Shown here: piece by piece, positions 1-64,000 of the stretch | How the letters are laid out: every line of letters starts with the position of its first letter | Position numbering within the stretch: position 1 is the first letter of the stretch | Assembly: GCF_004216565.1 (NCBI RefSeq) | Contig: NZ_SGWV01000008.1 | Coordinates: 248,001-312,000 of the forward strand | Reading direction: 5' to 3' | Length of the DNA stretch: 64,000 nucleotides | DNA from: Sphaerotilus mobilis | GTDB taxonomy: Bacteria > Pseudomonadota > Gammaproteobacteria > Burkholderiales > Burkholderiaceae_C | Program-made: the position numbers and the translations under genes | The notes under the pieces: generated by a model | The model's database searches: none | What the model saw: only the letters and a program-made list of their open reading frames with translations | Told to the model about the DNA's origin: nothing

Positions 1-2
1 GC

Positions 3-170
3 CTGCTGATCGGGGTGCTGGTGGCGGGGACCGTGTTCGGCACGGGCCAGCTGGTGCGCGGCGCGCACTTCGTCAGCCACACGCTCTGGTCGGCCTGGCT
101 GTGCTGGACCCTGTGCGTGATCTGGGCCGCCGTCCTGCGTCAGCGCGAGGCCGCCAGCATCGCCCGGTAG
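3..170 (+). CDS. PAP2-family phosphatase, C-terminal fragment
   Basis: This is the last 55 codons of a gene that begins before the window, read in frame 3 and ending in TAG. The residues VRGAHFVSHTLWSAW resemble the final conserved block of membrane PAP2 phosphatases, in which a histidine follows a short arginine-containing stretch. Hydrophobic residues lie on both sides, so this would be the last one or two membrane segments. Family knowledge suggests lipid phosphate or undecaprenyl diphosphate hydrolysis, but the substrate cannot be read here. The 3' end overlaps the convergent iron alcohol dehydrogenase gene by 31 bp. Confidence 0.6.
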   Translation: MLIGVLVAGTVFGTGQLVRGAHFVSHTLWSAWLCWTLCVIWAAVLRQREAASIAR

Positions 171-1279
171 TCGGCCTCGCTCGCCAACCGGGGGTTGGTG
201 GCGTGGCAGTGGTCCTTCATCGCGCCGGCGATGACGCGATCGTCCAGGTCCGCGCCCACGCCCAGTTCCGACAGCCCTGAGGGCAGCCCCAGTCGTCGGT
301 TCATCGCCACGATCGCGTCGGCCGGGTGCTCGCCGTCCGGCAGGCTCATGGCCTGAGCCAGCCGGGCGACGCGGCCGTCGCGCCGCACGCTGTCGGCTTC
401 GGCGTTGAAGCGCACCACCGCCGGCAAGAAGACCGCGTTGAGCGTGCCGTGGTGCAGCCGAGGGTCGACACCGCCAAGGCTGTGGCTGAGCGAATGCACG
501 CAACCCAGGCCCTTCTGGAACGCCATGGCCCCGTGCATCGAGGCACACATCATGTCCAGCCGCGCATCGCGGTCGCTGCCATCGCGGGTGGCGCGTTCGA
601 TGGCCGCCCAGCCGCGCCGCAGCCCTTCCAGGGCGATGCCGTCGGCCGGCGGGTTGAAGGCGGCCGACAGGAAGGTCTCGATGCAGTGCGCGATCGCGTC
701 CATGCCGGTCGCGGCGGTCAGCTTCGGCGGCAGGCCCAGCGTCAGCAGCGGATCGCAGATGGCAGCCTTGGGCAGCAGGTGCCAGCTGTGGAAACCCAGC
801 TTGCGGCCGTCGTCGACGATCAGGATGGCGCCGCGCGCCACTTCGCTGCCAGTGCCTGCCGTGGTCGGCACGGCGATCAGCGGCAGCACCCGCTCGGTGA
901 TGCGTGGCGAGCCGCCTTCGATGGTCGCGTAGTGCCGCAACGGGCCGTCATGGGTCGCTGCGATCGCCACGCCCTTGGCCAGGTCGATGGCCGAGCCGCC
1001 GCCCACCGCGATCAGGCCGTCGCAACCGTGCTGGCGCAAGGCCTCGACCGCCGCGCGCACCGCCACTTCGGTCGGGTTGGACGGCGTGCCGTCGTAGACC
1101 GGCGTCTGGGCACCACCGGGCAGCGTCGCCAGCACGGTGTCCAGCACGCCAGCCGCGCGCACGCCCTTGTCCGTCACGACCAGGGGTCGGCGCATGCCCA
1201 CACGCCCGGCATGGGCCGGCAGCGTGGCCACCGCCTCATGGCCCAGCTCGATCTGGGTCAGGTAGAAGATCGCGCTCAT
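140..1279 (-). CDS. Iron-containing alcohol dehydrogenase
   Basis: A 379-residue NAD(P)-dependent group III (iron-type) alcohol dehydrogenase that would interconvert alcohols and aldehydes in the cytoplasm. The nucleotide-binding loop GGGSAIDLAKG is present. The metal ligands typical of the family are visible in GMDAIAHCIE, HSLSHSLGG and the following HHGTLNAVF segment. I chose the ATG at 1279 because GGAGG lies 11 bases upstream and the protein then begins with a normal family N-terminus (MSAIFYLTQIELG). A longer reading frame to 1384 would overlap tex and add low-complexity residues. It sits 61 bp downstream of tex on the same strand. The substrate is unknown. Confidence 0.9.
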   Translation of the reverse strand: MSAIFYLTQIELGHEAVATLPAHAGRVGMRRPLVVTDKGVRAAGVLDTVLATLPGGAQTPVYDGTPSNPTEVAVRAAVEALRQHGCDGLIAVGGGSAIDLAKGVAIAATHDGPLRHYATIEGGSPRITERVLPLIAVPTTAGTGSEVARGAILIVDDGRKLGFHSWHLLPKAAICDPLLTLGLPPKLTAATGMDAIAHCIETFLSAAFNPPADGIALEGLRRGWAAIERATRDGSDRDARLDMMCASMHGAMAFQKGLGCVHSLSHSLGGVDPRLHHGTLNAVFLPAVVRFNAEADSVRRDGRVARLAQAMSLPDGEHPADAIVAMNRRLGLPSGLSELGVGADLDDRVIAGAMKDHCHATNPRLASEADYRAMLAASR

Positions 1280-1340
1280 CGGCTGTTCGCCTCCATCACA
1301 AGAGGGTGCCGATGCTAGCGAGCCCGCCCCTGGCCCTCGA

Positions 1341-3722
1341 TCAGCGCTTGCCCTGCAGCTTGGCGAAAGCGGCGGCCATGGCATTGCCGGACGCCGGTTG
1401 CGCCGCTTGCCCCGCGTTGCCGCCGCGCGCCGGCTGGGCGTAACGCTCGCCGCGTGCGGCCGGCTTGAAGCTGTTGTCGGCGTTGCGCGCGCCCTTGGAC
1501 GGCGTCGGCGCGTCCAGCTTCATCGTGAGCGCGATGCGCTTGCGGGCCAGGTCGACCTCGACCACCCGCACCTTGACGATGTCGCCGGTCTTGACGATCT
1601 CGCGCGCATCGTTGACGAACTTGTGGCTGAGCTGGCTGACATGTACCAGACCGTCCTGGTGCACGCCCAGATCGACGAAGGCACCGAACTGGGCGACGTT
1701 GCTGACGGTGCCTTCGAGCACCATGCCCTCGCTCAGGTCCTTGATGTCCTCGACGCCGTCGTTGAAGCGTGCGACCTTGAAGTCCGGGCGCGGGTCACGG
1801 CCGGGCTTCTCCAGCTCGGCCAGGATGTCCTTGACCGTGATCGCGCCGAAGCGCTCATCGGCGAAGGCATCGGGCTTGAGCTTGCGGATCACGTCGCTGT
1901 TGCCGATCAGGTCCTGCACCGGACGGCCGACGGCGGCGACGATCTTCTCGACCACCGGGTAGGTCTCCGGGTGCACGCCGGAGAGGTCCAGCGGGTTGTC
2001 GCCGCCCCGGATGCGCAGGAAGCCCGCCGCCTGTTCGAAGGTCTTGGGGCCCAGGCCGGCGACGTCCAGCAACTGGCGGCGGTTGCGGAAGGCGCCATGG
2101 GCATCGCGCCAGCGCACCACGCTGGCGGCCACCGCCGCGCTCAGGCCGGACACACGTGACAGCAGTGGCGCCGAGGCGGTGTTGAGGTCCACGCCGACCG
2201 AGTTGACGCAGTCCTCCACCACGGCCACCAGCGTGCGCGCCAGTTCGCCCTGGTTGACGTCATGCTGGTACTGGCCCACGCCGATGCTCTTGGGGTCGAT
2301 CTTGACCAGCTCGGCCAGCGGGTCCTGCAGGCGACGGGCAATCGACACCGCGCCGCGCAGGCTGACGTCCAGCTCGGGCAGTTCCTTGCTCGCGAACTCG
2401 CTGGCCGAATAGACCGAGGCGCCGGCCTCGCTGACCACGACCTTGTCGAGCCAGGCGTCCGGCGCAATCGCCTTCAACTGCTTGATCAGGTCGGCGGCCA
2501 GCTTGTCGGTTTCGCGGCTGGCGGTGCCGTTGCCGATGGCGATCAGGTTGACGCCGTGGGTGGCGCACAGCCGCGCCAGCACATGCAGCGAGCCGTCCCA
2601 GTCGCGCCGCGGCTCATGCGGGTAGACGGTGGCGGTGTCGAGCACCTTGCCGGTGTCGCTGACCACCGCGACCTTGACGCCGGTGCGGATGCCCGGGTCC
2701 AGCCCCATCACCACACGCTTGCCGGCCGGCGCGGCCAGCAGCAGGTCGCGCAGGTTCTCGCCGAAGACCTTGATGGCGACCGTCTCGGCGTCCTCGCGCA
2801 GGCGGGTGAACAGGTCACGCTCCAGGCTCAGCGAGAGCTTGACCTTCCAGGTCCAGGCGATCGTCTTGCGGATCAGGTCATCGGCCGGGCGCTTCGCGTG
2901 GCTCCAGCCGAGGTGGATGGCGATCTTGCCCTCGGCCAGGCTGGGCGTGCCGGGCACGGCCTCCTCGTCCAAGGCCAGGCGGGCGTCGAGGATCTCCAGC
3001 GTGCGGCCCCGGAACACCGCCAGCGCGCGGTGCGACGGCACCTTGTGGATGGGCTCGTCGTAGTCGAAGTAGTCGCGGAACTTGGCGTGGTCGGGGTTCG
3101 TCTCGTCCTTGCCGTCGGCCAGCTTGGACTTGAACAGGCCCTCCTCCCACAGCCACTCACGCAGTTGCTTGACGAGCACCGCGTCCTCGGCCCAACGTTC
3201 GCTGAGGATGTCGCGCACGCCGTCGAGCACCGCCAGCGCGTCGGCAAAGCCGGCCGTGGTGAGCGCCTCCAGGCCGCCTTCATAGCCTGCGATGAAGGCC
3301 TGCGCCTCGGCGCGCGGATCGAGCGTCGGATCGGCAAACAGCCGATCGGCCAGCGGCTCCAGCCCGGCCTCGCGGGCGATCATTCCCTTGGTGCGGCGCT
3401 TTTGCTTGTAGGGCAGGTAAAGGTCTTCCAGTTCCTGCTTGGTCGGCGCGGCCAGCACGGCGGCGCGCAGCTCGGGCGTCAGCTTGCCCTGCTCCTCGAT
3501 GCTCTTGAGGATCGCCGCGCGGCGCGTCTCCAGCTCGCGCAGATAGCCCAGACGGGCCTCCAGATCGCGCAACTGGGTGTCGTCGAGGCCGTCGGTGGCC
3601 TCCTTGCGGTAGCGGGCGATGAAGGGAACGGTGGCACCACCGTCAAGCAGCGTGACCGCTGCCTGGACCTGGGCCGGACGAACCTTCAGTTCGGCGGCCA
3701 GCTGCAAAAGAATCTGTTCCAA
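1341..3722 (-). CDS. tex: Transcription accessory protein Tex
   Basis: A nucleic-acid-binding protein of the Tex family, about 793 residues, acting in the cytoplasm on RNA and transcription complexes. The order is an N-terminal helical domain ([17 protein letters not shown]), a YqgF/RNase H-like domain ([16 protein letters not shown]), helix-hairpin-helix repeats ([35 protein letters not shown]) and an S1 domain near the C-terminus ([17 protein letters not shown]). The TTG at 3722 is preferred as start because it leaves 14 residues before the RPAQV motif, the same as in E. coli Tex, and an AGGGG lies upstream. An ATG at 3779 would add 19 residues. The tail after S1 is low complexity. Confidence 0.95.
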
Positions 3723-3890
3723 GACGTCTCGTCGCCCCTGACGGGGCCTGGAAAACCACGGAGCGCGGGAGTGTGCCACAGGGGTTTCGGGGGCCTGAAG
3801 GGCCCATCCCGTGCCGATCCCAGCCTCCTTCAGGACCCATTCGGGGGCCCATCTTGATGTTGACGCGCGACAGCTTGAGCGTTGTCAGTT

Positions 3891-3933
3891 CTTCCTGACG
3901 TGACTTGCCGCACATTGCCGCGGCGTCAGGAAG
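3891..3933. repeat. Inverted repeat upstream of the DUF2946 gene
   Basis: Two perfect 10-bp arms (CTTCCTGACG at 3891-3900 and CGTCAGGAAG at 3924-3933) are separated by 23 bases. The repeat lies in the 276-bp gap between the divergent tex and DUF2946 genes, about 65 bp before the latter's ATG. It could form a hairpin or bind a dimeric regulator. No T-tract follows, so a terminator is unlikely. Confidence 0.5.
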
Positions 3934-3998
3934 CACCCTTCGGACTTGTTCAGGATCGACAAAGATCGGACAAAGACTCGAACCAGAAAATCCGCACC

Positions 3999-4403
3999 AT
4001 GCATTTAACTCTCCACCGGCGCCGCGTCATCGGCTGGATCGGCATCGCGCTGATCCTGCTGAACGTGTTCGCCCCGACCCTGGCGCACGCCGTGCGCGGG
4101 CCGGGGGTGCCGGGGGTGTTGCCGCAGTGGTGCTCGATGGGCGTCGTCCAGGTCAGCCCGGATGCACAGGCCAGCGATCAGGCGTCGGAGCCGGCCTCGG
4201 ACCCTGCCGCCGAGCTCGCCTCGTCCAACCTGGCCTGCCCCTTCTGCGTCAGCGCGCCCGCCGCGCTGGCACTGCCGGCCCAACTGCCGGCCGCGCTGCC
4301 GGTCTTGCGCAGCACACCAGCGCCCGCCGCCGCCACCGAGCCGCTGCCCTGCGAGGCACCCGACTCGCACGAGATCCAGGCCCGCGCCCCTCCCGCGCCC
4401 TGA
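3999..4403 (+). CDS. DUF2946-type small secreted protein
   Basis: A 134-residue protein with an N-terminal signal or anchor segment (GWIGIALILLNVFAPTLAHA) followed by a Pro/Ala-rich region that holds a single CPFC motif. DUF2946 proteins have this layout and are often found near copper or other metal-handling and TonB genes. Their function is not established. The ATG at 3999 is chosen because the signal segment follows directly. A frame opening at 3882 would put 39 polar residues in front. The gene is first in a row with the MbnP-like and MbnH-like genes, which supports a metal-related role by context only. Confidence 0.6.
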   Translation: MHLTLHRRRVIGWIGIALILLNVFAPTLAHAVRGPGVPGVLPQWCSMGVVQVSPDAQASDQASEPASDPAAELASSNLACPFCVSAPAALALPAQLPAALPVLRSTPAPAAATEPLPCEAPDSHEIQARAPPAP

Positions 4404-4582
4404 AGCCTCAGGCTGCCTGAACCTCCCTGAGCCTGCTCGCGGCGCCTGAGCGCGCCGCCCCGCCGGACGTTCACCGTCGCGGCGATCCCCTGTTCTCGAC
4501 CCGAGCCCTCCGGTCCGCAGCCTGCCTGTGTCGACCTGCGTTCGCTCGTGTCCGCATCCCACACCTCTTGTCCGCACAGACC

Positions 4583-5590
4583 ATGACTTCTTTCCTGAAC
4601 ATCTCCACCGCCCGCATCGCCCTGTCCACCCTCGCCCTGGCCGCCTTGGCCGCCTGTGGTGGCGGAGATGAAGCGCCGGCCACGACCCAAGCCGTCGCGA
4701 TCGAGTTCGCGGCCGTCAATGGGCTCGCCAACACCCCCGTTTCCTGCGCCAGCGTGCTGACCGGCATGGGCACGGGCAGCGTCAACGCCAAGCTGACCGA
4801 CCTGCGCTTCTATGTGTCCGACGTCAAGCTGATCACCGCCAGCGGGCAGGAGGTCGCCGTGACCCTGGCCTCCAATGATTGGCAGCTGACCCAGGGTGGC
4901 CACGGCCTGACCCTGATCGACCTGGAAAACGACGCCGACACCTGCGCCGGTGACGCTGCGACCAACATCCGCGTGGCCGGCACAGCACCGGTCGGCACCT
5001 ACACCGGCGTGAAGTTCACGCTCGGCGTGCCCTCTGCGCTCAATCACCTCGATGCCACCGCCGCGACCACCGTCGCGCCGCTGACCAACAACGACATGTT
5101 CTGGTCGTGGACCGGCGGCTACAAGCACGCCAAGATCGAAGTCAACCCGGAGAACGCCACCACGGCGGGCATCTACACCGGCGGCATGACCAACACCGCG
5201 GTCACGCCGAACACGACCGCCAACACCTTCAACTTCCACCTCGGGGACACCAACTGCACGGCGGGTGTGCCCTTGTCGAGCAGCACCTGCCTGTCGGAGA
5301 ACACCAGCACCATCACGATGACCGCCTTCAATGCCGGGACGCAGAAGGTCGCGGTGGACATCGGTGCCTTGTTTGCCCAATCCAACCTGCAGGTTGAATC
5401 CGGTGGCGCGCCGGGTTGCATGAGCGGCCAGACCGACCCGCAGTGCCAGGCCATGTGGTCGGTGATCGGCAAGTCCTTCAGCCTGGACGCAGTCACCGGC
5501 GCCATCACGGTCTCTAGCCTGAGCGCGGATGACGCCAGCAACAACGCCTTCCGAAGCGGCACCACGGTGTTCCGCCCGATCGCCAAGTGA
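4583..5590 (+). CDS. mbnP: MbnP-like lipoprotein (metallo-mystery pair, four-Cys motif)
   Basis: A 335-residue exported lipoprotein; the signal peptide ends in the lipobox LAAC with Cys25. The body matches the four-cysteine partner of the metallo-mystery pair: DLRFYVSDVKLI, the aromatic block MFWSWTGGYKHAKIE, and the C-terminal signature GCMSGQTDPQC. In characterised family members a tryptophan is converted to kynurenine by the di-haem partner, creating a copper site; that is family knowledge, not seen here. The ATG at 4583 is preferred to an in-frame TTG at 4568. The stop codon overlaps the start of the MbnH-like gene (TGATG), so the two are translationally coupled. Confidence 0.85.
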   Translation: MTSFLNISTARIALSTLALAALAACGGGDEAPATTQAVAIEFAAVNGLANTPVSCASVLTGMGTGSVNAKLTDLRFYVSDVKLITASGQEVAVTLASNDWQLTQGGHGLTLIDLENDADTCAGDAATNIRVAGTAPVGTYTGVKFTLGVPSALNHLDATAATTVAPLTNNDMFWSWTGGYKHAKIEVNPENATTAGIYTGGMTNTAVTPNTTANTFNFHLGDTNCTAGVPLSSSTCLSENTSTITMTAFNAGTQKVAVDIGALFAQSNLQVESGGAPGCMSGQTDPQCQAMWSVIGKSFSLDAVTGAITVSSLSADDASNNAFRSGTTVFRPIAK

Positions 5591-6804
5591 TGAACGCCGC
5601 CCGCCGTCCGGCGATCCGCCGATACACGGGCGTGCTGGCCGCTGCGGCGGCCGGCATCGCCACGCTCGCCCTGGTCGCCTGTGGTGGCGGGGGCGGTACC
5701 CAGGTCGATGACACCTCGGTGTCTCAAGGTGACTGGACCTGGGCGCTGCCGCTGTCGATGCCCTTGCCCAAGGTGCCCGTCAACAACCCGATGAGCAAGG
5801 CCAAGGTCGCCCTCGGCCGTTTCCTGTTCTATGACCGCCGCTTGTCGGGCAATGGCCAGCAGAGTTGCGGTGACTGCCACTTGCAGTCGCTGGCCTTCAC
5901 GGACGGACGGGCCACGGCGATCGGCTCGACCGGCGAGTCACACCCGCGCAATGCGCAGGGGCTGGCCAACGTCGCATGGAACGCCACGCTGACATGGGCC
6001 AACCCGGCCTTGACCGATCTGGAGCAGCAGATGCTGGTGCCTCTGTTCGGCACCAGCCCGGTCGAGATGGGCTTGACCAACGCCAACCTGCCGACCGTCC
6101 TGCAGCGTCTGCGCGACGAGCCGCGCTACCCGGCCATGTTCGCGGCGGCCTTCCCGGGCGAGGCGGACCCCTGGACCGTCGGCAACATCGTGCGTGCCAT
6201 CGCCAGCTTCCAGCGCAGCCTTGTCAGCATCGACAGCCGTTACGACCGCTGGGAGCGGGGCGCCGCCACGCTCACGGCCGCCGAACTGCGCGGCCTGAAC
6301 CTGTTCAACAGCGAGCGCGCCGAGTGCTTCCATTGCCACGTCGGCTTCAACTTCAACGACCAGGTGGTGCATGCGGGCACCACCCAGCCGCGCACGCCTT
6401 TCCACAACACCGGTCTCTACAACGTCGACGGGCTTGGGGCCTATCCGGGCGACAACCTCGGCCTGATCACGATGACGGCGGTCGCCTCCGACATGGGCAA
6501 GTTCCGCGCACCCAGCCTGCGCAATGTCGCCGTCACGGCTCCCTATGCACACGACGGCAGCGTCGCGACGCTGGAAGACGTGCTCGACAACTACGCCGCC
6601 GGCGGGCGTTTCATCGCTGCCGGCCAGCCCCATGCGGGAGACGGCCGCCTCAATCCCTACAAGAGCGACCTGATCCCCGTGATCCAGCTCAATGCCCAGG
6701 ACAAGGCCGACATCGTCGCCTTCCTGCGCACCCTGACCGACGAAGCCTTCCTGAGCAACCCCGACCATGCCAATCCCTTCGACAGCGCCGCATCGGCGCC
6801 TTGA
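5590..6804 (+). CDS. mbnH: MbnH-like di-haem cytochrome (metallo-mystery pair)
   Basis: A 404-residue di-haem protein of the bacterial cytochrome c peroxidase/MauG superfamily. Two CXXCH haem-binding sites are visible: CGDCH at residues 93-97 and CFHCH at 246-250. A lipobox-like LVAC (Cys31) follows the signal peptide, so it is likely membrane-anchored in the periplasm. Pairing with the preceding four-Cys protein identifies the MbnH branch, whose known job is oxidative modification of a tryptophan in MbnP. The start overlaps the mbnP stop by one base; a GTG one codon earlier is also possible. The end overlaps the next gene if that gene starts at its first ATG. Confidence 0.85.
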   Translation: MNAARRPAIRRYTGVLAAAAAGIATLALVACGGGGGTQVDDTSVSQGDWTWALPLSMPLPKVPVNNPMSKAKVALGRFLFYDRRLSGNGQQSCGDCHLQSLAFTDGRATAIGSTGESHPRNAQGLANVAWNATLTWANPALTDLEQQMLVPLFGTSPVEMGLTNANLPTVLQRLRDEPRYPAMFAAAFPGEADPWTVGNIVRAIASFQRSLVSIDSRYDRWERGAATLTAAELRGLNLFNSERAECFHCHVGFNFNDQVVHAGTTQPRTPFHNTGLYNVDGLGAYPGDNLGLITMTAVASDMGKFRAPSLRNVAVTAPYAHDGSVATLEDVLDNYAAGGRFIAAGQPHAGDGRLNPYKSDLIPVIQLNAQDKADIVAFLRTLTDEAFLSNPDHANPFDSAASAP

Positions 6805-8026
6805 CGTGCGCAGACCCGGCCTGGCCTGTGCCCTCGGCCTGCTGCTGTCCGGCGCACAGGCTCACGACCTGAGCCAGGACCCCGTTCCAGCAGCCGCTGG
6901 CTGGCGCCTTGGCGCGGCGGCAGCGGTGACGGCGCTGGAGACCGACGGCGACACCGCCTGGCCGACATCACGCTGGAGCGGCCTGCCCGGCAGCGGCAGC
7001 TCGCCCGACGACCGGCGTGGACTGGGCCTCGAACACGCCACCATCGACCTGGCCGCCGCCGTCATGCCACAGGCCGGAACGCGGCTGGGGCTAGTGCTCG
7101 CCGCTGGCCAGCATGGCACCGGTCAGGTCCACACCGAAGCCGCGCGCATCGAGGCCCGCACCGACCTGGGCCTGGACCGCCTGAGCCTGCAGTTCGGCCG
7201 CGACCGCGTGCCGCTCGGCGCGGCGCTGACGAGCGCGGGCCACTTCGATCGACATGCCCAGCCGCCGGTCATCAAGCGGGTCGCCCTGGATGGCGACTGG
7301 TTCGCCGACGGCCTGAACCTGCGCTGGCAACGTGGAGTGAGCGAGGGCCTGCAGAGCGTCGACCTGGGCCTGTGGCGCAGCCGCTCCTGGCCGGGTGCCG
7401 CTTCTGCCGGGTGGACACCTGCCCTGCATCTGGAGGGCAACTGGGACACCTGGCGTGCCGACCTGGCCGTCGCCCGGCTGAAGCCGCGAGGCCGCGGCAT
7501 CCCGCTCGCCAGTGCGTCGACGGTGCACAACCACGACACACCCGATTGCCGCCTCAGCACCGTCAACCTGGTCTGTTTCGACGGCCGCACCGACCTGCTG
7601 GGCGCCAGCCTGATGTGGGACCCGCACGAGGAGCCCTGGACCGTCACGCTGGCCGGCCTGATCCAGCGTGACCGCGGTCAGCTCACCAGCTCGCTCGGAC
7701 AGGCCGAGGTCCGCAGCCTGACGCGTGGCGGCTGGATCGACCTGCAGTGGCAGATTGACGAGCCATGGCTCGCCGGCCTGAGGCTGGAACAGGCCCAGGC
7801 CCGACACGAACTCAGCGGCCCGGGCGCCAGCCGCGTCGCTGTCGATGCCGGACTGACCCCCAACACCCCGGTGCGTCGCGCAGCAGCCTCGCTGAGCTGG
7901 TCACCGACCCGCGACTGGACCCTCGGTGCCGAAGCCGGCACCGAGTCGTCCAGCCGCCCCGACGTGCGCTGGGTCGGCCTGCGGGCGATGTGGGCGAGCA
8001 GGGATCTGGTGGGCGGCGGCTGGTAG
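6767..8026 (+). CDS. Predicted outer-membrane barrel-like protein of the mbnPH locus
   Basis: I do not recognise a named family. The 419-residue protein has an export signal (ACALGLLLSGAQA, followed by HDLSQD). The rest has alternating hydrophobic/polar stretches separated by turns, and it ends in a tryptophan. These are features of outer-membrane beta-barrels. Two cysteines lie close together (DCRLSTVNLVC). The first ATG overlaps mbnH by 38 bp. A GTG at 6806, just after the mbnH stop, would give a cleaner signal peptide. Its position third in the unit suggests a channel or surface protein for the same metal function, which is inference. Confidence 0.5.
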   Translation: MPIPSTAPHRRLDVRRPGLACALGLLLSGAQAHDLSQDPVPAAAGWRLGAAAAVTALETDGDTAWPTSRWSGLPGSGSSPDDRRGLGLEHATIDLAAAVMPQAGTRLGLVLAAGQHGTGQVHTEAARIEARTDLGLDRLSLQFGRDRVPLGAALTSAGHFDRHAQPPVIKRVALDGDWFADGLNLRWQRGVSEGLQSVDLGLWRSRSWPGAASAGWTPALHLEGNWDTWRADLAVARLKPRGRGIPLASASTVHNHDTPDCRLSTVNLVCFDGRTDLLGASLMWDPHEEPWTVTLAGLIQRDRGQLTSSLGQAEVRSLTRGGWIDLQWQIDEPWLAGLRLEQAQARHELSGPGASRVAVDAGLTPNTPVRRAAASLSWSPTRDWTLGAEAGTESSSRPDVRWVGLRAMWASRDLVGGGW

Positions 8027-8070
8027 CGGCTTGCGCCACCCCACCGTGCGTTGGCCACCATCGGGGAATG

Positions 8071-8368
8071 GAGGCCCATCGGCAGCAGCCCGTCGGACAC
8101 GGGGTGTCCGACCTACCGGAATGCGCTGCGCACGATCGGCCTGACGGTGCGCTCGGTCGCCTCGGTGTGTTCGGTGTGTTCGATGCGCTCGGTGCACTCG
8201 GTGCACTCGGTGCACTCGGCGTGCTCGGTGTGCTCGGTGTGCTCGGTGTGCTCGGTGTGCTCGGTGTACATGGTGCACTCGGTGTGCTCGGTGTGCTCGG
8301 TGTGCTCGGTGTGCTCGGTTCGGTAGGTCGGACACCTCGTGTCCGACGGGCTGGCGCCGATGGGCCTC
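8071..8368. repeat. Composite repeat element: 47-bp inverted arms around a minisatellite
   Basis: The left arm (8071-8117) and right arm (8322-8368) are near-perfect reverse complements over 47 bp, with only about three mismatches. Each arm itself contains a short palindrome (GTCGGACAC...GTGTCCGAC type) that can fold into a tight hairpin. Between them lies a 9-bp tandem repeat. The whole 298-bp unit sits in the 373-bp gap between the convergent mbn locus and the elaA-like gene. It looks like a REP/BIME-like or MITE-like non-coding element. No transposase is present and I see no clear target duplication. Confidence 0.75.
8152..8319. repeat. 9-bp minisatellite, about 18 copies
   Basis: The unit CTCGGTGTG, with variants CTCGGTGCA, TTCGGTGTG and one CATGGTGCA, is repeated head to tail for 18 full copies plus a partial one. 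Because the unit is a multiple of three, all six frames stay open through it and read as Val-Leu-Gly, Cys-Ser-Val or Ala-His-Arg repeats. These are artefacts, not genes. Copy number is likely to vary between strains. Confidence 0.9.
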
Positions 8369-8399
8369 CGAACCAGGATCGGCGCCGAACGCACGCGCC

Positions 8400-8897
8400 C
8401 TATTCCCGCCCAGCCCGCACCATCTCCCGGTGCGGGATGTTGTCTTCCATGTATTCCTCACCCAGCGCCACGTAACCCTGCGCCCCATAGAAGCGCTGCA
8501 GGTGGGCCTGGGCGCTGATGCGGTTGGCGTGGCCGGGCCAGGCCTGTTCGTCGCAGCGGCGCAGGGCTTCGGCGACCAGGGCGGCGCCGGCGCCGGTGCC
8601 GCGCAGGTGGGCGCGGGTGACGACGCGGCCGAGCGAGGGCTCGTCGTACTTCAAGCCCGGATCGACCACGCGGCAATAGGCCTGCAAGGCGCCGCGGTCG
8701 TCGCGGCCGATCAGGTGCCAGCTGTGGCGGTCCAGGCCGTCGACGTCCTGGTAGGGCTCCTGCTCGACGATGAAGACCTCGCAGCGCAGCGCCAGCGCGT
8801 CGTAGAGGTCGTCCTTGCTGAGGCCTTCCCAGCGGGTCCAGGTCCAGTGCAGCGTGGGCATCGTCAAGGTCTTCATCGGTCGGATCGGTGCGGTCAT
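8400..8897 (-). CDS. ElaA-like GNAT N-acetyltransferase
   Basis: A 165-residue acetyltransferase of the GNAT fold resembling E. coli ElaA. Diagnostic stretches are LRCEVFIVEQEPYQDVDG, the acetyl-CoA loop region GRVVTRAHLRGTGAGAALV, and QAHLQRFYGAQGYVALGEEY near the C-terminus. The acceptor is unknown in this family. Alternative starts at 8876 and 8861 are possible and none has a clear ribosome site. It is the last gene behind the fatty-acid oxidation genes, 16 bp after the thioesterase, so it may be co-transcribed. Confidence 0.85.
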   Translation of the reverse strand: MTAPIRPMKTLTMPTLHWTWTRWEGLSKDDLYDALALRCEVFIVEQEPYQDVDGLDRHSWHLIGRDDRGALQAYCRVVDPGLKYDEPSLGRVVTRAHLRGTGAGAALVAEALRRCDEQAWPGHANRISAQAHLQRFYGAQGYVALGEEYMEDNIPHREMVRAGRE

Positions 8898-8913
8898 CGG
8901 GGCTGGAGATCGG

Positions 8914-9429
8914 TCAATCGGAACCCGGCCCGTCGAGCTTGCGGGTCGGCAGGCGGGATTGTTCCTTCAGCGCACCGGCGCTCGCCGGCAGCTTGCGCAC
9001 GAACTTGAAGGTGCCGGTGGCGTGGGCGCACAGCCCGCCACGTTCGTCGAAGACGCGGCCTTCGGTGAAGACCATCGTGGCGGTGCGGTGCAGCAGGGTC
9101 GCGCGGGCCAGCAGCAGGCCTTCGGCCGGGCGCATGAACTGGGTCTTCATCTCGACCGTCACCAGCCCTGGCGCGGCATCGCCCAGCGCGATGTTGCTGC
9201 TGCGCCCGGCGTAGGCCATGCAGACGTCCAGCAGCGTCATGCAGACGCCGCCGTGCACCACGTCGAAGGAGTTGTGGTGATCGGGCCGGGGCCGGAAGCG
9301 GATGGCGGCGAGGCCGTCCTCGTAGCGCACCAGCTCGAAGCCGAGCCAGGTCACGAAGGGGTTGCTGATGCGCAGGGTCAGCGCCGGTAAGGCCAGCTCG
9401 GCGACGACGTCCAGGTCATGCACCGCCAT
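8914..9429 (-). CDS. PaaI-type hotdog thioesterase
   Basis: A 171-residue hotdog-fold acyl-CoA thioesterase. The helix motif HGGVCMTLLDVCMAYAG, preceded by NSFDVVHGG, matches the PaaI/YdiI group. The start at 9429 gives a standard length; upstream in-frame codons run into the thiolase gene. Only two bases separate it from the thiolase stop, which indicates translational coupling. In this context it would release CoA from stalled or toxic acyl-CoA intermediates of the oxidation pathway. Confidence 0.85.
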   Translation of the reverse strand: MAVHDLDVVAELALPALTLRISNPFVTWLGFELVRYEDGLAAIRFRPRPDHHNSFDVVHGGVCMTLLDVCMAYAGRSSNIALGDAAPGLVTVEMKTQFMRPAEGLLLARATLLHRTATMVFTEGRVFDERGGLCAHATGTFKFVRKLPASAGALKEQSRLPTRKLDGPGSD

Positions 9430-9431
9430 GC

Positions 9432-10607
9432 TCACAGCACCTCGAAGACGCCCGCCGCGCCCATGCCACCGCCCACGCACATGGTCACGCAGACATGCTT
9501 GACGCCGCGCCGCCGGCCCTCGATCAGGGCGTGGCCGGTCAGGCGCTGGCCGCTCATGCCGTAGGGATGGCCGAGGGCGATCGCGCCCCCGTTGACGTTG
9601 AGGCGCTCCATCGGAATGCCCAGCACATCGGCGCAGTGCAGCACCTGCACCGCGAAGGCCTCGTTGAGTTCCCACAGGCCGATGTCGTCGACCGCGAGGC
9701 CCAGGCGCTGGAGCAGCTTGGGCACCGCAAAGACCGGGCCGATGCCCATCTCGTCAGGCTCGCAGCCAGCCGTTGCGAAGCCCAGGAAACGGCCCAGCGG
9801 CTGCAGACCTTCACGCTCGGCCAGGGCCTCGTCGACCACCACGCAGGCACCCGCGCCGTCGCTGAACTGGCTGGCGTTGCCGGCGGTGACGACGCCGTCG
9901 GGCAGCGCCGGCTGGATGCTCGTCACGGCCGCCAGCGTGGTGCCTTCGCGCAGGCCTTCGTCGTGGCTCACGGTCACTTCGCGTGTCACCAGCCCCATCA
10001 CCTTGTCGACCACACCGGCGGTGACGGTGATCGGTGCGATCTCGGCCTCGAAGGCACCCGCCGCGCGGGCCGCGCAGGCGCGTTGCTGGCTCTGCGCGCC
10101 GTAGGCGTCCATGCGGTCGCGGCCGATGCGGTAGCGCCGCGCGACGTTCTCGGCGGTCTGCAGCATCGGCCAGTAGATCTCGGGCTTGTGCTGCGCGAGC
10201 CACGGGTCGTCGAAGAAGTGGCGGTTCATCTCGTTCTGCACGCAGGAGATGCTTTCGACGCCGCCCGCGACATAGGCCTCGCCCTCGCCGCTGGCGATGC
10301 GCTGGGCCGCCAGCGCGAGGGTCTGCAGGCCGCTGGAGCAGAAGCGGTTGACGGTCATGCCCGATACCGACATCGGCAGGCCGGCGCGGATCGCCACCTG
10401 GCGGGCGATGTTCCAACCGGTTGCGCCCTCGGGGTTGGCACAGCCCATCAGCACGTCCTCGATGCGGCCCGGGTCGATGCCGGCGCGGGCCACGGCGGCC
10501 GCGACGGCATGGCCGCCCAGGGTCGCGCCGTGGGTCATGTTGAAGGATCCCTTCCAGCTCTTGGCCAGCGGGGTCCGGGCGGTCGAGACGATCACGGCTC
10601 GGGTCAT
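9432..10607 (-). CDS. Acetyl-CoA C-acyltransferase (thiolase)
   Basis: A 391-residue thiolase that performs the last step of beta-oxidation, cleaving 3-ketoacyl-CoA to acetyl-CoA. The nucleophile cysteine is in [14 protein letters not shown]. The second catalytic region is [17 protein letters not shown], and the active-site cysteine near the end is in [14 protein letters not shown]. The ATG at 10607 is supported by a GGAGA upstream and by the canonical start ([15 protein letters not shown]). It is 31 bp behind the fadB-like gene, so the two form a FadBA-type pair. Confidence 0.93.
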
Positions 10608-10638
10608 GGCGGGTCTCCGGTTGTTCTGGGGGCGCGTG

Positions 10639-12747
10639 TCAGTTGAAGGTCCGGCCTTCGTCGGCCAGCCGGCGCAGCAGCGGCGCGGGCTGCCAGAAGG
10701 CGGCGTCATCGTGGGGGTTGCGGGACAGGCGCTTCATCATCTGCACGACGTTGAACAGCCCCTGCGTGTCGGCCCAGCACATCGGCCCGCCGCGCCAGGC
10801 CGGGAAGCCGTAGCCGGTCAGGTAGACGATGTCGATGTCGCTGGCGCGGGCGGCGATGCCCTCCTCCAGCAAGCGCGCCCCTTCGTTGACCAGGGCACCC
10901 AGCAGACGCGAGACGATTTCCTCATCGCCGATGCGGCGCGGGGTGATGCCCAGGCGCTGGCGGTGGGCGTCGATCATCTGCGCCACCACCGGACTGGGTC
11001 GGGCCTGCGTGCGACCGGGCTTGCCGCCCGCGACATGGTCATACCAGCCCGCGCCGGTCTTCTGACCGAAGCGGCCGGCTTCGCAGAGCGTGTCGGCCAA
11101 GGTGCTGTAGCGCAGATCCGGCCGTTCGACCGCGCGGCGTTGACGGATCGCCCAGCCGATGTCGTTGCCGGCCAGATCGCTGACCGCAAACGGCCCCATC
11201 GCGAAGCCGAAGCGCTCCATCGCCCGGTCGACCTGCTGAGGCGTCGCGCCTTCGTCGATCAGGAAGCCGGCCTGGCGGAAATAGTGCTCCACCATGCGGT
11301 TGCCGATGAAGCCGTCGCAGACGCCGCTGACCACGCTGGTCTTGCGGATGCGCTTGGCCACGGCCAGCGCGCCCAACAGCACGTCCGGCGCGGTGGCCTT
11401 GCCACGCACCACTTCCAGCAGCTTCATGACGTGGGCGGGGCTGAAGAAGTGCAGGCCCAGCACGTCCTGCGGCCGGCGGGTGAACTGCGCGATGCGGTCG
11501 ACGTCCAGCGTGGAGGTGTTGCTGGCCAGGATGGCACCGGCCTTGGCGATGCCGTCCAGGCGTTCGAAGACCTGCTGCTTGACCGCCAGGTCCTCGAACA
11601 CCGCCTCGATGACCAGGTCGACATCGGCCAGCGCCTGCCAGTCCAGCGTCGGCTGCAACAGGGCCAGCCGGGCGTCCAGCGCCTCGGGCTTGAGCTTGCC
11701 TTTCTTGAGCTGGGCGTCCAGCACGCCGCGCAGCGCCGCCACGCCCCGGTCCAGCGCGGCCTGGGTCTGCTCGACCAGGACCACCGGGATCCCGGCGGCC
11801 AGAAAGTTCAGCGCGATGCCCGTGCCCATGGTGCCGGCGCCGATCACGCCGACCCGCTCGACCGGGCGCGGCACGGTGCCCGGCGGCAGGTCGGCAAGCT
11901 TGCCAGCGGCCCGCTCGGCCAGGAAGGCGTGGCGCAGCGCGCGGCTCTCAGGCGTGACCATGAGCGCGAGGAAGGTCTCGCGCTCAAAGGTCAGGCCGGC
12001 GTCGACCTTGGCCTTGACCGCCTGCTCGACGCAGTCGACGCACTTCACCGGCGCCGGCAGGTTGCGGCTCATCGCGGCGACGCTGTTGCGCACGAAGCGG
12101 AAGTAGGCGTCGGGGCTGGGGTGCGTCGCCTTCAGCTCACGCACACGGGGCAAGGGGCGCACGGCGGCCATCTCGGTGGCCAGCGCGACGGCAGCGTCCA
12201 GCACCTCGGCGGCGTCGACCAGGCGGTCAAACAGGCGCTGGCCGGGCAGCTGGGCGAGGCGCTCGGCGGCGACCGGCTCGCCGCTGATGATCATGTTCAG
12301 CGCCGGTTCCACGCCCAGCGCCCGGGGCAGGCGCTGCGTGCCACCGGCACCGGGCACCAGGCCGATCTTGACCTCCGGCAGCGCCACCTTCACGCCCCGC
12401 CCTGCGACCCGGTAGTGGCAGCCCAGCGCCAGTTCCAGACCACCGCCCATGCAGGTGCCGGCGATCGCGGCGACGACCGGCTTGCTGCAGTTCTCCAGCC
12501 GGGTGATCAGCGAGATCAGGTGCGGCTCGGCGACGGCCTTGGAACTGCCGAACTCGGTGATGTCGGCACCGGCGCAGAAGACCTGCGCTTTGCCGGCCAG
12601 CACGAGGGCGTCGATGCCGGCATCGTCCTCGGCCGCGTCGACGGCGGCGGCAACGGCCCGGCGCGTGGCCAGGCTCAGGCCGTTGACGGGTGGGTGGTCC
12701 AGGGTGATCACCGCGATGCGTCCGCGGCTGGCCAGGGTGGCGGTCAT
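10639..12747 (-). CDS. FadB-like enoyl-CoA hydratase / 3-hydroxyacyl-CoA dehydrogenase
   Basis: A 702-residue bifunctional beta-oxidation enzyme. The N-terminal crotonase half has the oxyanion-hole loops CAGADITEF and [13 protein letters not shown]. The central Rossmann domain begins at [16 protein letters not shown], with [15 protein letters not shown] following. The C-terminal dehydrogenase domain carries GFIGNRM and [12 protein letters not shown]. Hydration and NAD-dependent oxidation of enoyl-CoA are expected. The start at 12747 is preceded by a GAGGAG ribosome site. It heads a unit with thiolase, thioesterase and the acetyltransferase; a palindromic operator-like site lies 57 bp upstream. 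Confidence 0.93.
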
Positions 12748-12803
12748 GGGGTCTCCTCGTGTCGTCGTCAGGCGGACGGCCCGGCGCCCGCAGGCGCCAG
12801 AAA

Positions 12804-12817
12804 CGAACGGTCGTTCG
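12804..12817. promoter_or_regulatory. Palindromic operator-like site before the fad genes
   Basis: CGAACG-GT-CGTTCG is a perfect 6-bp inverted repeat with a 2-bp spacer, 57 bp upstream of the fadB-like start. The form is typical of TetR-family operators that control fatty-acid oxidation genes. No such regulator gene lies next to it, so the binding protein is unknown. Confidence 0.5.
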
Positions 12818-12881
12818 CCTGGGAAAACGAGTTTAAGGGGACCGTGAGCGCCCGCCGTGGCGGGGACGCGACCCGTGCCGT

Positions 12882-13775
12882 TCAGCCCGGCCGCAGCACC
12901 TCGTCCAGCCGGCCGCCGTCGGTCGACAAGGCCTCGGGCCGGTGGCGCGGCCATTCCATGTGGCGGGTCGGATCGGTCTCCGCGCCCAGCCGGATCACCG
13001 GGGCCTGCGACTGCACCGTGCCGAAGATGGTGGCGAAGGCGACATCGGCCGCGTCGCGCCCGGTTGCCAGCCGCACCAGACCCATCGGAATGGCCGTGCC
13101 GGACGGGTCGAACAGATACCAGCGCCCGCCGAGCCAGACCTCGACATAGGCGTGGAAATCGGGCGGGCCGAGGGCCGGGTCGGCGCCGAAGTCGAATCCG
13201 GTGGTGAAGCGCGCCGGGATGCTCAGCGCCCGGCACAGCGCGATCATCAGGTGGGCGAAGTCGCGACAGACGCCCACCCGCTCGGTCAGCGTGTCGACCG
13301 CCGAGGTGTTGCCGTCGGTCGTGTTGGAGGCAAACGTGACATGGCGCTGAACCCAGTCGCGGATGGCCAGCACCCGGCCGTAGCCCTGCCACAACGTGCC
13401 GAACTCGCTGATCGCGAAGCGGCCGAGGCGGTCGGATTCGCAGTAGCGGCTGGGCAGCAGGAAGGGCAGCACATGCACCGGCAACTGGGCCACCGGCACC
13501 TCGCCGACCTGCTCGGGCAGCGCGATGTGGTGAGCGACGTCGATGGTCGCGTCATAGGTCAAACGCAGCGATCCGGGCATGGCCTGCAGGCGCATCACGC
13601 GGTTGCCGCTGGCGGGGTCCAGCGTCAGCGTGCGGGCGACCGGCTGGCTGACGTTCAGGCGCTCCTCGACGATGCGCTGGTGGCGCGTCTGGGCGGCGTG
13701 GAAGGCGAAGATGAAGTCGCTGCCGGGGGCGGTGACCTCGTAGGCGAGTTCAAGGGAGATCTGGAGTCGGACCAT
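12882..13775 (-). CDS. Transglutaminase-like cysteine protease family protein
   Basis: A 297-residue cytoplasmic protein with an N-terminal beta-rich domain and a transglutaminase-like core. The catalytic triad is visible: Cys in GVCRDFAHL, His in DFHAYVEVW, and Asp in LFDPSG. No signal peptide is seen. Related bacterial proteins are often protease- or ligase-like with unknown substrates. The ATG at 13775 is chosen because the upstream frame is low complexity. It is divergent from nothing and stands alone between the fad genes and the acyl-CoA ligase on the same strand. Confidence 0.85.
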   Translation of the reverse strand: MVRLQISLELAYEVTAPGSDFIFAFHAAQTRHQRIVEERLNVSQPVARTLTLDPASGNRVMRLQAMPGSLRLTYDATIDVAHHIALPEQVGEVPVAQLPVHVLPFLLPSRYCESDRLGRFAISEFGTLWQGYGRVLAIRDWVQRHVTFASNTTDGNTSAVDTLTERVGVCRDFAHLMIALCRALSIPARFTTGFDFGADPALGPPDFHAYVEVWLGGRWYLFDPSGTAIPMGLVRLATGRDAADVAFATIFGTVQSQAPVIRLGAETDPTRHMEWPRHRPEALSTDGGRLDEVLRPG

Positions 13776-13956
13776 GGGTGGGGCACCTGGACCGCGCTCG
13801 AATGGCGAAAGCTCAAACGCAGGCATGAAAGAAGGAAAAAGCGCAGCGGGCGCGATGGGCGGGCTATGCAAGTCCTGCGCCCGCCTCGGCTGACGCATTG
13901 TGGCCCCCGGCCCTCCTTCGGCCCTCCCTCAGAGATTGCCCCTGCCTGCGACGCGT

Positions 13957-15615
13957 TCAGACCCCCGGCAGCACATGCCCCTTGAACTGCTCGCGCAGCT
14001 TGGTTTTCAGCAGCTTGCCGGTGGCGGTGTGCGGCAGCTCGTCGACGAAGACGACGTCGTCGGGCACCTGCCACTTGGCGATCCGGCCAACGTAATGGGC
14101 CAGCAAGGCCTCGCGGGTGACGCCGGTGCCGGGCTTGCGCACGGCCACCAGCAGCGGGCGTTCGTCCCACTTTGGGTGCGCGCAGGCGATCGCGGCGGCC
14201 TCGGCGACGTCAGGGTGGGACATGGCGATGTTCTCCAGCTCGATGGAGCTGATCCACTCGCCGCCCGACTTGATGACGTCCTTGCTGCGGTCGGCGATCT
14301 GCATGGTGCAGTCGGCGTCGATGGTGGCGACGTCGCCGGTCGGGAACCAGGCCTGGCCGTCGACCTCGCGCAGCGGGCTTTCGTCGCGGCCGAAATAACG
14401 TTCGATGACCCAGTGGCCCCGCACCAGCAGGTCGCCGGTGGTGTGACCGTCCCAGGGTTGACGCTCGCCGTTGTCGCCGACGATCGTCATGTCCACGCCG
14501 TAGATGACGCGGCCCTGCTTCTCGAGGATGCGGCGCTGCTCATCGACCGGCAGTTGGCGCTGCGCCGCGCTCAGGCTGGCCAGCGTGCCCAGCGGCGACA
14601 TCTCGGTCATGCCCCAGGCATGGATGACGCGCACGCCGTGTTCCTCGAAGGCCCGCATCATGGCCGGCGGGCAGGCCGAGCCGCCGATCACCGTGCGGCG
14701 GAAGGTCGAAAAGCCCAGGCCCTTGGCCTTGACGTGGTTGAGCAGGCCCAGCCAGATGGTCGGCACGCCAGCACTGAAGGTGACGCCCTCCTCCTCCATC
14801 AGTGTGTGCACCGACGCACCGTCCAGGTGCGGCCCGGGGAAGACCAGCTTGGCGCCAACCAGCGCCGAGGCGTACGGCAGGCCCCAGGCGTTGACATGGA
14901 ACATCGGCACCACCGGCAAGATGACGTCGCCGGTCGAGCAGCCCATCGCATCGGGCAAGGCCGCGCCCATCGCGTGCAGCACCGTCGAGCGGTGGCTGTA
15001 GACGGCGCCCTTGGGGTGGCCGGTGGTGCCCGACGTGTAGCAGATGCTGGAGGCGCTGTTCTCGTCGAACTCGGGCCAGTGCCAGTCGCCGTCGTGCGCG
15101 TCGACCAGCTCGTCGAAGCACAGCAGGTTGGGCAAGGAGGTCTGCGCGGGCATGTGGGCGCGGTCCGTCATCAGGACGAGGTGGCGCACGGTCTTGAGCA
15201 GCGGCGCGAGCTTCTCGACCAGCGGCAGGAAGGTCAGGTCGAAACAGAGCACCTGATCGGCGGCGTCGTTGACGATCCAGGCGATCTGCTCGGGGAACAG
15301 GCGCGGGTTGATGGTGTGGCAGATCCGCTGCGAGCCCGAGACGGCGTAGTAGATCTCCAGATGGCGGTGGCTGTTCCAGGCCAGCGTGCCGATGCGATCG
15401 CCCGGCTGGGTACCGAGCGCGGCGAGGGCCTGTGCCAGCTGTCGGGCGCGTTGTTCGATGCCGGCCCACGTCGTGCGGTGGGTGTCGCCCTCGCAGCGCC
15501 GCGACACCACCTCGGTGCGGCCATGGTGGCGCGCAGCATGGGTCAGCAAGCCAGAGATCAGCAGGGGCATCTGCATCATGCGGCCGGCCAGCGGCAGGTC
15601 GTTCGTCGCGCTCAT
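13957..15615 (-). CDS. Acyl-CoA ligase (AMP-forming)
   Basis: A 552-residue member of the adenylate-forming superfamily that would activate fatty or related carboxylic acids to CoA thioesters. The P-loop motif [11 protein letters not shown] is intact, as are WGMTEMSP and the hinge/C-terminal block [10 protein letters not shown]. The catalytic lysine region [16 protein letters not shown] is near the end. The overall layout resembles long-chain or methylmercaptopropionate-type (DmdB-like) ligases. The ATG at 15615 avoids a long upstream extension. It probably feeds the nearby beta-oxidation genes. Confidence 0.9.
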
Positions 15616-15769
15616 GGGGTCTCCAGATGGGTGTTCTTGCTTGCGGGCGACTATAGGAAGCGCCCCTGGCCACGGCACGCAAGGACTAACCCTGAGCCCG
15701 CCCGGACCCCTGGGTAGACGCCAAGTCCCCGGCCCGTCCGGGACACGGTGCGGTCGATAAACTGGATCG

Positions 15770-17314
<1,545 letters not shown>

Positions 17315-17355
17315 GGCGATCCTGCCCCCGTCTTCGACTTGACGAGTTCCACGCC

Positions 17356-17784
17356 ATGAGCACCAAGCCCACCGATGCGCCCGACTACCCGGTGCGCAAG
17401 TCCGCCGCCGAATGGCGCGAGCAACTGGACAAGGTCCAGTACGCCGTGACCCGCGAGTGCGCCACCGAACGCGCCTTCACCGGCAAGTACTGGGACCACT
17501 TCGCCGACGGCAGCTACCGCTGCGTCTGCTGCGAGGCCGTGCTGTTCGATGCCGGCACCAAGTTCGACGCCGGTTGTGGCTGGCCCAGCTTCAGCGAGGA
17601 GATGGTTCCCGGCCGGGTCGAGCGCCTGGTCGACCGCAGCCACGGCATGACCCGGGTGGAGGTGCGTTGCGGCCAATGCGGCGCCCACCTGGGCCACGTC
17701 TTCGAGGACGGCCCGGCGCCGACCGGCGAGCGTTACTGCATCAACTCCGCCTCCATCGACTTCACGCCCCGCGATCCCGCCTGA
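17356..17784 (+). CDS. msrB: Peptide-methionine (R)-S-oxide reductase MsrB
   Basis: A 142-residue enzyme that reduces methionine R-sulfoxide in proteins. Two CXXC zinc-binding pairs (CVCC and CGQC) are present, and the catalytic cysteine is in [11 protein letters not shown] near the C-terminus. [10 protein letters not shown] is the usual substrate-site motif. Its close position behind selO suggests co-expression. Confidence 0.96.
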
Positions 17785-17942
17785 ATGCGGGGGCAAGACT
17801 GCACATGCCGGCCCGTTCCCAGGGCCGCGCGGGCACAGACCGCTGGCACGCGGTCGTGATAATCCAGCCCGCGTCTCCTCGTCTCTTCGCCTCCTCGTCT
17901 CTTCACTCGCACGCCCCGACCACTTCCCCGTCCGAACTCCGC

Positions 17943-18569
17943 ATGAAACTGCTGCTCGACTTCCTGCCCATCATCTTGTTCTTCATGACCTTCAAGGTTG
18001 CCGAAGGACGCTCGGACGAGGCGGCAGCCTTTGCCACGGAACACCTCGGTGGACTGGTCTCGGGCGGGGTTGTGGGACCGGCCGAGGCGCCAATCCTGCT
18101 GGCCACGGTGGTGGTGATCCTGGCCACGCTGGCCCAGGTGCTCTACCTCAAGCTGCGCGGCCAGAAGGTCGACACCATGCTCTGGGTCAGTCTGGGCCTG
18201 GTGACGGTGATGGGCGGCGCGACGATCTGGTTCCACAGCGAGACCTTCATCAAGTGGAAGCCGACGGTGCTCTACGGCGTGATGTCGCTGGCCTTCCTGC
18301 TCAGCCCGATCGTTGCCGGCAAGAACCTGTTGCGCGCCATGCTGGGCGGCCAGATCGACCTGCCCGAGTTCGCCTGGCAGCGCCTGAACTGGGCCTGGGC
18401 CGCCTTCTTCGCCTTCATGGGCTTGCTCAATATCTGGGTCGCCTACAACTTCAGCACCAGCACCTGGGCCACCTTCAAGGCCTTCGGCGGCATGGGCCTG
18501 ATGCTGGTCTTCATGGTCGGCCAGGGCTTCTACATGCACCGCCACATGAAGCCGGAGCAGGCCTCGTGA
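17943..18569 (+). CDS. yciB: Inner-membrane septation protein A (YciB)
   Basis: A 208-residue integral membrane protein of the YciB/IspZ family. The start MKLLLDFLPIILFFMTFKVA and the segment LNWAWAAFFAFMGLLNIWVAY are characteristic, and about five to six membrane segments can be seen. It is linked to cell envelope and division in E. coli. The stop overlaps the GTG start of the bolA gene by 4 bp. Confidence 0.93.
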   Translation: MKLLLDFLPIILFFMTFKVAEGRSDEAAAFATEHLGGLVSGGVVGPAEAPILLATVVVILATLAQVLYLKLRGQKVDTMLWVSLGLVTVMGGATIWFHSETFIKWKPTVLYGVMSLAFLLSPIVAGKNLLRAMLGGQIDLPEFAWQRLNWAWAAFFAFMGLLNIWVAYNFSTSTWATFKAFGGMGLMLVFMVGQGFYMHRHMKPEQAS

Positions 18570-18871
18570 GCGCCCCGGCAACGACCCGGGTGCGCGTGAC
18601 GGCGGCCGACCTCGACGCCCGGCTGCGCGCGCATTTCGCACCGCTGGACAGCCTCGTCGTGCGCGACGACAGCGCCGCCCACGCGGGCCATGCCGGGGCC
18701 GCCAGCGGCGGGCATTTCACGGTCGTGATCCGTGCCCCGGCCTTCGCCGGCAAGGCCCGTCTGGCCCGACATCGCCTTGTGTATGATGCCCTGAAGGATC
18801 TAATGGACAGTGGTATCCACGCGCTGGCCATCGATGCGGATGAGGGCCAAGCCAACGCTCAGCAGCCCTGA
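18566..18871 (+). CDS. BolA-family protein
   Basis: A 101-residue BolA/IbaG-type protein, starting at a GTG that overlaps the yciB stop (GTGA). The conserved block is ARHRLVYDALKDLMDSGIHALAID, with the His-Arg-Leu-Val-Tyr core. Family members work with monothiol glutaredoxins in iron-sulfur handling or as stress regulators. The gap after it leads to the parvulin gene, a gene order common in Burkholderiales. Confidence 0.88.
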   Translation: MSAPATTRVRVTAADLDARLRAHFAPLDSLVVRDDSAAHAGHAGAASGGHFTVVIRAPAFAGKARLARHRLVYDALKDLMDSGIHALAIDADEGQANAQQP

Positions 18872-19004
18872 GCGAGTAGCCCCGGACACCCCGGACGCCA
18901 CACCCGATCCAGCCTTTCCCGATCCAGTTCACCGCCGGCAGGCCAACGGTCACCGCACCGCTCGCGACCCAGCCGGTTCTTCTTCCAACCAGGTGTTTCT
19001 TCCC

Positions 19005-19829
19005 ATGCAACAGCTCCCCTACGCCTTGCGCGCGCTGCTCCGCGCGGTGCCCGCCGCCGCCCTCGCCGTCGCGTTGCTGCCGGCCGTGTCGCAGGCCCAG
19101 AACGTGGCCATCGTCAATGGCAAGGGCGTGCCGACGGCACGCTTCGAGTCCTTCATGACCCAGATCACCAAGCAGGGCAACCAGCCCCGCACGCCGGAGC
19201 TGGAGCGCCAGGTCAAGGACGAGCTGGTGCTGCGCGAAATCTTCGTGCAGGAAGCCGAAAAGCGCGGCCTGCAGCGCAACGACGAATACAAGACGCAGAT
19301 GGAGATCGCGCGCCAGAGCCTGCTGATCCGCGAGCTGTTCGCCGACTACCAGAAGAAGAACCCGGTCACCGACGCCGAAGTCCAGGCGGAGTACGACAAG
19401 GTCAAGGCCGGCGCTGGCGAGAAGGAATACCGCGCCCGCCACATCCTGGTCGAGAAGGAAGACGAGGCCAAGGCCCTGATCGCCGAGCTCAAGGGCGGCG
19501 CCAAGTTCGAGGACCTGGCCAAGAAGGCGTCCAAGGACCCGGGCTCGGCCCAGAACGGCGGCGACCTCGACTGGGCAGCGCCGGCCAACTACGTGCCTGA
19601 GTTCTCGCAGGCGATGGTCGGCCTGACCAAGGGTGCCTACACCCAGGAGCCGGTGCGCAGCCAGTTCGGCTTCCACGTGATCCAGCTGGAAGACGTGCGT
19701 GAAGCCCAGTTCCCGGCACTCGACGAGGTCAAGGCCCAGCTCCAGCAGCGCCTGCAGCAGACCAAGATCGGCAAGTACCGCGACGACCTGCGCGCCAAGG
19801 CCAAGACCGACTACAAGTTCTCGCAGTGA
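19005..19829 (+). CDS. Periplasmic parvulin-type peptidylprolyl isomerase
   Basis: A 274-residue exported foldase. A signal peptide (AALAVALLPAVSQA) is followed by an N-terminal helical region. The parvulin domain runs from RARHILVEKEDEAKALI to QFGFHVIQLEDVR with the GGDLDWAAPANYVPEF core. The domain order resembles the PpiC/PrsA-like rotamases that assist outer-membrane protein folding. An intrinsic terminator follows 70 bp downstream. Confidence 0.93.
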   Translation: MQQLPYALRALLRAVPAAALAVALLPAVSQAQNVAIVNGKGVPTARFESFMTQITKQGNQPRTPELERQVKDELVLREIFVQEAEKRGLQRNDEYKTQMEIARQSLLIRELFADYQKKNPVTDAEVQAEYDKVKAGAGEKEYRARHILVEKEDEAKALIAELKGGAKFEDLAKKASKDPGSAQNGGDLDWAAPANYVPEFSQAMVGLTKGAYTQEPVRSQFGFHVIQLEDVREAQFPALDEVKAQLQQRLQQTKIGKYRDDLRAKAKTDYKFSQ

Positions 19830-19898
19830 TGTGGCCGAGGTCGCCGGTCTGCCGGTGACCTTTGACCCACCCCCGACATCTGTCGTCGAGAACTGCCA

Positions 19899-19921
19899 AG
19901 GGCGCTGCGAGCGCCCTTTTT
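19899..19921 (+). terminator. Rho-independent terminator after the parvulin gene
   Basis: An 8-bp stem (AGGGCGCT/AGCGCCCT) with a GCG loop is followed directly by TTTT. It sits between the parvulin gene and the convergent DUF1624 gene. Confidence 0.85.
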
Positions 19922-19947
19922 CACGTCCGCTGTTGCCCTGGATCCGA

Positions 19948-20664
19948 TCAGCGCAGCGCCACCCAGGCCATGCACAGACCGATCAGCACCGGCTGGTGGA
20001 CCATGTAGTAGCTCAGCGACCAGCGACCGAGTCGGGCCAGCGGCTGCAACGGCGCGGGCAGCGGGCCGGCCAGCAGCGACGGCCACCGCGCCAGCGAGGT
20101 CCGCGCGGCGACGACGCCGATCAGCACGATGCCCAACCACGGCAGGACTGGCACGAAGTCCTCGGTGCGTGGCTTGTGCGTGACCAGACCGACCCAGTTC
20201 GTCCAGCGGCTGTCGAACAAGGGGTCGGCCAGCCACTGCGGCGCGGCCAGGGCGAGCACGGCCAGGGCCAAGAGCATGGGCTGGCCCAGCGGCGCCAGCA
20301 GGCGCGCAAGCAGCACCATCAGCGCCATGCCGTGCAGCACGCCAAAGCTGATCCAGCTGTTCGGGAACATCCACCACGAGCCGATGGTGACCGCCACCGC
20401 GCAGGCCGCGATGCGCCACCAGCGCTGCCAGAAGCGCGGCCAGTCCACGCCCTGCTGCTGCGCCACCGCCTGCGACGCCCCAGCGCAGGCCAGGAAGATC
20501 GAGACGATCACCAGACGCTGGCCGGTCCAGAACGGGTCCCGGTAGAAGTCCTGCGGCGCGATCAGGCGGAAGTTGTTGAGGTCGAAGCTGGCGTGGAAGA
20601 CGGTCATCCAGACCATCGCGAAGCCACGCAGCGCATCGAGTCGGTCCAGGCGTGCGGCACTCAT
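19948..20664 (-). CDS. DUF1624 / heparan-alpha-glucosaminide acetyltransferase-like membrane protein
   Basis: A 238-residue multi-pass membrane protein. The N-terminal RLDRLDALRGFAMVWMTVFHASFDLN is the signature of the DUF1624 domain, related to acyltransferases that move an acyl group across the membrane. About six to seven hydrophobic segments follow, ending in SLSYYMVHQPVLIG. A role in modifying a surface glycan is plausible but the acceptor is unknown. It is divergent from the thioesterase gene. Confidence 0.8.
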   Translation of the reverse strand: MSAARLDRLDALRGFAMVWMTVFHASFDLNNFRLIAPQDFYRDPFWTGQRLVIVSIFLACAGASQAVAQQQGVDWPRFWQRWWRIAACAVAVTIGSWWMFPNSWISFGVLHGMALMVLLARLLAPLGQPMLLALAVLALAAPQWLADPLFDSRWTNWVGLVTHKPRTEDFVPVLPWLGIVLIGVVAARTSLARWPSLLAGPLPAPLQPLARLGRWSLSYYMVHQPVLIGLCMAWVALR

Positions 20665-20765
20665 CGCCGGACGATAGCTGAGCAGGCCGCCATCAGGGGC
20701 GGGCCTGCAAGGTCGACGCAGGACGCAGCCCCTACCATGGCCGCTCGATCTGTCTCGAACGCCCC

Positions 20766-21254
20766 ATGACCCACACCCCGCTGCCCCGCCGCTCCGCCGA
20801 GGAACAACAACGTGTCGAGGCCGCGTTGCGCGAACTGTTCGACCAGCGCATTCGCTTCAACGAGGTGCTTGGCCTGCGCACGGTGTCGATGGACCCGCAG
20901 GACTACCGCATGGCCTTCGACATGCGTCCCGATCTGGTCGGTCACTACCTCTACGGTCGACTGCACGGCGGCGTGATCGCGGCGGCGCTGGACGCGGCCG
21001 GCGGCAACGCCGTGATGTTGGGCATTGCCGACCGCCACGGCGACGAAACGGCCGAGCAGGTCATGCACCGCTTCGCGCGTCTGGGCACCATCGACATGCG
21101 CATCGACTACCTGCGGCCCGGCCTGGGCGCGCACTTCGTCGCCAGCGCGGTGGTCACCAAGCTGGGCGGCCGCGTCGCCGCGGTCCAGATGCGCCTGGTC
21201 AACGACAGCGGCCTGCTGATCGCGACGGGAGCGGCGGCCTACATCGTCAGCTGA
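20766..21254 (+). CDS. Hotdog-fold thioesterase (YigI-like)
   Basis: A 162-residue hotdog thioesterase. The core helix motif LHGGVIAAALDAAGGNAV and the strand MRIDYLRPGLGAHFVASAVV match the PaaI-like group and the YigI subfamily. The N-terminus carries an extra helix (EEQQRVEAALRELFDQRIRF). The substrate is unknown. It ends immediately before the convergent coiled-coil gene. Confidence 0.85.
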   Translation: MTHTPLPRRSAEEQQRVEAALRELFDQRIRFNEVLGLRTVSMDPQDYRMAFDMRPDLVGHYLYGRLHGGVIAAALDAAGGNAVMLGIADRHGDETAEQVMHRFARLGTIDMRIDYLRPGLGAHFVASAVVTKLGGRVAAVQMRLVNDSGLLIATGAAAYIVS

Positions 21255-22562
21255 TCAGGCCCCGGCCGCAGCTGCCGGCGCATCGCCACCCAGGTCGCGC
21301 AGGCGACGGCGCAACTGGCTGCGTTCGGCCCGCAGGTCGACCTGCAGGTGGGCCAGGTTGAGGATCATGGTCTGCAACTCCTGCAGACCCGATGCCGGCC
21401 CCGCCGCTTGGCCGACGACGCCCGGATCGAGCGGCATCGCGAGGCTGCTGCCGCCCAGGGTGTTGCCCATGCCGTTGCCCATGCCGTTGCCCATGCTGCT
21501 GCCCAGCTCGCCAAAGACCGAGTTGTTGACCGAGCGCTCGTCCAGCCGCTGCGACAGGTCGGTGAAGGCCAGGCCGACGTGTTCGCCGTGCTGGCGCAGC
21601 CAGACCTCGATGCCATCGAGGCGACGGCCCAGCGCATCGATGGCGCGCTTGAGGGCGGCATCGGCCACTGGCGCGATGTCCGACGCACCTGTGGCGAGGG
21701 CCGGATGGTCGATGCGCCGATCCAGCCGGACCAGCATGGCGCCCAGTTCCGCCAGATCGTTGCGGGTGCCGGCCGCGAGCTGTTCGAGACGGCCGTCGAT
21801 GTGGCCGATGCGCTCTGCCAGGTCGCGCAGCGCGCGGTCGTCCTGCACCGGCGCCCCGGCTTGCCCGAGTTCGACCAGGCCGTGATAGGCCGACACCGGC
21901 GAGAACGGATCGAAGTCGACGTGGCCGCTGGCACCGCCCAGGCCGGCGGGCTGGGTGATGCGCGCCTCGATCTCGTCGAAGCGGTGGGCCAGCTGGCGAT
22001 CGATGCGCTTGAAGTGCGCCTCCAGCGCCGGCCCGCCGGCACCGTCCTGCCCGACCTGGCGGCTGCTGCTGGCCTGCAGGTGGTGGCTGATCAAGGCGGC
22101 CATGCCCTCCAGTCGCTCGGTCAAGGTGTCGTCGATGCGCTTGATCGAGGCCTCGACGCTGGCAAAACGCATCTCCTGCAGGCCCTGGCGGTGCTGCTGG
22201 GCGGTGTCCAGCGAGACCATGTCGTTCATGACGACCTCGCGGCTGTGCATCAGCTGAGCGCTCAGCTCGCGGCACCGGGCGGCCAGGTGGACCTCCTGCT
22301 CGGACAACATGCGACCCAGCCGCATCTCCTGCTCGGCGATGCGGTCCTGGCGCGACACCAGATGCAGCAGCGCGACCGCGATCGCCAGCGACCAGGCCAC
22401 CACCGCACCTGCGAGCAGCAGACGGATGTCGGCACTGGCGCCCGACAGGCGCGCCGCGTCCGGGGCTTGCCACATCGTCACCACCCGTTCGGCCACCAGG
22501 GCCAGCATCACCGTGCCGATCAGCAGACCGGCTGCGATCGCTCCCAAACGCATCGTTCTCAT
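21255..22562 (-). CDS. Two-TM coiled-coil membrane protein, unknown function
   Basis: I do not recognise a named family. The roughly 435-residue protein has two N-terminal membrane segments (AIAAGLLIGTVMLALVAERV and LLLAGAVVAWSLAIAVALLHLV). A long, mostly helical cytoplasmic part follows, rich in Leu, Glu and Arg with heptad-like spacing. There is a Met-Gly-Asn tract (three MGNG-like repeats) before the final helix. This resembles a chemoreceptor-like or scaffold layout without a recognisable signalling tip. The ATG at 22562 places the first membrane segment near the N-terminus; 22658 is the longest possible start. Confidence 0.55.
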   Translation of the reverse strand: MRTMRLGAIAAGLLIGTVMLALVAERVVTMWQAPDAARLSGASADIRLLLAGAVVAWSLAIAVALLHLVSRQDRIAEQEMRLGRMLSEQEVHLAARCRELSAQLMHSREVVMNDMVSLDTAQQHRQGLQEMRFASVEASIKRIDDTLTERLEGMAALISHHLQASSSRQVGQDGAGGPALEAHFKRIDRQLAHRFDEIEARITQPAGLGGASGHVDFDPFSPVSAYHGLVELGQAGAPVQDDRALRDLAERIGHIDGRLEQLAAGTRNDLAELGAMLVRLDRRIDHPALATGASDIAPVADAALKRAIDALGRRLDGIEVWLRQHGEHVGLAFTDLSQRLDERSVNNSVFGELGSSMGNGMGNGMGNTLGGSSLAMPLDPGVVGQAAGPASGLQELQTMILNLAHLQVDLRAERSQLRRRLRDLGGDAPAAAAGA

Positions 22563-22863
22563 CGTCTTGTCCCATTTCCTGGTCAAGGCCCGGCGTGTTC
22601 CCGCCAGTCCGCGTTTCGCCGCATTTGTTGGTTCTGCCGATCCCGGCTGCGGTGGCAAGACATGAAGCCGTGCAACATGTCTCGAAGCACTCTAGAACAG
22701 TTGGTCACGTTCACGACGCCGCACCCCACGAACAGGGGGCCACGCGTCGTTCATCAATGGGTGATCCGGCCCGGTGGTGTTGGGCAAATGACCCGACACT
22801 GACCCGATCACGCACCGACTGACCCCCATGTGGGTGTCGTGGCGGTCCCGTTAAGCTGATGGC
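22563..22863. other. Divergent intergenic region, 301 bp
   Basis: This gap lies between the coiled-coil gene (minus) and the ligase-like gene (plus). I see no gene, tRNA or strong palindrome. It presumably holds the two divergent promoters. Confidence 0.5.
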
Positions 22864-24534
22864 ATGGACCGCCTTGCCCGTTGCACCGCCGACATCGACG
22901 CCGGCCTGCCCGATGCCGCTGCGATCGAGCGCATCGTCAGGCTGCTCGACGGGTGTTCGACCGAGGACGCCGCCTGGTGCGTCTTCCTGCTCGGCGGCGG
23001 TCGCCCCTTGCGCCCGGCACCCACCGCTGCGGTGATCAGGCAGGCGGCCTGGCGGGCCAGCGGCCTGCCCGAGTGGCTGTTCGTGTCCTGCCTGAGCGCC
23101 GTCGGCGACCTGGCCGAGACCGCTGCGCTGCTGCCGCCGGAGCCCGCTGACGCGCGCGTCCCGGCCGTGTCGGCATGGATCCGGCACACCTTGCACCCCT
23201 TGGCAGGCCTGTCTGGGCAGGAGCAGGCCGAGCGCCTGATGCAGGCCTGGTGCCATCTGGCGGGGCCCTGTCGGGAGCTTGGGATCCGCCTGGTGACCGG
23301 TCGACTGCGCGGCCTGCCAGCGACCACGCTGCTGCAGGCCGCCGTCGCCGAACACGCGGATCTGCCGGCGGTGGTCGTCGCCCAGCGCTGGTCGACCTGG
23401 CAGGGTCATCGCCGTCCGGTCGACCTGGGCGCATGGCAGGCGCTGACCGCGCCGGTCCTGCCCGAAGAGGCGCCCGCGCCCGGTCGGCTGGCCCCCTGGC
23501 CGGTGCTGGACCTGCCGGTGCCCGAGCGCGCCGGGCGGCTCGGACCGACGGCCGACTGGCTGGCCCATCCCGACCCGGTCGGACTGCCCGTGCGCCTGAC
23601 GCGCCGCAACGGCCGGACCTGGCTCTGGTCGGCCGACGAGCACCTGCTCAACGCCGATCACCCGCGTCTGGTCGCGGCGGCCGATGACCTGCCGGCGCAG
23701 ATCGAACTGCTGGGCGAACTGGTGAGCGAACCCGTTGCTGAACGGGGTTCTGAAAGGATCCCTGAGCGGGCTGCAGAGCGGGCGGCCCAGCGCACCGGCC
23801 AGCGCCTGCGGCTGCGCGACCTGCTGAGCTGCGATGGCGAAGACCTGCGCGCCCTGCCCTTGACGGCGCGGCGCGAACGCCTGGAGGCCTTGCTGGCGCG
23901 ACACGTGTCGCCAGCCTGGGCGTGCGTGCCGATCGTGCCGCTGGGCAGCTGGTCGGACGCAGACGGCCTCTTGCTGTGCCGTCGATCGTCCCGTGCCGAT
24001 GGCCTGGACGGCATCGCCGAGCCCGCCTGGCGTTTGCCCGCCCAGCCGCTGCTGGCGCAGGTGCTGCTGCTGCATGCGCAGGCTGGCACCAGGCGTGATG
24101 CCGGGCTCTACACCGATCTGACGCTGGCGGTCTGGAGTCGCCCACCGCGCGACGCCACCGAGGCCGAGGCCGTGATCGAGGCCATTGCGCAGCAGGCGCC
24201 GCGCGACGGCTCGCCCGGTGCGCTGGAATTGCTCCCGTTGACACGCGCGACGCTGACGCTGACGCTGTCGACGGACGCACGCGCACGCGTCGACCGCCTG
24301 GTGCGCGCCACGACCGTGGCACGACACGGCCCGGTGCGCAGCCTGCGCCCGGGCCTGGTGCTGTCATTGGCCTTCGAAGGAATCGAGGCCAACGCCCGCC
24401 GCCGCAGCGGCGTGATGTTGCGCGAGCCGCGCGTGCTGGGCCTGCTCGACGAGGTGTCGCCGCTGGAGGCCAGCAACCTGCCCGCGCTGCTCGCGCAGGC
24501 CGATCAGCGGCGCACGCGGTTCGGGTGCCAGTAG
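22864..24534 (+). CDS. Degenerate ATP-dependent DNA ligase-like protein (LigB/PP_1105 type, catalytic Lys lost)
   Basis: A 556-residue protein that aligns by eye along its whole length with the bacterial ATP-dependent DNA ligases of the TIGR04120 group. The N-terminal DNA-binding half is well kept: EDAAWCVFLLGGGRP, GLPEWLF and VGDLAETAALL. The C-terminal OB part is also kept: HAQAGTRRDAGLYTDLTLAVW, HGPVRSLRPGLVLSLAFEGIEA and SGVMLREPRVL. The nucleotidyltransferase motifs are gone. At motif I, the position of the adenylated lysine (KWDG in active ligases) reads DPVG, with Asp237. Motif IV and the lysines of motif V are missing or deleted. It is therefore unlikely to form ligase-AMP. A DNA-binding or regulatory role is possible. 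The end overlaps the convergent MHS transporter by 31 bp. Confidence 0.75.
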   Translation: MDRLARCTADIDAGLPDAAAIERIVRLLDGCSTEDAAWCVFLLGGGRPLRPAPTAAVIRQAAWRASGLPEWLFVSCLSAVGDLAETAALLPPEPADARVPAVSAWIRHTLHPLAGLSGQEQAERLMQAWCHLAGPCRELGIRLVTGRLRGLPATTLLQAAVAEHADLPAVVVAQRWSTWQGHRRPVDLGAWQALTAPVLPEEAPAPGRLAPWPVLDLPVPERAGRLGPTADWLAHPDPVGLPVRLTRRNGRTWLWSADEHLLNADHPRLVAAADDLPAQIELLGELVSEPVAERGSERIPERAAERAAQRTGQRLRLRDLLSCDGEDLRALPLTARRERLEALLARHVSPAWACVPIVPLGSWSDADGLLLCRRSSRADGLDGIAEPAWRLPAQPLLAQVLLLHAQAGTRRDAGLYTDLTLAVWSRPPRDATEAEAVIEAIAQQAPRDGSPGALELLPLTRATLTLTLSTDARARVDRLVRATTVARHGPVRSLRPGLVLSLAFEGIEANARRRSGVMLREPRVLGLLDEVSPLEASNLPALLAQADQRRTRFGCQ

Positions 24535-26228
24535 AGGAACTTGGCGTAGATGTCGACGTCCTTGGTCTCGCGCACGAACAGCATGCCGATGACAAAGGTC
24601 GCCAGCGCGATCACCACCGGGTACCACAGGCCGTGGTAGATGTTGCCGTTCTGGGCCACCATGGCAAAGGCGATGGTGGGCATCAGGCCGCCGAACCAGC
24701 CGTTGCCGACGTGGTAAGGCAGGCTCATCGAGGTGTAGCGGATGCGGGTCGGGAACAGCTCGACCAGGGTCGCGGCGATCGGGCCGTAGACCATCGTCAC
24801 GTAGATCACCAGCACCGTCAGGATCAGCACGATCTCGAACTTGGCGATCTTGGCCGGGTCAGCCTTGCTCGGGTAGCCGGCTGCGGTCATGCCCTCGGCC
24901 AGCGCCTTGCGGAAGGTGGCGATCTGGGCCGATGACTCCGGGCTGAACTGGTTGCCGTTGGCGTTGAGGGTCGCCGTCGGCACGTCGATGCGCTGGTCGC
25001 CGATCAGGATGTGCGTGGCGGTGCCCGCCGGTGCGGCCTGGTTGCCGTAGCTGGCCGAGCTTTGCGCCAGTCCACGCTTGGCGATGTCGCAGGCGCTGGT
25101 GAAGTCGATTTCGCGGGCGATCGGGCTGCCCTGGAAGGAGCAGGTGGCCGGGTCGGCAACGACGACGATCTGCGCACCGGCCTGGGCCCGTGCCAGATCC
25201 GGGTTGGCGGCCTGCGTCAACGCCTTGAACAGCGGGAAGTAGGTCACCGCGGCCAGCAGCAGGCCGGCCATGATGATGGGCTTGCGGCCGATGCGGTCCG
25301 AGACGGTGCCGAAGATGACGAAGAACGGCGTGCCCAGCAGCAGCGCGGCCGCCACCAGGATGTTGGCCGTCGACGCATCGACCTTGAGCACGCTGGTCAG
25401 GAAGAACAGGGCATAGAACTGACCCGTGTACCAGACCACCGCCTGGCCGGCGACGAGACCGAACAAGGCCAGCAAGATGATGCGCAAGTTCTTCCACTCG
25501 CCGAAGCATTCGGACAGCGGCGCCTTCGAGGTCTTGCCTTCGTCCTGCATCTTCTGGAAGGCCGGCGACTCGCTCATCGACAGCCGGATCCACACCGAGA
25601 TGCCGAGCATCACGATCGAGATCAGGAAGGGAACGCGCCAGCCCCAGTCGGCAAAGGTCGCTTCGCCGAGGGCCTGGCGGGTGCCCAGGATCACGACCAG
25701 CGACAGGAACAGGCCCAGCGTCGCGGTCGTCTGGATCCAGGATGTGAACGCGCCACGCTTGCCCTGCGGCGCGTGTTCGGCCACATAGGTCGCCGCACCG
25801 CCGTACTCGCCGCCCAGCGCCAGGCCCTGGGCCAGTCGCAGGATGATCAGGATGGCCGGAGCCGCCACGCCGATGCTGGCGTAGCTGGGCAGCACGCCCA
25901 CCAGGAAGGTCGAGCCGCCCATGATCAGGATGGTGACCATGAAGGTGTACTTGCGCCCGATCATGTCGCCCAGGCGGCCGAAGAACAGCGCACCGAAGGG
26001 TCGCACGATGAAGCCGGCCGCGAAGGCCAGCAGCGCGAAGATGAAGGCGGAGGTCGGGTCCAGGCCCGAGAAGAACTGCCGCGCGATGATGCTGGCCAGC
26101 GCGCCGTAGAGGTAGAAGTCGTACCACTCGAAGACGGTGCCCAGCGACGACGCGAAGATGAGCTTGCGCTCTTCGCTGGTCATCGGCTGGTGGCCATCGT
26201 CGAACTTGCTTTCAGAAAAATCGGCCAT
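24504..26228 (-). CDS. MHS-family MFS transporter with a large extracytoplasmic insert
   Basis: A 574-residue proton symporter of the metabolite:H+ symporter group. Family motifs are GTVFEWYDFYLYG at TM1, RPFGALFFGRLGDMIGRKYTF, and GLALGGEYGGAATYVAEHAP. The typical family length is about 430-450. The extra residues form a roughly 120-residue soluble loop between the halves (ANPDLARAQAG onward to KIAKFEIVLIL), which contains two cysteines (ATCSFQ, TSACDIA). The substrate is probably a carboxylate such as a dicarboxylate or short-chain acid; it cannot be assigned. It overlaps the ligase-like gene tail to tail. Confidence 0.88.
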   Translation of the reverse strand: MADFSESKFDDGHQPMTSEERKLIFASSLGTVFEWYDFYLYGALASIIARQFFSGLDPTSAFIFALLAFAAGFIVRPFGALFFGRLGDMIGRKYTFMVTILIMGGSTFLVGVLPSYASIGVAAPAILIILRLAQGLALGGEYGGAATYVAEHAPQGKRGAFTSWIQTTATLGLFLSLVVILGTRQALGEATFADWGWRVPFLISIVMLGISVWIRLSMSESPAFQKMQDEGKTSKAPLSECFGEWKNLRIILLALFGLVAGQAVVWYTGQFYALFFLTSVLKVDASTANILVAAALLLGTPFFVIFGTVSDRIGRKPIIMAGLLLAAVTYFPLFKALTQAANPDLARAQAGAQIVVVADPATCSFQGSPIAREIDFTSACDIAKRGLAQSSASYGNQAAPAGTATHILIGDQRIDVPTATLNANGNQFSPESSAQIATFRKALAEGMTAAGYPSKADPAKIAKFEIVLILTVLVIYVTMVYGPIAATLVELFPTRIRYTSMSLPYHVGNGWFGGLMPTIAFAMVAQNGNIYHGLWYPVVIALATFVIGMLFVRETKDVDIYAKFLYWHPNRVRR

Positions 26229-26344
26229 GTTCGGGCTCCAGGATCGGTCTGCCGCCGGTGGACGGCCGGCAGCGGTGGGAATTCAGCGGGCGCTGCCGAC
26301 GGGGCAGCGTTCCTCGGTCATCGGATCGGTGTCGCCGGCAGCGA

Positions 26345-27319
26345 TCACATCGTGGCCATCAGGCGCTTGGGCGAGAACTGGCGCGCCTCGGGCAGGCCTT
26401 CGGCCGACGCGATCGCGCGCTGCAGGATCTGGTCGGCGCCGACGCGGCCGAAGGCCTCGTTGAGCGCCGCATACATCACCTTGATCAGCTCGGCCAGGTC
26501 GGCGTGCTGGCCCTGCAGCTGCCAGTCGTGCTGGCGGGCGCGCCGCCAGGCGTCCTTGAAGTTGCCCTGCAAGGCTGCACTGACCTTGGCGTTGGCCAGC
26601 GCCTTCATCGCGTCGCGCTGGACCTCGTCGAGGGCATCGCGGTGGAAGGCGTAGACCTCGCTGACCAGCTCGCGCATGACCGCGCCGAAGACCACCGGCG
26701 GCTCGGCCGCGATGGCGGTCTCGACGACCGGCGCCGGGGCCGGTGCCGCCGCGACCGCCGCCGCCGCTGGGGCGACCCAGCCGGCTGCGGTCTGCTCGGG
26801 CTGGCCATAGATCGGCTGGCCGTTGAGGGCATAGCCAATGATCTGCGGCGGCGGGTAGCCGGGCGGGCTCATCGGCTGAGCCATCGGCTGCATTTGCGGC
26901 ATCGGCGGCATTGGCTGCGGATAGGCCGGCGCGTAGCCGGCAGGTGCGGCCTGCTGCGGCTGTTGCCAGTAAGGCTGCGGCGCGACCTGCGGCGGCGGCG
27001 CGTACATCGGCGCGGCGACCGGTGCCGACGCCGAGGCCGGACGCGTCGCCTGCATGGCCGGCCACGGGTCGATCGGCAGACGTTCCTCAGGCTCGCGCAG
27101 GGCCTTGTAGAAGTCGTTGTAGAGCCGCCGGCAGGTGGCGGCATCGAGCATGTGCTGACGCGCCAGCGCATCGACGCTGCGGATGATGTCGGACACCGCG
27201 TCACCGCGCATGCTGTCCTGCAGTTGCCAGAGCGCCTGCATCAGCGCGTTCTCGTCGAGCACGGCTGAAAGCACCGCGACGGCGGCTCGGCGGCGTTGGG
27301 CCTGGGGATCGAGGGCCAT
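26345..27319 (-). CDS. Hypothetical protein with Pro/Gln-rich centre
   Basis: I do not recognise this 324-residue protein. The N-terminal 90 residues are helical and charged (AVAVLSAVLDENALMQALWQLQDSMRGDAVSDIIRS). The middle is a low-complexity Pro-Gln-Ala-Met linker (PMPPMPQMQPMAQPMSPPG). The C-terminal 130 residues are again helical (VFGAVMRELVSEVYAFHRDALDEVQRDAMKALANA). It has no signal peptide or membrane segment. Two folded ends joined by a disordered linker suggest a scaffold or adaptor. The ATG at 27319 is chosen over 27418, whose extension is arginine-rich and unlikely. Confidence 0.65.
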   Translation of the reverse strand: MALDPQAQRRRAAVAVLSAVLDENALMQALWQLQDSMRGDAVSDIIRSVDALARQHMLDAATCRRLYNDFYKALREPEERLPIDPWPAMQATRPASASAPVAAPMYAPPPQVAPQPYWQQPQQAAPAGYAPAYPQPMPPMPQMQPMAQPMSPPGYPPPQIIGYALNGQPIYGQPEQTAAGWVAPAAAAVAAAPAPAPVVETAIAAEPPVVFGAVMRELVSEVYAFHRDALDEVQRDAMKALANAKVSAALQGNFKDAWRRARQHDWQLQGQHADLAELIKVMYAALNEAFGRVGADQILQRAIASAEGLPEARQFSPKRLMATM

Positions 27320-27763
27320 GGCTTCAGGCTCCCTTCTGACGGAGGGTGGGTGCCGACGGATCGACGTGGGCGGGCGGCGGTGGGTGCATGCGATCTCCAG
27401 CGGGCATGTCTGCTGCATGCCTGGGTTGACGACTCACGACACGGGCCTGGATCGACGCATCTGCCAAGCCCGGATCGGATGCACCGAGTCTGTGCCGGAT
27501 CAAAGCTTTGCATGCTGACGACCCCCCGCACTTGCAGGGGCGGTCGCCCGGCAAAATCACCGCCCCAGGCCCGCAAAGTGGCCTCCCGTCTCGGCAAACC
27601 CACGCCCGATGGCGCAATCGGTGAGCCACCCCCTGTCACCCGCCGCCCGACTGGCCGGTGCCCTCCAGCGCAGACAGCCTCACGCCAACGCCGGTTGGAA
27701 AGCCACTGCTAGCATCCTTTACAACGGTCACTGCCACAGGGCTCCGCGCTCGCCACCATCGCC
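27320..27763. other. 444-bp gene-free region before folE
   Basis: No convincing gene is present. A hairpin with an 8-bp GC stem (GGGGCGGT at 27537-27544 with ACCGCCCC at 27559-27566, 14-base loop) lies mid-way. A promoter-like pair lies near the right end. The left part presumably contains the promoter of the divergent hypothetical gene. Confidence 0.5.
27695..27723 (+). promoter_or_regulatory. Possible sigma-70 promoter of folE
   Basis: TTGGAA (27695-27700) and TTTACA (27718-27723) are separated by 17 bp, about 40 bp before the folE ATG. The -10 is a weak match. Confidence 0.35.
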
Positions 27764-28531
27764 ATGTCCAACCCTTCCCTCCTGCCTGACCTGGTTCACG
27801 CCAACGACCGTGACGACGTAGCCGATGCCGATGCGGTCGCCACGCTGGACGGCGTGCCGGTGTCGCAACGCATCCGCGAACGCATCAAGGCCGCCCAGCG
27901 GCGCTTCCATGCCAACGACAACATCGCCGACTTCATCCAGGACGGCGAGCTCGACGCCCTGGTCGATGAGGTCCAGACCAAGATGGCGGCCGTGCTGTCC
28001 AGCCTGGTGATCGACACCGACAGCGACCACAACACCCAGGACACCGCCCGCCGCGTCGCCAAGATGTATGTGCGCGAGGTCTTCAAGGGCCGCTACGTGG
28101 CCGCCCCGGCGACCACCGAGTTCCCGAACGTCGAACACCTCAATGAGTTGATGATCGTGGGCCCGATCACCGTGCGCAGCGCCTGCTCGCACCACCTCTG
28201 CCCCATCGTTGGCCAGCTCTGGATCGGCGTCATGCCCAACGAGCACTCCAACCTGATCGGCCTGTCCAAATACGCCCGCCTGGCCGACTGGGTCATGAGC
28301 CGGCCGCAGATCCAGGAGGAGGCCGTCACCCAGGTAGCCGACCTGCTGCAGTCCAAGATGCAGCCCGACGGCCTGGCCGTCGTGATGGAGGCCGACCACT
28401 TCTGCATGGGCTGGCGCGGCGTCAAGGACATGGACTCCAAGATGATCAACAGCGTCATGCGCGGCTCCTTCCTGAAGGACGCCAACCTGCGTCGCGAGTT
28501 CTTGTCGCTGCTGCAGCGCAAGAAGGCCTGA
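27764..28531 (+). CDS. folE: GTP cyclohydrolase I
   Basis: A 255-residue enzyme that converts GTP to dihydroneopterin triphosphate, the first step of folate synthesis. Zinc and active-site residues are in SACSHHLCPIVGQ, and the second cysteine is in EADHFCMGWRGVK. The family normally has CEHHLVPF in the first motif. Here it reads CSHHLCPI, and the usual QERLT is QEEAV, so this is a divergent subgroup. The N-terminus is about 35 residues longer than E. coli FolE. It is 43 bp upstream of the BLUF gene on the same strand. Confidence 0.9.
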   Translation: MSNPSLLPDLVHANDRDDVADADAVATLDGVPVSQRIRERIKAAQRRFHANDNIADFIQDGELDALVDEVQTKMAAVLSSLVIDTDSDHNTQDTARRVAKMYVREVFKGRYVAAPATTEFPNVEHLNELMIVGPITVRSACSHHLCPIVGQLWIGVMPNEHSNLIGLSKYARLADWVMSRPQIQEEAVTQVADLLQSKMQPDGLAVVMEADHFCMGWRGVKDMDSKMINSVMRGSFLKDANLRREFLSLLQRKKA

Positions 28532-28574
28532 GCCTTCGCCACCTGCCCACCACCGTTCGACACGAAAGCTTCCC

Positions 28575-29000
28575 ATGCTCGTCCGACTGCTCTATGCCAG
28601 CCGCGTCGACGCGGTCACGCCCGACCTGATCGAGGCCATCCTGGCTCGCTCGCGGGTGCACAACCCCGCGCTCGGCATCACCGGCATCCTCTGCCACGGC
28701 GGCGACGTCTTCATGCAGGTGCTTGAAGGCGGCCGTGAACCGGTCAACCAGCTCTACAACCGCATCGCCAGCGACCCGCGCCACCAGGACGTCACGCTGC
28801 TGCACTACGCCGAGATCGCCGAGCGGCGCTTCTCCGGCTGGACCATGGGCCAGGTCAACCTGGCGCGCATCAACCCGTCGATCGTGCTGAAGTACAGCGA
28901 ACGTCCGGTGCTCGACCCCTTCGGCGTGCCCGGCGAGGTGTCGATGGCGATGCTCGAAGAACTGATCGCGACCGCCTCCATCGTCGGCCGCGCCGTCTGA
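28575..29000 (+). CDS. BLUF-domain blue-light photoreceptor
   Basis: A 141-residue protein consisting of a BLUF (FAD-based blue-light sensing) domain and a short C-terminal helix. The key residues are visible: Tyr7 in RLLYAS, Asn30 in the HNPALGITGIL block, Gln48 in FMQVLEG, and the Trp/Met pair in FSGWTMG. There is no effector domain, so it is a short BLUF that would act on a partner protein. Its immediate neighbour is folE, 43 bp upstream, suggesting co-transcription. Confidence 0.92.
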   Translation: MLVRLLYASRVDAVTPDLIEAILARSRVHNPALGITGILCHGGDVFMQVLEGGREPVNQLYNRIASDPRHQDVTLLHYAEIAERRFSGWTMGQVNLARINPSIVLKYSERPVLDPFGVPGEVSMAMLEELIATASIVGRAV

Positions 29001-29077
29001 ATCGGTGGGGCTGAACGTGGCAGAGGCGGGCTACGATCCGCCGCCTTGCCCCCTGCGCAGCACTGCGCCTTCCCCCG

Positions 29078-29554
29078 ATGGTCGACACGACGCCACGCCC
29101 CTACCTCCAGGTCCAGCCCGGCTACCTGGTGCGACGCCTGCAGCAGGCCGCCGTCGCTCTCTTCATGGCGCAGACGGCCGAGCACGCGATCACGCCGGTG
29201 CAGTTCGCCGCGCTGATCGCCACCCATGAACAGCCTGGCCTGGACCAGCGCACGCTGGCCGAGACCATCGGCTTCGACACGTCCACCATCGGCGGCGTGA
29301 TCGACCGGCTGGAGCGCCGCGGCCTGATCCAGCGCAACCTCGCCCCGCACGACCGGCGCGTGCGCCTGCTGACCGTGACGCCCGCTGGCGAGGCGCTGCT
29401 GGCCGAGGTCCTGCCCGGCGTGCGAGCCACCCAGGAACTCATCCTCGGGCCACTGCCCGAGGCCGATCGGCCCGTCTTCATGGCGATGCTGCACAAGCTG
29501 GTCGAAGGCCACGCCGGCCTGCCGCCGGGCCACGGTCCGGACCCGTCCGACTGA
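29078..29554 (+). CDS. MarR-family transcriptional regulator
   Basis: A 158-residue winged-helix repressor-type protein. The recognition region LAETIGFDTSTIGGVIDRLERRGLIQRN and the wing HDRRVRLLTVTPAGEAL are typical of MarR proteins. The ligand and targets are unknown. It is 77 bp behind the BLUF gene and 19 bp ahead of the DUF429 gene, so these may share a transcript. Confidence 0.92.
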   Translation: MVDTTPRPYLQVQPGYLVRRLQQAAVALFMAQTAEHAITPVQFAALIATHEQPGLDQRTLAETIGFDTSTIGGVIDRLERRGLIQRNLAPHDRRVRLLTVTPAGEALLAEVLPGVRATQELILGPLPEADRPVFMAMLHKLVEGHAGLPPGHGPDPSD

Positions 29555-29573
29555 CCCTCGAGGCCATTGCGGC

Positions 29574-30401
29574 ATGGACGTCACACCGGCCCTGCGCCTG
29601 CTGGGCGTCGACTTCAGCAGCCGGCCGACACGTCGCAAGCCCATCGTCGTCGCCGAAGGGCAACGCGCTGGCGATGCGGTCACGCTGACCGGCCTGCGCG
29701 CCTGCCCTGACGAGGCATCGTTCGCTGCCCTGCTGCGGGAGCCCGGTCCGTGGCTGGGGGGCTTCGACCTGCCTTTCGGCCTGCCGCGCGAACTGGTCGA
29801 CACCCTGGGCTGGCCGACCGACTGGCATGGGCTGATGCGGCACTACCTGGCGCTGGACCGCGCCACGATCCGGGCCACCTTTGCCGCCTTCTGCGACGCA
29901 CGCCCGGCCGGTGGCAAGTTCGCGCACCGCGCCTGCGACCGGCCGGCGGGCTCGTCGCCGTCGATGAAGTGGGTCAACCCGCCGGTCGCCTACATGCTGC
30001 ACGCCGGCATCGCGGCCTTGCTGGACGCTGGCTGCGATCTGCCCGGCCTGCATGCCGGCGATCCGGACCGCGCCGCGCTGGAGGCCTATCCCGGCCACCT
30101 GGCCCGCGCCCTGATTGGCCGCGCGTCCTACAAGAGCGACGACCCGACGAAGCACACCCCCGAGCGCGACAGCGCACGCGCCGCCTTGCTGGCCCAGCTC
30201 GAAGCGGGCGCGCCGACGCTGGGCCTGCGGCTGGTCATCAACGCCGACCAGCGCCACGCGCTGCGCGCCGATCCCAAGGGCGACGCCCTCGACGCCGTCC
30301 TGTGCCTGCTGCAGACCGCCTGGACGCTGGGGCGACCCCGGCTTGGCTGGCCCGAGCGGGTCGATCCGCTGGAAGGCTGGATCGCAGCCGTCCCCGCCTG
30401 A
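29574..30401 (+). CDS. DUF429 domain protein
   Basis: A 275-residue protein that begins with an RNase H-like strand (LRLLGVDFSSRPTRRKPIVVA) and contains GGFDLPFGLPRELVDTLGW and EAYPGHLARALIG. These are the hallmarks of DUF429, predicted nuclease-like fold proteins of unknown role. The C-terminal DPKGDALDAVLCLLQTAW supplies the conserved acidic end. It is probably cytoplasmic. Confidence 0.8.
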   Translation: MDVTPALRLLGVDFSSRPTRRKPIVVAEGQRAGDAVTLTGLRACPDEASFAALLREPGPWLGGFDLPFGLPRELVDTLGWPTDWHGLMRHYLALDRATIRATFAAFCDARPAGGKFAHRACDRPAGSSPSMKWVNPPVAYMLHAGIAALLDAGCDLPGLHAGDPDRAALEAYPGHLARALIGRASYKSDDPTKHTPERDSARAALLAQLEAGAPTLGLRLVINADQRHALRADPKGDALDAVLCLLQTAWTLGRPRLGWPERVDPLEGWIAAVPA

Positions 30402-30469
30402 CGACCGCCCGCCGACCCCGCCGCGCGCCTTTTCGTCGTCAGCGCCCGACGTTGAAGGGTTTCCACCAT

Positions 30470-30499
30470 TTGTGACGTTTGGGTAACGGGTCGGATACT
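30470..30499 (+). promoter_or_regulatory. Promoter of the secreted hydrolase gene
   Basis: TTGTGA (30470-30475) and GATACT (30494-30499) are 18 bp apart. A 20-bp palindrome begins 7 bp downstream, where transcription would start. Confidence 0.55.
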
Positions 30500-30505
30500 C
30501 GAATA

Positions 30506-30525
30506 AATAGCACGGTCGTGCTATT
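30506..30525. promoter_or_regulatory. 20-bp palindromic operator
   Basis: AATAGCACG-GT-CGTGCTATT is a perfect 9-bp inverted repeat with a 2-bp spacer. It covers the predicted transcription start of the hydrolase gene and ends 26 bp before its ATG. The shape and location suit a TetR-type repressor; no such gene is adjacent. Confidence 0.7.
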
Positions 30526-30551
30526 CAACTCCAACACGACGACGCCCACCC

Positions 30552-32156
30552 ATGCGCTCCAACCGCTTCCTGCTCGGCACCCTCGCCACCGCCGCCCTGC
30601 TCACCCTGGCCGCCTGCGGGGGCGGTGGGGACAGCGACGATGTGACGATCGACCTGTCCAACGACCGCGGCTCGATCCAGCGCAACCCGCCGACGCTGCT
30701 CGCCGAGCGCACCAACGTGGCATTCACGACAGCGCTTCGGTTCAATGCAGACGGCAGCGCCAATGCGAACGGTCAAGCCATCCTGGAACTCGCCGGTGTC
30801 CCGCCGACGACGGACACGGCTTTCCTCCCTTGTGGCGTCGACGTGCGCTACCTGCAATACGGCACGGTGGGCAGTGCCGGCGAGAAGACGAATGCCAGCG
30901 GCGTCCTGTATCTGCCGACGGGCGCGGGCTGCACCGGTCCACGCCCCATCGTCCTGCATGCACATGGCACGACGACTGCCAAGGACTACAACCTCGCTTT
31001 GCTCGGCTCGACCAATGCAGCCGCAGGTGAGACCACCATCATTGCGGCGATGTACGCCGCCAAGGGCATGATCGTCGTGGCCCCCAACTACGCCGGCTAC
31101 GAACAGTCGAGTCTGGGCTACCACCCCTACCTGCACGCCGATCAGCAGTCCAAGGACATGATCGACGCGTTGACGGCTGCCAGAAAGGCCATCGCCAAGA
31201 TCAATGGCCCGGTGAGTGACAACGGCAAGCTGCTGCTGACAGGCTACTCGCAAGGTGCACACGTCGCCATGGCCACGGCACGGGCTTTGCGAGCCGCCGG
31301 ACAACCGGTGACAGCCTTGGCCGGTGGCAGTGGCCCCTATGCGCTGGCAGCCTTCGCGGACGACATCTTCCGCAGCGCACCGGAGACCGTCGGAGCCAAG
31401 TCCGGACCGATCGTCGGCGGCACGCTGTTCGCACCGCTGCTGACCAACAGCTGGCAACGTGCCTACGGCAATCTCTACACCTCGGCGTCGGAGCTCTACA
31501 ACGCGACTTGGGCGACGGGCATCGAATCACTTTTGCCAACGACGCTCACGGACGCCCAGCTGTTCGGCGTGCCCCCCAACACGCCCAAGCTGCCACAGGC
31601 TGCGCTGTTCGACGCGGACCTGCCGGGTGGCGTGGTGGGATCGCCCTTCTACGGTGCGACGACCGGTTCAGGCTTGATCAAGACCAGCTATGCCGCTGCA
31701 GTCCAGTCCGACATCGCCGCCCAGCCTTGTGCCACGGGCAGTAGCCCGGCGACCTGTACGCCTGCGCACCCACTGCGCGTGGCCGCCAAGGCCAACGATC
31801 TGCGGACCGGCTGGCAAGCGGGCTACCTGACCTTCCCGATATTCATGTGCGGCGGTGCTGACGACCCAACGGTCTACTACAGCAACACCGAGCGCACCCA
31901 GGCCTATTTCCTTGGTCTTGGCATGCCGGCACAGTTCGTTCGGGCGCTCGATTTGAAGGTTGCCCAGACGGGTGATTCCACCGCCATCACGAACCTGAAG
32001 GCTGCCTTCCAGGCGCGCATCACCCGCATCGCAACCGAAGCCGGTGCCAATGCCCTTGCCGCTGTCGCACAGAACTACCACGCGACAGTCGCACCCTTCT
32101 GCAGTGCAGCCACCGCCGGCTTCTTCAGCCAGGTTCTCAATCCTCCGGTTCCCTGA
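30552..32156 (+). CDS. Secreted alpha/beta-hydrolase lipoprotein (lipase/esterase-like)
   Basis: A 534-residue exported hydrolase. The signal peptide ends in the lipobox LAAC, so it is probably membrane-anchored. The nucleophile elbow GYSQGAHVAMA is intact; PIVLHAHGTTT provides the oxyanion region. The rest resembles secretory lipase or prolyl-oligopeptidase-like folds. Several cysteines (DVRYLQ region, CATGSSPATC, MCGG, FCSA) may form disulfides. Likely substrates are esters outside the cell; no specific one can be named. Base composition is slightly less GC-biased than its neighbours. It is controlled by a strong palindrome over its promoter. Confidence 0.82.
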   Translation: MRSNRFLLGTLATAALLTLAACGGGGDSDDVTIDLSNDRGSIQRNPPTLLAERTNVAFTTALRFNADGSANANGQAILELAGVPPTTDTAFLPCGVDVRYLQYGTVGSAGEKTNASGVLYLPTGAGCTGPRPIVLHAHGTTTAKDYNLALLGSTNAAAGETTIIAAMYAAKGMIVVAPNYAGYEQSSLGYHPYLHADQQSKDMIDALTAARKAIAKINGPVSDNGKLLLTGYSQGAHVAMATARALRAAGQPVTALAGGSGPYALAAFADDIFRSAPETVGAKSGPIVGGTLFAPLLTNSWQRAYGNLYTSASELYNATWATGIESLLPTTLTDAQLFGVPPNTPKLPQAALFDADLPGGVVGSPFYGATTGSGLIKTSYAAAVQSDIAAQPCATGSSPATCTPAHPLRVAAKANDLRTGWQAGYLTFPIFMCGGADDPTVYYSNTERTQAYFLGLGMPAQFVRALDLKVAQTGDSTAITNLKAAFQARITRIATEAGANALAAVAQNYHATVAPFCSAATAGFFSQVLNPPVP

Positions 32157-32201
32157 CGAGGCCCTCGGGTCGTCCTGAAGGAACCCGAAAAAGCAAGCAC
32201 G

Positions 32202-32226
32202 AAAGGCCGGCATATGCCGGCCTTTT
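32202..32226. terminator. Bidirectional intrinsic terminator
   Basis: A perfect 24-bp palindrome, AAAGGCCGGCAT/ATGCCGGCCTTT, carries A-runs on one side and T-runs on the other. It lies between the hydrolase gene (plus) and coxG (minus) and can stop both. Confidence 0.9.
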
Positions 32227-32264
32227 GACGTGTGTGGGCGTCAGGCGCTGGCCAGGACGGTCGC

Positions 32265-32804
32265 TCAGGTCTTGCCGACCAGCTTCTTGAACCAGCCCTT
32301 CTTCTCGGCGGTATCGGCCGGCGCAGCATCCTCGGCGGCGACCTCGGCCGGGGGGGCGTGGCGTTCGGTCAGGGCGGCGTTGAACTTCTCGAAGAAGTCG
32401 CGGGCCATCTTGGCTGCGGCCATGTCGACCAGGCGCGAGCCGATCTGGGCGATCTTGCCGCCGACCGTGGCGTGCACGCTGTAGGTCAGCAGCGTCTCGT
32501 TGTCGCCCTGCGCGCTCAAGCTCACCTGGGCCGTGCCCTTGCCGTGGCCGGCCGCGCCGCCTTGGCCTTCGAAGGCGAGCTGGTAGGACACGGGCGCGAC
32601 GATGTCGCTGATGTGGAGCTTGCCCTTGAACTTGGCCTTGACCGGGCCGATGGCGGCAACCACCACGACCTCGTACTGGTTCTCGCCGACCGTCTCGATG
32701 CCCTCGCAGCCGGGAATGGCCTGCTGGATCAGGCTCATGTCGTTGAGGCTCTCCCAGGCAAGGGCCTGGGAGACGGGCAGGGTCTGGGTGTTCTCGAGTT
32801 GCAT
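32265..32804 (-). CDS. coxG: CoxG-like protein (SRPBCC fold)
   Basis: A 179-residue protein of the CO dehydrogenase subunit G family. The start MQLENTQTLPVSQALAWESLND and the GPVKAKFKGKL and YSVHATVGGKIAQIGSRLV blocks are diagnostic. It ends in a charged tail (KKGWFKKLVGK) that may bind the membrane; in Oligotropha, CoxG helps anchor the enzyme. The ATG at 32804 has GGAG upstream. It is the last gene of the cox operon, 133 bp after coxE; that gap contains short tandem repeats. Confidence 0.9.
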   Translation of the reverse strand: MQLENTQTLPVSQALAWESLNDMSLIQQAIPGCEGIETVGENQYEVVVVAAIGPVKAKFKGKLHISDIVAPVSYQLAFEGQGGAAGHGKGTAQVSLSAQGDNETLLTYSVHATVGGKIAQIGSRLVDMAAAKMARDFFEKFNAALTERHAPPAEVAAEDAAPADTAEKKGWFKKLVGKT

Positions 32805-32850
32805 GGGAAGCTCCGGAAGGTTGAAGAAAACGTGAAGGTCAGATGCGGTT

Positions 32851-32937
32851 CTGGGCGGGTACTGGGCGAGCACTGGGCGTGCACTGGGTGGCTGGCCCCG
32901 GCGCCGGTCAGGTCGGGTCAGCGCAGGTCAGCGCAAA
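32851..32937. repeat. Short tandem repeats in the coxE-coxG gap
   Basis: Four copies of an 11-bp unit (CTGGGCGNGYA) at 32851-32894 are followed by about four copies of a 10-bp unit with a GGTCA core at about 32906-32937. They fill the leader of coxG and probably arose by slippage. Confidence 0.6.
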
Positions 32938-34200
32938 TCAGCTCAGCACAGACGTGTCGTCATGCAAGGCCTGCAAAAACGAACCGCGCGACGGCGGGAT
33001 GCGGTGGCTCGCCGGCTGAGCCAGCAGCCGGGCCAGGTCGGCCAGGCTGTCGAGGTTGTGCGCGCTCATGAACTCGTCGACGTGCGGCAGCATGGCCCGG
33101 ATGCCGGCCGCGCGTGGCTCGAAGGCGTCGTAGCGCAGCAGCGGGTTGAGCCAGACCAGCCGGCGGCAGCTGCGCGAGAGCCGGTCCATCTCGAAGGACA
33201 GCGCCGAGGTGTCGCCGTGTTCCAGCCCGTCGGTCACCAGCAGCACGGTCGCGTTGCCACGCAGCACCCGGCGGGCCCAACGGCGGTTGAAGGTGTGCAG
33301 GCAGGCGCTGATGCGCGTGCCGCCGGCCCAGTCCTGCACCGCATGGCTGACCTGCCCGACCGCGAGGTCCGGGTCACGCTGGCGCATCAGCCGGGTGGTG
33401 TGGGTCAGGCGGGTGCCAAAGACGAAGCTGTCGACCCGCGCGTCCGCATGGCCCAGCGCATGCGTGAAGTGCAGCAGCATGCGCGAGTAGCGGCTCATCG
33501 AGCCGGAGATGTCGGCCAGCACCACCAGCGGCGCGGGCTCGACGCGTGGGCGGCGCCAGCGCATGTCCCAGACCGAGCCACCTTGGCGTGCCATCGCCTG
33601 CATCGTTGCACGCCAGTCGGCCCGGCCGGGCGTGTGGGCACGGGCCTGGCGACGGGTCGGCAGCGGTTCGACGAACAGGGCGAGCTTGTGCAGCAAGCGC
33701 TTTGCGTCGCGCCACTCATCGGCCGTCATGGTCTCGAAGTCGGTGTGGCGCAGCACCTCCTGCTCGTTCCAGGTCAGTGCGGCGTCGATCTGCAGCTCGT
33801 CCTCGGGTTGCCGATCGGGTGGCGGCGCGGGCGGTTGTGTGTTGGGAAAGAAGGCGGCGGCTAGGCGCTTGTGTTCGGGCGGCGGCGGCAAGGACCCGTT
33901 GAGGTCGACCTTGGGCAGCAGCAGCGCACGCATGCGACCTTCGAGGTCGGGGTTCTTCCAGAAGATGTGGAAGGCCTGGTCGAACAGCAGGCGGTGTTCG
34001 GCCCGGTCGATCAGCGTGGCGCTGAGGGCGGCGTGGAAGTCGCGCCGGCTTTCCAGCCCACCGAGCTTCAGGGCCGTCAGGGCCAGCTCGATGCGGCCGG
34101 TGCCCACGGGGATGCCGGCGGCGCGCAGCACGCGGGCGAAATGCATGACGTTCTCGGCCAGATGGCCCGCCAGCGCGTCGGCTTTCGGAACGGGCAGCAT
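32938..34200 (-). CDS. coxE: CoxE-like von Willebrand factor A protein
   Basis: A 420-residue VWA protein. The metal-ion-dependent adhesion site DISGSMSRYSRML is intact. The C-terminal half ends in LLVTDGLEHGD and RRLVWLNPLLRYDAFEP, as in CoxE. With the CoxD ATPase it is thought to help mature the Mo active site of CO-dehydrogenase-type enzymes. The start at 34200 is 16 bp behind coxD, and the longer frame runs into coxD. Confidence 0.92.
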   Translation of the reverse strand: MLPVPKADALAGHLAENVMHFARVLRAAGIPVGTGRIELALTALKLGGLESRRDFHAALSATLIDRAEHRLLFDQAFHIFWKNPDLEGRMRALLLPKVDLNGSLPPPPEHKRLAAAFFPNTQPPAPPPDRQPEDELQIDAALTWNEQEVLRHTDFETMTADEWRDAKRLLHKLALFVEPLPTRRQARAHTPGRADWRATMQAMARQGGSVWDMRWRRPRVEPAPLVVLADISGSMSRYSRMLLHFTHALGHADARVDSFVFGTRLTHTTRLMRQRDPDLAVGQVSHAVQDWAGGTRISACLHTFNRRWARRVLRGNATVLLVTDGLEHGDTSALSFEMDRLSRSCRRLVWLNPLLRYDAFEPRAAGIRAMLPHVDEFMSAHNLDSLADLARLLAQPASHRIPPSRGSFLQALHDDTSVLS

Positions 34201-34216
34201 GGGGCTGGCGTGGCGC

Positions 34217-35242
34217 TCAGGCGCGCGCCGCGTCCTGCAGGCTGCGGGCGGCCACGCGGGCTTCCTCCAGCAGCCGGGCAGCCTCGCTGCCATGCACGCG
34301 CTGGATGTCGTCCTGGTACTTCAGCAGCACGCCCAGGGTCTGCTGGACCAGTTCGGGGTCGAGCACCATGGCGTCGAGTTCGAGCAGCGCGCGGCTCCAT
34401 TCCAGCGTCTCGGCGATGCCGGGCAGCTTGTAGAGGTCGAGCTTGCGCAGGCCCTGGATGAAGGCCACGATCTCGCGCGCCAGCTCGCGGCCGACCTGCG
34501 GCAGGCGGGCTTCAAGGATCTGCAACTCGCGCTTGACGGTCGGGAAGTCGACCCAGTGGTAGAGACAGCGCCGCTTGACCGCATCGTGGATTTCGCGGGT
34601 GCGGTTGGAGGTCAGCACGACGATCGGCGGCTCCTTGGCCTTGACCGTGCCGAACTCGGGAATCGTGATCTGGAAGTCCGACAGGACTTCGAGCAAAAAG
34701 GCCTCGAAGGGCTCGTCGGCCCGGTCGAGTTCGTCGATCAGCAGCACCGGCGCGACCGGGTTAGCCGGGTCGATCGCCTGCAGCAAGGCGCGCTTGATCA
34801 GGAAGCGCGCGGAGAACAGCTCGGCAGCCAGAGCATCTCGGTCGGCTGCATGGCCCGATCCGCCCTGCCCGCCGGCCTCCGCCAGCCGGATCTCCATCAT
34901 CTGGCGGGCGTAGTTCCATTCGTAGGCGGCGCCGGCAAGGTCCAGGCCCTCATGGCACTGCAGACGGATCAAGGGCCGGCCCAGCATCGCCGCGAGCGTC
35001 TTTGCGATCTCGGTCTTGCCGGTGCCGGGCTCGCCCTCCAGCAAGACCGGACGCTGAAGCTTGAGGGCGAGGTAGACCACCGTGGCGAGCGAGCGCTCGG
35101 GCACATAGCCCAACGCCAGCAGGCTGGCCTGCGTGTCGTCGATGCTGCTGGGCAACATGCCGACCGGACTGCGGCCGAGCTGGTCGGCCAGCCGGCCGGC
35201 ACCGTTCAGACCGAGCACCGGGTTCACCACGGGGTCACTCAT
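34217..35242 (-). CDS. coxD: CoxD-like MoxR-type AAA+ ATPase
   Basis: A 341-residue AAA+ chaperone. Walker A is GEPGTGKTE and Walker B is VLLIDELDRAD; sensor 1 is VVLTSNRTRE. CoxD remodels the partly folded large subunit so that the Mo-S-Cu or Mo-S centre can form, in concert with CoxE. It sits 13 bp downstream of coxM. Confidence 0.93.
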   Translation of the reverse strand: MSDPVVNPVLGLNGAGRLADQLGRSPVGMLPSSIDDTQASLLALGYVPERSLATVVYLALKLQRPVLLEGEPGTGKTEIAKTLAAMLGRPLIRLQCHEGLDLAGAAYEWNYARQMMEIRLAEAGGQGGSGHAADRDALAAELFSARFLIKRALLQAIDPANPVAPVLLIDELDRADEPFEAFLLEVLSDFQITIPEFGTVKAKEPPIVVLTSNRTREIHDAVKRRCLYHWVDFPTVKRELQILEARLPQVGRELAREIVAFIQGLRKLDLYKLPGIAETLEWSRALLELDAMVLDPELVQQTLGVLLKYQDDIQRVHGSEAARLLEEARVAARSLQDAARA

Positions 35243-35255
35243 CGTCGCTCCGGGC

Positions 35256-36044
35256 TCAGGCCGCTGCGACGGCGCGCGAGGCCAGCACCGGGATCAGCGC
35301 GGCGCGGTAGGCCGCCGAGCCGTGCAGGTCGCTGTTCAGGCCGTCGGCCGACACGCTGACCGCCGCAGCAGCCGCTGCCGACCAGCTGCCGGCCAGCGCC
35401 GCCTCGATCGTGCTGGCGCGGTGCACGCAGGCACCGGCGCCGGTGACCGCCACCCGGGTGCCTTGCGGGCCCTGGCTGACGAACACGCCGACGATCGAGA
35501 AGCGCGAGGCCGGCTGCTTGAACTTCTGCCACGCGGCCTTGGCCGGGATCGGGAAGCTCACCGAGGTGATGACCTCGCCGGGCTGCAGTGCCGTCTCGTA
35601 CAGGCCGACGAAGAAGTCATCGGCGGCGATGCTGCGTCGGTCGGTGTTGACCGTCGCACCCAGGCCCAGCACCGCAGCCGGATAGCAGGCGGCCGGGTCG
35701 TTGTTGGCCAGGCTGCCACCGATGGTGCCGCGGTTGCGGACCTGGCGATCGCCGATCCGGCTGGCCAGATCGGCCAGCGCGGGGATCGCCTTCTGGACCT
35801 CGGCCGAAGCGGCGACCGTGGCGTGGGTGGTCATGGCACCGATGGTGACCGTGCCGTTGGCGACGCTGATGCCCTTCAGGCCCGAGATGGCGCCCAGGTC
35901 GACCAGCGCCGAGGGCGCCGCCAGGCCGAGCTTCATCGAGGCCAGCAGCGACTGGCCGCCGGCCACGATCTTGACGTCATCGCCGGCGGCCGCGCTGGCG
36001 GCGTCGGCCACGGAGGACGGGGTGTGGTACGCAAAAGCTTGCAT
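35256..36044 (-). CDS. coxM: CODH-type medium (FAD) subunit
   Basis: A 262-residue FAD-binding subunit of a xanthine-oxidase-family enzyme. FAD motifs are AGGQSLLASMKL and TIGGSLANNDPA, with IGDRQVRNRGTIGG before the latter. It passes electrons from the iron-sulfur subunit to quinone or another acceptor. It is 27 bp behind coxL. Confidence 0.93.
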   Translation of the reverse strand: MQAFAYHTPSSVADAASAAAGDDVKIVAGGQSLLASMKLGLAAPSALVDLGAISGLKGISVANGTVTIGAMTTHATVAASAEVQKAIPALADLASRIGDRQVRNRGTIGGSLANNDPAACYPAAVLGLGATVNTDRRSIAADDFFVGLYETALQPGEVITSVSFPIPAKAAWQKFKQPASRFSIVGVFVSQGPQGTRVAVTGAGACVHRASTIEAALAGSWSAAAAAAVSVSADGLNSDLHGSAAYRAALIPVLASRAVAAA

Positions 36045-36071
36045 GGATGGTTCTCCTTGTCGTCCGCGGGA

Positions 36072-38429
36072 TCAGGCCGAAGCCTTGCCGTTCACGGCCT
36101 GCCAGACCGCGAACGGCGTGGCGGGCATGACCATGTCCTTGACGCCGATGGCGTCGCAGACCGCGTTGATGACCGCCGGCGGCGTGCCGATGGCACCGGC
36201 TTCGCCGCAGCCCTTCACGCCCAGCGGGTTGTGCGTGCAGGGCGTGCCCTTGGCGGTCTCGACCGTCAGGTTGGGCAGGTCGTCGGCGCGCGGCATGGCG
36301 TAGTCCATGTAGCTGCCGGTCAGCAGCTGGCCGGTTTCCTCGTCGTAGATCGCGTGTTCGAGCAGTGCCTGGCCCACGCCCTGGGCGATGCCGCCGTGCA
36401 CCTGACCCTCGACGATCATCGGGTTGACGACGTTGCCGAAGTCATCCACCGCCGTGAAGCGGTCGATGCGGGTGGTGCCGGTCGCGGGGTCGATCTCGAC
36501 CTCGCAGATGTAGGCGCCAGCCGGGTAGGTGAAGTTGCTCGGGTCGTAGAACGCGTTCTCGTTCAGGCCCGGCTCCAGCTTGTCGTGAGGGAAGTTGTGC
36601 GGCACGTAGGCCGTCAACGAGACCTGCGCAAACGGGATGGACTTGTCGGTGCCGGCGACCTTGAAGTTGCCGTTCTCGAAGACCACGTCGGTGTCGGCCG
36701 CTTCCATCAGGTGGGCGGCGATCTTCTTGCCCTTGGCGATCACCTTGTCCAGCGCCTTGACGATGGCGGTGCCGCCCACGGCCAGCGAACGCGAGCCGTA
36801 GGTGCCCATGCCAAACAGCACCTTGCTGGTGTCGCCGTGCACGATGTCGATGTCTTCCATCGGGATGCCGAGCTTCTCGGCCACGACCTGCGCGAAGGTC
36901 GTCTCGTGGCCCTGGCCGTGGCTGTGCGAGCCGGTAAACACCGTGACCTTGCCGGTCGGGTGGACACGGACCTCGCCCGCCTCGAACAGGCCGGCGCGGG
37001 CACCGAGTGCGCCAGCGACGGCCGACGGTGCGATGCCGCAGGCCTCGATGTAGCAGCTGTGACCCAGGCCACGCTTGAGGCCCTTGGCTTCCGACTCGGC
37101 ACGGCGGGCGGCGAAGCCCGCCACATCGGCCAGTTCCTCGGCGCGCTGGAGGGTCGCGAAGAAGTCACCGGTGTCATACGTCAGGCCGACCGGCGAGGCG
37201 TATGGGAACTGGGTGATGAAGTTGCGACGACGCAGCTCGGCCGGGGCGATGCCCATTTCCTTGGCGGCCGTCTCGACGATGCGTTCGAGCAGATAGGTCG
37301 CTTCCGGACGACCGGCGCCGCGGTAGGCGTCGACCGGCGAGGTGTTGGTGAACACCGCGTTGATCTCGGCGTAGATCTTGGGCGTCTTGTACTGGCCGGC
37401 CAGCAGCGTGGCGTGCAGGATGGTCGGGATGCAGGTCGAGAAGGTCGACAGGTAGGCGCCCAGGTTGGCCGTCGTCGTGGCCCGCAGCGCCAGGAAGTTG
37501 CCGTCCTTGTCCAGCGCCAGTTCGGCCAACGAGTCGTGATCACGGCCGTGGGCGTCCGACAGGAAGGCCTCGCCACGTTCGCAGGTCCACTTGATCGGGC
37601 GGTTGACCTGCTTGGAGGCCCAGACCAGCGCGGTCTCTTCGCCGTACAGGTAGATCTTGGCGCCGAAGCCGCCGCCAACATCCGGGGCCACCACGCGCAT
37701 CTTGTGCTCGGGGATGCCCAGCACGAAGGCGCACATCAGCAAGCGCTCGACGTGCGGGTTCTGGTTGCTGACGTAGAGCGTGTAGTTGTCGTCGGCGCGG
37801 CTGTACGACGCATTGGCCGCACGCGGCTCCATCGGGTTGGGCGCCAGGCGGTTGTTCTTGAACTTCAGCGTGGTGATGTGGGCGGCGGTCTTGAACGCCT
37901 CGGCCACGCCGTCCTTGTCGCCGATGCCCCAGAGGTAGCACTGGTTGTTGGGCGCTTCGGCATGCACCGAAGCCGGGGCGGTCAGCGCCTTGGCGGGGGT
38001 GATGACGGGGGTCAGTTCCTCGTAGTCGACCTCGATCAGCTCGGCGGCGGCCTTGGCCTGGTCCAGCGTCTCGGCAACGACCAGCGCGACGCGGTCGCCC
38101 ACATAGCGCACCTTGCCGTCGGCCAGCACCGGGTGCTTAGGCTCCTTCATCGGCGTGCCGTCGATGTTGTTGATCAGCCAGCCGCAGGGCAGACCGCCAA
38201 CGGCCTTGAAGTGTTCGCCGGTGAACACGCCCACGACGCCCGGGGCGGCGGCGGCGGCAGCGGTGTCAACCTTCAGCAGGCGGGCGTGCGCATAGGGCGA
38301 GCGCAGGAAATAGCCATAGGTCTGGCCAGGCAGCGTGATGTCGTCGGTGTACTGACCGCGACCGGTCAGGAAGCGACCGTCCTCGCGACGGACGACCGAC
38401 TGACCGATGAATCCTTGACGTGCGTTCAT
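36072..38429 (-). CDS. coxL: CODH-type large molybdopterin subunit, form II
   Basis: A 785-residue Mo-pterin cytosine dinucleotide subunit. The active-site loop reads AYRGAGR at residues 368-374, the form II signature; form I CO dehydrogenases have [15 protein letters not shown] and [17 protein letters not shown] are cofactor-binding segments, and [15 protein letters not shown] holds the catalytic Glu. Form II enzymes are annotated as putative CO dehydrogenases, but activity on CO is weak or unproven for many. A different heterocycle or aldehyde substrate is possible. Confidence 0.93.
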
Positions 38430-38484
38430 GCAATGTGCTCCGGTGGGTGTCGTAGGGAGTGTTCCGTGGCGGATCAGGCCGGGG

Positions 38485-38961
38485 TCAGGCCTTCATCGCC
38501 TCGGCACCCACGAACACCGCCTTGACGATGTTCTGGTAGCCGGTGCAGCGGCAGAGGTTGCCTTCCAGGGCTTCACGCACCTGGGCATCGCTCTGGCAAC
38601 CGTGGTGCTGGACCAGGTCGACCGCGCTCATCACCATGCCGGGAGTGCAGAAGCCGCACTGCAGGCCGTGGCACTGGTTGAAAGCGGCCTGCATCGGGTG
38701 CAGCGTGCCATCGGCGGCCGCCAGGCCCTCGATGGTGGTGACCTTCGTGCCGGCGGCTTGCACGGCCAGCATCGCGCAGCTCTTCATCGCACGGCCATCG
38801 ACGTGCACTGTGCACGCACCGCACTGCGAGGTGTCGCAGCCGACGTGCGTGCCGGTCAGCTGCAGCGTCTCGCGGATGAACTGGACCAGCAGGGTCTGCG
38901 GCTCGACGGCGCGCGTGACGTCGCGGCCGTTGACCTGAAGGGTGATCGTCTGTGTCGACAT
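38485..38961 (-). CDS. coxS: CODH-type small [2Fe-2S] subunit
   Basis: A 158-residue subunit with two [2Fe-2S] clusters. The plant-type ferredoxin cysteines are in [16 protein letters not shown], and the second cluster is in CGFCTPGM and [11 protein letters not shown]. It is the first gene of the operon. An upstream palindrome (39089-39106) is shared with the tungsten genes. Confidence 0.95.
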
Positions 38962-39088
38962 GGGGGTCTCCTCGTGGGTCTGATGGTCGTCGGACCCGCT
39001 CGGGTGCGTGGCGTCACCCGCTGCCGGCCGTCAACTCGAGGCGCATCCTATGCAGCACGGCCCGTCGATACTGCCTGTCGCGATTCCC

Positions 39089-39106
39089 TATGAACAACTT
39101 TGCATG
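39089..39106. promoter_or_regulatory. Candidate Mo/W operator, cox-xdhC site (TATG-N10-CATG)
   Basis: TATG, ten bases, then CATG lies between the divergent coxS and xdhC genes. Its centre is about 136 bp before the coxS ATG and 88 bp before the xdhC ATG. The same half-sites and spacing occur before aorA, tupB/moeA and the regulator unit. An overlapping longer inverted repeat (CCCTATGAA 39086-39094, TTCATAGGG 39127-39135) is also present. Confidence 0.55.
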
Positions 39107-39184
39107 AGTCTTGATCGGCAAAAGTCTTCATAGGGGTAGAAGAGGCATCGGCGTCAGGATGTCGCCGCAGTAAGGTTCAACCCC

Positions 39185-40204
39185 ATGGACAACATCGATC
39201 TCCAGATCCTTCGCCAGGTGCAGAACTGGCGAGCGGCCGGCCACCGCGTGGTGCTCGGCACCATCATCCGCACCTGGGGCTCGGCACCCCGGCCGATCGG
39301 CTCGGTGGTCGCCGTGCGCGACGACGGCCAGATCGCCGGCTCGGTCTCCGGCGGCTGCATCGAGGACGACCTGATCGCGCGCGTCCGTGAAGGCGCTTTG
39401 CTGGCCGACACCCCCCGCACCGTGCGCTATGGCGTCTCCGGCGACGAGGCCGCGCGCTTTGGCCTGCCATGCGGCGGCACGATCGAGCTGGTGCTCGAAC
39501 CGGTCTTTCCGCACAGCCAGATCGAGGGACTGCTTGAACGGTTGGCCAGCGGACGCCGGGTGCGCCGCACGCTCGACTTCCTCACCGGCGCCGTCACGCT
39601 GACCGAGGCACAGGCGGGCGACACCCTGAGCTTCGACGGCCAGACGCTTGTCAGCACCCACGGCCCGGGCTGGCGTCTGATCGTCATCGGCGCGGGCCAG
39701 ATGACCCAGTTCCTCGCCGAGATGGGCCGCGCGCTGGACTACCAAGTCTTCATCGTCGACCCGCGCCCCGAATACGCCGACGGCTTCGAGGTGCCCGGCT
39801 GCCAACTCGTGCGCGACATGCCCGACGACGCGCTGGTGGCCCTGTCGCTGGATGCGCACTGCGCCGTCATCGCCCTGACCCACGACCCCAAGCTCGATGA
39901 CCTGGCACTGATGGAAGCGCTGCGTTCGCCCTGTTTCTATGTGGGGGCGATCGGCTCGCGCCTGAACCAGGCCAAGCGCAAGTCGCGGCTGATGGAGCAC
40001 TTCGGCCTGACCGAGGCCGAACTCGCCCGCCTGCACGGCCCAGTCGGCATCAAGAACGGTGCCCGCACACCGCCAGAAATCGCGGTGGCGATCCTGGCCG
40101 AGGTGACCGGCGTGCGTTACGGCTACCGGATCCCGGAGCCGGTGGCGGTCGAAGGTTCGGTCGGTGGCACGGTGAACGGCGCGGAGGCCGGCTGCGTGGT
40201 CTGA
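39185..40204 (+). CDS. XdhC/CoxI-type maturation factor
   Basis: A 339-residue protein of the XdhC/CoxI family, which binds molybdenum cofactor and delivers its sulfurated form to xanthine-oxidase-family enzymes. The N-terminal XdhC/CoxI domain has TWGSAPRPIGSVVAV, SVSGGCIEDDL and the cysteine of GLPCGGTIEL. The C-terminal Rossmann part begins at LIVIGAGQMTQFLAEM. It is divergent from coxS and shares its regulatory region, consistent with maturing the Cox enzyme. Confidence 0.9.
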   Translation: MDNIDLQILRQVQNWRAAGHRVVLGTIIRTWGSAPRPIGSVVAVRDDGQIAGSVSGGCIEDDLIARVREGALLADTPRTVRYGVSGDEAARFGLPCGGTIELVLEPVFPHSQIEGLLERLASGRRVRRTLDFLTGAVTLTEAQAGDTLSFDGQTLVSTHGPGWRLIVIGAGQMTQFLAEMGRALDYQVFIVDPRPEYADGFEVPGCQLVRDMPDDALVALSLDAHCAVIALTHDPKLDDLALMEALRSPCFYVGAIGSRLNQAKRKSRLMEHFGLTEAELARLHGPVGIKNGARTPPEIAVAILAEVTGVRYGYRIPEPVAVEGSVGGTVNGAEAGCVV

Positions 40205-40320
40205 GGCAGCGGGTGGGCAAGTGTCTCGTGCTGGAGCAATCGAGCTGCTCCAACACCCACACCCCCTGCCGCTGAACCCCGTCGGCTTGTCGCATCGGCG
40301 ACCCCCTCCGAGCGGGTTAA

Positions 40321-40369
40321 TGCGAACTGGCATGTCAGCCCCGCGCTGGTGAACATGCCAGGGCTCGCA
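40321..40369 (+). promoter_or_regulatory. Structured leader before the TonB receptor gene
   Basis: A long hairpin can form: outer stem TGCGA/TCGCA (40321-40325 with 40365-40369) and inner perfect 9-bp stem CTGGCATGT/ACATGCCAG (40327-40335 with 40353-40361) around a 17-base loop. It ends 38 bp before the ATG. It may be an RNA regulatory leader or an operator. A second, weaker stem-loop lies upstream at 40232-40252. Confidence 0.5.
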
Positions 40370-40407
40370 AGGGTCCGTGCCACGACCCTCATACACCCAC
40401 GCCCAAG

Positions 40408-42591
40408 ATGTCCGCCCTGCTCGCTTCCTCGTTCGTTCTTCCCACCACCCCTCCCCGTCTCTCCGTGCTGGCCGTGCGCGCCGCGCTGGGCCTGCTGGCC
40501 GCCAGCAACCTCGGCCTTGCCGGGGCTCAGGAGGCCGACCGCCTCGAACCGGTCGTCATCACCGGCTCGACCCGTGAGCAGAAGCTGGTCGACACGCCCT
40601 ACGCGATCAATGCCGTCGGCAGCGAGGCGCTGCGCGCCGCCGGCCCGATGGTCAACCTCTCGGAGGCCCTGCAGTCGGTGCCCGGCCTGGTCGTCGCCAA
40701 CCGCAACAACTACGCCCAGGACCTGCAGATCAGCTCCCGCGGCTTCGGCGCACGCGCCGGCTTCGGCGTGCGTGGCATGCGGCTGTATGCGGACGGCATC
40801 CCCGCCACGATGCCCGACGGGCAAGGTCAGGTCGCCCACTTCGACCTCGCCGGCGCGGATCGGGTGGAGGTGCTGCGTGGGCCGTTCTCATCGATCTATG
40901 GCAGCTCATCGGGCGGTGTGATCGCCGTCTTCAGCAAGCCGGTGCGCGAGCCGAACATGGAAGTCGCCGCCGACGCGGGCAGCGCCGGTCTGCGACAGCT
41001 GCGCGCCAGCGTGGCGACTCCTTTCGGCGACGGTTTCGACCTCTCGGCCAACGTGTCCGATTTCCAGATCGACGGCTTCCGGCCCCAGAGCGATGCCGAT
41101 CGCCAGCTGGCGACCGTGCGACTGGGCTGGAAGAACGCGACCGACAAGGTCGTCGCCACCTTCAGCCACCAGCGCCAGCGGGCCAGCGACCCGCTCGGGC
41201 TCGACGCGGCCCAGTTCAACACCGACCCCGACTCCACCACCGCCAACGCGATCCTCTACAACACGCGCAAGACCATCGAGCAGGACCAGCTCGGCACCAG
41301 CTGGCAACACCGATTCGACGATGCCGGTGCGCTGGCGGGCAGCCAGCTCAGCGCCTATGCGGGACAACGGGCCGTCGTGCAGTTCCTCGCCATCACCCCG
41401 GGCACCCAGGCCAATCCGCGCCACGGTGGCGGCGTGATCGACTTCGATCGCAGCTACAGCGGCATCGACGGCAGGCTCGACTGGCGCTGGGATCAGGTGG
41501 ACCTGATCACCGGCATCAACCTGGAGCAACAGTCCGACGACCGCCGCGGCTTCGAGAACTTCACCGGCACCGCACCCAACCAGGTGGTGGGCGTGTTGAG
41601 CAACCCACGACGCAACGAGGTCAACAAGGCGCAGTCCCGCGAGGCCTATGCGCAGTCCGCCTGGGACCTGTCCAATGACTGGCAGCTCAGCGGCGGCCTG
41701 CGCGGCGGCAAGGTGACGATGAGCGTCGACGACGCCTACCTGAGCAATGGCGACGATTCCGGCGAGCGCAGCTTCAGCTACGTCAACCCGGTCATCGGCC
41801 TGCGCTGGAAGACCAGCGACACCATGACGCTGCACGCCAGCGCCGGTCGTGGCTACGAGACCCCGACCCTGGGCGAGCTGGCCTATCCGCCCAACAACAC
41901 GCTCAATGGCTTCAACACGACGCTGCAGGCGCAAAGCAGCCGCCAGCTGGAGCTGGGTGCCAAATGGCGAGCCGGTCCGCTGGCCCTGGATGCGACCGTG
42001 TTTGCGATCCGCACCGCGAACGAGATCGGCGTGTCGTTCAACCAGGGCGGCAGATCCTCGTTCCAGAACGTCGGCCGGACCGAACGCAGCGGTGCCGAAC
42101 TCTCGGGCGCATGGCGCATCACGCCAGCGCTGCGTTCCATGTTGGCCGTGAGCGTGCTGGACGCCACCTACCTCGACAACTTCGTCACCTGCACCGCCAT
42201 CCCTTGCAACGCCACCACCGGCACCGACGTCGTGCCGGCCGGCAACCGGATCGCGGGCACCCAACAGCAATCGATCTACGCCGAACTGGCCTGGAAGGCG
42301 CCATGGGCCAGCGATGCCGAGACGGCGCTTGAATGGCGCGCAGCGGGCAACACGGCAGCCAATGACCTCAACACGGCCTACGCGGCGGGTTATGGCATCG
42401 CCAACGTGCGCTACCGCCAGCGCTTCGCCCTGGATGCAAACGGGGCGGTCGAACTGCTGGCCCGCGTCGACAACCTGGGTGATCGCCGCTATGCCGGCAG
42501 CGTCATCGTCAACGACCTGAACGGCCGCTACTACGAGCCCGCCCCCGGCCGCAGCGCCCTGGTCTCCCTGCGCTACCAGCGCAAGTTCTGA
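40408..42591 (+). CDS. TonB-dependent outer-membrane receptor
   Basis: A 727-residue receptor with signal peptide (AALGLLAASNLGLAGAQ), a plug domain beginning PVVITGSTREQKLVDTPYAINAV, and a 22-strand-type barrel ending in phenylalanine (LVSLRYQRKF). It would import a scarce chelated compound using TonB energy. The next two genes, 14 bp downstream, are quinoprotein-relay proteins, so PQQ, a lanthanide complex or another cofactor is a plausible cargo. That is inference from context; the ligand cannot be read from the sequence. Confidence 0.9.
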   Translation: MSALLASSFVLPTTPPRLSVLAVRAALGLLAASNLGLAGAQEADRLEPVVITGSTREQKLVDTPYAINAVGSEALRAAGPMVNLSEALQSVPGLVVANRNNYAQDLQISSRGFGARAGFGVRGMRLYADGIPATMPDGQGQVAHFDLAGADRVEVLRGPFSSIYGSSSGGVIAVFSKPVREPNMEVAADAGSAGLRQLRASVATPFGDGFDLSANVSDFQIDGFRPQSDADRQLATVRLGWKNATDKVVATFSHQRQRASDPLGLDAAQFNTDPDSTTANAILYNTRKTIEQDQLGTSWQHRFDDAGALAGSQLSAYAGQRAVVQFLAITPGTQANPRHGGGVIDFDRSYSGIDGRLDWRWDQVDLITGINLEQQSDDRRGFENFTGTAPNQVVGVLSNPRRNEVNKAQSREAYAQSAWDLSNDWQLSGGLRGGKVTMSVDDAYLSNGDDSGERSFSYVNPVIGLRWKTSDTMTLHASAGRGYETPTLGELAYPPNNTLNGFNTTLQAQSSRQLELGAKWRAGPLALDATVFAIRTANEIGVSFNQGGRSSFQNVGRTERSGAELSGAWRITPALRSMLAVSVLDATYLDNFVTCTAIPCNATTGTDVVPAGNRIAGTQQQSIYAELAWKAPWASDAETALEWRAAGNTAANDLNTAYAAGYGIANVRYRQRFALDANGAVELLARVDNLGDRRYAGSVIVNDLNGRYYEPAPGRSALVSLRYQRKF

Positions 42592-42605
42592 TCGCCTGAA
42601 TCCGC

Positions 42606-43436
42606 ATGACCCACCCGCTGCCCCTCGCCCGCCGCCGGTGGCTCGCCGGCGCCCTCTGCCTGTTGGCCACGGCACCGGCCCTCGCGGCCGATGCCTTCGA
42701 GGGCGATCCCTACCAGTCCCACCCCTGGTCCGACATGCGCCGCGAGTTTCTCGGCGCGGGCGAGGTGGTCTGGGACGCGCGGGTGCAGGTCAGCGGACCG
42801 GCGTTTGCCGAGGACCCGATGAACGTGCCGGTGTCGGTCAGCGTCGACGGGCTGACCGGCATCGAGCGCATCGTCATCCTGGTCGACCGCAACCCCATCC
42901 GCAAGGTGCTGGAGTACCAGCCGCTGGCCGCCCTGCCCCGCGTGTCCTTCCGCTTCAAGCTCGAACAGGCCAGCCCCGTGCGGGCAGCGGTGCGCACCGC
43001 CGACGGGCGCTGGCATGTCGGCGGCACCTGGGTCGACTCGTCCGGCGGCGGCTGCACCGTCTCGGGCGCCACCCGCAAGGACGGCAGCTGGTCGCGCACG
43101 CTGGGCACCGTCAGTTCGCGGGTGTTCGAGCGCAGCGAGGCGGCAGGATCGGCCTCCGGTGCGGCGGACACCATCGCGCTGGACGCCGGCTCGCGCATCC
43201 GCGTGCGGGTCATGCACCCGATGGACACCGGCCTGGTGGCCGGCGTGCCGGCCTTCTACCTGAGCAAGCTCACGCTGCGCGACGGCGCTGACCGGGAACT
43301 GCTGCGCCTGCAACCCTTTGAGCCGGTCAGCGAGAACCCCGTCTTCTCCTTCGACTTCCCGGTCCGCCCCGCCGGCCCGCTGCGGCTGGTGGGCGTGGAC
43401 AACAACGGCAACCGCATCGACAGCAGGATCGAATGA
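42606..43436 (+). CDS. Quinoprotein dehydrogenase-associated SoxYZ-like carrier
   Basis: A 276-residue exported protein that fuses SoxY-like and SoxZ-like domains. The SoxY part runs VSVDGLTGIERIVILVDRNPIRKVLEYQP, and the region VDSSGGGCTVSGATRKDG contains the carrier-type cysteine. The SoxZ-like part has MHPMDTGLVAGVPAFYLSKLTL. The combination matches the TIGR04557 family that travels with PQQ dehydrogenases. In these systems the SoxYZ-like protein is thought to act with zinc hydrolases, but its chemistry is unknown. The stop overlaps the next start (ATGA). Confidence 0.88.
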   Translation: MTHPLPLARRRWLAGALCLLATAPALAADAFEGDPYQSHPWSDMRREFLGAGEVVWDARVQVSGPAFAEDPMNVPVSVSVDGLTGIERIVILVDRNPIRKVLEYQPLAALPRVSFRFKLEQASPVRAAVRTADGRWHVGGTWVDSSGGGCTVSGATRKDGSWSRTLGTVSSRVFERSEAAGSASGAADTIALDAGSRIRVRVMHPMDTGLVAGVPAFYLSKLTLRDGADRELLRLQPFEPVSENPVFSFDFPVRPAGPLRLVGVDNNGNRIDSRIE

Positions 43437-44467
43437 GGCCCATCGCCACGCTCCTGTCCGCGGCCGGGCTCGCGGCCGCTCTGGCCGGGCCCGCCGCCAT
43501 CGCGCTCGCCCAGACGCAGATCCCGCAGGCCCTGCAGGCCTCGCAAGTGGACATCTCGCGCCTGGACTACGGCCTGCGGGCCCGCCGGCTGGCCGATGGC
43601 GTTTACGTCATCGAAGGCGCCAACGCCGACTTCAGCCCGGCCAATGGCTGCAACATCATCAACACCGGCTTCATCGAGACCGATGCCGGCGTGGTCGTCG
43701 TCAACACCGGCCCCAGCCGGCTCTATGGCGAGCAGCAGCGGGCCCTGATCGAGCGCACCACCGGCAAGGCGGTCGCCCAGGTCATCCACCTGAACCTGCA
43801 CCCCGACTACTTCCTCGGCAACCAGGCCTACGCGGACGTGCCGCGCCGCGCCACCGAGGCCACCCGCGCCGGCATGGCGCGCGAGGCTGGCGCCTACGAA
43901 ACCAACCTCTACCGCCTCTGCGGCGACTGGATGAAGGCCACGCAGGCCCTGTTGCCGGCCGCCGGCCCGGCCAGCACGCTGGACGCAGCCGCCGATGCCG
44001 GCGTGCTGCGCATCGGTGGGCGCGAGTTGCTGCTGCAGGTGCTGCAGGGCCACACCGATTCCGACCTGGTCCTGATCGACCGCCGCAGCGGCGTCGCCTT
44101 CGTTGGCGGCCTGGCCTTCGCCGAGCGCATCCCGACGACCCCGCACGCCCGCATCGACACCTGGCTGGCCAGCCTCACGACCCTGGCCACGACGCTGAAA
44201 GCCGCCGACGCCCGCGTCATCGTGCCCAGCCACGGCCCTGTGCGCAGCGACACCTTCGCCCTGTTCCAGACCCGCGACTACCTGCGCTGGCTCGACCAGC
44301 GCCTGCGCACCGCCGCTGGCAACGGCCTCGAACTCGCCGAGGTCCTGAAGCTCCCCGTACCCACCCCCTACAAGTCTTGGGCCGCCGTGGAAACCGAGTA
44401 CCTGCGCAACGTGGTGCATCTGTTTCCGAGGGTGGAGGATGCGGTGTTGAGGGGCGAGACTCGGTAG
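43433..44467 (+). CDS. Quinoprotein relay zinc metallohydrolase (MBL fold)
   Basis: A 344-residue exported metallo-beta-lactamase-fold protein matching the quinoprotein relay system metallohydrolase 1 group. The usual HXHXDH is altered to HLNLHPDYFLGNQ. The later metal-binding histidines are in GHTDSDLVLID and PSHGPV. The signal peptide is GLAAALAGPAAIALAQ. It starts inside the SoxYZ-like stop codon, so the two are translated together. A thioester- or persulfide-like intermediate on the carrier has been proposed by analogy, without proof. Confidence 0.85.
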   Translation: MRPIATLLSAAGLAAALAGPAAIALAQTQIPQALQASQVDISRLDYGLRARRLADGVYVIEGANADFSPANGCNIINTGFIETDAGVVVVNTGPSRLYGEQQRALIERTTGKAVAQVIHLNLHPDYFLGNQAYADVPRRATEATRAGMAREAGAYETNLYRLCGDWMKATQALLPAAGPASTLDAAADAGVLRIGGRELLLQVLQGHTDSDLVLIDRRSGVAFVGGLAFAERIPTTPHARIDTWLASLTTLATTLKAADARVIVPSHGPVRSDTFALFQTRDYLRWLDQRLRTAAGNGLELAEVLKLPVPTPYKSWAAVETEYLRNVVHLFPRVEDAVLRGETR

Positions 44468-44648
44468 CTGGTATCCGAGGGTCTTGGACCTGAAGAACAT
44501 CCTGGCCAGAATCACCCAGGTCTTGACCGAAGCCATGCAAGTCGGCCGCCGCAAAGTGCGTGTGCCTGCCGAGTGGTTGGGGCAGCTGTGAAAAGCCTGT
44601 GAGCTTGAACACATGCTGGCGACCTGAGCCCCGCCAGCGAGCGCTGCC
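44468..44648. other. Gap after the MBL gene with a short open frame
   Basis: A 36-codon plus-strand frame (about 44484-44591) beginning at a TTG reads LDLKNILARITQVLTEAMQ and ends QL-stop. It has no clear start site or homologue that I recognise and may be a remnant. Nothing else is evident. Confidence 0.3.
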
Positions 44649-45797
44649 TCATCCCGTCGGCAACAAGCCCAAGGGTGCCACCGACGCCTTCGCCTGCTTG
44701 AAATGCCACCACGGCAGGGCCTTGGTCAGGGACAGCACCTCGCCGGCGGCGCCGATGGCGGGAGGTTCATAGCCGGGGACCGCCGCCAGGGTCTGTTGCC
44801 AATCGGTACTGCCGAGCACGGCGCGCAGCTTGAGGACGGCCGGGTGATCGAGGGCGTCCTTCAGGCCGACGAGGAAGTAGTCCTCGTTCGCCATGGGTAC
44901 GAAGGCCAGCCCGAAGGACTGAGCGGCGGCCTGGATGCCCATGCCGACGTCCCCCAGACCGCTGGCGATGGCGGCGGCGACGGCAATGTGGCTGTCCTCG
45001 GCGGCCAGTTCATGGCGGTTGAGCGCGTCTGCCGGAAGACCGGCGTCCTGCAGCAGGTGGTCGGTCAGCAAGCGGGTGCCAGAGCCGGTCTGGCGCTGGA
45101 CAAAGCGGGCGCCGGTGCGCACAACGTCGGCGAGCGTGCGCAGCGACAGCGGGTTGCCGGGGGCGACCATCAGGCCCTGTGCGCGACGGCTGAAGCCGAT
45201 GAGCTTGTGCTGACCGGGCTTGAGCAGGGGCTTGAGGGCCTGGGCGAACAGCTTGGGCGAATCGGGCAAAGGCGGGACGTGGAAACCGGCGATCCGGCAC
45301 CGCCCTTCAGCCAGCGCACGCAGGGCGTCGACGCTGCCGGCGAAGCGCAGTTCGACGTGCAGACGCTGCTGGCGCGAGGCCAGTTCGCGCAGTGCGGGCA
45401 GGGCCAGGTCGTGGCTGGCGTAGATCGTCAGCACATGCTGATCACCATCGCGGGCTTCGGCCAGGGCGCGTTCGAGCTCGACCCTCAGCGCCTCGATGTG
45501 CGGCGTCAGACGGGTGCGGGCCCGGGTCTCGGCCCACACCAGGCGTTCGGCAAACGGCGTGAGCCGCGCCGGCTGGCCCTGGGACCAGCTGACGAGCGGT
45601 TCGCCGAGCACCTCCTGCCACTGCTTGAGCGAGCCCCAGACGTGGCGGTAGGACAGGCCCAGCGCCTTGGCGGCATGCTGGATCGAGCCGTTCTCGCGCA
45701 CGGCCCAGAGCAGGTCGAACAAGGGGTTGCGGACCTGCGCGCCTTGTTGGGCACTGGGGTCGAAGCTGTACTGAAGGTGGACGCCGAGGCTCTTCAT
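44649..45797 (-). CDS. ModE-like regulator with periplasmic-binding-type sensor domain
   Basis: A 382-residue one-component regulator. The N-terminal 90 residues form a ModE/LysR-like winged helix (LLWAVRENGSIQHAAKALGLSYRHVWGSLKQWQEVLGE). The remainder is a COG1910-type binding domain (HDLALPALRELA, VQRQTGSGTRLLTDHLL, GLGDVGMGIQAAAQSFGLAFVP), as in periplasmic molybdate/tungstate-binding proteins but cytoplasmic here. It is likely to sense molybdate, tungstate or the metal cofactor. It follows the hypothetical gene by 9 bp and is transcribed with it from a promoter carrying the TATG-N10-CATG site. It is the best candidate for the protein that reads the four sites. Confidence 0.85.
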   Translation of the reverse strand: MKSLGVHLQYSFDPSAQQGAQVRNPLFDLLWAVRENGSIQHAAKALGLSYRHVWGSLKQWQEVLGEPLVSWSQGQPARLTPFAERLVWAETRARTRLTPHIEALRVELERALAEARDGDQHVLTIYASHDLALPALRELASRQQRLHVELRFAGSVDALRALAEGRCRIAGFHVPPLPDSPKLFAQALKPLLKPGQHKLIGFSRRAQGLMVAPGNPLSLRTLADVVRTGARFVQRQTGSGTRLLTDHLLQDAGLPADALNRHELAAEDSHIAVAAAIASGLGDVGMGIQAAAQSFGLAFVPMANEDYFLVGLKDALDHPAVLKLRAVLGSTDWQQTLAAVPGYEPPAIGAAGEVLSLTKALPWWHFKQAKASVAPLGLLPTG

Positions 45798-45806
45798 CGT
45801 GGTCGA

Positions 45807-46157
45807 TCAACCGCCGCCGCGGCGGGTGTAGAGGTCGAAGTAGTCCATGAAGCGGGCGCGGTCCTGGGCGTTGCAGGCTTCGAAGGTGAACCGCACCGCC
45901 AAGCGCGGCATGCGCAGCAGCGCGATCTGGCGCGGCGGCAGGGTCTCCCAGTCCAGCAGCAGGCGGGCGCCGGGCTGGCTGGCGTCAAGCTGGACCTCGG
46001 CCCGACCCGGGCCCAGCGATCGCCAAGGGTGCGGGCCGACCGCACCGGGCAACCAGCCCTGCCATTCGGCTTCCGAACAACCCTGCTCACGGCTGAAGGT
46101 GGCGGGCGTCTCGGTGCTTGTCGTGGCGGTGGCAGCCGCCGTGTTGGCATTCGTCAT
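45807..46157 (-). CDS. Hypothetical protein of the tungsten island
   Basis: I do not recognise this 116-residue protein. It has a Thr/Ala-rich N-terminus and then a compact domain (GWLPGAVGPHPWRSLGPGRAEVQLD, LLDWETLPPRQIALLRMPRLAVRFTFE). It has no signal peptide or membrane segment. It is the first gene of the two-gene unit with the ModE-like regulator. The operon context suggests a role in tungsten or aldehyde oxidoreductase function. Confidence 0.6.
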   Translation of the reverse strand: MTNANTAAATATTSTETPATFSREQGCSEAEWQGWLPGAVGPHPWRSLGPGRAEVQLDASQPGARLLLDWETLPPRQIALLRMPRLAVRFTFEACNAQDRARFMDYFDLYTRRGGG

Positions 46158-46220
46158 GGCCTCGATTATTCGTCCTGAGCGATGTTCAAGACTGTCGCCA
46201 GGGCAACGCCAGCCTGCGTC

Positions 46221-46238
46221 TATGCTGCTGGCCCCATG
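46221..46238. promoter_or_regulatory. Candidate Mo/W operator, regulator site (TATG-N10-CATG)
   Basis: TATG at 46221-46224 and CATG at 46235-46238, ten bases apart, centred 72 bp upstream of the hypothetical/regulator unit. It matches the other three sites and suggests autoregulation. It also lies 24 bp before the divergent PLP enzyme gene. Confidence 0.5.
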
Positions 46239-46261
46239 ACGAACGACGCCCGGATGTGCCG

Positions 46262-47596
46262 ATGAACACGACCGCCCTGCCCCGCATCGCCTTCGATCCG
46301 CTGATCGATGCCAGCTTCAAGGGCTACCCGCCAGATGCCCAGCCCTTGCGCGTCTCGCAGGTCGGCGATCAGGGCTGGCATGTGCTGGGCGACGACTTGC
46401 CCATGCCGCTGGCGGTGCTGGACCGGGCCGCGCTGGCGCACAACACCGGCTGGTTGCAGACCCTCGTCCGGCGCGAAGGCCTGGGCCTGGCGCCGCATGG
46501 CAAGACGACGCTGTCGCCGCAGCTGTTCGCGGCCCAGCTGGCGGCGGGCGCCTGGGGCATCACGGTGTCGCAGGTGCGCCAGATCGACGCGGTGATCGCC
46601 TCGGGCGGCCAACGCGTGCTGATCGCCAACCAGGTCGTGCAGCCGGCCGAGTTGCGCCAACTGGCGGGCTTGCTGACACGGCATCCGGGGCTACGTGCGC
46701 CCTTTCTGGTCGATGCGGTCGAGCAGGTCGAGATCGTCGAGGCAGTTAAGGCGATTGCGGCTGTCGGCGCGCCGCAAGCCGCTCGGCCTTTCGAGGTGTT
46801 GCTGGAGGTCGGCCTGGCCGGTGGTCGCACCGGCTGCCGCACCGTGGCCGAGGCGCTCGAACTGGCGCGACGGGTGCGGGCCAGCCCTGCCGTGCGGCTG
46901 GTCGGCATCAGCACCTACGAGGGACTCTGGGGCAGTGGCGACGACAGCAAGGACAGGCCACTGGTGGACGGTCTGGTGCGCGACACCCACGCGCTGGCGC
47001 GGGCCTGCGAGGCCGAGGGCTTGTTCGAGGCCGACGAGGTCATCCTGACGGCCGGAGGCTCGGCCCTGTTCGACCTGATCGCGCCGGCCCTGCGCGGGCC
47101 CACGGGCGACGAGGCGCTGCAACGGCCTGTTCTCGGCCTGCTGCGCTCGGGCTGCTACGTCACCCACGACGACGGCCACTACCAGCGCCTGGTGCGCCAC
47201 GCCAACCGGCGGCTGGGCTGCAGCGAGGCAGACGGCCTGCGCGCCGCGCTGACGGTCTGGGCGGTGGTGCAGGCCACGCCGGAGCCGGGCCTGGTGATCC
47301 TGGACGCGGGCAAGCGCGACCTGTCCTTCGACATGGGCCTGCCGGTTCCGAAGCAGATGTGCCGACGCGGCGAGCGCGTGGCCGTTGCCACGCCGGCAGC
47401 CTGGCAGGTCGTGGCCCTGAACGACCAACATGCGCACCTGCGTCTGCACGATGCCGACCCGGCGCTGGCGCCGCGCATCGGCGACCGCATCGGGCTGGGC
47501 ATCTCGCACCCTTGCACGACCTTCGACAAGTGGCGCTGGATGCCGGTGGCCGATGGCGACGGGCGCATCGTGGACGCGATCACGACGGGTTTCTGA
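46262..47596 (+). CDS. D-serine/D-threonine deaminase-type PLP enzyme (DSD1/Alr fold)
   Basis: A 444-residue fold-type III PLP enzyme. The PLP lysine is in [13 protein letters not shown]. The C-terminal metal-binding motif HPCTTFDKW is typical of D-threonine aldolase/D-serine dehydratase family members. Deamination of a D-amino acid is the likely reaction. It lies divergent from the regulator unit. Nothing directly links it to tungsten apart from its shared intergenic region. Confidence 0.85.
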
Positions 47597-47616
47597 TCGC
47601 GCGGCATCATGACCGG

Positions 47617-48654
47617 ATGAGTTCAACGCCCACCGTCTCGCTGTCCGTCCTGGACCTCGCCCCGATCGCCGAAGGCGAAGGCCCCGCCGATGCCTTGCGC
47701 CACAGCCTCGAACTGGCGCGCCATGCCGAATCGATCGGCTACCGCCGCTACTGGCTGGCCGAGCATCACAACATGGACGGCCTGGCCTGCTCGGCCACCG
47801 CCGTGCTGGTCGGCCACATCGCCGGTGGCACCACGTCGATCCGGGTTGGCTCGGGCGGCGTGATGTTGCCCAACCATGCGCCGCTGGTGATCGCCGAACA
47901 GTTCGGCACGCTGGCCACGCTCTACCCCGGTCGCATCGACCTGGGCCTGGGTCGCGCGCCGGGCACCGACCGCGCCACCGCCCGCGCCCTGCGCCGCACG
48001 CTGCAGGGCGGCGACGAAGAGAGCTTTCCGCAGGACGTGTTGGAGCTGCAGGGCTACCTCGACCGGCCCGACGAAAACCGCCCGCCCGAGGCCGTGCGTG
48101 CCATCCCCGGCATCGGCACGCAGGTGCCGATCTGGTTGCTCGGCTCCAGCCTGTACAGCGCCCAGCTGGCCGCGTATCTGGGCATGCCCTTCGCGTTCGC
48201 CTCGCACTTCGCGCCCGATCAGCTGATGCAGGCCCTGCAGGTCTATCGCAGCACGTATCGACCGAGCGAGGCGCATCCGACCTCGCACGCGATGGTCGCG
48301 GTCAACGTGGTTGCGGCCGACGACGACGCCTCGGCGGCCTTCCAGTTCACATCCATCCAGCAGCGTTTCCTGGGCATGGTGCGCGGCCGGCGCGGGCCCT
48401 TGCCACCGCCGGTCGAGGACATGGACGCACGCTGGAACCCGGCCGAACGCGCCCAAGTCGAGCGCATGCTGGCGGTGTCGGTGGTGGGTGGACCCGACAC
48501 CGTTCGCGCCGGCCTGCAGGCCCTGGCTGACCGCACCGGCGCCGACGAGCTGATCGTCGCTGGTGCGATGCACGACCATGCGGCGCGGCTGCACTCGTAC
48601 ACCCTCGCGGCGGCTTGCGCGCCGCGAGGGTCGAAGACGCCGTGGACGGCCTGA
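47617..48654 (+). CDS. LLM-class flavin-dependent oxidoreductase
   Basis: A 345-residue luciferase-like monooxygenase of the group 1 type. [40 protein letters not shown] and [13 protein letters not shown] are diagnostic. It would use reduced FMN; the substrate is unknown. It is 20 bp behind the PLP enzyme and converges on the MoaD-like gene. Confidence 0.9.
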
Positions 48655-48683
48655 GCGGCGATGACCTGAGGGGAAGTGCGGCC

Positions 48684-48938
48684 TCAGCCGCCCGCCACCG
48701 GCGGCCAGATCGCCAGCACATCGTCGGGCAGCAACACGCGGGTGGCGCGTTCTGCCGGCGGGATGAAGACACCGTTGATCAACACCAGGTGCACCAGCCT
48801 GGGCGGCAGGCGGTGCTGCTCAACCAGGTCGACGACCGTCGTGGTGTCGGGCACGTCCAAGTGGACGACATTGCCGACGCGGCCCTCACTGGGCAGGTAG
48901 TCGCCGAGCGTGGCGTAGAGCTTGAAGGTGATGCGCAT
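48684..48938 (-). CDS. MoaD/ThiS-like sulfur carrier of the AOR cluster
   Basis: An 84-residue ubiquitin-fold protein ending in Gly-Gly (PPVAGG), the site that is thiocarboxylated to donate sulfur to molybdopterin. LINGVFIPPAERATRVLLPDDVLAIWPP is the usual core. The ATG at 48938 gives normal length. It is 28 bp behind aorC on the same strand. A MoaD paralogue in this position is common in tungsten aldehyde oxidoreductase clusters and probably serves the tungsten cofactor. Confidence 0.88.
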   Translation of the reverse strand: MRITFKLYATLGDYLPSEGRVGNVVHLDVPDTTTVVDLVEQHRLPPRLVHLVLINGVFIPPAERATRVLLPDDVLAIWPPVAGG

Positions 48939-48966
48939 GGTGCGATGCTGCCGCACGTCGGCAACG

Positions 48967-50304
48967 TCAGCCACGGACATGGGCACGCGCGGACTGACCC
49001 TGCGCGCAGGCGAGGTAGGCGGCCATCAGCTGCGTCGGGTCATCCATCAGGTGTTGCTTCCATTCGCCCAGCTTGACCTGGCCCTCGACCAGACCACGCA
49101 TCACGCCGACATGCTGGATCCAGCCGATGGCGTTGCAGCCCACCAGCGTGTCACCGCTGAACTGCAAGCTCAGGTGACGGCCGTTGGCCGCATCGGTCAG
49201 CTCGACGTGTTCGCCGCCGGGCACGCCGTCCCATTTGCCGAAGCTCGCCGAGATCATGCCCAGCGTGTCCAGCACGTTGATCTGGGTGACGCCCTTGAGC
49301 TCCGCTGAAGGCTGACCGATGTGGCTGGCCATGTTGAGCGCAGCCACTCGGGCTTGCTCGGCCGCATTGGGTTGGATGGCGCTGACGATGGTCGTGCCGC
49401 TGACCTTGTCGTAGGCCTCAGCGCAGTCGCCCGCCGCGTAGACACCGGGCACATTGGTCTGCATGTGCTCGTCGGTCAGCACACCGACGAGGCAGGTGAT
49501 GCCCGAGTTCTCGAGAAAACCGATGTTGGGCCGCACGCCGGTGGCGCTGATGACCAGGTCGGCGTCGATCTTCTCGCCGGTCGACAGACGCACGCGCATC
49601 GGCGCGGACGGCGATGGAGCGCCCAGGCCGATGGCCTTGGCAACCTTGCCCAGCAGGCCGGGCTCGGTGTCCCGTTCGATGGCTTCGGCACGCGCGCCGG
49701 TGTGGACCTTGACGCCCTTGTCTTGGACCCATTGCTTGATCATCGTGCCGGCGGTCGGCCCCATCATGCGGGGCACCATGCGGTCACCCATCTCGACCAC
49801 CGTCAGCTGCACGCCACGCATGGCCAAGGCTTCCATGATGATGCAGCCGATGAAACCGGCACCGAGTTGCAGAACGCGGGCACCGGGCTGTGCCAGCTTC
49901 ATGATCTCGCGCGCGTTTTCCAGCGTCCAGCACGGGTGCACGCCAGGGCCCTCGATGCCCGGTATCGGCGGTGTCGCGGGCGATGAGCCGGTGGTGATCA
50001 ACAGCCGGTCCCAAGCCACGCTGCTGCCGTCCTGCAACTCGACAGTGCGGGCCTGCACATCGACCTTGACGGCACGGCCACGCTTGAGCGTGATGCCCAG
50101 CTTGGCGTAGTGGTCTGCGCCATGTCGCAGGTGGGTACCGTCTTCGCCGACCTTGCCGATCAGCAGATAGGGAATGGCCATGCGCGAGTACGGCGCTTCC
50201 GGCTCGTCGCCGATGACGACCACCTGGTCGTGCGGCGCATGCTTGCGGAGCGTCTCGGCGGCAATGATGCCGGCCGGTCCGGCACCCAGGATCACGTGGT
50301 TCAT
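48967..50304 (-). CDS. aorC: FAD/NAD(P)-dependent oxidoreductase, AorC-like subunit
   Basis: A 445-residue flavoprotein of the pyridine-nucleotide-disulfide type. The FAD fold starts MNHVILGAGPAGIIAAETL; the NAD-binding motif is QLGAGFIGCIIMEALA, and the second FAD motif is VPGVYAAGDCAEAYDKV. No redox disulfide is seen. In Aromatoleum, AorC binds to AorAB polymers and passes electrons to NAD+; this gene has the same place and size. A strong terminator separates it from aorB (50355-50379), so it may be made in lower amount. Confidence 0.88.
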   Translation of the reverse strand: MNHVILGAGPAGIIAAETLRKHAPHDQVVVIGDEPEAPYSRMAIPYLLIGKVGEDGTHLRHGADHYAKLGITLKRGRAVKVDVQARTVELQDGSSVAWDRLLITTGSSPATPPIPGIEGPGVHPCWTLENAREIMKLAQPGARVLQLGAGFIGCIIMEALAMRGVQLTVVEMGDRMVPRMMGPTAGTMIKQWVQDKGVKVHTGARAEAIERDTEPGLLGKVAKAIGLGAPSPSAPMRVRLSTGEKIDADLVISATGVRPNIGFLENSGITCLVGVLTDEHMQTNVPGVYAAGDCAEAYDKVSGTTIVSAIQPNAAEQARVAALNMASHIGQPSAELKGVTQINVLDTLGMISASFGKWDGVPGGEHVELTDAANGRHLSLQFSGDTLVGCNAIGWIQHVGVMRGLVEGQVKLGEWKQHLMDDPTQLMAAYLACAQGQSARAHVRG

Positions 50305-50354
50305 GGTGGTGGCGATGGTTGGTGGCTCACACGGTGGAGAGCGTGGCGGAACAA

Positions 50355-50379
50355 CAAAAAAGGCGGTCCGAGACCGCCT
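50355..50379 (-). terminator. Intrinsic terminator between aorB and aorC
   Basis: Read on the minus strand, AGGCGGTC-TCG-GACCGCCT is followed by a run of six T. It lies 60 bp after the aorB stop and about 50 bp before aorC. It would end most aorAB transcripts, leaving aorC (and the MoaD-like gene) to read-through. Confidence 0.85.
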
Positions 50380-50439
50380 GGACTTGCACAGGGCCGACGG
50401 GCAGTTCGGGCAAGCCCCGAACCGTCCGCCGTTGCCGGC

Positions 50440-52287
50440 TCAGAGACCCAGACGCGAGCGCGTCTCGGGCTTGAGCTGGCCGTCGTGGTCCCAGCCGCGG
50501 ATCTCGTAGTACTTGGGCAGCATCTCGGGCAGCTTGTTGACCAGTCCCTTGGCCGGGCCCGTCTTGGCCGGCTCGTTGAGCAGACGCGGGGGCAACGTGT
50601 CGTCCTTGCTGGTGAAGCCGGCGCGGTTGTTGAAGTCGCGCTCCATGTTCCAGATGCGTTCGCCGATCTGGTTCAGGTTCTCCAGCGTGAACTCGTCACC
50701 GCAGGCCGCCGCGACCTGCGGCTGCACGTCGGCCAGGGTCCAGGCAAAGCTGGTGAAGATGCAGATGCCGGCAGAGTCGAAGGCGGCGGTGGCGTCCTGG
50801 AAGGCCATCACCAGTTCCGGCTTGCCGTCGGCCGTCAGCGGGTCGGTCTTGACCGGAATGCCCAGCACTTCCGAGGCCACGGTGTAGCTGCGCAGGTGGC
50901 AGGCGCCGCGGTTGGACGTCGCATAGGTCAGGCCCATGCCCTGGATGCCGCGCGAGTCGTAGGCCGGGAATTCCTGGCTCTTGACCGTCATCGACAACTC
51001 GGGATGCCCGTACTTGGCGCACAGGCGCCGTGAGCCCTGGCCGATCTCCTTGCCGAAACCCTCGCCGCGGGCGGTGATGTCGACGAAGTGCGCCAGCGCC
51101 TGGGCCGAACCGAACTTGGCATCGATGCCCAGCTGCTCGGCCGTCAGCACGCCCATCTCATAGAGCTCCATCACCGCGCCGATGGTGGCGCCAAACGAGA
51201 TCGGGTCCATGCCCTGCTCGTTGCAGATCACGTTGGCGTACTGCAGCGCCTCAAGGTCATTGACGCCGTTGGCGGCGCCCAGGGCCCAGGCAGCCTCGTA
51301 CTCCAGACCGCCCGAGGCGCCCCAGTACTGCGGCTTGTTCTCGACCGTGAAGTGACCCTGGTCGATCTTGGAGATCCGGCCGCAGGCGATGGTGCAGCCA
51401 AAACAGGCCTGGTTGGTCACCAGCTGCTTCTTGCCGTCGGTCGCACGGGGCGTGGCCATGGCTTCGGCAGAGATGTCCTTGGCGCCCTCGAACTGGATGT
51501 CCTTGTGGTTGCGTGTGGGCAGCGCACCCATCTCGTTGATCACGTTCATCAGCACCTGCGTCCCGTAGGTCGGCAGGCCCTGGCCGGTGACGGCGTTGTC
51601 GTGAAGGATCTTCTTCTTCTCGAACGTGACGCGCATGAACTCCTTGGGGTTGGCAATGTTGCCCACGCCCTTGGTGCCACGCACGGCCACCGCCTTGAGG
51701 TTCTTGCTGCCCATCACCGCCCCCACACCCGAGCGGCCTGCCGCACGGTGAAGGTCGTTGACGACGGCCGCGAACAGGACCTGGTTCTCGCCCGCCAGGC
51801 CGATGCTGGAGACGCGCAGCAGCGGGTCCTGGTGCTGGGTCTTGAGGGTCTCCTCAGTGACCCAGACGCTCTTGCCCCACAGGCCGGAGGCGTCGCGCAG
51901 TTCGGCCACGTCATCGGCGATGTAGAGATAGACCGGCTTCTCGGAGCGGCCTTCGAAGATGACCATGTCCCAGCCAGCCATCTTCAGCTCGGCGCCCCAA
52001 TAGCCGCCCGAGTTCGAACAGGCGATGGCGCCGGTCAGAGGACCCTTGGTGACGACCGTGTAGCGGCCGCCGGTGGAGGCCATCGTGCCCGTCAACGGTC
52101 CGGTCGACCAGATGATCTTGTTGTCCGCCGACAGCGGATCGACCTTGGGGTCGACTTCCTCGACCAGGTACTTGGATGCCAGTCCGCGCGAACCGAGGTA
52201 CTGCTTGGCCCAGTCCATCTTCAGCGGCTCGGAGGCCACCGTGCCGGTGCTCAGGTTGACGCGAAGGATTTTTCCTGCCCATGCCAT
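50440..52287 (-). CDS. aorB: Tungsten-containing aldehyde:ferredoxin oxidoreductase, catalytic subunit
   Basis: A 615-residue AOR-family enzyme that oxidises aldehydes to acids at a tungsten bis-pterin centre. The N-terminus MAWAGKILRVNLSTG and the cofactor-binding GPLTGAIACSNSGGYWG are typical. The [4Fe-4S] cysteines are in ACFGCTIAC, and the later one is in FDSAGIC. RGIQGMGLTYATSNRGACH is the pterin-binding segment. The start at 52287 has a strong AAGGAG site; the frame continuing to 52740 overlaps aorA. It is 11 bp behind aorA. The likely physiological substrates include aldehydes from alcohol oxidation. Confidence 0.95.
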   Translation of the reverse strand: MAWAGKILRVNLSTGTVASEPLKMDWAKQYLGSRGLASKYLVEEVDPKVDPLSADNKIIWSTGPLTGTMASTGGRYTVVTKGPLTGAIACSNSGGYWGAELKMAGWDMVIFEGRSEKPVYLYIADDVAELRDASGLWGKSVWVTEETLKTQHQDPLLRVSSIGLAGENQVLFAAVVNDLHRAAGRSGVGAVMGSKNLKAVAVRGTKGVGNIANPKEFMRVTFEKKKILHDNAVTGQGLPTYGTQVLMNVINEMGALPTRNHKDIQFEGAKDISAEAMATPRATDGKKQLVTNQACFGCTIACGRISKIDQGHFTVENKPQYWGASGGLEYEAAWALGAANGVNDLEALQYANVICNEQGMDPISFGATIGAVMELYEMGVLTAEQLGIDAKFGSAQALAHFVDITARGEGFGKEIGQGSRRLCAKYGHPELSMTVKSQEFPAYDSRGIQGMGLTYATSNRGACHLRSYTVASEVLGIPVKTDPLTADGKPELVMAFQDATAAFDSAGICIFTSFAWTLADVQPQVAAACGDEFTLENLNQIGERIWNMERDFNNRAGFTSKDDTLPPRLLNEPAKTGPAKGLVNKLPEMLPKYYEIRGWDHDGQLKPETRSRLGL

Positions 52288-52298
52288 GTGTGTGCTCC

Positions 52299-52772
52299 TT
52301 ACGCGGCGGTTTGGTTGCCGAGCTTGTCCGCCCAGGCCTGCATCTTGTTCAGACCGGTCCAGTTGGCATCGATGAAGGTGATCGCGCCAGTGGGGCAGGC
52401 TTCGGCACAGGCCGGTTCGCCGCCGCACAGGTCGCACTTTTGGACCTTGCCGGTTTCCTGCACGTAGTTGATCGTGCCGAAGGGGCAGGAGATCGTGCAG
52501 ACCTTGCAGCCCACACAGGTGCTGTCGTTGACGACCTTGGCGCCAGTGGACTTGTCGACCGTGATGGCCTCGACCGGGCATGCGTGCAGGCACCAGGCCT
52601 CGTCGCACTGGGTGCAGGTGTAGGGCACCTTGCGGCCGGTCTCGTGGAAGTCGAACACCTTGATGCGCGACTTCGCGGTGGCAAATACACCGTAGTTCTC
52701 GTAAGAACAGGCCATCTCGCACTGGAGACAACCCGTGCACTTGTCCGGGTTGATGTGGAGGCTCTTCTGCAT
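52299..52772 (-). CDS. aorA: Polyferredoxin subunit of aldehyde oxidoreductase
   Basis: A 157-residue electron-transfer subunit with four [4Fe-4S] motifs: CTGCLQCEMAC, CTQCDEAWCLHAC, CVGCKVCTISC and CDLCGGEPACAEAC. It matches the HycB/AorA-type ferredoxin that polymerises with AorB in Aromatoleum-type enzymes. It is the first gene of the aor operon, 71 bp downstream of the palindromic site at 52844-52861. Confidence 0.93.
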   Translation of the reverse strand: MQKSLHINPDKCTGCLQCEMACSYENYGVFATAKSRIKVFDFHETGRKVPYTCTQCDEAWCLHACPVEAITVDKSTGAKVVNDSTCVGCKVCTISCPFGTINYVQETGKVQKCDLCGGEPACAEACPTGAITFIDANWTGLNKMQAWADKLGNQTAA

Positions 52773-52843
52773 GACGGGGTTCTCCGCAGTCGTTCCGTGG
52801 GTAGGAGTGAACGCTTCCCGCAGGCCATGCCTTCGAGCAGCTC

Positions 52844-52861
52844 TATGCAATCATCTGCATA
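52844..52861. promoter_or_regulatory. Candidate Mo/W operator, aor site (TATG-N10-CATA)
   Basis: A perfect 7-bp inverted repeat (CTATGCA-ATCATC-TGCATAG, 52843-52862) centred 80 bp upstream of aorA. It is the most symmetrical of the four shared sites. A second inverted repeat (ACCCG-N11-CGGGT, 52889-52909) lies further upstream. Confidence 0.65.
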
Positions 52862-52985
52862 GCGATAGCCGATGCCTACCTAGGCCTAACCCGTAGAACT
52901 CATGCGGGTATGGGGGACGACCTGAAAGTCTGTCCCAGCCTGGTACGTCGATTCGTCCGACGCCGGCCGCGAACGGCCCGGCGGC

Positions 52986-53864
52986 TCAGCGCGGCGCGTT
53001 CGGGAAGAACAACTGCTCGCCGCCGATCTTGTAGGCCGCGATGGCCGATTGGCCGGCCGGCGACACCACCCAGTCGACGAACTGCTGACCGGCCGCTTGC
53101 TTGACATGCGGGTGCTTGGCCGGATTGACCAGCATCACGCCGTACTGGTTGAACAGTTTCATGTCACCTTCGACCAGCACGGCCAGATCGGCGCGGTTCT
53201 TGAATGACAGCCACGTGCCGCGGTCGGCCAGCACATAGGCGCCGGTGCTGGCGGCCATGTTGAGCGCCGGGCCCATGCCACAACCGCATTCGCGGTAGCC
53301 CGTCGGCTTGGCGGCGCCGCTGGCGATGTCGGTGCCGGCCTGCTTCCAGTAGCGCAGCTCGGCAGCGTGGGTACCACTCTTGTCGCCGCGCGAGATGAAG
53401 GTCGCGCCGCTGGCGGCCGTCGCGCCAGCCAGCTTTTGCAGTGCGGCCACGATGTCGCGGCCCTTGACCTTGGCCGGATCGGCGGCAGGGCCAATCAGCA
53501 CGAAGTCGTTGTACATGACCGGTAGGCGCTTGACGCCGAACCCGTCGGCGACGAACTTCTCTTCGGCCACCTGGTCATGCACAAAGACCACGTCGGCATC
53601 GCCGCGGCGGCCCATGTCCAGCGCCTGGCCGGTGCCCAGCGCGACCACCCGGACTTCCGTGCCGGTGGCGGTCTTGTAAATCGGCAGCAGGTGGCCAAAC
53701 AGGCCGGACTGCTCGGTCGACGTGGTGGACGCCACGACGATGAACTTCTCCTGCGCAGCGGCTGGCAGCGCACCAGCCAGCAGGCCCGCCAGGCACAAGG
53801 CCGCTGCGAGCAGGTGACGGCGGGCGGGCGTGGCCGGGCAGCCGGACAGGTTCAGGTGGTCCAT
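52986..53864 (-). CDS. tupA: Tungstate ABC transporter substrate-binding protein
   Basis: A 292-residue periplasmic binding protein with signal peptide (LCLAGLLAGALPAAAQ). The tungstate-binding STTSTEQSGL motif (residues 46-55), GTGQALDMGRRGDADVVFVHD and VMYNDFVLIGPAADPAKVKG are characteristic of TupA rather than ModA. The C-terminal part contains SRGDKSGTH. The start overlaps the end of tupC by 13 bp. Together with tupB and tupC it imports tungstate for AOR. Confidence 0.95.
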   Translation of the reverse strand: MDHLNLSGCPATPARRHLLAAALCLAGLLAGALPAAAQEKFIVVASTTSTEQSGLFGHLLPIYKTATGTEVRVVALGTGQALDMGRRGDADVVFVHDQVAEEKFVADGFGVKRLPVMYNDFVLIGPAADPAKVKGRDIVAALQKLAGATAASGATFISRGDKSGTHAAELRYWKQAGTDIASGAAKPTGYRECGCGMGPALNMAASTGAYVLADRGTWLSFKNRADLAVLVEGDMKLFNQYGVMLVNPAKHPHVKQAAGQQFVDWVVSPAGQSAIAAYKIGGEQLFFPNAPR

Positions 53865-54565
53865 GGAAGTTCGCCTTTCAGGAATTGCGCCGCTGCGGGC
53901 GGCAGGGTGTCACGGAAGAATCGGTCCACAGGCAAGTCGACCACCAGCCGGCCAGCCTCGAGGTGGACCACCCGGCTGGCCAGGCGCTTGGCCTGGCCGA
54001 GGTTGTGCGTGCTCATGACGAGGGTGACGCCATCGCGCGCGAACTCGTCGATCAGCGTCTCGACTTCGCGCTTGGCGCTCGGGTCCAAGCTGGCGGTCGG
54101 CTCATCCAGGAACAGGACGTCGGGCCGCAATGCCCAGGCCCGCGCCAGGGCCAGACGCTGCTGCTGCCCTCCGGACAAGGCACGGGCCGAACGCTGGGCA
54201 AGCGTCTGCAGGCCGACCCGCTCCAGCGCCGCATCGGCGCGCGCACGGCGTTCGTCACGCGGGACGCCGGCCAGCCACAGGGCCAGCGTCAGGTTGCGGC
54301 GCGCGCTCAGGTGCAGCAGGAAAGGTCGCTGGAACAGCATCGCCATGACCGGCGGCCGGCCCCGCTCGCACAGGTGCAGCGTGCGCTCGCCAGGCCCGTC
54401 GATCAGGCCATGCAGGCGGCGCAGCAGCGTGGTCTTGCCCGAGCCGTTGGCGCCGACCAGCGCCAGCCGGTCGCCACGTCGCAACGTCAGGTCGATTTCG
54501 ACCAGTGCCGGCACCGCGCCGAAGACAACGCCTGCTCGACGCAGCGTGATCAGGTCAGCGTTCAT
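53852..54565 (-). CDS. tupC: Tungstate ABC transporter ATPase
   Basis: A 237-residue ABC ATPase. Walker A is GANGSGKTTLL, the signature is ALSGGQQQRLALARAW, and Walker B is DVLFLDEPTASLD. It overlaps tupB by 4 bp and tupA by 13 bp. It energises the TupB permease. Confidence 0.93.
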   Translation of the reverse strand: MNADLITLRRAGVVFGAVPALVEIDLTLRRGDRLALVGANGSGKTTLLRRLHGLIDGPGERTLHLCERGRPPVMAMLFQRPFLLHLSARRNLTLALWLAGVPRDERRARADAALERVGLQTLAQRSARALSGGQQQRLALARAWALRPDVLFLDEPTASLDPSAKREVETLIDEFARDGVTLVMSTHNLGQAKRLASRVVHLEAGRLVVDLPVDRFFRDTLPPAAAQFLKGELPWTT

Positions 54566-55281
54566 CCGACGGCACCCTCGCCAGCCGCCCGCAGTCCTTG
54601 GGGCTGCAGCCAGCCGACCACCCCATTGATGACGCCGACGACACCCAGCAACAGCAGGCCAAGCGCCAACGCCAGCGGCAGGTCGCCCTTGCTGGTCTCC
54701 AGCGCGATGGCGGTGGTCATCACGCGGGTCACACCGTCGATGTTGCCGCCGACGATCATCACCGCGCCGACTTCGGCCACCGCTCGACCGAAGGCCGTCA
54801 GCAGCACGGTCAGCACCGACAGGCGCTCGTGCAGCAGCACCAGCAGCGCACCCATCAAGGGCCCGGCACCCATCGAGCGCAACTGGTCGCCGCCTTCGGC
54901 CATGCCGTCGATGACCAGGCGACGCGTGAGCGCAGCGATCAGGGGCACGACCAGGATGCTCTGCGCCACCACCATGGCCGAGGGCGTGAACAGGATGCCC
55001 AGCGAACCGAGCGGTCCGCTGCGCGACAGCAGCAGGTAGACCAGCAGGCCGACCACGACCGAAGGCAGGGCCAGCAAGGTGTTGAGCAGCCAGACCGCCA
55101 GCGCGTGGCCCGGAAATCGCGCCACCGCCATCCAGGCCCCCAGCAGCAGGCCGAAGGCCGCTCCGATGGCGCAGGCCGCACCGCTGACCTGCAAGGACAA
55201 CACCACGATCTGTCGCACGGCAGGGTCGCCGCGAACGATCAGATCAACGGCCGTGGACAGGCTCAAAGCCAGCGTCGTCAT
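54562..55281 (-). CDS. tupB: Tungstate ABC transporter permease
   Basis: A 239-residue permease with about five to six membrane segments. The coupling-helix region AFGRAVAEVGAVMIVGGNIDG is characteristic of the TupB/ModB group. The ATG at 55281 gives normal length. It is first in tupBCA, divergent from moeA; both share the site at 55368-55385. Confidence 0.93.
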   Translation of the reverse strand: MTTLALSLSTAVDLIVRGDPAVRQIVVLSLQVSGAACAIGAAFGLLLGAWMAVARFPGHALAVWLLNTLLALPSVVVGLLVYLLLSRSGPLGSLGILFTPSAMVVAQSILVVPLIAALTRRLVIDGMAEGGDQLRSMGAGPLMGALLVLLHERLSVLTVLLTAFGRAVAEVGAVMIVGGNIDGVTRVMTTAIALETSKGDLPLALALGLLLLGVVGVINGVVGWLQPQGLRAAGEGAVG

Positions 55282-55367
55282 CGCGCAGAGACGGCCGGAT
55301 GGCCCGCAAGATAGGAAAGACCGTTCATGTAGGATGGGATTCTGCGGATCTTGCAGGAGGCTGGCGA

Positions 55368-55385
55368 TATGTGTCTCCGTGCATA
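55368..55385. promoter_or_regulatory. Candidate Mo/W operator, tup-moeA site (TATG-N10-CATA)
   Basis: TATG and CATA half-sites ten bases apart, mid-way between the divergent tupB and moeA genes (centres about 95 and 92 bp from the two ATGs). It has the same half-sites and spacing as the aor site, so one regulator could control import and cofactor assembly. Confidence 0.6.
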
Positions 55386-55468
55386 ACAGGGTGCTTCCTT
55401 CTCCTCGACGGGACACCCGCTGGCTACCATCCGGGCCCGCCACCGATCCACCGCGAGCCCACCGCCCG

Positions 55469-56761
55469 ATGACCGCAGCCCTCGGCCCCTCCCCCCTGAT
55501 CACCGGCGATGCGCACCTGAGCGTCGACCAGGCCCGCGCCGCCATCGCCGCCGCGCTGGTGCCCGTCACTGGCGACGAGACCGTGGCCCTGCACCAGGCG
55601 CTCGGCCGGGTGCTGGCTGAGCCGGTGATCTCGCCGATCAACGTGCCGGCGCACGACAACTCGGCGATGGATGGCTATGCCTTCGCGTCGACGGACCTCC
55701 CGCCGGTCGGCGGCGAGGTCAAGCTGCAGGTGGTCGCCACGCTGCATGCCGGCGCGGTGCCGGACTTCCAGGTGCCAAGCGGCACCTGCGTGCGCATCAT
55801 GACCGGCGCAGTCATGCCCGCCGGGCTCGACACCGTCGTGCCACAGGAACTGTGCCGCGCCGAAAACCGCGACGGACACGTCGTGGTGACGTTGTCGGCC
55901 GGCGTCGTGCAACCCGGCGAGAACCGCCGCCATGCTGGCGAGGACCTCGCCCGTGGCAAGCCTGCCGTACCGGCCGGGCGGCTGTTGCGGCCGGCCGAGC
56001 TGGGACTGATCGCCTCGTTGGGCATCGGCACGGTGACGGTCCGCCGGCGCCTGCGGGTCGCCCTGTTCTCGACCGGCAACGAACTGCGCGACCTGGGCCA
56101 GCCGCTTGATCCGGGCTGCATCTACGACAGCAACCGCCACACGCTGACCGGCGCGCTGAGCCGCCTGGGTGTCGAGGTGCTCGACCTGGGCCTGGTGCGC
56201 GACGACCCGGACGCGCTGGCCGCCACGCTGGAACGCGCCATCGCAGAGGCCGACGTGGTGCTGACCAGCGGCGGCGTCAGCGTCGGTGATGCCGACCACA
56301 CCCGCGCGCTGCTGGCGCGGCTGGGCCGGGTTGACTTCTGGAAGGTGGCGATGCGACCGGGCCGGCCCTTTGCCTTCGGCCCCTTGACGGCACCCGACGG
56401 CCAGCCGCTACGCTGGTTGTTTGCGCTGCCAGGCAATCCGGTCGCGAGCCTCGTGACCTTCTACGCCTTCGTGCGCGAAGCGCTGTTGCAGCTTGGCGGA
56501 GCCGATGCCCAACCGCTGCCGACGCTGCGGGTGCGCTGCGAGACCGCCATCCGCAAGCGGCCTGGCCGGACCGAGTTCCAGCGCGGCATCGTCGCCCGCG
56601 CGGCCGACGGTGGCTGGTCGGTGCGGCTGACCGGCGCCCAGGGTGCCGGCATCCTGCGCAGCATGAGCGAGGCCAATGCCTTAGTCGTGCTGGGCCACGA
56701 GCAGGCTTCGGTGGCCGCTGGCGAGACGGTCGAGGTCTGGCTGTTCGACGGCCTGGTTTGA
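55469..56761 (+). CDS. moeA: Molybdopterin molybdenumtransferase-type protein MoeA
   Basis: A 430-residue enzyme that inserts molybdate or tungstate into adenylated molybdopterin. Domain order and motifs are HDNSAMDGYAF, MTGAVMPAGLDTVV, FSTGNEL, YDSNRHTL, TSGGVSVGDADH and ALPGNPVAS. Its position opposite tupBCA and next to aor suggests the tungsten-dedicated paralogue. A general moeA presumably exists elsewhere, which the window cannot show. Confidence 0.93.
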   Translation: MTAALGPSPLITGDAHLSVDQARAAIAAALVPVTGDETVALHQALGRVLAEPVISPINVPAHDNSAMDGYAFASTDLPPVGGEVKLQVVATLHAGAVPDFQVPSGTCVRIMTGAVMPAGLDTVVPQELCRAENRDGHVVVTLSAGVVQPGENRRHAGEDLARGKPAVPAGRLLRPAELGLIASLGIGTVTVRRRLRVALFSTGNELRDLGQPLDPGCIYDSNRHTLTGALSRLGVEVLDLGLVRDDPDALAATLERAIAEADVVLTSGGVSVGDADHTRALLARLGRVDFWKVAMRPGRPFAFGPLTAPDGQPLRWLFALPGNPVASLVTFYAFVREALLQLGGADAQPLPTLRVRCETAIRKRPGRTEFQRGIVARAADGGWSVRLTGAQGAGILRSMSEANALVVLGHEQASVAAGETVEVWLFDGLV

Positions 56762-56877
56762 AGCGGCCCGGCCGGACCTGATCGGCCAGTTGCGGGTTTC
56801 CCTGCACGCCGGCCTGTGACAGACGCACGGTGAGGTGGCCGTCCCAGGCCGGACACCGGCTGGTCATTTGCTCAAGG

Positions 56878-56893
56878 CTGGCACACCCGCTGC
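56878..56893 (+). promoter_or_regulatory. Possible upstream sigma-54 promoter of the PQQ dehydrogenase
   Basis: TGGCAC-ACCCG-CTGC places GG and GC twelve positions apart, as sigma-54 RNA polymerase requires. It lies about 150 bp before the ATG, 80 bp upstream of a better match. Confidence 0.45.
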
Positions 56894-56958
56894 GGACTAA
56901 CCCGCAAGTCTGGGGGGTCAAAAGCAGCAGGACATGCGCCGAAACCCCGTTTGTGTAT

Positions 56959-56973
56959 TGGCACGCTTGTTGC
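56959..56973 (+). promoter_or_regulatory. Sigma-54 promoter of the PQQ dehydrogenase
   Basis: TGGCAC-GCTTG-TTGC is a perfect match to the consensus -24/-12 element, with GG at 56960-56961 and GC at 56972-56973. Transcription would begin about 55 bp before the ATG. Confidence 0.8.
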
Positions 56974-57039
56974 CCAGGAAGGATTCCCGGGCGGCCAAGT
57001 TCAAGCCGCCATGACACACCTCGCCGAGGAGACATCCCC

Positions 57040-58779
57040 ATGAAGATGAGTTTGCTGAGCCTGCTGGTTGCAGCTTCCCTGTCGTCGCTGTCCGCACAAG
57101 CGGCCGTGACCGACAAGATGATCGAGAACGACGCCGCCAGCACGGGTGACGTGCTGAGCTGGGGCATCGGCCAACAGGGCCAGCGCTATTCGCCGCTCAA
57201 GCAGATCAACCCGTCGACGATCAACAAGCTGGTGCCGGTGTGGTCGTTCTCCTTCGGCGGCGAGAAGCAGCGCGGCCAGGAATCTCAGCCGGTGATCCAC
57301 AACGGCAAGATGTTCGTGACGGCGTCCTACTCGCGCATCTTTGCGCTGGACGCCAAGACCGGCACCAAGCTGTGGAAGTACGAGCATCGCCTGCCGGACG
57401 GCATCATGCCCTGCTGCGACGTGATCAACCGTGGCGCCGCCCTGTACGACAACCTCGTCATCTTCGCCACGCTGGACGCCCAGCTGGTGGCCCTGAACCA
57501 GGACACCGGCGAAGTGGTCTGGAAGGAAAAGATCGACGACTACGCCGCCGGCTACTCGGCCTCGGCCGCGCCGCTGATCGCTGGCGGCCTGCTGCTGACC
57601 GGCGTGTCTGGCGGCGAGTTCGGCGTCACTGGCCGCGTCGAAGCGCGTGACCCCAAGACCGGCGCGCTGGTCTGGACCCGTCCGACCGTCGAAGGCCACA
57701 TGGGCTACATGTACGACAAGGACGGCAACAAGAAGGAAAACGGCGTCTCCGGCACGACCGGCCAGACCTGGCCGGGCGACCTGTGGAAGACCGGCGGCTC
57801 GGCCACCTGGCTGGGCGGCACCTACAACCCGAAGACGGGCCTGGCCTACTTCGGCACCGGCAACCCGGCGCCGTGGAACAGCCACCTGCGCAAGGGTGAC
57901 AACCTCTTCAGCTGCGCCACCGTCGCCATCGACATCAAGACCGGCAAGATCGTCTGGCACTACCAGACCACGCCGAACGACGGCTGGGACTTCGACGGCG
58001 TCAACGAACTGGTGACCTACGAAGACGGCGGCAAGATCCTCGGCGGCAAGGCCGACCGCAACGGCTTCTTCTACGTCATGGACGCGAAGAACGGCAAGCT
58101 GGAGAACGCCTTCCCCTTCGTCAAGAAGATCACCTGGGCCACTGGCATCGACCTGAAGACCGGCCGTCCGAACTACGTGCCGGAAAACCGTCCGGGCGAC
58201 CCGACCGCCGGCTCTGACGGCAAGAAGGGCAACTCGGTGTTCTCTGCACCGTCCTTCCTGGGCGGCAAGAACCAGATGCCGATGGCCTACTCGCCCGACA
58301 CGAAGCTGTTCTACGTGCCGGCCAACGAATGGGGCATGGAGATCTGGAACGAGCCCGTCACCTACAAGAAGGGCGCGGCCTACCTGGGCGCCGGCTTCAC
58401 CATCAAGACGCTGGGCGACGGCCCCATCGGCGCGATGCGTGCGATCGACCCCAAGACCGGCAAGATCGTCTGGGAAGCCCCGAACAACGCCCCGCTGTGG
58501 GGTGGCGTGCTGACCACTGGCGGCAACCTGGTCTTCTGGGGCACCCCGGAAGGCTATCTGCAGGCGGCTGACGCCAAGACCGGCAAGATCGTCTGGAAGT
58601 TCCAGACCGGTTCGGGCGTCGTGGCCCCGCCGGTGACCTGGAGCGAAGGTGGCGAACAGTACGTCGCCGTGGCCTCTGGCTGGGGCGGCGCGGTCCCGCT
58701 GTGGGGCGGCGACGTGGCCAAGAAGGTCAACTACCTGGAGCAAGGTGGTTCGGTCTGGGTCTTCAAGCTGATGAAGTGA
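57040..58779 (+). CDS. PQQ-dependent alcohol dehydrogenase, lanthanide type
   Basis: A 579-residue periplasmic quinoprotein of the eight-bladed propeller family; the signal peptide ends near SAQA. The vicinal disulfide PCCD (Cys125-Cys126) and repeated tryptophan-docking motifs ([22 protein letters not shown]) are clear. The catalytic Asp317 is followed by Asp319 (WDFDG); this second Asp marks lanthanide enzymes such as XoxF, ExaF and PedH, whereas calcium enzymes lack it. Length and sequence fit the ExaF/PedH ethanol dehydrogenase group. There is no adjacent cytochrome gene. A sigma-54 promoter precedes it. Confidence 0.92.
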
Positions 58780-58813
58780 GTTCCGGCGGGCCCCGGGCCT
58801 GCTGAACCAACCT

Positions 58814-58864
58814 GCCGCGTCCTGGTGACGCGGCCCACGCAACGGCGACCTTCGGGTCGCCGTT
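58814..58864 (+). terminator. Tandem hairpins after the PQQ dehydrogenase
   Basis: The first stem is GCCGCGTC/GACGCGGC (58814-58834). The second is AACGGCGACC-TTCG-GGTCGCCGTT (58841-58864) with a stable UUCG tetraloop. The tail is only weakly T-rich. Confidence 0.6.
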
Positions 58865-59036
58865 GTCGTTGGTGGACCCATGTGGGGCATCTGCACACGG
58901 CCTGGTTGATATGCCCCATCCGATCCGCCAAGACCTTCCGTTGGGGCTGGCCACAATGCGTGGTTTGAACGCATTTAGCGAGAAGATTGGCGACGATCAC
59001 CACAAAAGACGGTGATTCGTGCGGGAGTCCCCGCTT

Positions 59037-59051
59037 GGGCACGGAAACTGC
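59037..59051 (+). promoter_or_regulatory. Sigma-54-type promoter of the sensor kinase
   Basis: GGGCAC-GGAAA-CTGC has GG at 59038-59039 and GC at 59050-59051. It is followed by AAGGATGGGA, a sequence that also follows the glycosyltransferase promoter. It is about 60 bp before the kinase ATG. Confidence 0.55.
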
Positions 59052-59111
59052 GATCAAGGATGGGACCCTCTCCCATGATTGCAGCGCCTCTTGCCATCGA
59101 TTGCACCTGCC

Positions 59112-60485
59112 ATGTCCTTCCAGACGCCTGCCTCGAAGCGCGATCTCCAGGCCTTCAGCCTGACACGCTGGTTCGCGGTCGTGGCGCTGGCATCGATCTC
59201 GGTCATCACGCTGGCCCTGGCCCTGCTGCTGAACTGGTTCTTCTCGGACCGCCTGATGAACCAGCAGGCGGTGCTGACCGCCGAGTTCGTCAACAGCCTG
59301 ATGCGGGTTGAGCGCCCCATGTTGCTGTTCGTCAGCGGACCGAAGCAGCCCCCGGAGCCGCATGTCCGCACCGCCCTGTCCCATCTGGCGGCGATGCCCG
59401 ACGTGCTGCGCGCCAACGTCTACAACCGCGACCATGAGGTGATCTGGTCCAGCGACGGGCGCCTGATCGGCCGTCAGTACCAGCACAACCCCAACCTCGA
59501 AGCCGCGCTGCGGGGCGAGGTGGTGAGCCAGCGTGACGACGACTTCATCGAGCATGGCGTCGAGGAACGCGAAGCGCCCCGGCTGGAGCACGGCATCTTC
59601 ATGGAGACCTACGTGCCCGTGGTCGATGCGCTGGCTGGCGAGGTGGTCGGCGCGATCGAGTTCTACAAGCGGCCCAAGGCACTCCAGCAGGCCCTGCAGG
59701 AGTTGCATGTCTACATCGCGGTGGGCGGCGTGGTCTGCGCCGTGCTGCTCTACATGGCCCTGTTCGGCCTGATCCGGCGCGCCGACCTGACCATGCAGCG
59801 CCAGCAGGAACGCCTGCTCGACCACGAGAAGATGGCCGTCATCGGCGAGATGAGCACAGCGGTCGCCCACGGCATCCGCAACCCGCTGGCGTCGATCCGC
59901 AGCTCGGCCGAGCTGATCCAGGTCGGAACGCCGGCGCTGGTCGAGCAGGCGGTCGATGACGTGATCTCCGAGTGCGACCGACTGGAACAGTGGGTCAACG
60001 AGCTGCTGTCCTATGCCCGCCCCCTGCATGCCGAACAGGTGCCGGTGGCCCTGTCGCCACTGATCCAGACCTGTCTGGATGAAAGCCGGCGGGAATTCGC
60101 CCGGCGCGGCATCCAGATCGAGACCGACCTGCCCGATCGCCTGCCGGCCGTGCGCGGCAATGCGCTGCTGATCGGGCAGGTGCTGCGCAGCCTGCTGTCC
60201 AACGCGCTGGAGGCCTGCGTCAACGGCGGCCGCATCCGCGTGCAGGCCGAACTCGATGCGGGCGGGCGTCGCATCACCGTCACCATCAGCGACAACGGCC
60301 CAGGCATGACCGCGGCCGAGCTGCGCTGCGCCGGCCAGCCCTTCTTCACGACCAAGCCGCGTGGCCTGGGCGTTGGCCTGGCGCTGGCGCGCCGGGTCGT
60401 CGAGCGGCTGGACGGCACGCTCGAGATCGACAGCGCGCCCGGCCACGGCACCTCTGTGCACGTGCGCATGCCGGCCCACGGCTGA
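59112..60485 (+). CDS. NtrB-type sensor histidine kinase
   Basis: A 457-residue membrane kinase. TM1 lies near residues 21-44 and TM2 near 200-221, around a roughly 155-residue periplasmic sensor of unknown ligand. The phosphoacceptor is His253 in AVAHGIRNPLASIRSS. Nucleotide-binding boxes are LLSNALEACVNGG, DNGPGM and GLGVGLALARR. The ATG at 59112 is preferred to an upstream frame start at 59079. The gene is followed 71 bp later by its partner regulator. Confidence 0.9.
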   Translation: MSFQTPASKRDLQAFSLTRWFAVVALASISVITLALALLLNWFFSDRLMNQQAVLTAEFVNSLMRVERPMLLFVSGPKQPPEPHVRTALSHLAAMPDVLRANVYNRDHEVIWSSDGRLIGRQYQHNPNLEAALRGEVVSQRDDDFIEHGVEEREAPRLEHGIFMETYVPVVDALAGEVVGAIEFYKRPKALQQALQELHVYIAVGGVVCAVLLYMALFGLIRRADLTMQRQQERLLDHEKMAVIGEMSTAVAHGIRNPLASIRSSAELIQVGTPALVEQAVDDVISECDRLEQWVNELLSYARPLHAEQVPVALSPLIQTCLDESRREFARRGIQIETDLPDRLPAVRGNALLIGQVLRSLLSNALEACVNGGRIRVQAELDAGGRRITVTISDNGPGMTAAELRCAGQPFFTTKPRGLGVGLALARRVVERLDGTLEIDSAPGHGTSVHVRMPAHG

Positions 60486-60556
60486 TCGCCCAGGATTTCT
60501 TGCTCGACGTACTGCCCACACAAACACAACGACACCCAGCTCTCGGGAGATCACAC

Positions 60557-62158
60557 ATGCGCAAAGCCATCTTGCTGATCGAGGACGAAACCATCCTGGC
60601 CAAGAACATGGGGCTCTATCTGGAGCACCACGACTGCGAGGTCCGCATCGCCGAGACCGCCGAGGAAGGGCTGGCGCTGATGGATCGCTTCAAGCCCGAT
60701 GCCGTGGTGCTGGACTTCAACCTGCCGGGCATGGACGGCCTGGAGGCCCTGCGCCGGCTGCAGGAAACCGCACCGACCCTGCCCGTGGTGATGATCACCG
60801 GCCATGGCAACGTCGAGATGGCGGTCGAGGCGATGAAGCTGGGTGCGCGCGAGTTCCTGACCAAGCCGGTCTCGCTGGCCAAGCTCAAGCTGGTGCTGGA
60901 CAAGGCCATGGACGACGCCCGCCGTGACCGCAACATCGACTACCTGACCTCGCGCGACAACGAGGCGCTGCCGCGCCACGGCCTGGTCGGCGAGTCGGTG
61001 GCGATCCGGCAGTTGCGCAGCTCGCTGCAGCAGTTGCTCGATGCCGAGTCGCACATGAGCACCTCGCCGCAATCCACGCCGCCGGCCGTGCTCATCCTGG
61101 GTGAGACCGGCACCGGCAAGGAGGTGGTCGCACGCACGCTGCACTTCGGTGGCCGGCGCCGCGACAAGCCCTTTGTCGAGCTGAACTGCGCCGCGCTGCC
61201 GGCCCAGTTGCTGGAGTCCGAGCTGTTTGGCCACGAGCGTGGCGCCTTCACCGGTGCCAACGAACGCAAGCTCGGCCTGGTCGAGACGGCCGAAGGCGGC
61301 ACGCTCTTTCTCGACGAGATCGGCGACATGGACCTGGGCTTGCAGGCCAAGCTGCTCAAGCTGCTGGAGGAACGCACCATGCGCCGGGTCGGCGGCCTGC
61401 GCGAGCTGAGCGTGGACGTGCGCGTGATCGCCGCCACCCATCGGCCGCTGGAGACGCTGGTGCAGGAAGGCCGTTTCCGTGCCGACCTCTATTTCCGGCT
61501 CTGCGTCGTGCGCATGGTGATCGCACCGCTGCGCGAGCGCGAGCGGGACGCGCTGCTGTTGGCCGACCATTTCCTGTCCGAGCTGGCCGCGCGGTATGGC
61601 CGCAAGCCACCGGCACTCAGCGCGGCGGCGCAACGCCGCATGCTGGCCCATGGCTGGCCGGGCAATGTGCGCGAGCTGCGCAACGTGCTCGAACAGGCCC
61701 TGCTGATGTGCGGCAACGGGCCGATCGAGGACCAGCACCTCGCGCTGGTCAGCATGTCCCCGGCCCGCCAGAGTGCGCCACCGGCCATGCCGGTGATGGA
61801 AAGCGGGCTGACCTCCAGCCGGGCCGGCAACGGCTTCCAGGCGAGCAACTTCGGGGCCTTCGCCGGTTCCGGATTCGGCAACCCGAGCTTCGGCAACTCC
61901 GGCTTCGGCGGCCTGGGTGGCAACCCGGGCGGTCACAGCGGCCCTGGCGGCCTGAACCCGGTGAACATCCCGGTCGACCCGGCGGTGGCGGCCGAACGCG
62001 AGGCGCTGGTGGCGGCGCTGGAGCGTTGCCACTGGAACGTCTCGCGCACCGCCCAGGCCCTCAACCTGACACGCGACGCGCTGCGCTACCGGCTGGAAAA
62101 GCACGGCCTGCAGCGCCGCATGAGCTTCGCGCCGCGCGGCCCGTCGGACTTGGGCTGA
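60557..62158 (+). CDS. NtrC-family sigma-54-dependent response regulator
   Basis: A 533-residue activator. The receiver domain has phospho-Asp53 in VVLDFNLPGMDG. The AAA+ domain has Walker A GETGTGKE (182-189), the sigma-54-contacting GAFTGA loop (229-234) and Walker B GTLFLDEIGD. The C-terminal Fis-type helix-turn-helix spans about residues 481-519 (LERCHWNVSRTAQALNLTRDALRYRLEKHG). Between AAA+ and DNA-binding domains is an unusual Gly/Phe/Asn-rich linker (427-467) with repeated FG pairs. GGGAG is upstream of the ATG. Sigma-54 promoters flank the operon. Confidence 0.95.
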   Translation: MRKAILLIEDETILAKNMGLYLEHHDCEVRIAETAEEGLALMDRFKPDAVVLDFNLPGMDGLEALRRLQETAPTLPVVMITGHGNVEMAVEAMKLGAREFLTKPVSLAKLKLVLDKAMDDARRDRNIDYLTSRDNEALPRHGLVGESVAIRQLRSSLQQLLDAESHMSTSPQSTPPAVLILGETGTGKEVVARTLHFGGRRRDKPFVELNCAALPAQLLESELFGHERGAFTGANERKLGLVETAEGGTLFLDEIGDMDLGLQAKLLKLLEERTMRRVGGLRELSVDVRVIAATHRPLETLVQEGRFRADLYFRLCVVRMVIAPLRERERDALLLADHFLSELAARYGRKPPALSAAAQRRMLAHGWPGNVRELRNVLEQALLMCGNGPIEDQHLALVSMSPARQSAPPAMPVMESGLTSSRAGNGFQASNFGAFAGSGFGNPSFGNSGFGGLGGNPGGHSGPGGLNPVNIPVDPAVAAEREALVAALERCHWNVSRTAQALNLTRDALRYRLEKHGLQRRMSFAPRGPSDLG

Positions 62159-62328
62159 TGGGGCCCAGTTGGGTGAAATCAGCGTTGGGTGGGTGGTATT
62201 GCGCAGGTCCGCGCGTGTCCCGAGTCGGCCGCTTGATGACAAGTTGGTGACAGTTTCGCCTTCAAGCCCCTGATTTCATTGCGTTATTCCTGATTCAGGC
62301 TTGCCACAGCCTGCCATGGGTTCAAAGC

Positions 62329-62343
62329 TGGCACGACTTCTGC
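62329..62343 (+). promoter_or_regulatory. Sigma-54 promoter of the glycosyltransferase gene
   Basis: TGGCAC-GACTT-CTGC has GG at 62330-62331 and GC at 62342-62343, about 67 bp before the ATG. It is followed by GAGGATGGGA, as at the kinase promoter. Confidence 0.75.
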
Positions 62344-62409
62344 AATTGAGGATGGGATTGCATCCCATTATTCGAGTTCTCTCGAACCCCGATCTGCCGG
62401 AGCCCGCGC

Positions 62410-63762
62410 ATGAAACGCATCCTGGTTTACTCCCACGACACCTACGGTCTGGGCAACATCCGTCGCATGCTGGAGATCACCCGGCACCTGGTCGACAGCG
62501 ACGCGCAGCTGTCGGTGCTGGTGGTGACGGGCTCGCCGATGATCCAGGCCTTCCGGATTCCGGAGCGGGTCGACTACATCAAGCTGCCCTGCGTCAGCCG
62601 CAGCGAACGTGGTGCGGCGGGTGTCAAGACGCTGGCGCTGGACTACGCCTCGACCATCCGGATGCGCGCCAACATGATCCTGATGGCCGCGCTGGACTTC
62701 GCGCCCGACCTGATCTTGGTCGACAAGAAGCCGCTGGGCATCGACGACGAGCTCGAACCGATGCTCGACGCGCTCAGCCGCGGGCCGCGGGCCCCGCGGG
62801 TGGCCTTGCTGCTGCGCGACATCCTCGACGAGCCGGCGCGCACCCGCCGTCAGTGGCAGCAGGGCCGCTACCACGAGGCGATCGAGCGCCACGTCGACAG
62901 CATCCTGGTGGTCGGCGAGGCCAGCGTGTTCGACGTCGTGCGCGAGTACGACTTCCCGCCCGCTTCGGCAGCCAAGGTGCGGTATTGCGGCTATCTGGCA
63001 CGGCCGGGCGCCCATGCCCCGGCTGAACGTGTGCGCGCCGATCTCGACCTGCCGGCGCAAGCCCCGCTGGTGCTGGTGACCGCCGGAGGCGGTGCCGACG
63101 GCCATCGCCTGCTGCAGACCCATCTGGACCTGGTCGCCAGCGCCGATGCCGCTGGCGCGCCCCTGCCCTTCCGCAGCCTGCTGATCACCGGCCCGGAGAT
63201 GCCGCCCGGCCTGCGCAGCGATCTGCGTCGCCAGGCCGATCTGTTGCCCAGCGTGGTGCTGCGCGAGTTCACCGCCGACATGTTGGGCTGCATGAACACG
63301 GCCGACGTGGTCGTCTGCATGGGTGGCTACAACACCGTCTGCGAGCTGTTGACGCTGCGCAAGCCGGCGGTGGTCGTGCCGCGCGTCGAACCCTCGCTCG
63401 AACAGGCGGTGCGGGCTGACCGCATGCAGCGCGCGGGGCTGTTCAGCGCCATCCATCCGGACCAGCTCAACGAGGAAACGCTGCTGCGCGCCATCACCGC
63501 GCAGTTCCAGCAGGGTCAGCGACCGAGCAGCGCGCTGGCGCGCTTCGAGATGCGGGGACTGGCCGGCGTGGAGGCGCAGACGGCGGCCCTGATCGCCCAG
63601 GACGGCCCGGCCACCGGCTCTGGCTGGCGCGTCGACGACGGCATGGCCGACGAGGAAAGGCTGGCCCAGTCCGAAGCCCTGTCGCTGGACACCGCCCTGC
63701 AGGCCCTCACCCGGGGCTTCGCGCGCAGCCGCCTGGGTGGTGGTCCGGCCTACGCCTGGTGA
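62410..63762 (+). CDS. MurG-like (GT28-type) glycosyltransferase
   Basis: A 450-residue cytoplasmic glycosyltransferase of the GT-B fold. The N-terminal half starts MKRILVYSHDTYGLGNIRR with a glycine-rich loop. The C-terminal nucleotide-sugar site is CMGGYNTVCELLTLRKPAVVVPR, typical of the COG4671/GT28 group. The sugar donor and acceptor are unknown. The TGA stop overlaps a GTG that opens the next gene, so the two form an operon. An exopolysaccharide role is inferred from the following gene and the sigma-54 promoter. Confidence 0.82.
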   Translation: MKRILVYSHDTYGLGNIRRMLEITRHLVDSDAQLSVLVVTGSPMIQAFRIPERVDYIKLPCVSRSERGAAGVKTLALDYASTIRMRANMILMAALDFAPDLILVDKKPLGIDDELEPMLDALSRGPRAPRVALLLRDILDEPARTRRQWQQGRYHEAIERHVDSILVVGEASVFDVVREYDFPPASAAKVRYCGYLARPGAHAPAERVRADLDLPAQAPLVLVTAGGGADGHRLLQTHLDLVASADAAGAPLPFRSLLITGPEMPPGLRSDLRRQADLLPSVVLREFTADMLGCMNTADVVVCMGGYNTVCELLTLRKPAVVVPRVEPSLEQAVRADRMQRAGLFSAIHPDQLNEETLLRAITAQFQQGQRPSSALARFEMRGLAGVEAQTAALIAQDGPATGSGWRVDDGMADEERLAQSEALSLDTALQALTRGFARSRLGGGPAYAW

Positions 63763-64000
63763 GCGTGATGCTCACCCCGCTTGCCGCCGAGGTTTGCGCG
63801 GACTCCGCGCCGGCCCTGGCACGGCCGGTGGTCGACGCCTTGCTGTCGCTGGCCCGGCCCGAGCTGAGCCCGGACCGGCAGGCCCGCGCCGACGACCTGC
63901 TGGCAGGCCTGCACCGCGCGGTCGGCGTGCGGTACCGGCTGGCCTGGCCGATCGACTGGCGCCACAACCCGAGCCCGGACCATGAGTGGCTGATCGAACA
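63759..64000 (+). CDS. N-terminus of a possible heparinase II/III-like protein (partial)
   Basis: The frame opens at a GTG that overlaps the glycosyltransferase stop (GTGA) and runs off the window end. The visible 80 residues include AWPIDWRHNPSPDHEWLIE, which resembles the N-terminal region of heparinase II/III or alginate-lyase-like polysaccharide enzymes. This is only a weak resemblance. Its coupling to the glycosyltransferase suggests a polysaccharide cluster that continues beyond the window. Confidence 0.4.
   Translation, partial: MSVMLTPLAAEVCADSAPALARPVVDALLSLARPELSPDRQARADDLLAGLHRAVGVRYRLAWPIDWRHNPSPDHEWLIE

Follow-up and report, generated by a model that had tools for sequence, protein, structure and literature searches.

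A conserved TATG/CATA palindrome tracks a regulator with a ModE-like HTH and marks tungstate-uptake, aldehyde oxidoreductase and molybdenum hydroxylase promoters in Sphaerotilus mobilis and its relatives

Results

Gene content of the locus and domain structure of the regulator

The window analysed here is a 64,000-nt stretch of the Sphaerotilus mobilis genome (G000:C2:248001-312000; genome of 4,648,224 bp in 15 contigs). The region studied contains coxS-coxL-coxM genes for a molybdenum hydroxylase, a divergent xdhC, a TonB receptor, a SoxYZ fusion, a beta-lactamase-fold gene and a regulator, together with a D-serine-dehydratase-like gene, a luciferase-like gene, aorCBA, tupACB, moeA, a PQQ dehydrogenase and a histidine kinase. 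The hydroxylase genes lie on the minus strand and encode a coxS-like 2Fe-2S subunit (38485..38961), a coxL-like large subunit (36072..38429) and a coxM-like FAD subunit (35256..36044); the xdhC maturation factor is on the plus strand (39185..40204). The coxL-like protein has an AYRGAGR loop and, by the rule for form-I CoxL, is presumably not a form-I CO dehydrogenase. On the minus strand, aorA (Fe-S subunit, 52299..52772; Fer4 domains and gene order), aorB (AOR large subunit, 50440..52287; AFOR_C 454 bits and AFOR_N 269 bits, both over cut-off) and aorC (FAD/NAD subunit, 48967..50304; gene order and matches below cut-off) make up an AorABC-type trio predicted to encode a tungsten-dependent AOR (W-AOR); the AorABC-type operon described in an excerpt of PMC6365974 additionally has aorDE. 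The tungstate transporter, also on the minus strand, consists of tupA (binding protein, 52986..53864; PDB 3lr1 at E 8.7e-68, and NF041772 at 220.6 bits, below the cut-off of 400), tupC (ABC ATPase, 53852..54565; assigned by context) and tupB (permease, 54562..55281; over the cut-off of NF038017, and below that of NF041773 at 136.6 bits). Divergent from tupB is moeA (55469..56761, plus strand; PRK10680 at 533.4 bits, exceeding the cut-off of 440). The nearest named relative found was Leptothrix discophora (locus L059), a sister species in which the regulator is 92% identical and gene order is much alike.

The regulator, for which we coin the name RegT (44649..45797, minus strand), had been described in the original prediction as ModE-like, with a molybdate/tungstate-binding-type sensor domain. 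RegT has an HTH_1 (LysR-type) domain (39.7 bits, cut-off 26.6), and the best PDB sequence matches of its HTH are ModE chains (2ijl, 1b9m). Its sensor is a fused PBP_like domain (PF12727; 176.8 bits, cut-off 27) rather than Mop/TOBE, so RegT is not a member of the ModE family, and it falls below the cut-off of the ModE model (TIGR00637; 41.5 bits, cut-off 98.5). Pfam detected no TOBE domain on RegT, while it did on the genome's own canonical ModE (HTH plus TOBE; C2:412256). The LysR substrate domain PF03466 reached 21.0 bits, under its cut-off of 28, and neither the phage-integrase-like domain nor the Mop domain of the Desulfovibrio TunR type was found on RegT at E 0.001. The sensor also matches the C-terminal part of PRK14498, a MoeA-PBP model (147.5 bits, with a cut-off of 534 that it does not reach). 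The AlphaFold2 model of RegT has a pLDDT of 88.5. For tungstate as the putative ligand, the features to note are the fold and an Arg/Thr pair; the list of structural matches is topped by phosphate-binding proteins.

Candidate operators in the window

The original prediction held that copies of TATG-N10-CATA/G mark four Mo/W transcription units, at 39089, 46221, 52844 and 55368, with fewer than one match expected per 64 kb. All four sequences are present at these positions, and the computed expectation for TATGN10CATR is 0.40, compared with 4 places (6 matches counting both strands) in the window; 100 shuffles of the window gave at most 2 matches and never 6. Genome-wide, the perfect palindrome TATGN10CATA has 2 places, 52844 and 55368 only (reversed control pattern, 1), and the relaxed TATGN10CATR scan proposed as a check returned 31 places with 33 matches, versus 8 for the reversed control. 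Because the relaxed form has 31 genomic places, the asymmetric sites 39089 and 46221 are not special in themselves and call for independent evidence.

We therefore scored sites with a matrix trained on 32 distinct sites from relatives, leaving out the window genome and its sister species (46 sites were reduced to 32 by dropping L059, L033 and L056 (no known neighbour), an N-containing site in L090 and duplicates). The three best positions in the 64 kb were 39089 (22.6), 52844 (21.6) and 55368 (17.5), and the maximum over 80 simulated 64-kb sequences was 17.46, so that a single simulated sequence roughly matched 55368 and none reached the other two. The aorABC operator (52844..52861, minus strand; TATGCAGATGATTGCATA in the aor direction) is a perfect palindrome and is kept in G058, a genome of the same genus (L130:11038). 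The tupBCA operator (55368..55385, minus strand), likewise a perfect palindrome, is shared with divergent moeA and is kept in G058 (L130:13501) and G076 (L133:5267). The coxS-coxL-coxM operator (39089..39106, minus strand) lies between divergent coxS and xdhC, and is a perfect palindrome at the equivalent place in L. discophora (L059:18000). A second, weaker operator for xdhC, missed in the original prediction, lies at 39115..39132 on the plus strand (TCGGCAAAAGTCTTCATA; matrix 11.4, counterpart in L059 12.9).

The fourth predicted site, 46221..46238 (plus strand), was rejected: its matrix score is -5.5, and L059 has CATC there when aligned by eye. It had been taken to mark the regulator's own transcription unit; it sits 23 nt before the D-serine-dehydratase-like gene on the other strand and some 420 nt away from where the regulator gene begins, outside the regulator's promoter. 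As no position between the regulator and its neighbour scores higher than this rejected site, the proposed autoregulation finds no support in this genome. The original prediction placed the sites some 70-140 bp before start codons; the operator-to-start distances are 78 nt at xdhC, 71 nt at aorA, 86 nt at tupB and 83 nt at moeA (from the ORF).

Allowing up to one mismatch, the strict pattern TATGMAN6TKCATA has 4 places in this genome (52844, 39089, C2:580444 and C4:313892), and with up to two mismatches 40 places versus 14 for the control. We did not accept C2:580444, which lies where two ORFs identified by eye as racemase-like and Lon-like converge, or C4:313892, inside an ORF, as targets. 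A search for riboswitch control returned no Rfam family at gathering score within 35000-61000 of the window.

Conservation of the motif in relatives

Using RegT as query, we collected 70 loci totalling 787,726 bases (29, L030-L058, and 41, L059-L099), some of which are closely related. We counted 46 occurrences of TATG-N10-CATA, spread over 42 of the 70 loci, and at most two for any other spacing from 0 to 24. When the 64 half-sites with one G/C were compared across the same loci, TATG ranked first. The half-sites other than TATG had a mean of 4.0 matches (n = 63), and TGAT-N10-ATCA had 33 in 26 loci.

All but two of the 46 sites (those in L033 and L056) are no more than 158 nt from the estimated start of tupB, tupA, regT, aorA or xdhC, or overlap it. 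Among distinct upstream regions, a site scoring at least 13 was present in 36/36 for tupB, 17/19 for aorA, 5/6 for xdhC and 24/74 for regT. The motif itself had served to retrieve 7 of the tupB regions and the majority of those of aorA, and the regT count excludes operators overlapping the regT start. Among aorA regions reached via RegT, 5 of 7 have a site, and regT regions with a site are mostly those in which tup is divergent. The operator was absent from seven RegT-bearing Variovorax loci. In relatives, then, sites recur at the tup, aor and xdhC/cox promoters.

These data bear on an alternative reading, in which an AT-rich pattern matched at the four sites by chance. The 31 places of the relaxed form speak for it, and it holds for 46221; the spacing, conservation and placement controls oppose it, and it is refuted for 39089 and 52844 and, through conservation, for 55368. 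We regard its probability as negligible: the motif is real and beyond chance.

A further palindrome, TATGCAACTGGTTGCATA, was seen in at least 7 genomes, both with and without RegT, and precedes old-yellow-enzyme-like genes in both cases examined; it slightly inflates the strict-motif counts given below for genomes with and without RegT alike. Pfam annotation of 20 proteins near other motif places returned mostly genes without an evident Mo/W link.

Co-occurrence of the motif with RegT in 200 genomes

A RegT orthologue was detected in 82 of 200 sampled genomes of the family, scoring the best nine or fewer candidates per genome, so that absences may be misses, some on broken contigs; the orthologues were separated from 16 paralogue-only genomes at about 300 bits, a split chosen after seeing the list. 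In the 82 orthologue genomes TATGN10CATA outnumbers its reversed control 507 to 359 (Wilcoxon 8e-6, a value that overstates independence, as do P values here generally, because genomes and loci are related), compared with 52 to 46 in the paralogue-only genomes and 507 to 525 in the 102 without RegT. For the strict motif TATGMAN6TKCATA the corresponding counts are 113 to 5, 6 to 2 and 26 to 11, and the motif is present in 63/82, 4/16 and 21/102 genomes, respectively. The distinction persists within TupA-positive genomes, where the strict motif is found in 61/78 with RegT and 10/37 without it, the latter class here and below comprising all 118 other genomes.

Since the genome also encodes a canonical ModE, the sites might be bound by that protein, with RegT merely travelling with the same genes; the operator shares its geometry with the ModE box known from E. 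coli, ATCGNTATATA-N6-TATATANCGAT, given in an excerpt of PMC545781. The genome split argues against this: with ModE scored at 1e-20, the strict motif occurs in 29/36 genomes that have RegT and lack ModE and in only 14/80 with the reverse combination (34/46 with both, 11/38 with neither). Moreover, G058 has no ModE match at 1e-20, yet keeps the aor and tup sites, and the window genome's own 15-kb modA-modE stretch contains neither a matrix hit of at least 8 nor, when one mismatch is allowed, any TATAN10TATA. We therefore rejected canonical ModE as the main binder and consider this explanation very unlikely. The strict motif tracks RegT, not canonical ModE, and together with the recurrent sites this gives good support to the earlier proposal that one regulator is tied to the W-AOR, tungstate import and the molybdenum hydroxylase.

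It is also conceivable that RegT senses another oxyanion or metabolite, such as phosphate, molybdate, formate or an aldehyde-derived acid, and that its link to tungsten is indirect. The phosphate-binding proteins heading its structural list would fit, as would the formate-responsive FdsR system described in an excerpt of PMC7057948; matrix hits near formate-dehydrogenase-type genes in two relatives (L145:10225 and L138:15347) offer a lead only. Against this, 78 of the 82 genomes with RegT also have TupA, and the RegT sensor matches the PBP model of a MoeA fusion that itself co-occurs with TupA in 86% of cases (excerpt of PMC11733289). We judge a ligand other than tungstate, with an indirect tungsten link, to be unlikely.

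Promoter geometry

Promoters with a site were scored for -10-like hexamers using -10 base frequencies. Of 36 distinct tupB promoters, 18 have a best hexamer that starts 23 nt after the operator; the offset is 38 nt in 9 others, 37 nt in 3 and different again in 6. The averaged +23 peak over 30 dereplicated promoters was reached in 0 of 1000 permutations. The predicted -10 of tupB in the window, CAGAAT (55339..55344, minus strand), lies at this +23 offset. The cox/xdhC promoters of the window genome, L059, L064 and L136 have two operators each, and in either direction the best hexamer of one of the two lies at a distance of exactly 38 nt; in the window these predicted elements are TAGGAT for coxS (39045..39050, minus strand), after the 39089 operator, and TAAGGT for xdhC (39171..39176, plus strand), after the 39115 operator. 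This 38-nt rule holds for 8/10 promoters, the 39115 operator included, with two operators to choose from per direction and the window genome and L059 being near kin; L134 fails in both directions, and L136 has a better hexamer towards xdhC at +28 of its other operator. By eye, no good -35 was seen at the tup, cox and xdhC promoters. At these promoters a constant distance separates the operator from the -10 downstream of it, which suggests an activator-like position. On the moeA side of the tup operator no clear arrangement of this kind emerged.

The aorA promoters have a different arrangement: on average the signal peaks at a hexamer that stops 3 nt short of the operator (15 promoters; 0 of 1000 permutations), seen by eye in 11/17. 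The operator centre instead reads NATNAT in the window genome, L130, L064 and L132, and neither feature is present in L135 and L141; taken one by one, aor promoters are ambiguous. In most aor promoters examined the operator thus covers the -10/start region, which suggests a repressor-like position. This reading is least clear in the window, since the hexamer that is its main basis is missing from the aor promoter there.

ModE acts on DNA in its ligand-bound form, as a metal-dependent repressor, and RegT could by the same known logic be a plain ligand-bound repressor at all its promoters. In its favour, where tup and regT diverge, the operator of some relatives lies across the regT start or right next to it. 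This account is, however, at odds with the fixed upstream position and the lack of a good -35 at tup, cox and xdhC, and repression of a tungsten enzyme by tungstate would be perverse; we find it improbable.

Discussion

Computation directly gives the sites, how they are conserved and placed, and the finding that they follow RegT and not ModE; from these results we infer that RegT is the binder, tungstate its ligand, and that it activates at tup and cox/xdhC and represses at aor. Overall we think it likely that TATG(A/C)A-N6-T(G/T)CATA is the RegT operator and that the regulon comprises tupBCA (with moeA divergent), aorABC and cox/xdhC. RegT, a predicted fusion of a ModE-type winged HTH and a PBP oxyanion-type sensor, would bind at 55368, 52844, 39089 and, more weakly, 39115. 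Without tungstate it would activate tup and cox/xdhC from its fixed upstream position and repress aor by covering the -10/start region; with tungstate the pattern would reverse, turning uptake and the molybdenum enzyme off and the tungsten enzyme on. One protein with both actions makes sense only for the tungstate-free form, and apo-RegT is therefore taken as the DNA-acting form. As a full two-way switch, with tungstate uptake and the aldehyde-type molybdenum hydroxylase on, the W-AOR off, and a sign opposite to that of ModE, the proposal is a tentative one.

If true, cells would swap W- and Mo-dependent isozymes according to tungsten supply. To our knowledge, the sensing of tungsten as distinct from molybdenum in aerobic or facultative bacteria is poorly known; the present analysis yields a specific candidate regulator, operator and target set across one bacterial family, with testable predictions for each promoter. 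The literature matches listed include no earlier description of this operator or of a RegT-tup link, most subscription papers lying outside the search.

Comparison with known systems

In RegT, a DNA-reading domain like that of ModE is joined to an oxyanion sensor of another kind. The protein resembles E. coli ModE in its HTH sequence and in half-sites at N10 spacing (TATA-N10-TATA in the same excerpt of PMC545781). It differs in having a PBP sensor in place of Mop/TOBE domains, and its TATG/CATA operator departs from the ModE operator TATATA-N6-TATATA by a G/C at the fourth half-site base, a position preset by the selection of training sites through TATG/CATA. Its regulon is tungsten-centred, and its proposed sign and apo-form action would be opposite to the ModE logic. 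With the MoeA-PBP fusion (archaeal MoeA1 and bacterial relatives) RegT shares the sensor region, matching the C-terminal part of PRK14498, although there the PBP domain is joined to an enzyme and in RegT to a DNA-binding domain. The integrase-Mop proteins of Desulfovibrio (TunR) are similarly predicted regulators linked to Mo/W transport genes, but their architecture is unrelated to that of RegT. According to the excerpt of PMC545781, the Desulfovibrio integrase-Mop gene lies within the modABC cluster, and the mod motif there, CGGTCACG-N14-CGTGACCG, differs from the RegT operator. Lastly, TupA of D. alaskensis and G. sulfurreducens is a periplasmic transport protein, whereas RegT is predicted to be a cytoplasmic regulator.

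Elements accompanying the operator

Upstream of the aor (tungsten aldehyde oxidoreductase) operator, a TATG-N10-CATA palindrome, many relatives carry a conserved second element resembling AGGGTTNNCCTAGG, which starts about 45 nt from the operator. It is found in the aorA promoters of L113, L114, L145, L144, L068 and other loci from relatives' genomes, and its counterpart in the window lies at about 52879-52892, starting some 31 nt upstream of the aor operator. This element is perhaps the site of another regulator, specific to aor. In L057 and similar loci, where the tungstate uptake genes (tup) are divergent from the gene for RegT, the regulator with a ModE-type HTH and a PBP sensor, the operator and the start estimated for regT overlap (distance -12), an arrangement that would suit autorepression. 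An additional weak match to the operator score matrix (score 9.8; window 55312-55329), between the predicted tupB -10 and the tupB start codon, may be due to chance.

Genomic neighbourhoods and other palindromes

Beside the RegT orthologues of Variovorax (L071, L087, L092, L093, L094, L096, L098), tup and aor were not found, and no site within these 21-kb loci reached a matrix score of 13. Other palindromes recur in relatives: TATGCAACTGGTTGCATA, a perfect 18-nt palindrome, is recurrent in genomes with and without RegT (L106:1501, L107:1501, L111:1501, L115:1501), with old-yellow-enzyme-like genes downstream in both of the two places checked, and TGAT-N10-ATCA is likewise over-represented, with 33 matches in 26 of the 70 relative loci.

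Formate-dehydrogenase-type genes lie close to matrix matches in relatives (L145:10225, L138:15347). The window encodes a PQQ alcohol-dehydrogenase-like protein (57040-58779), whose gene is retained near tup/moeA or the regulator in L130, L133, L139 and L140; this retained neighbour suggests a pathway from alcohol through aldehyde to acid.
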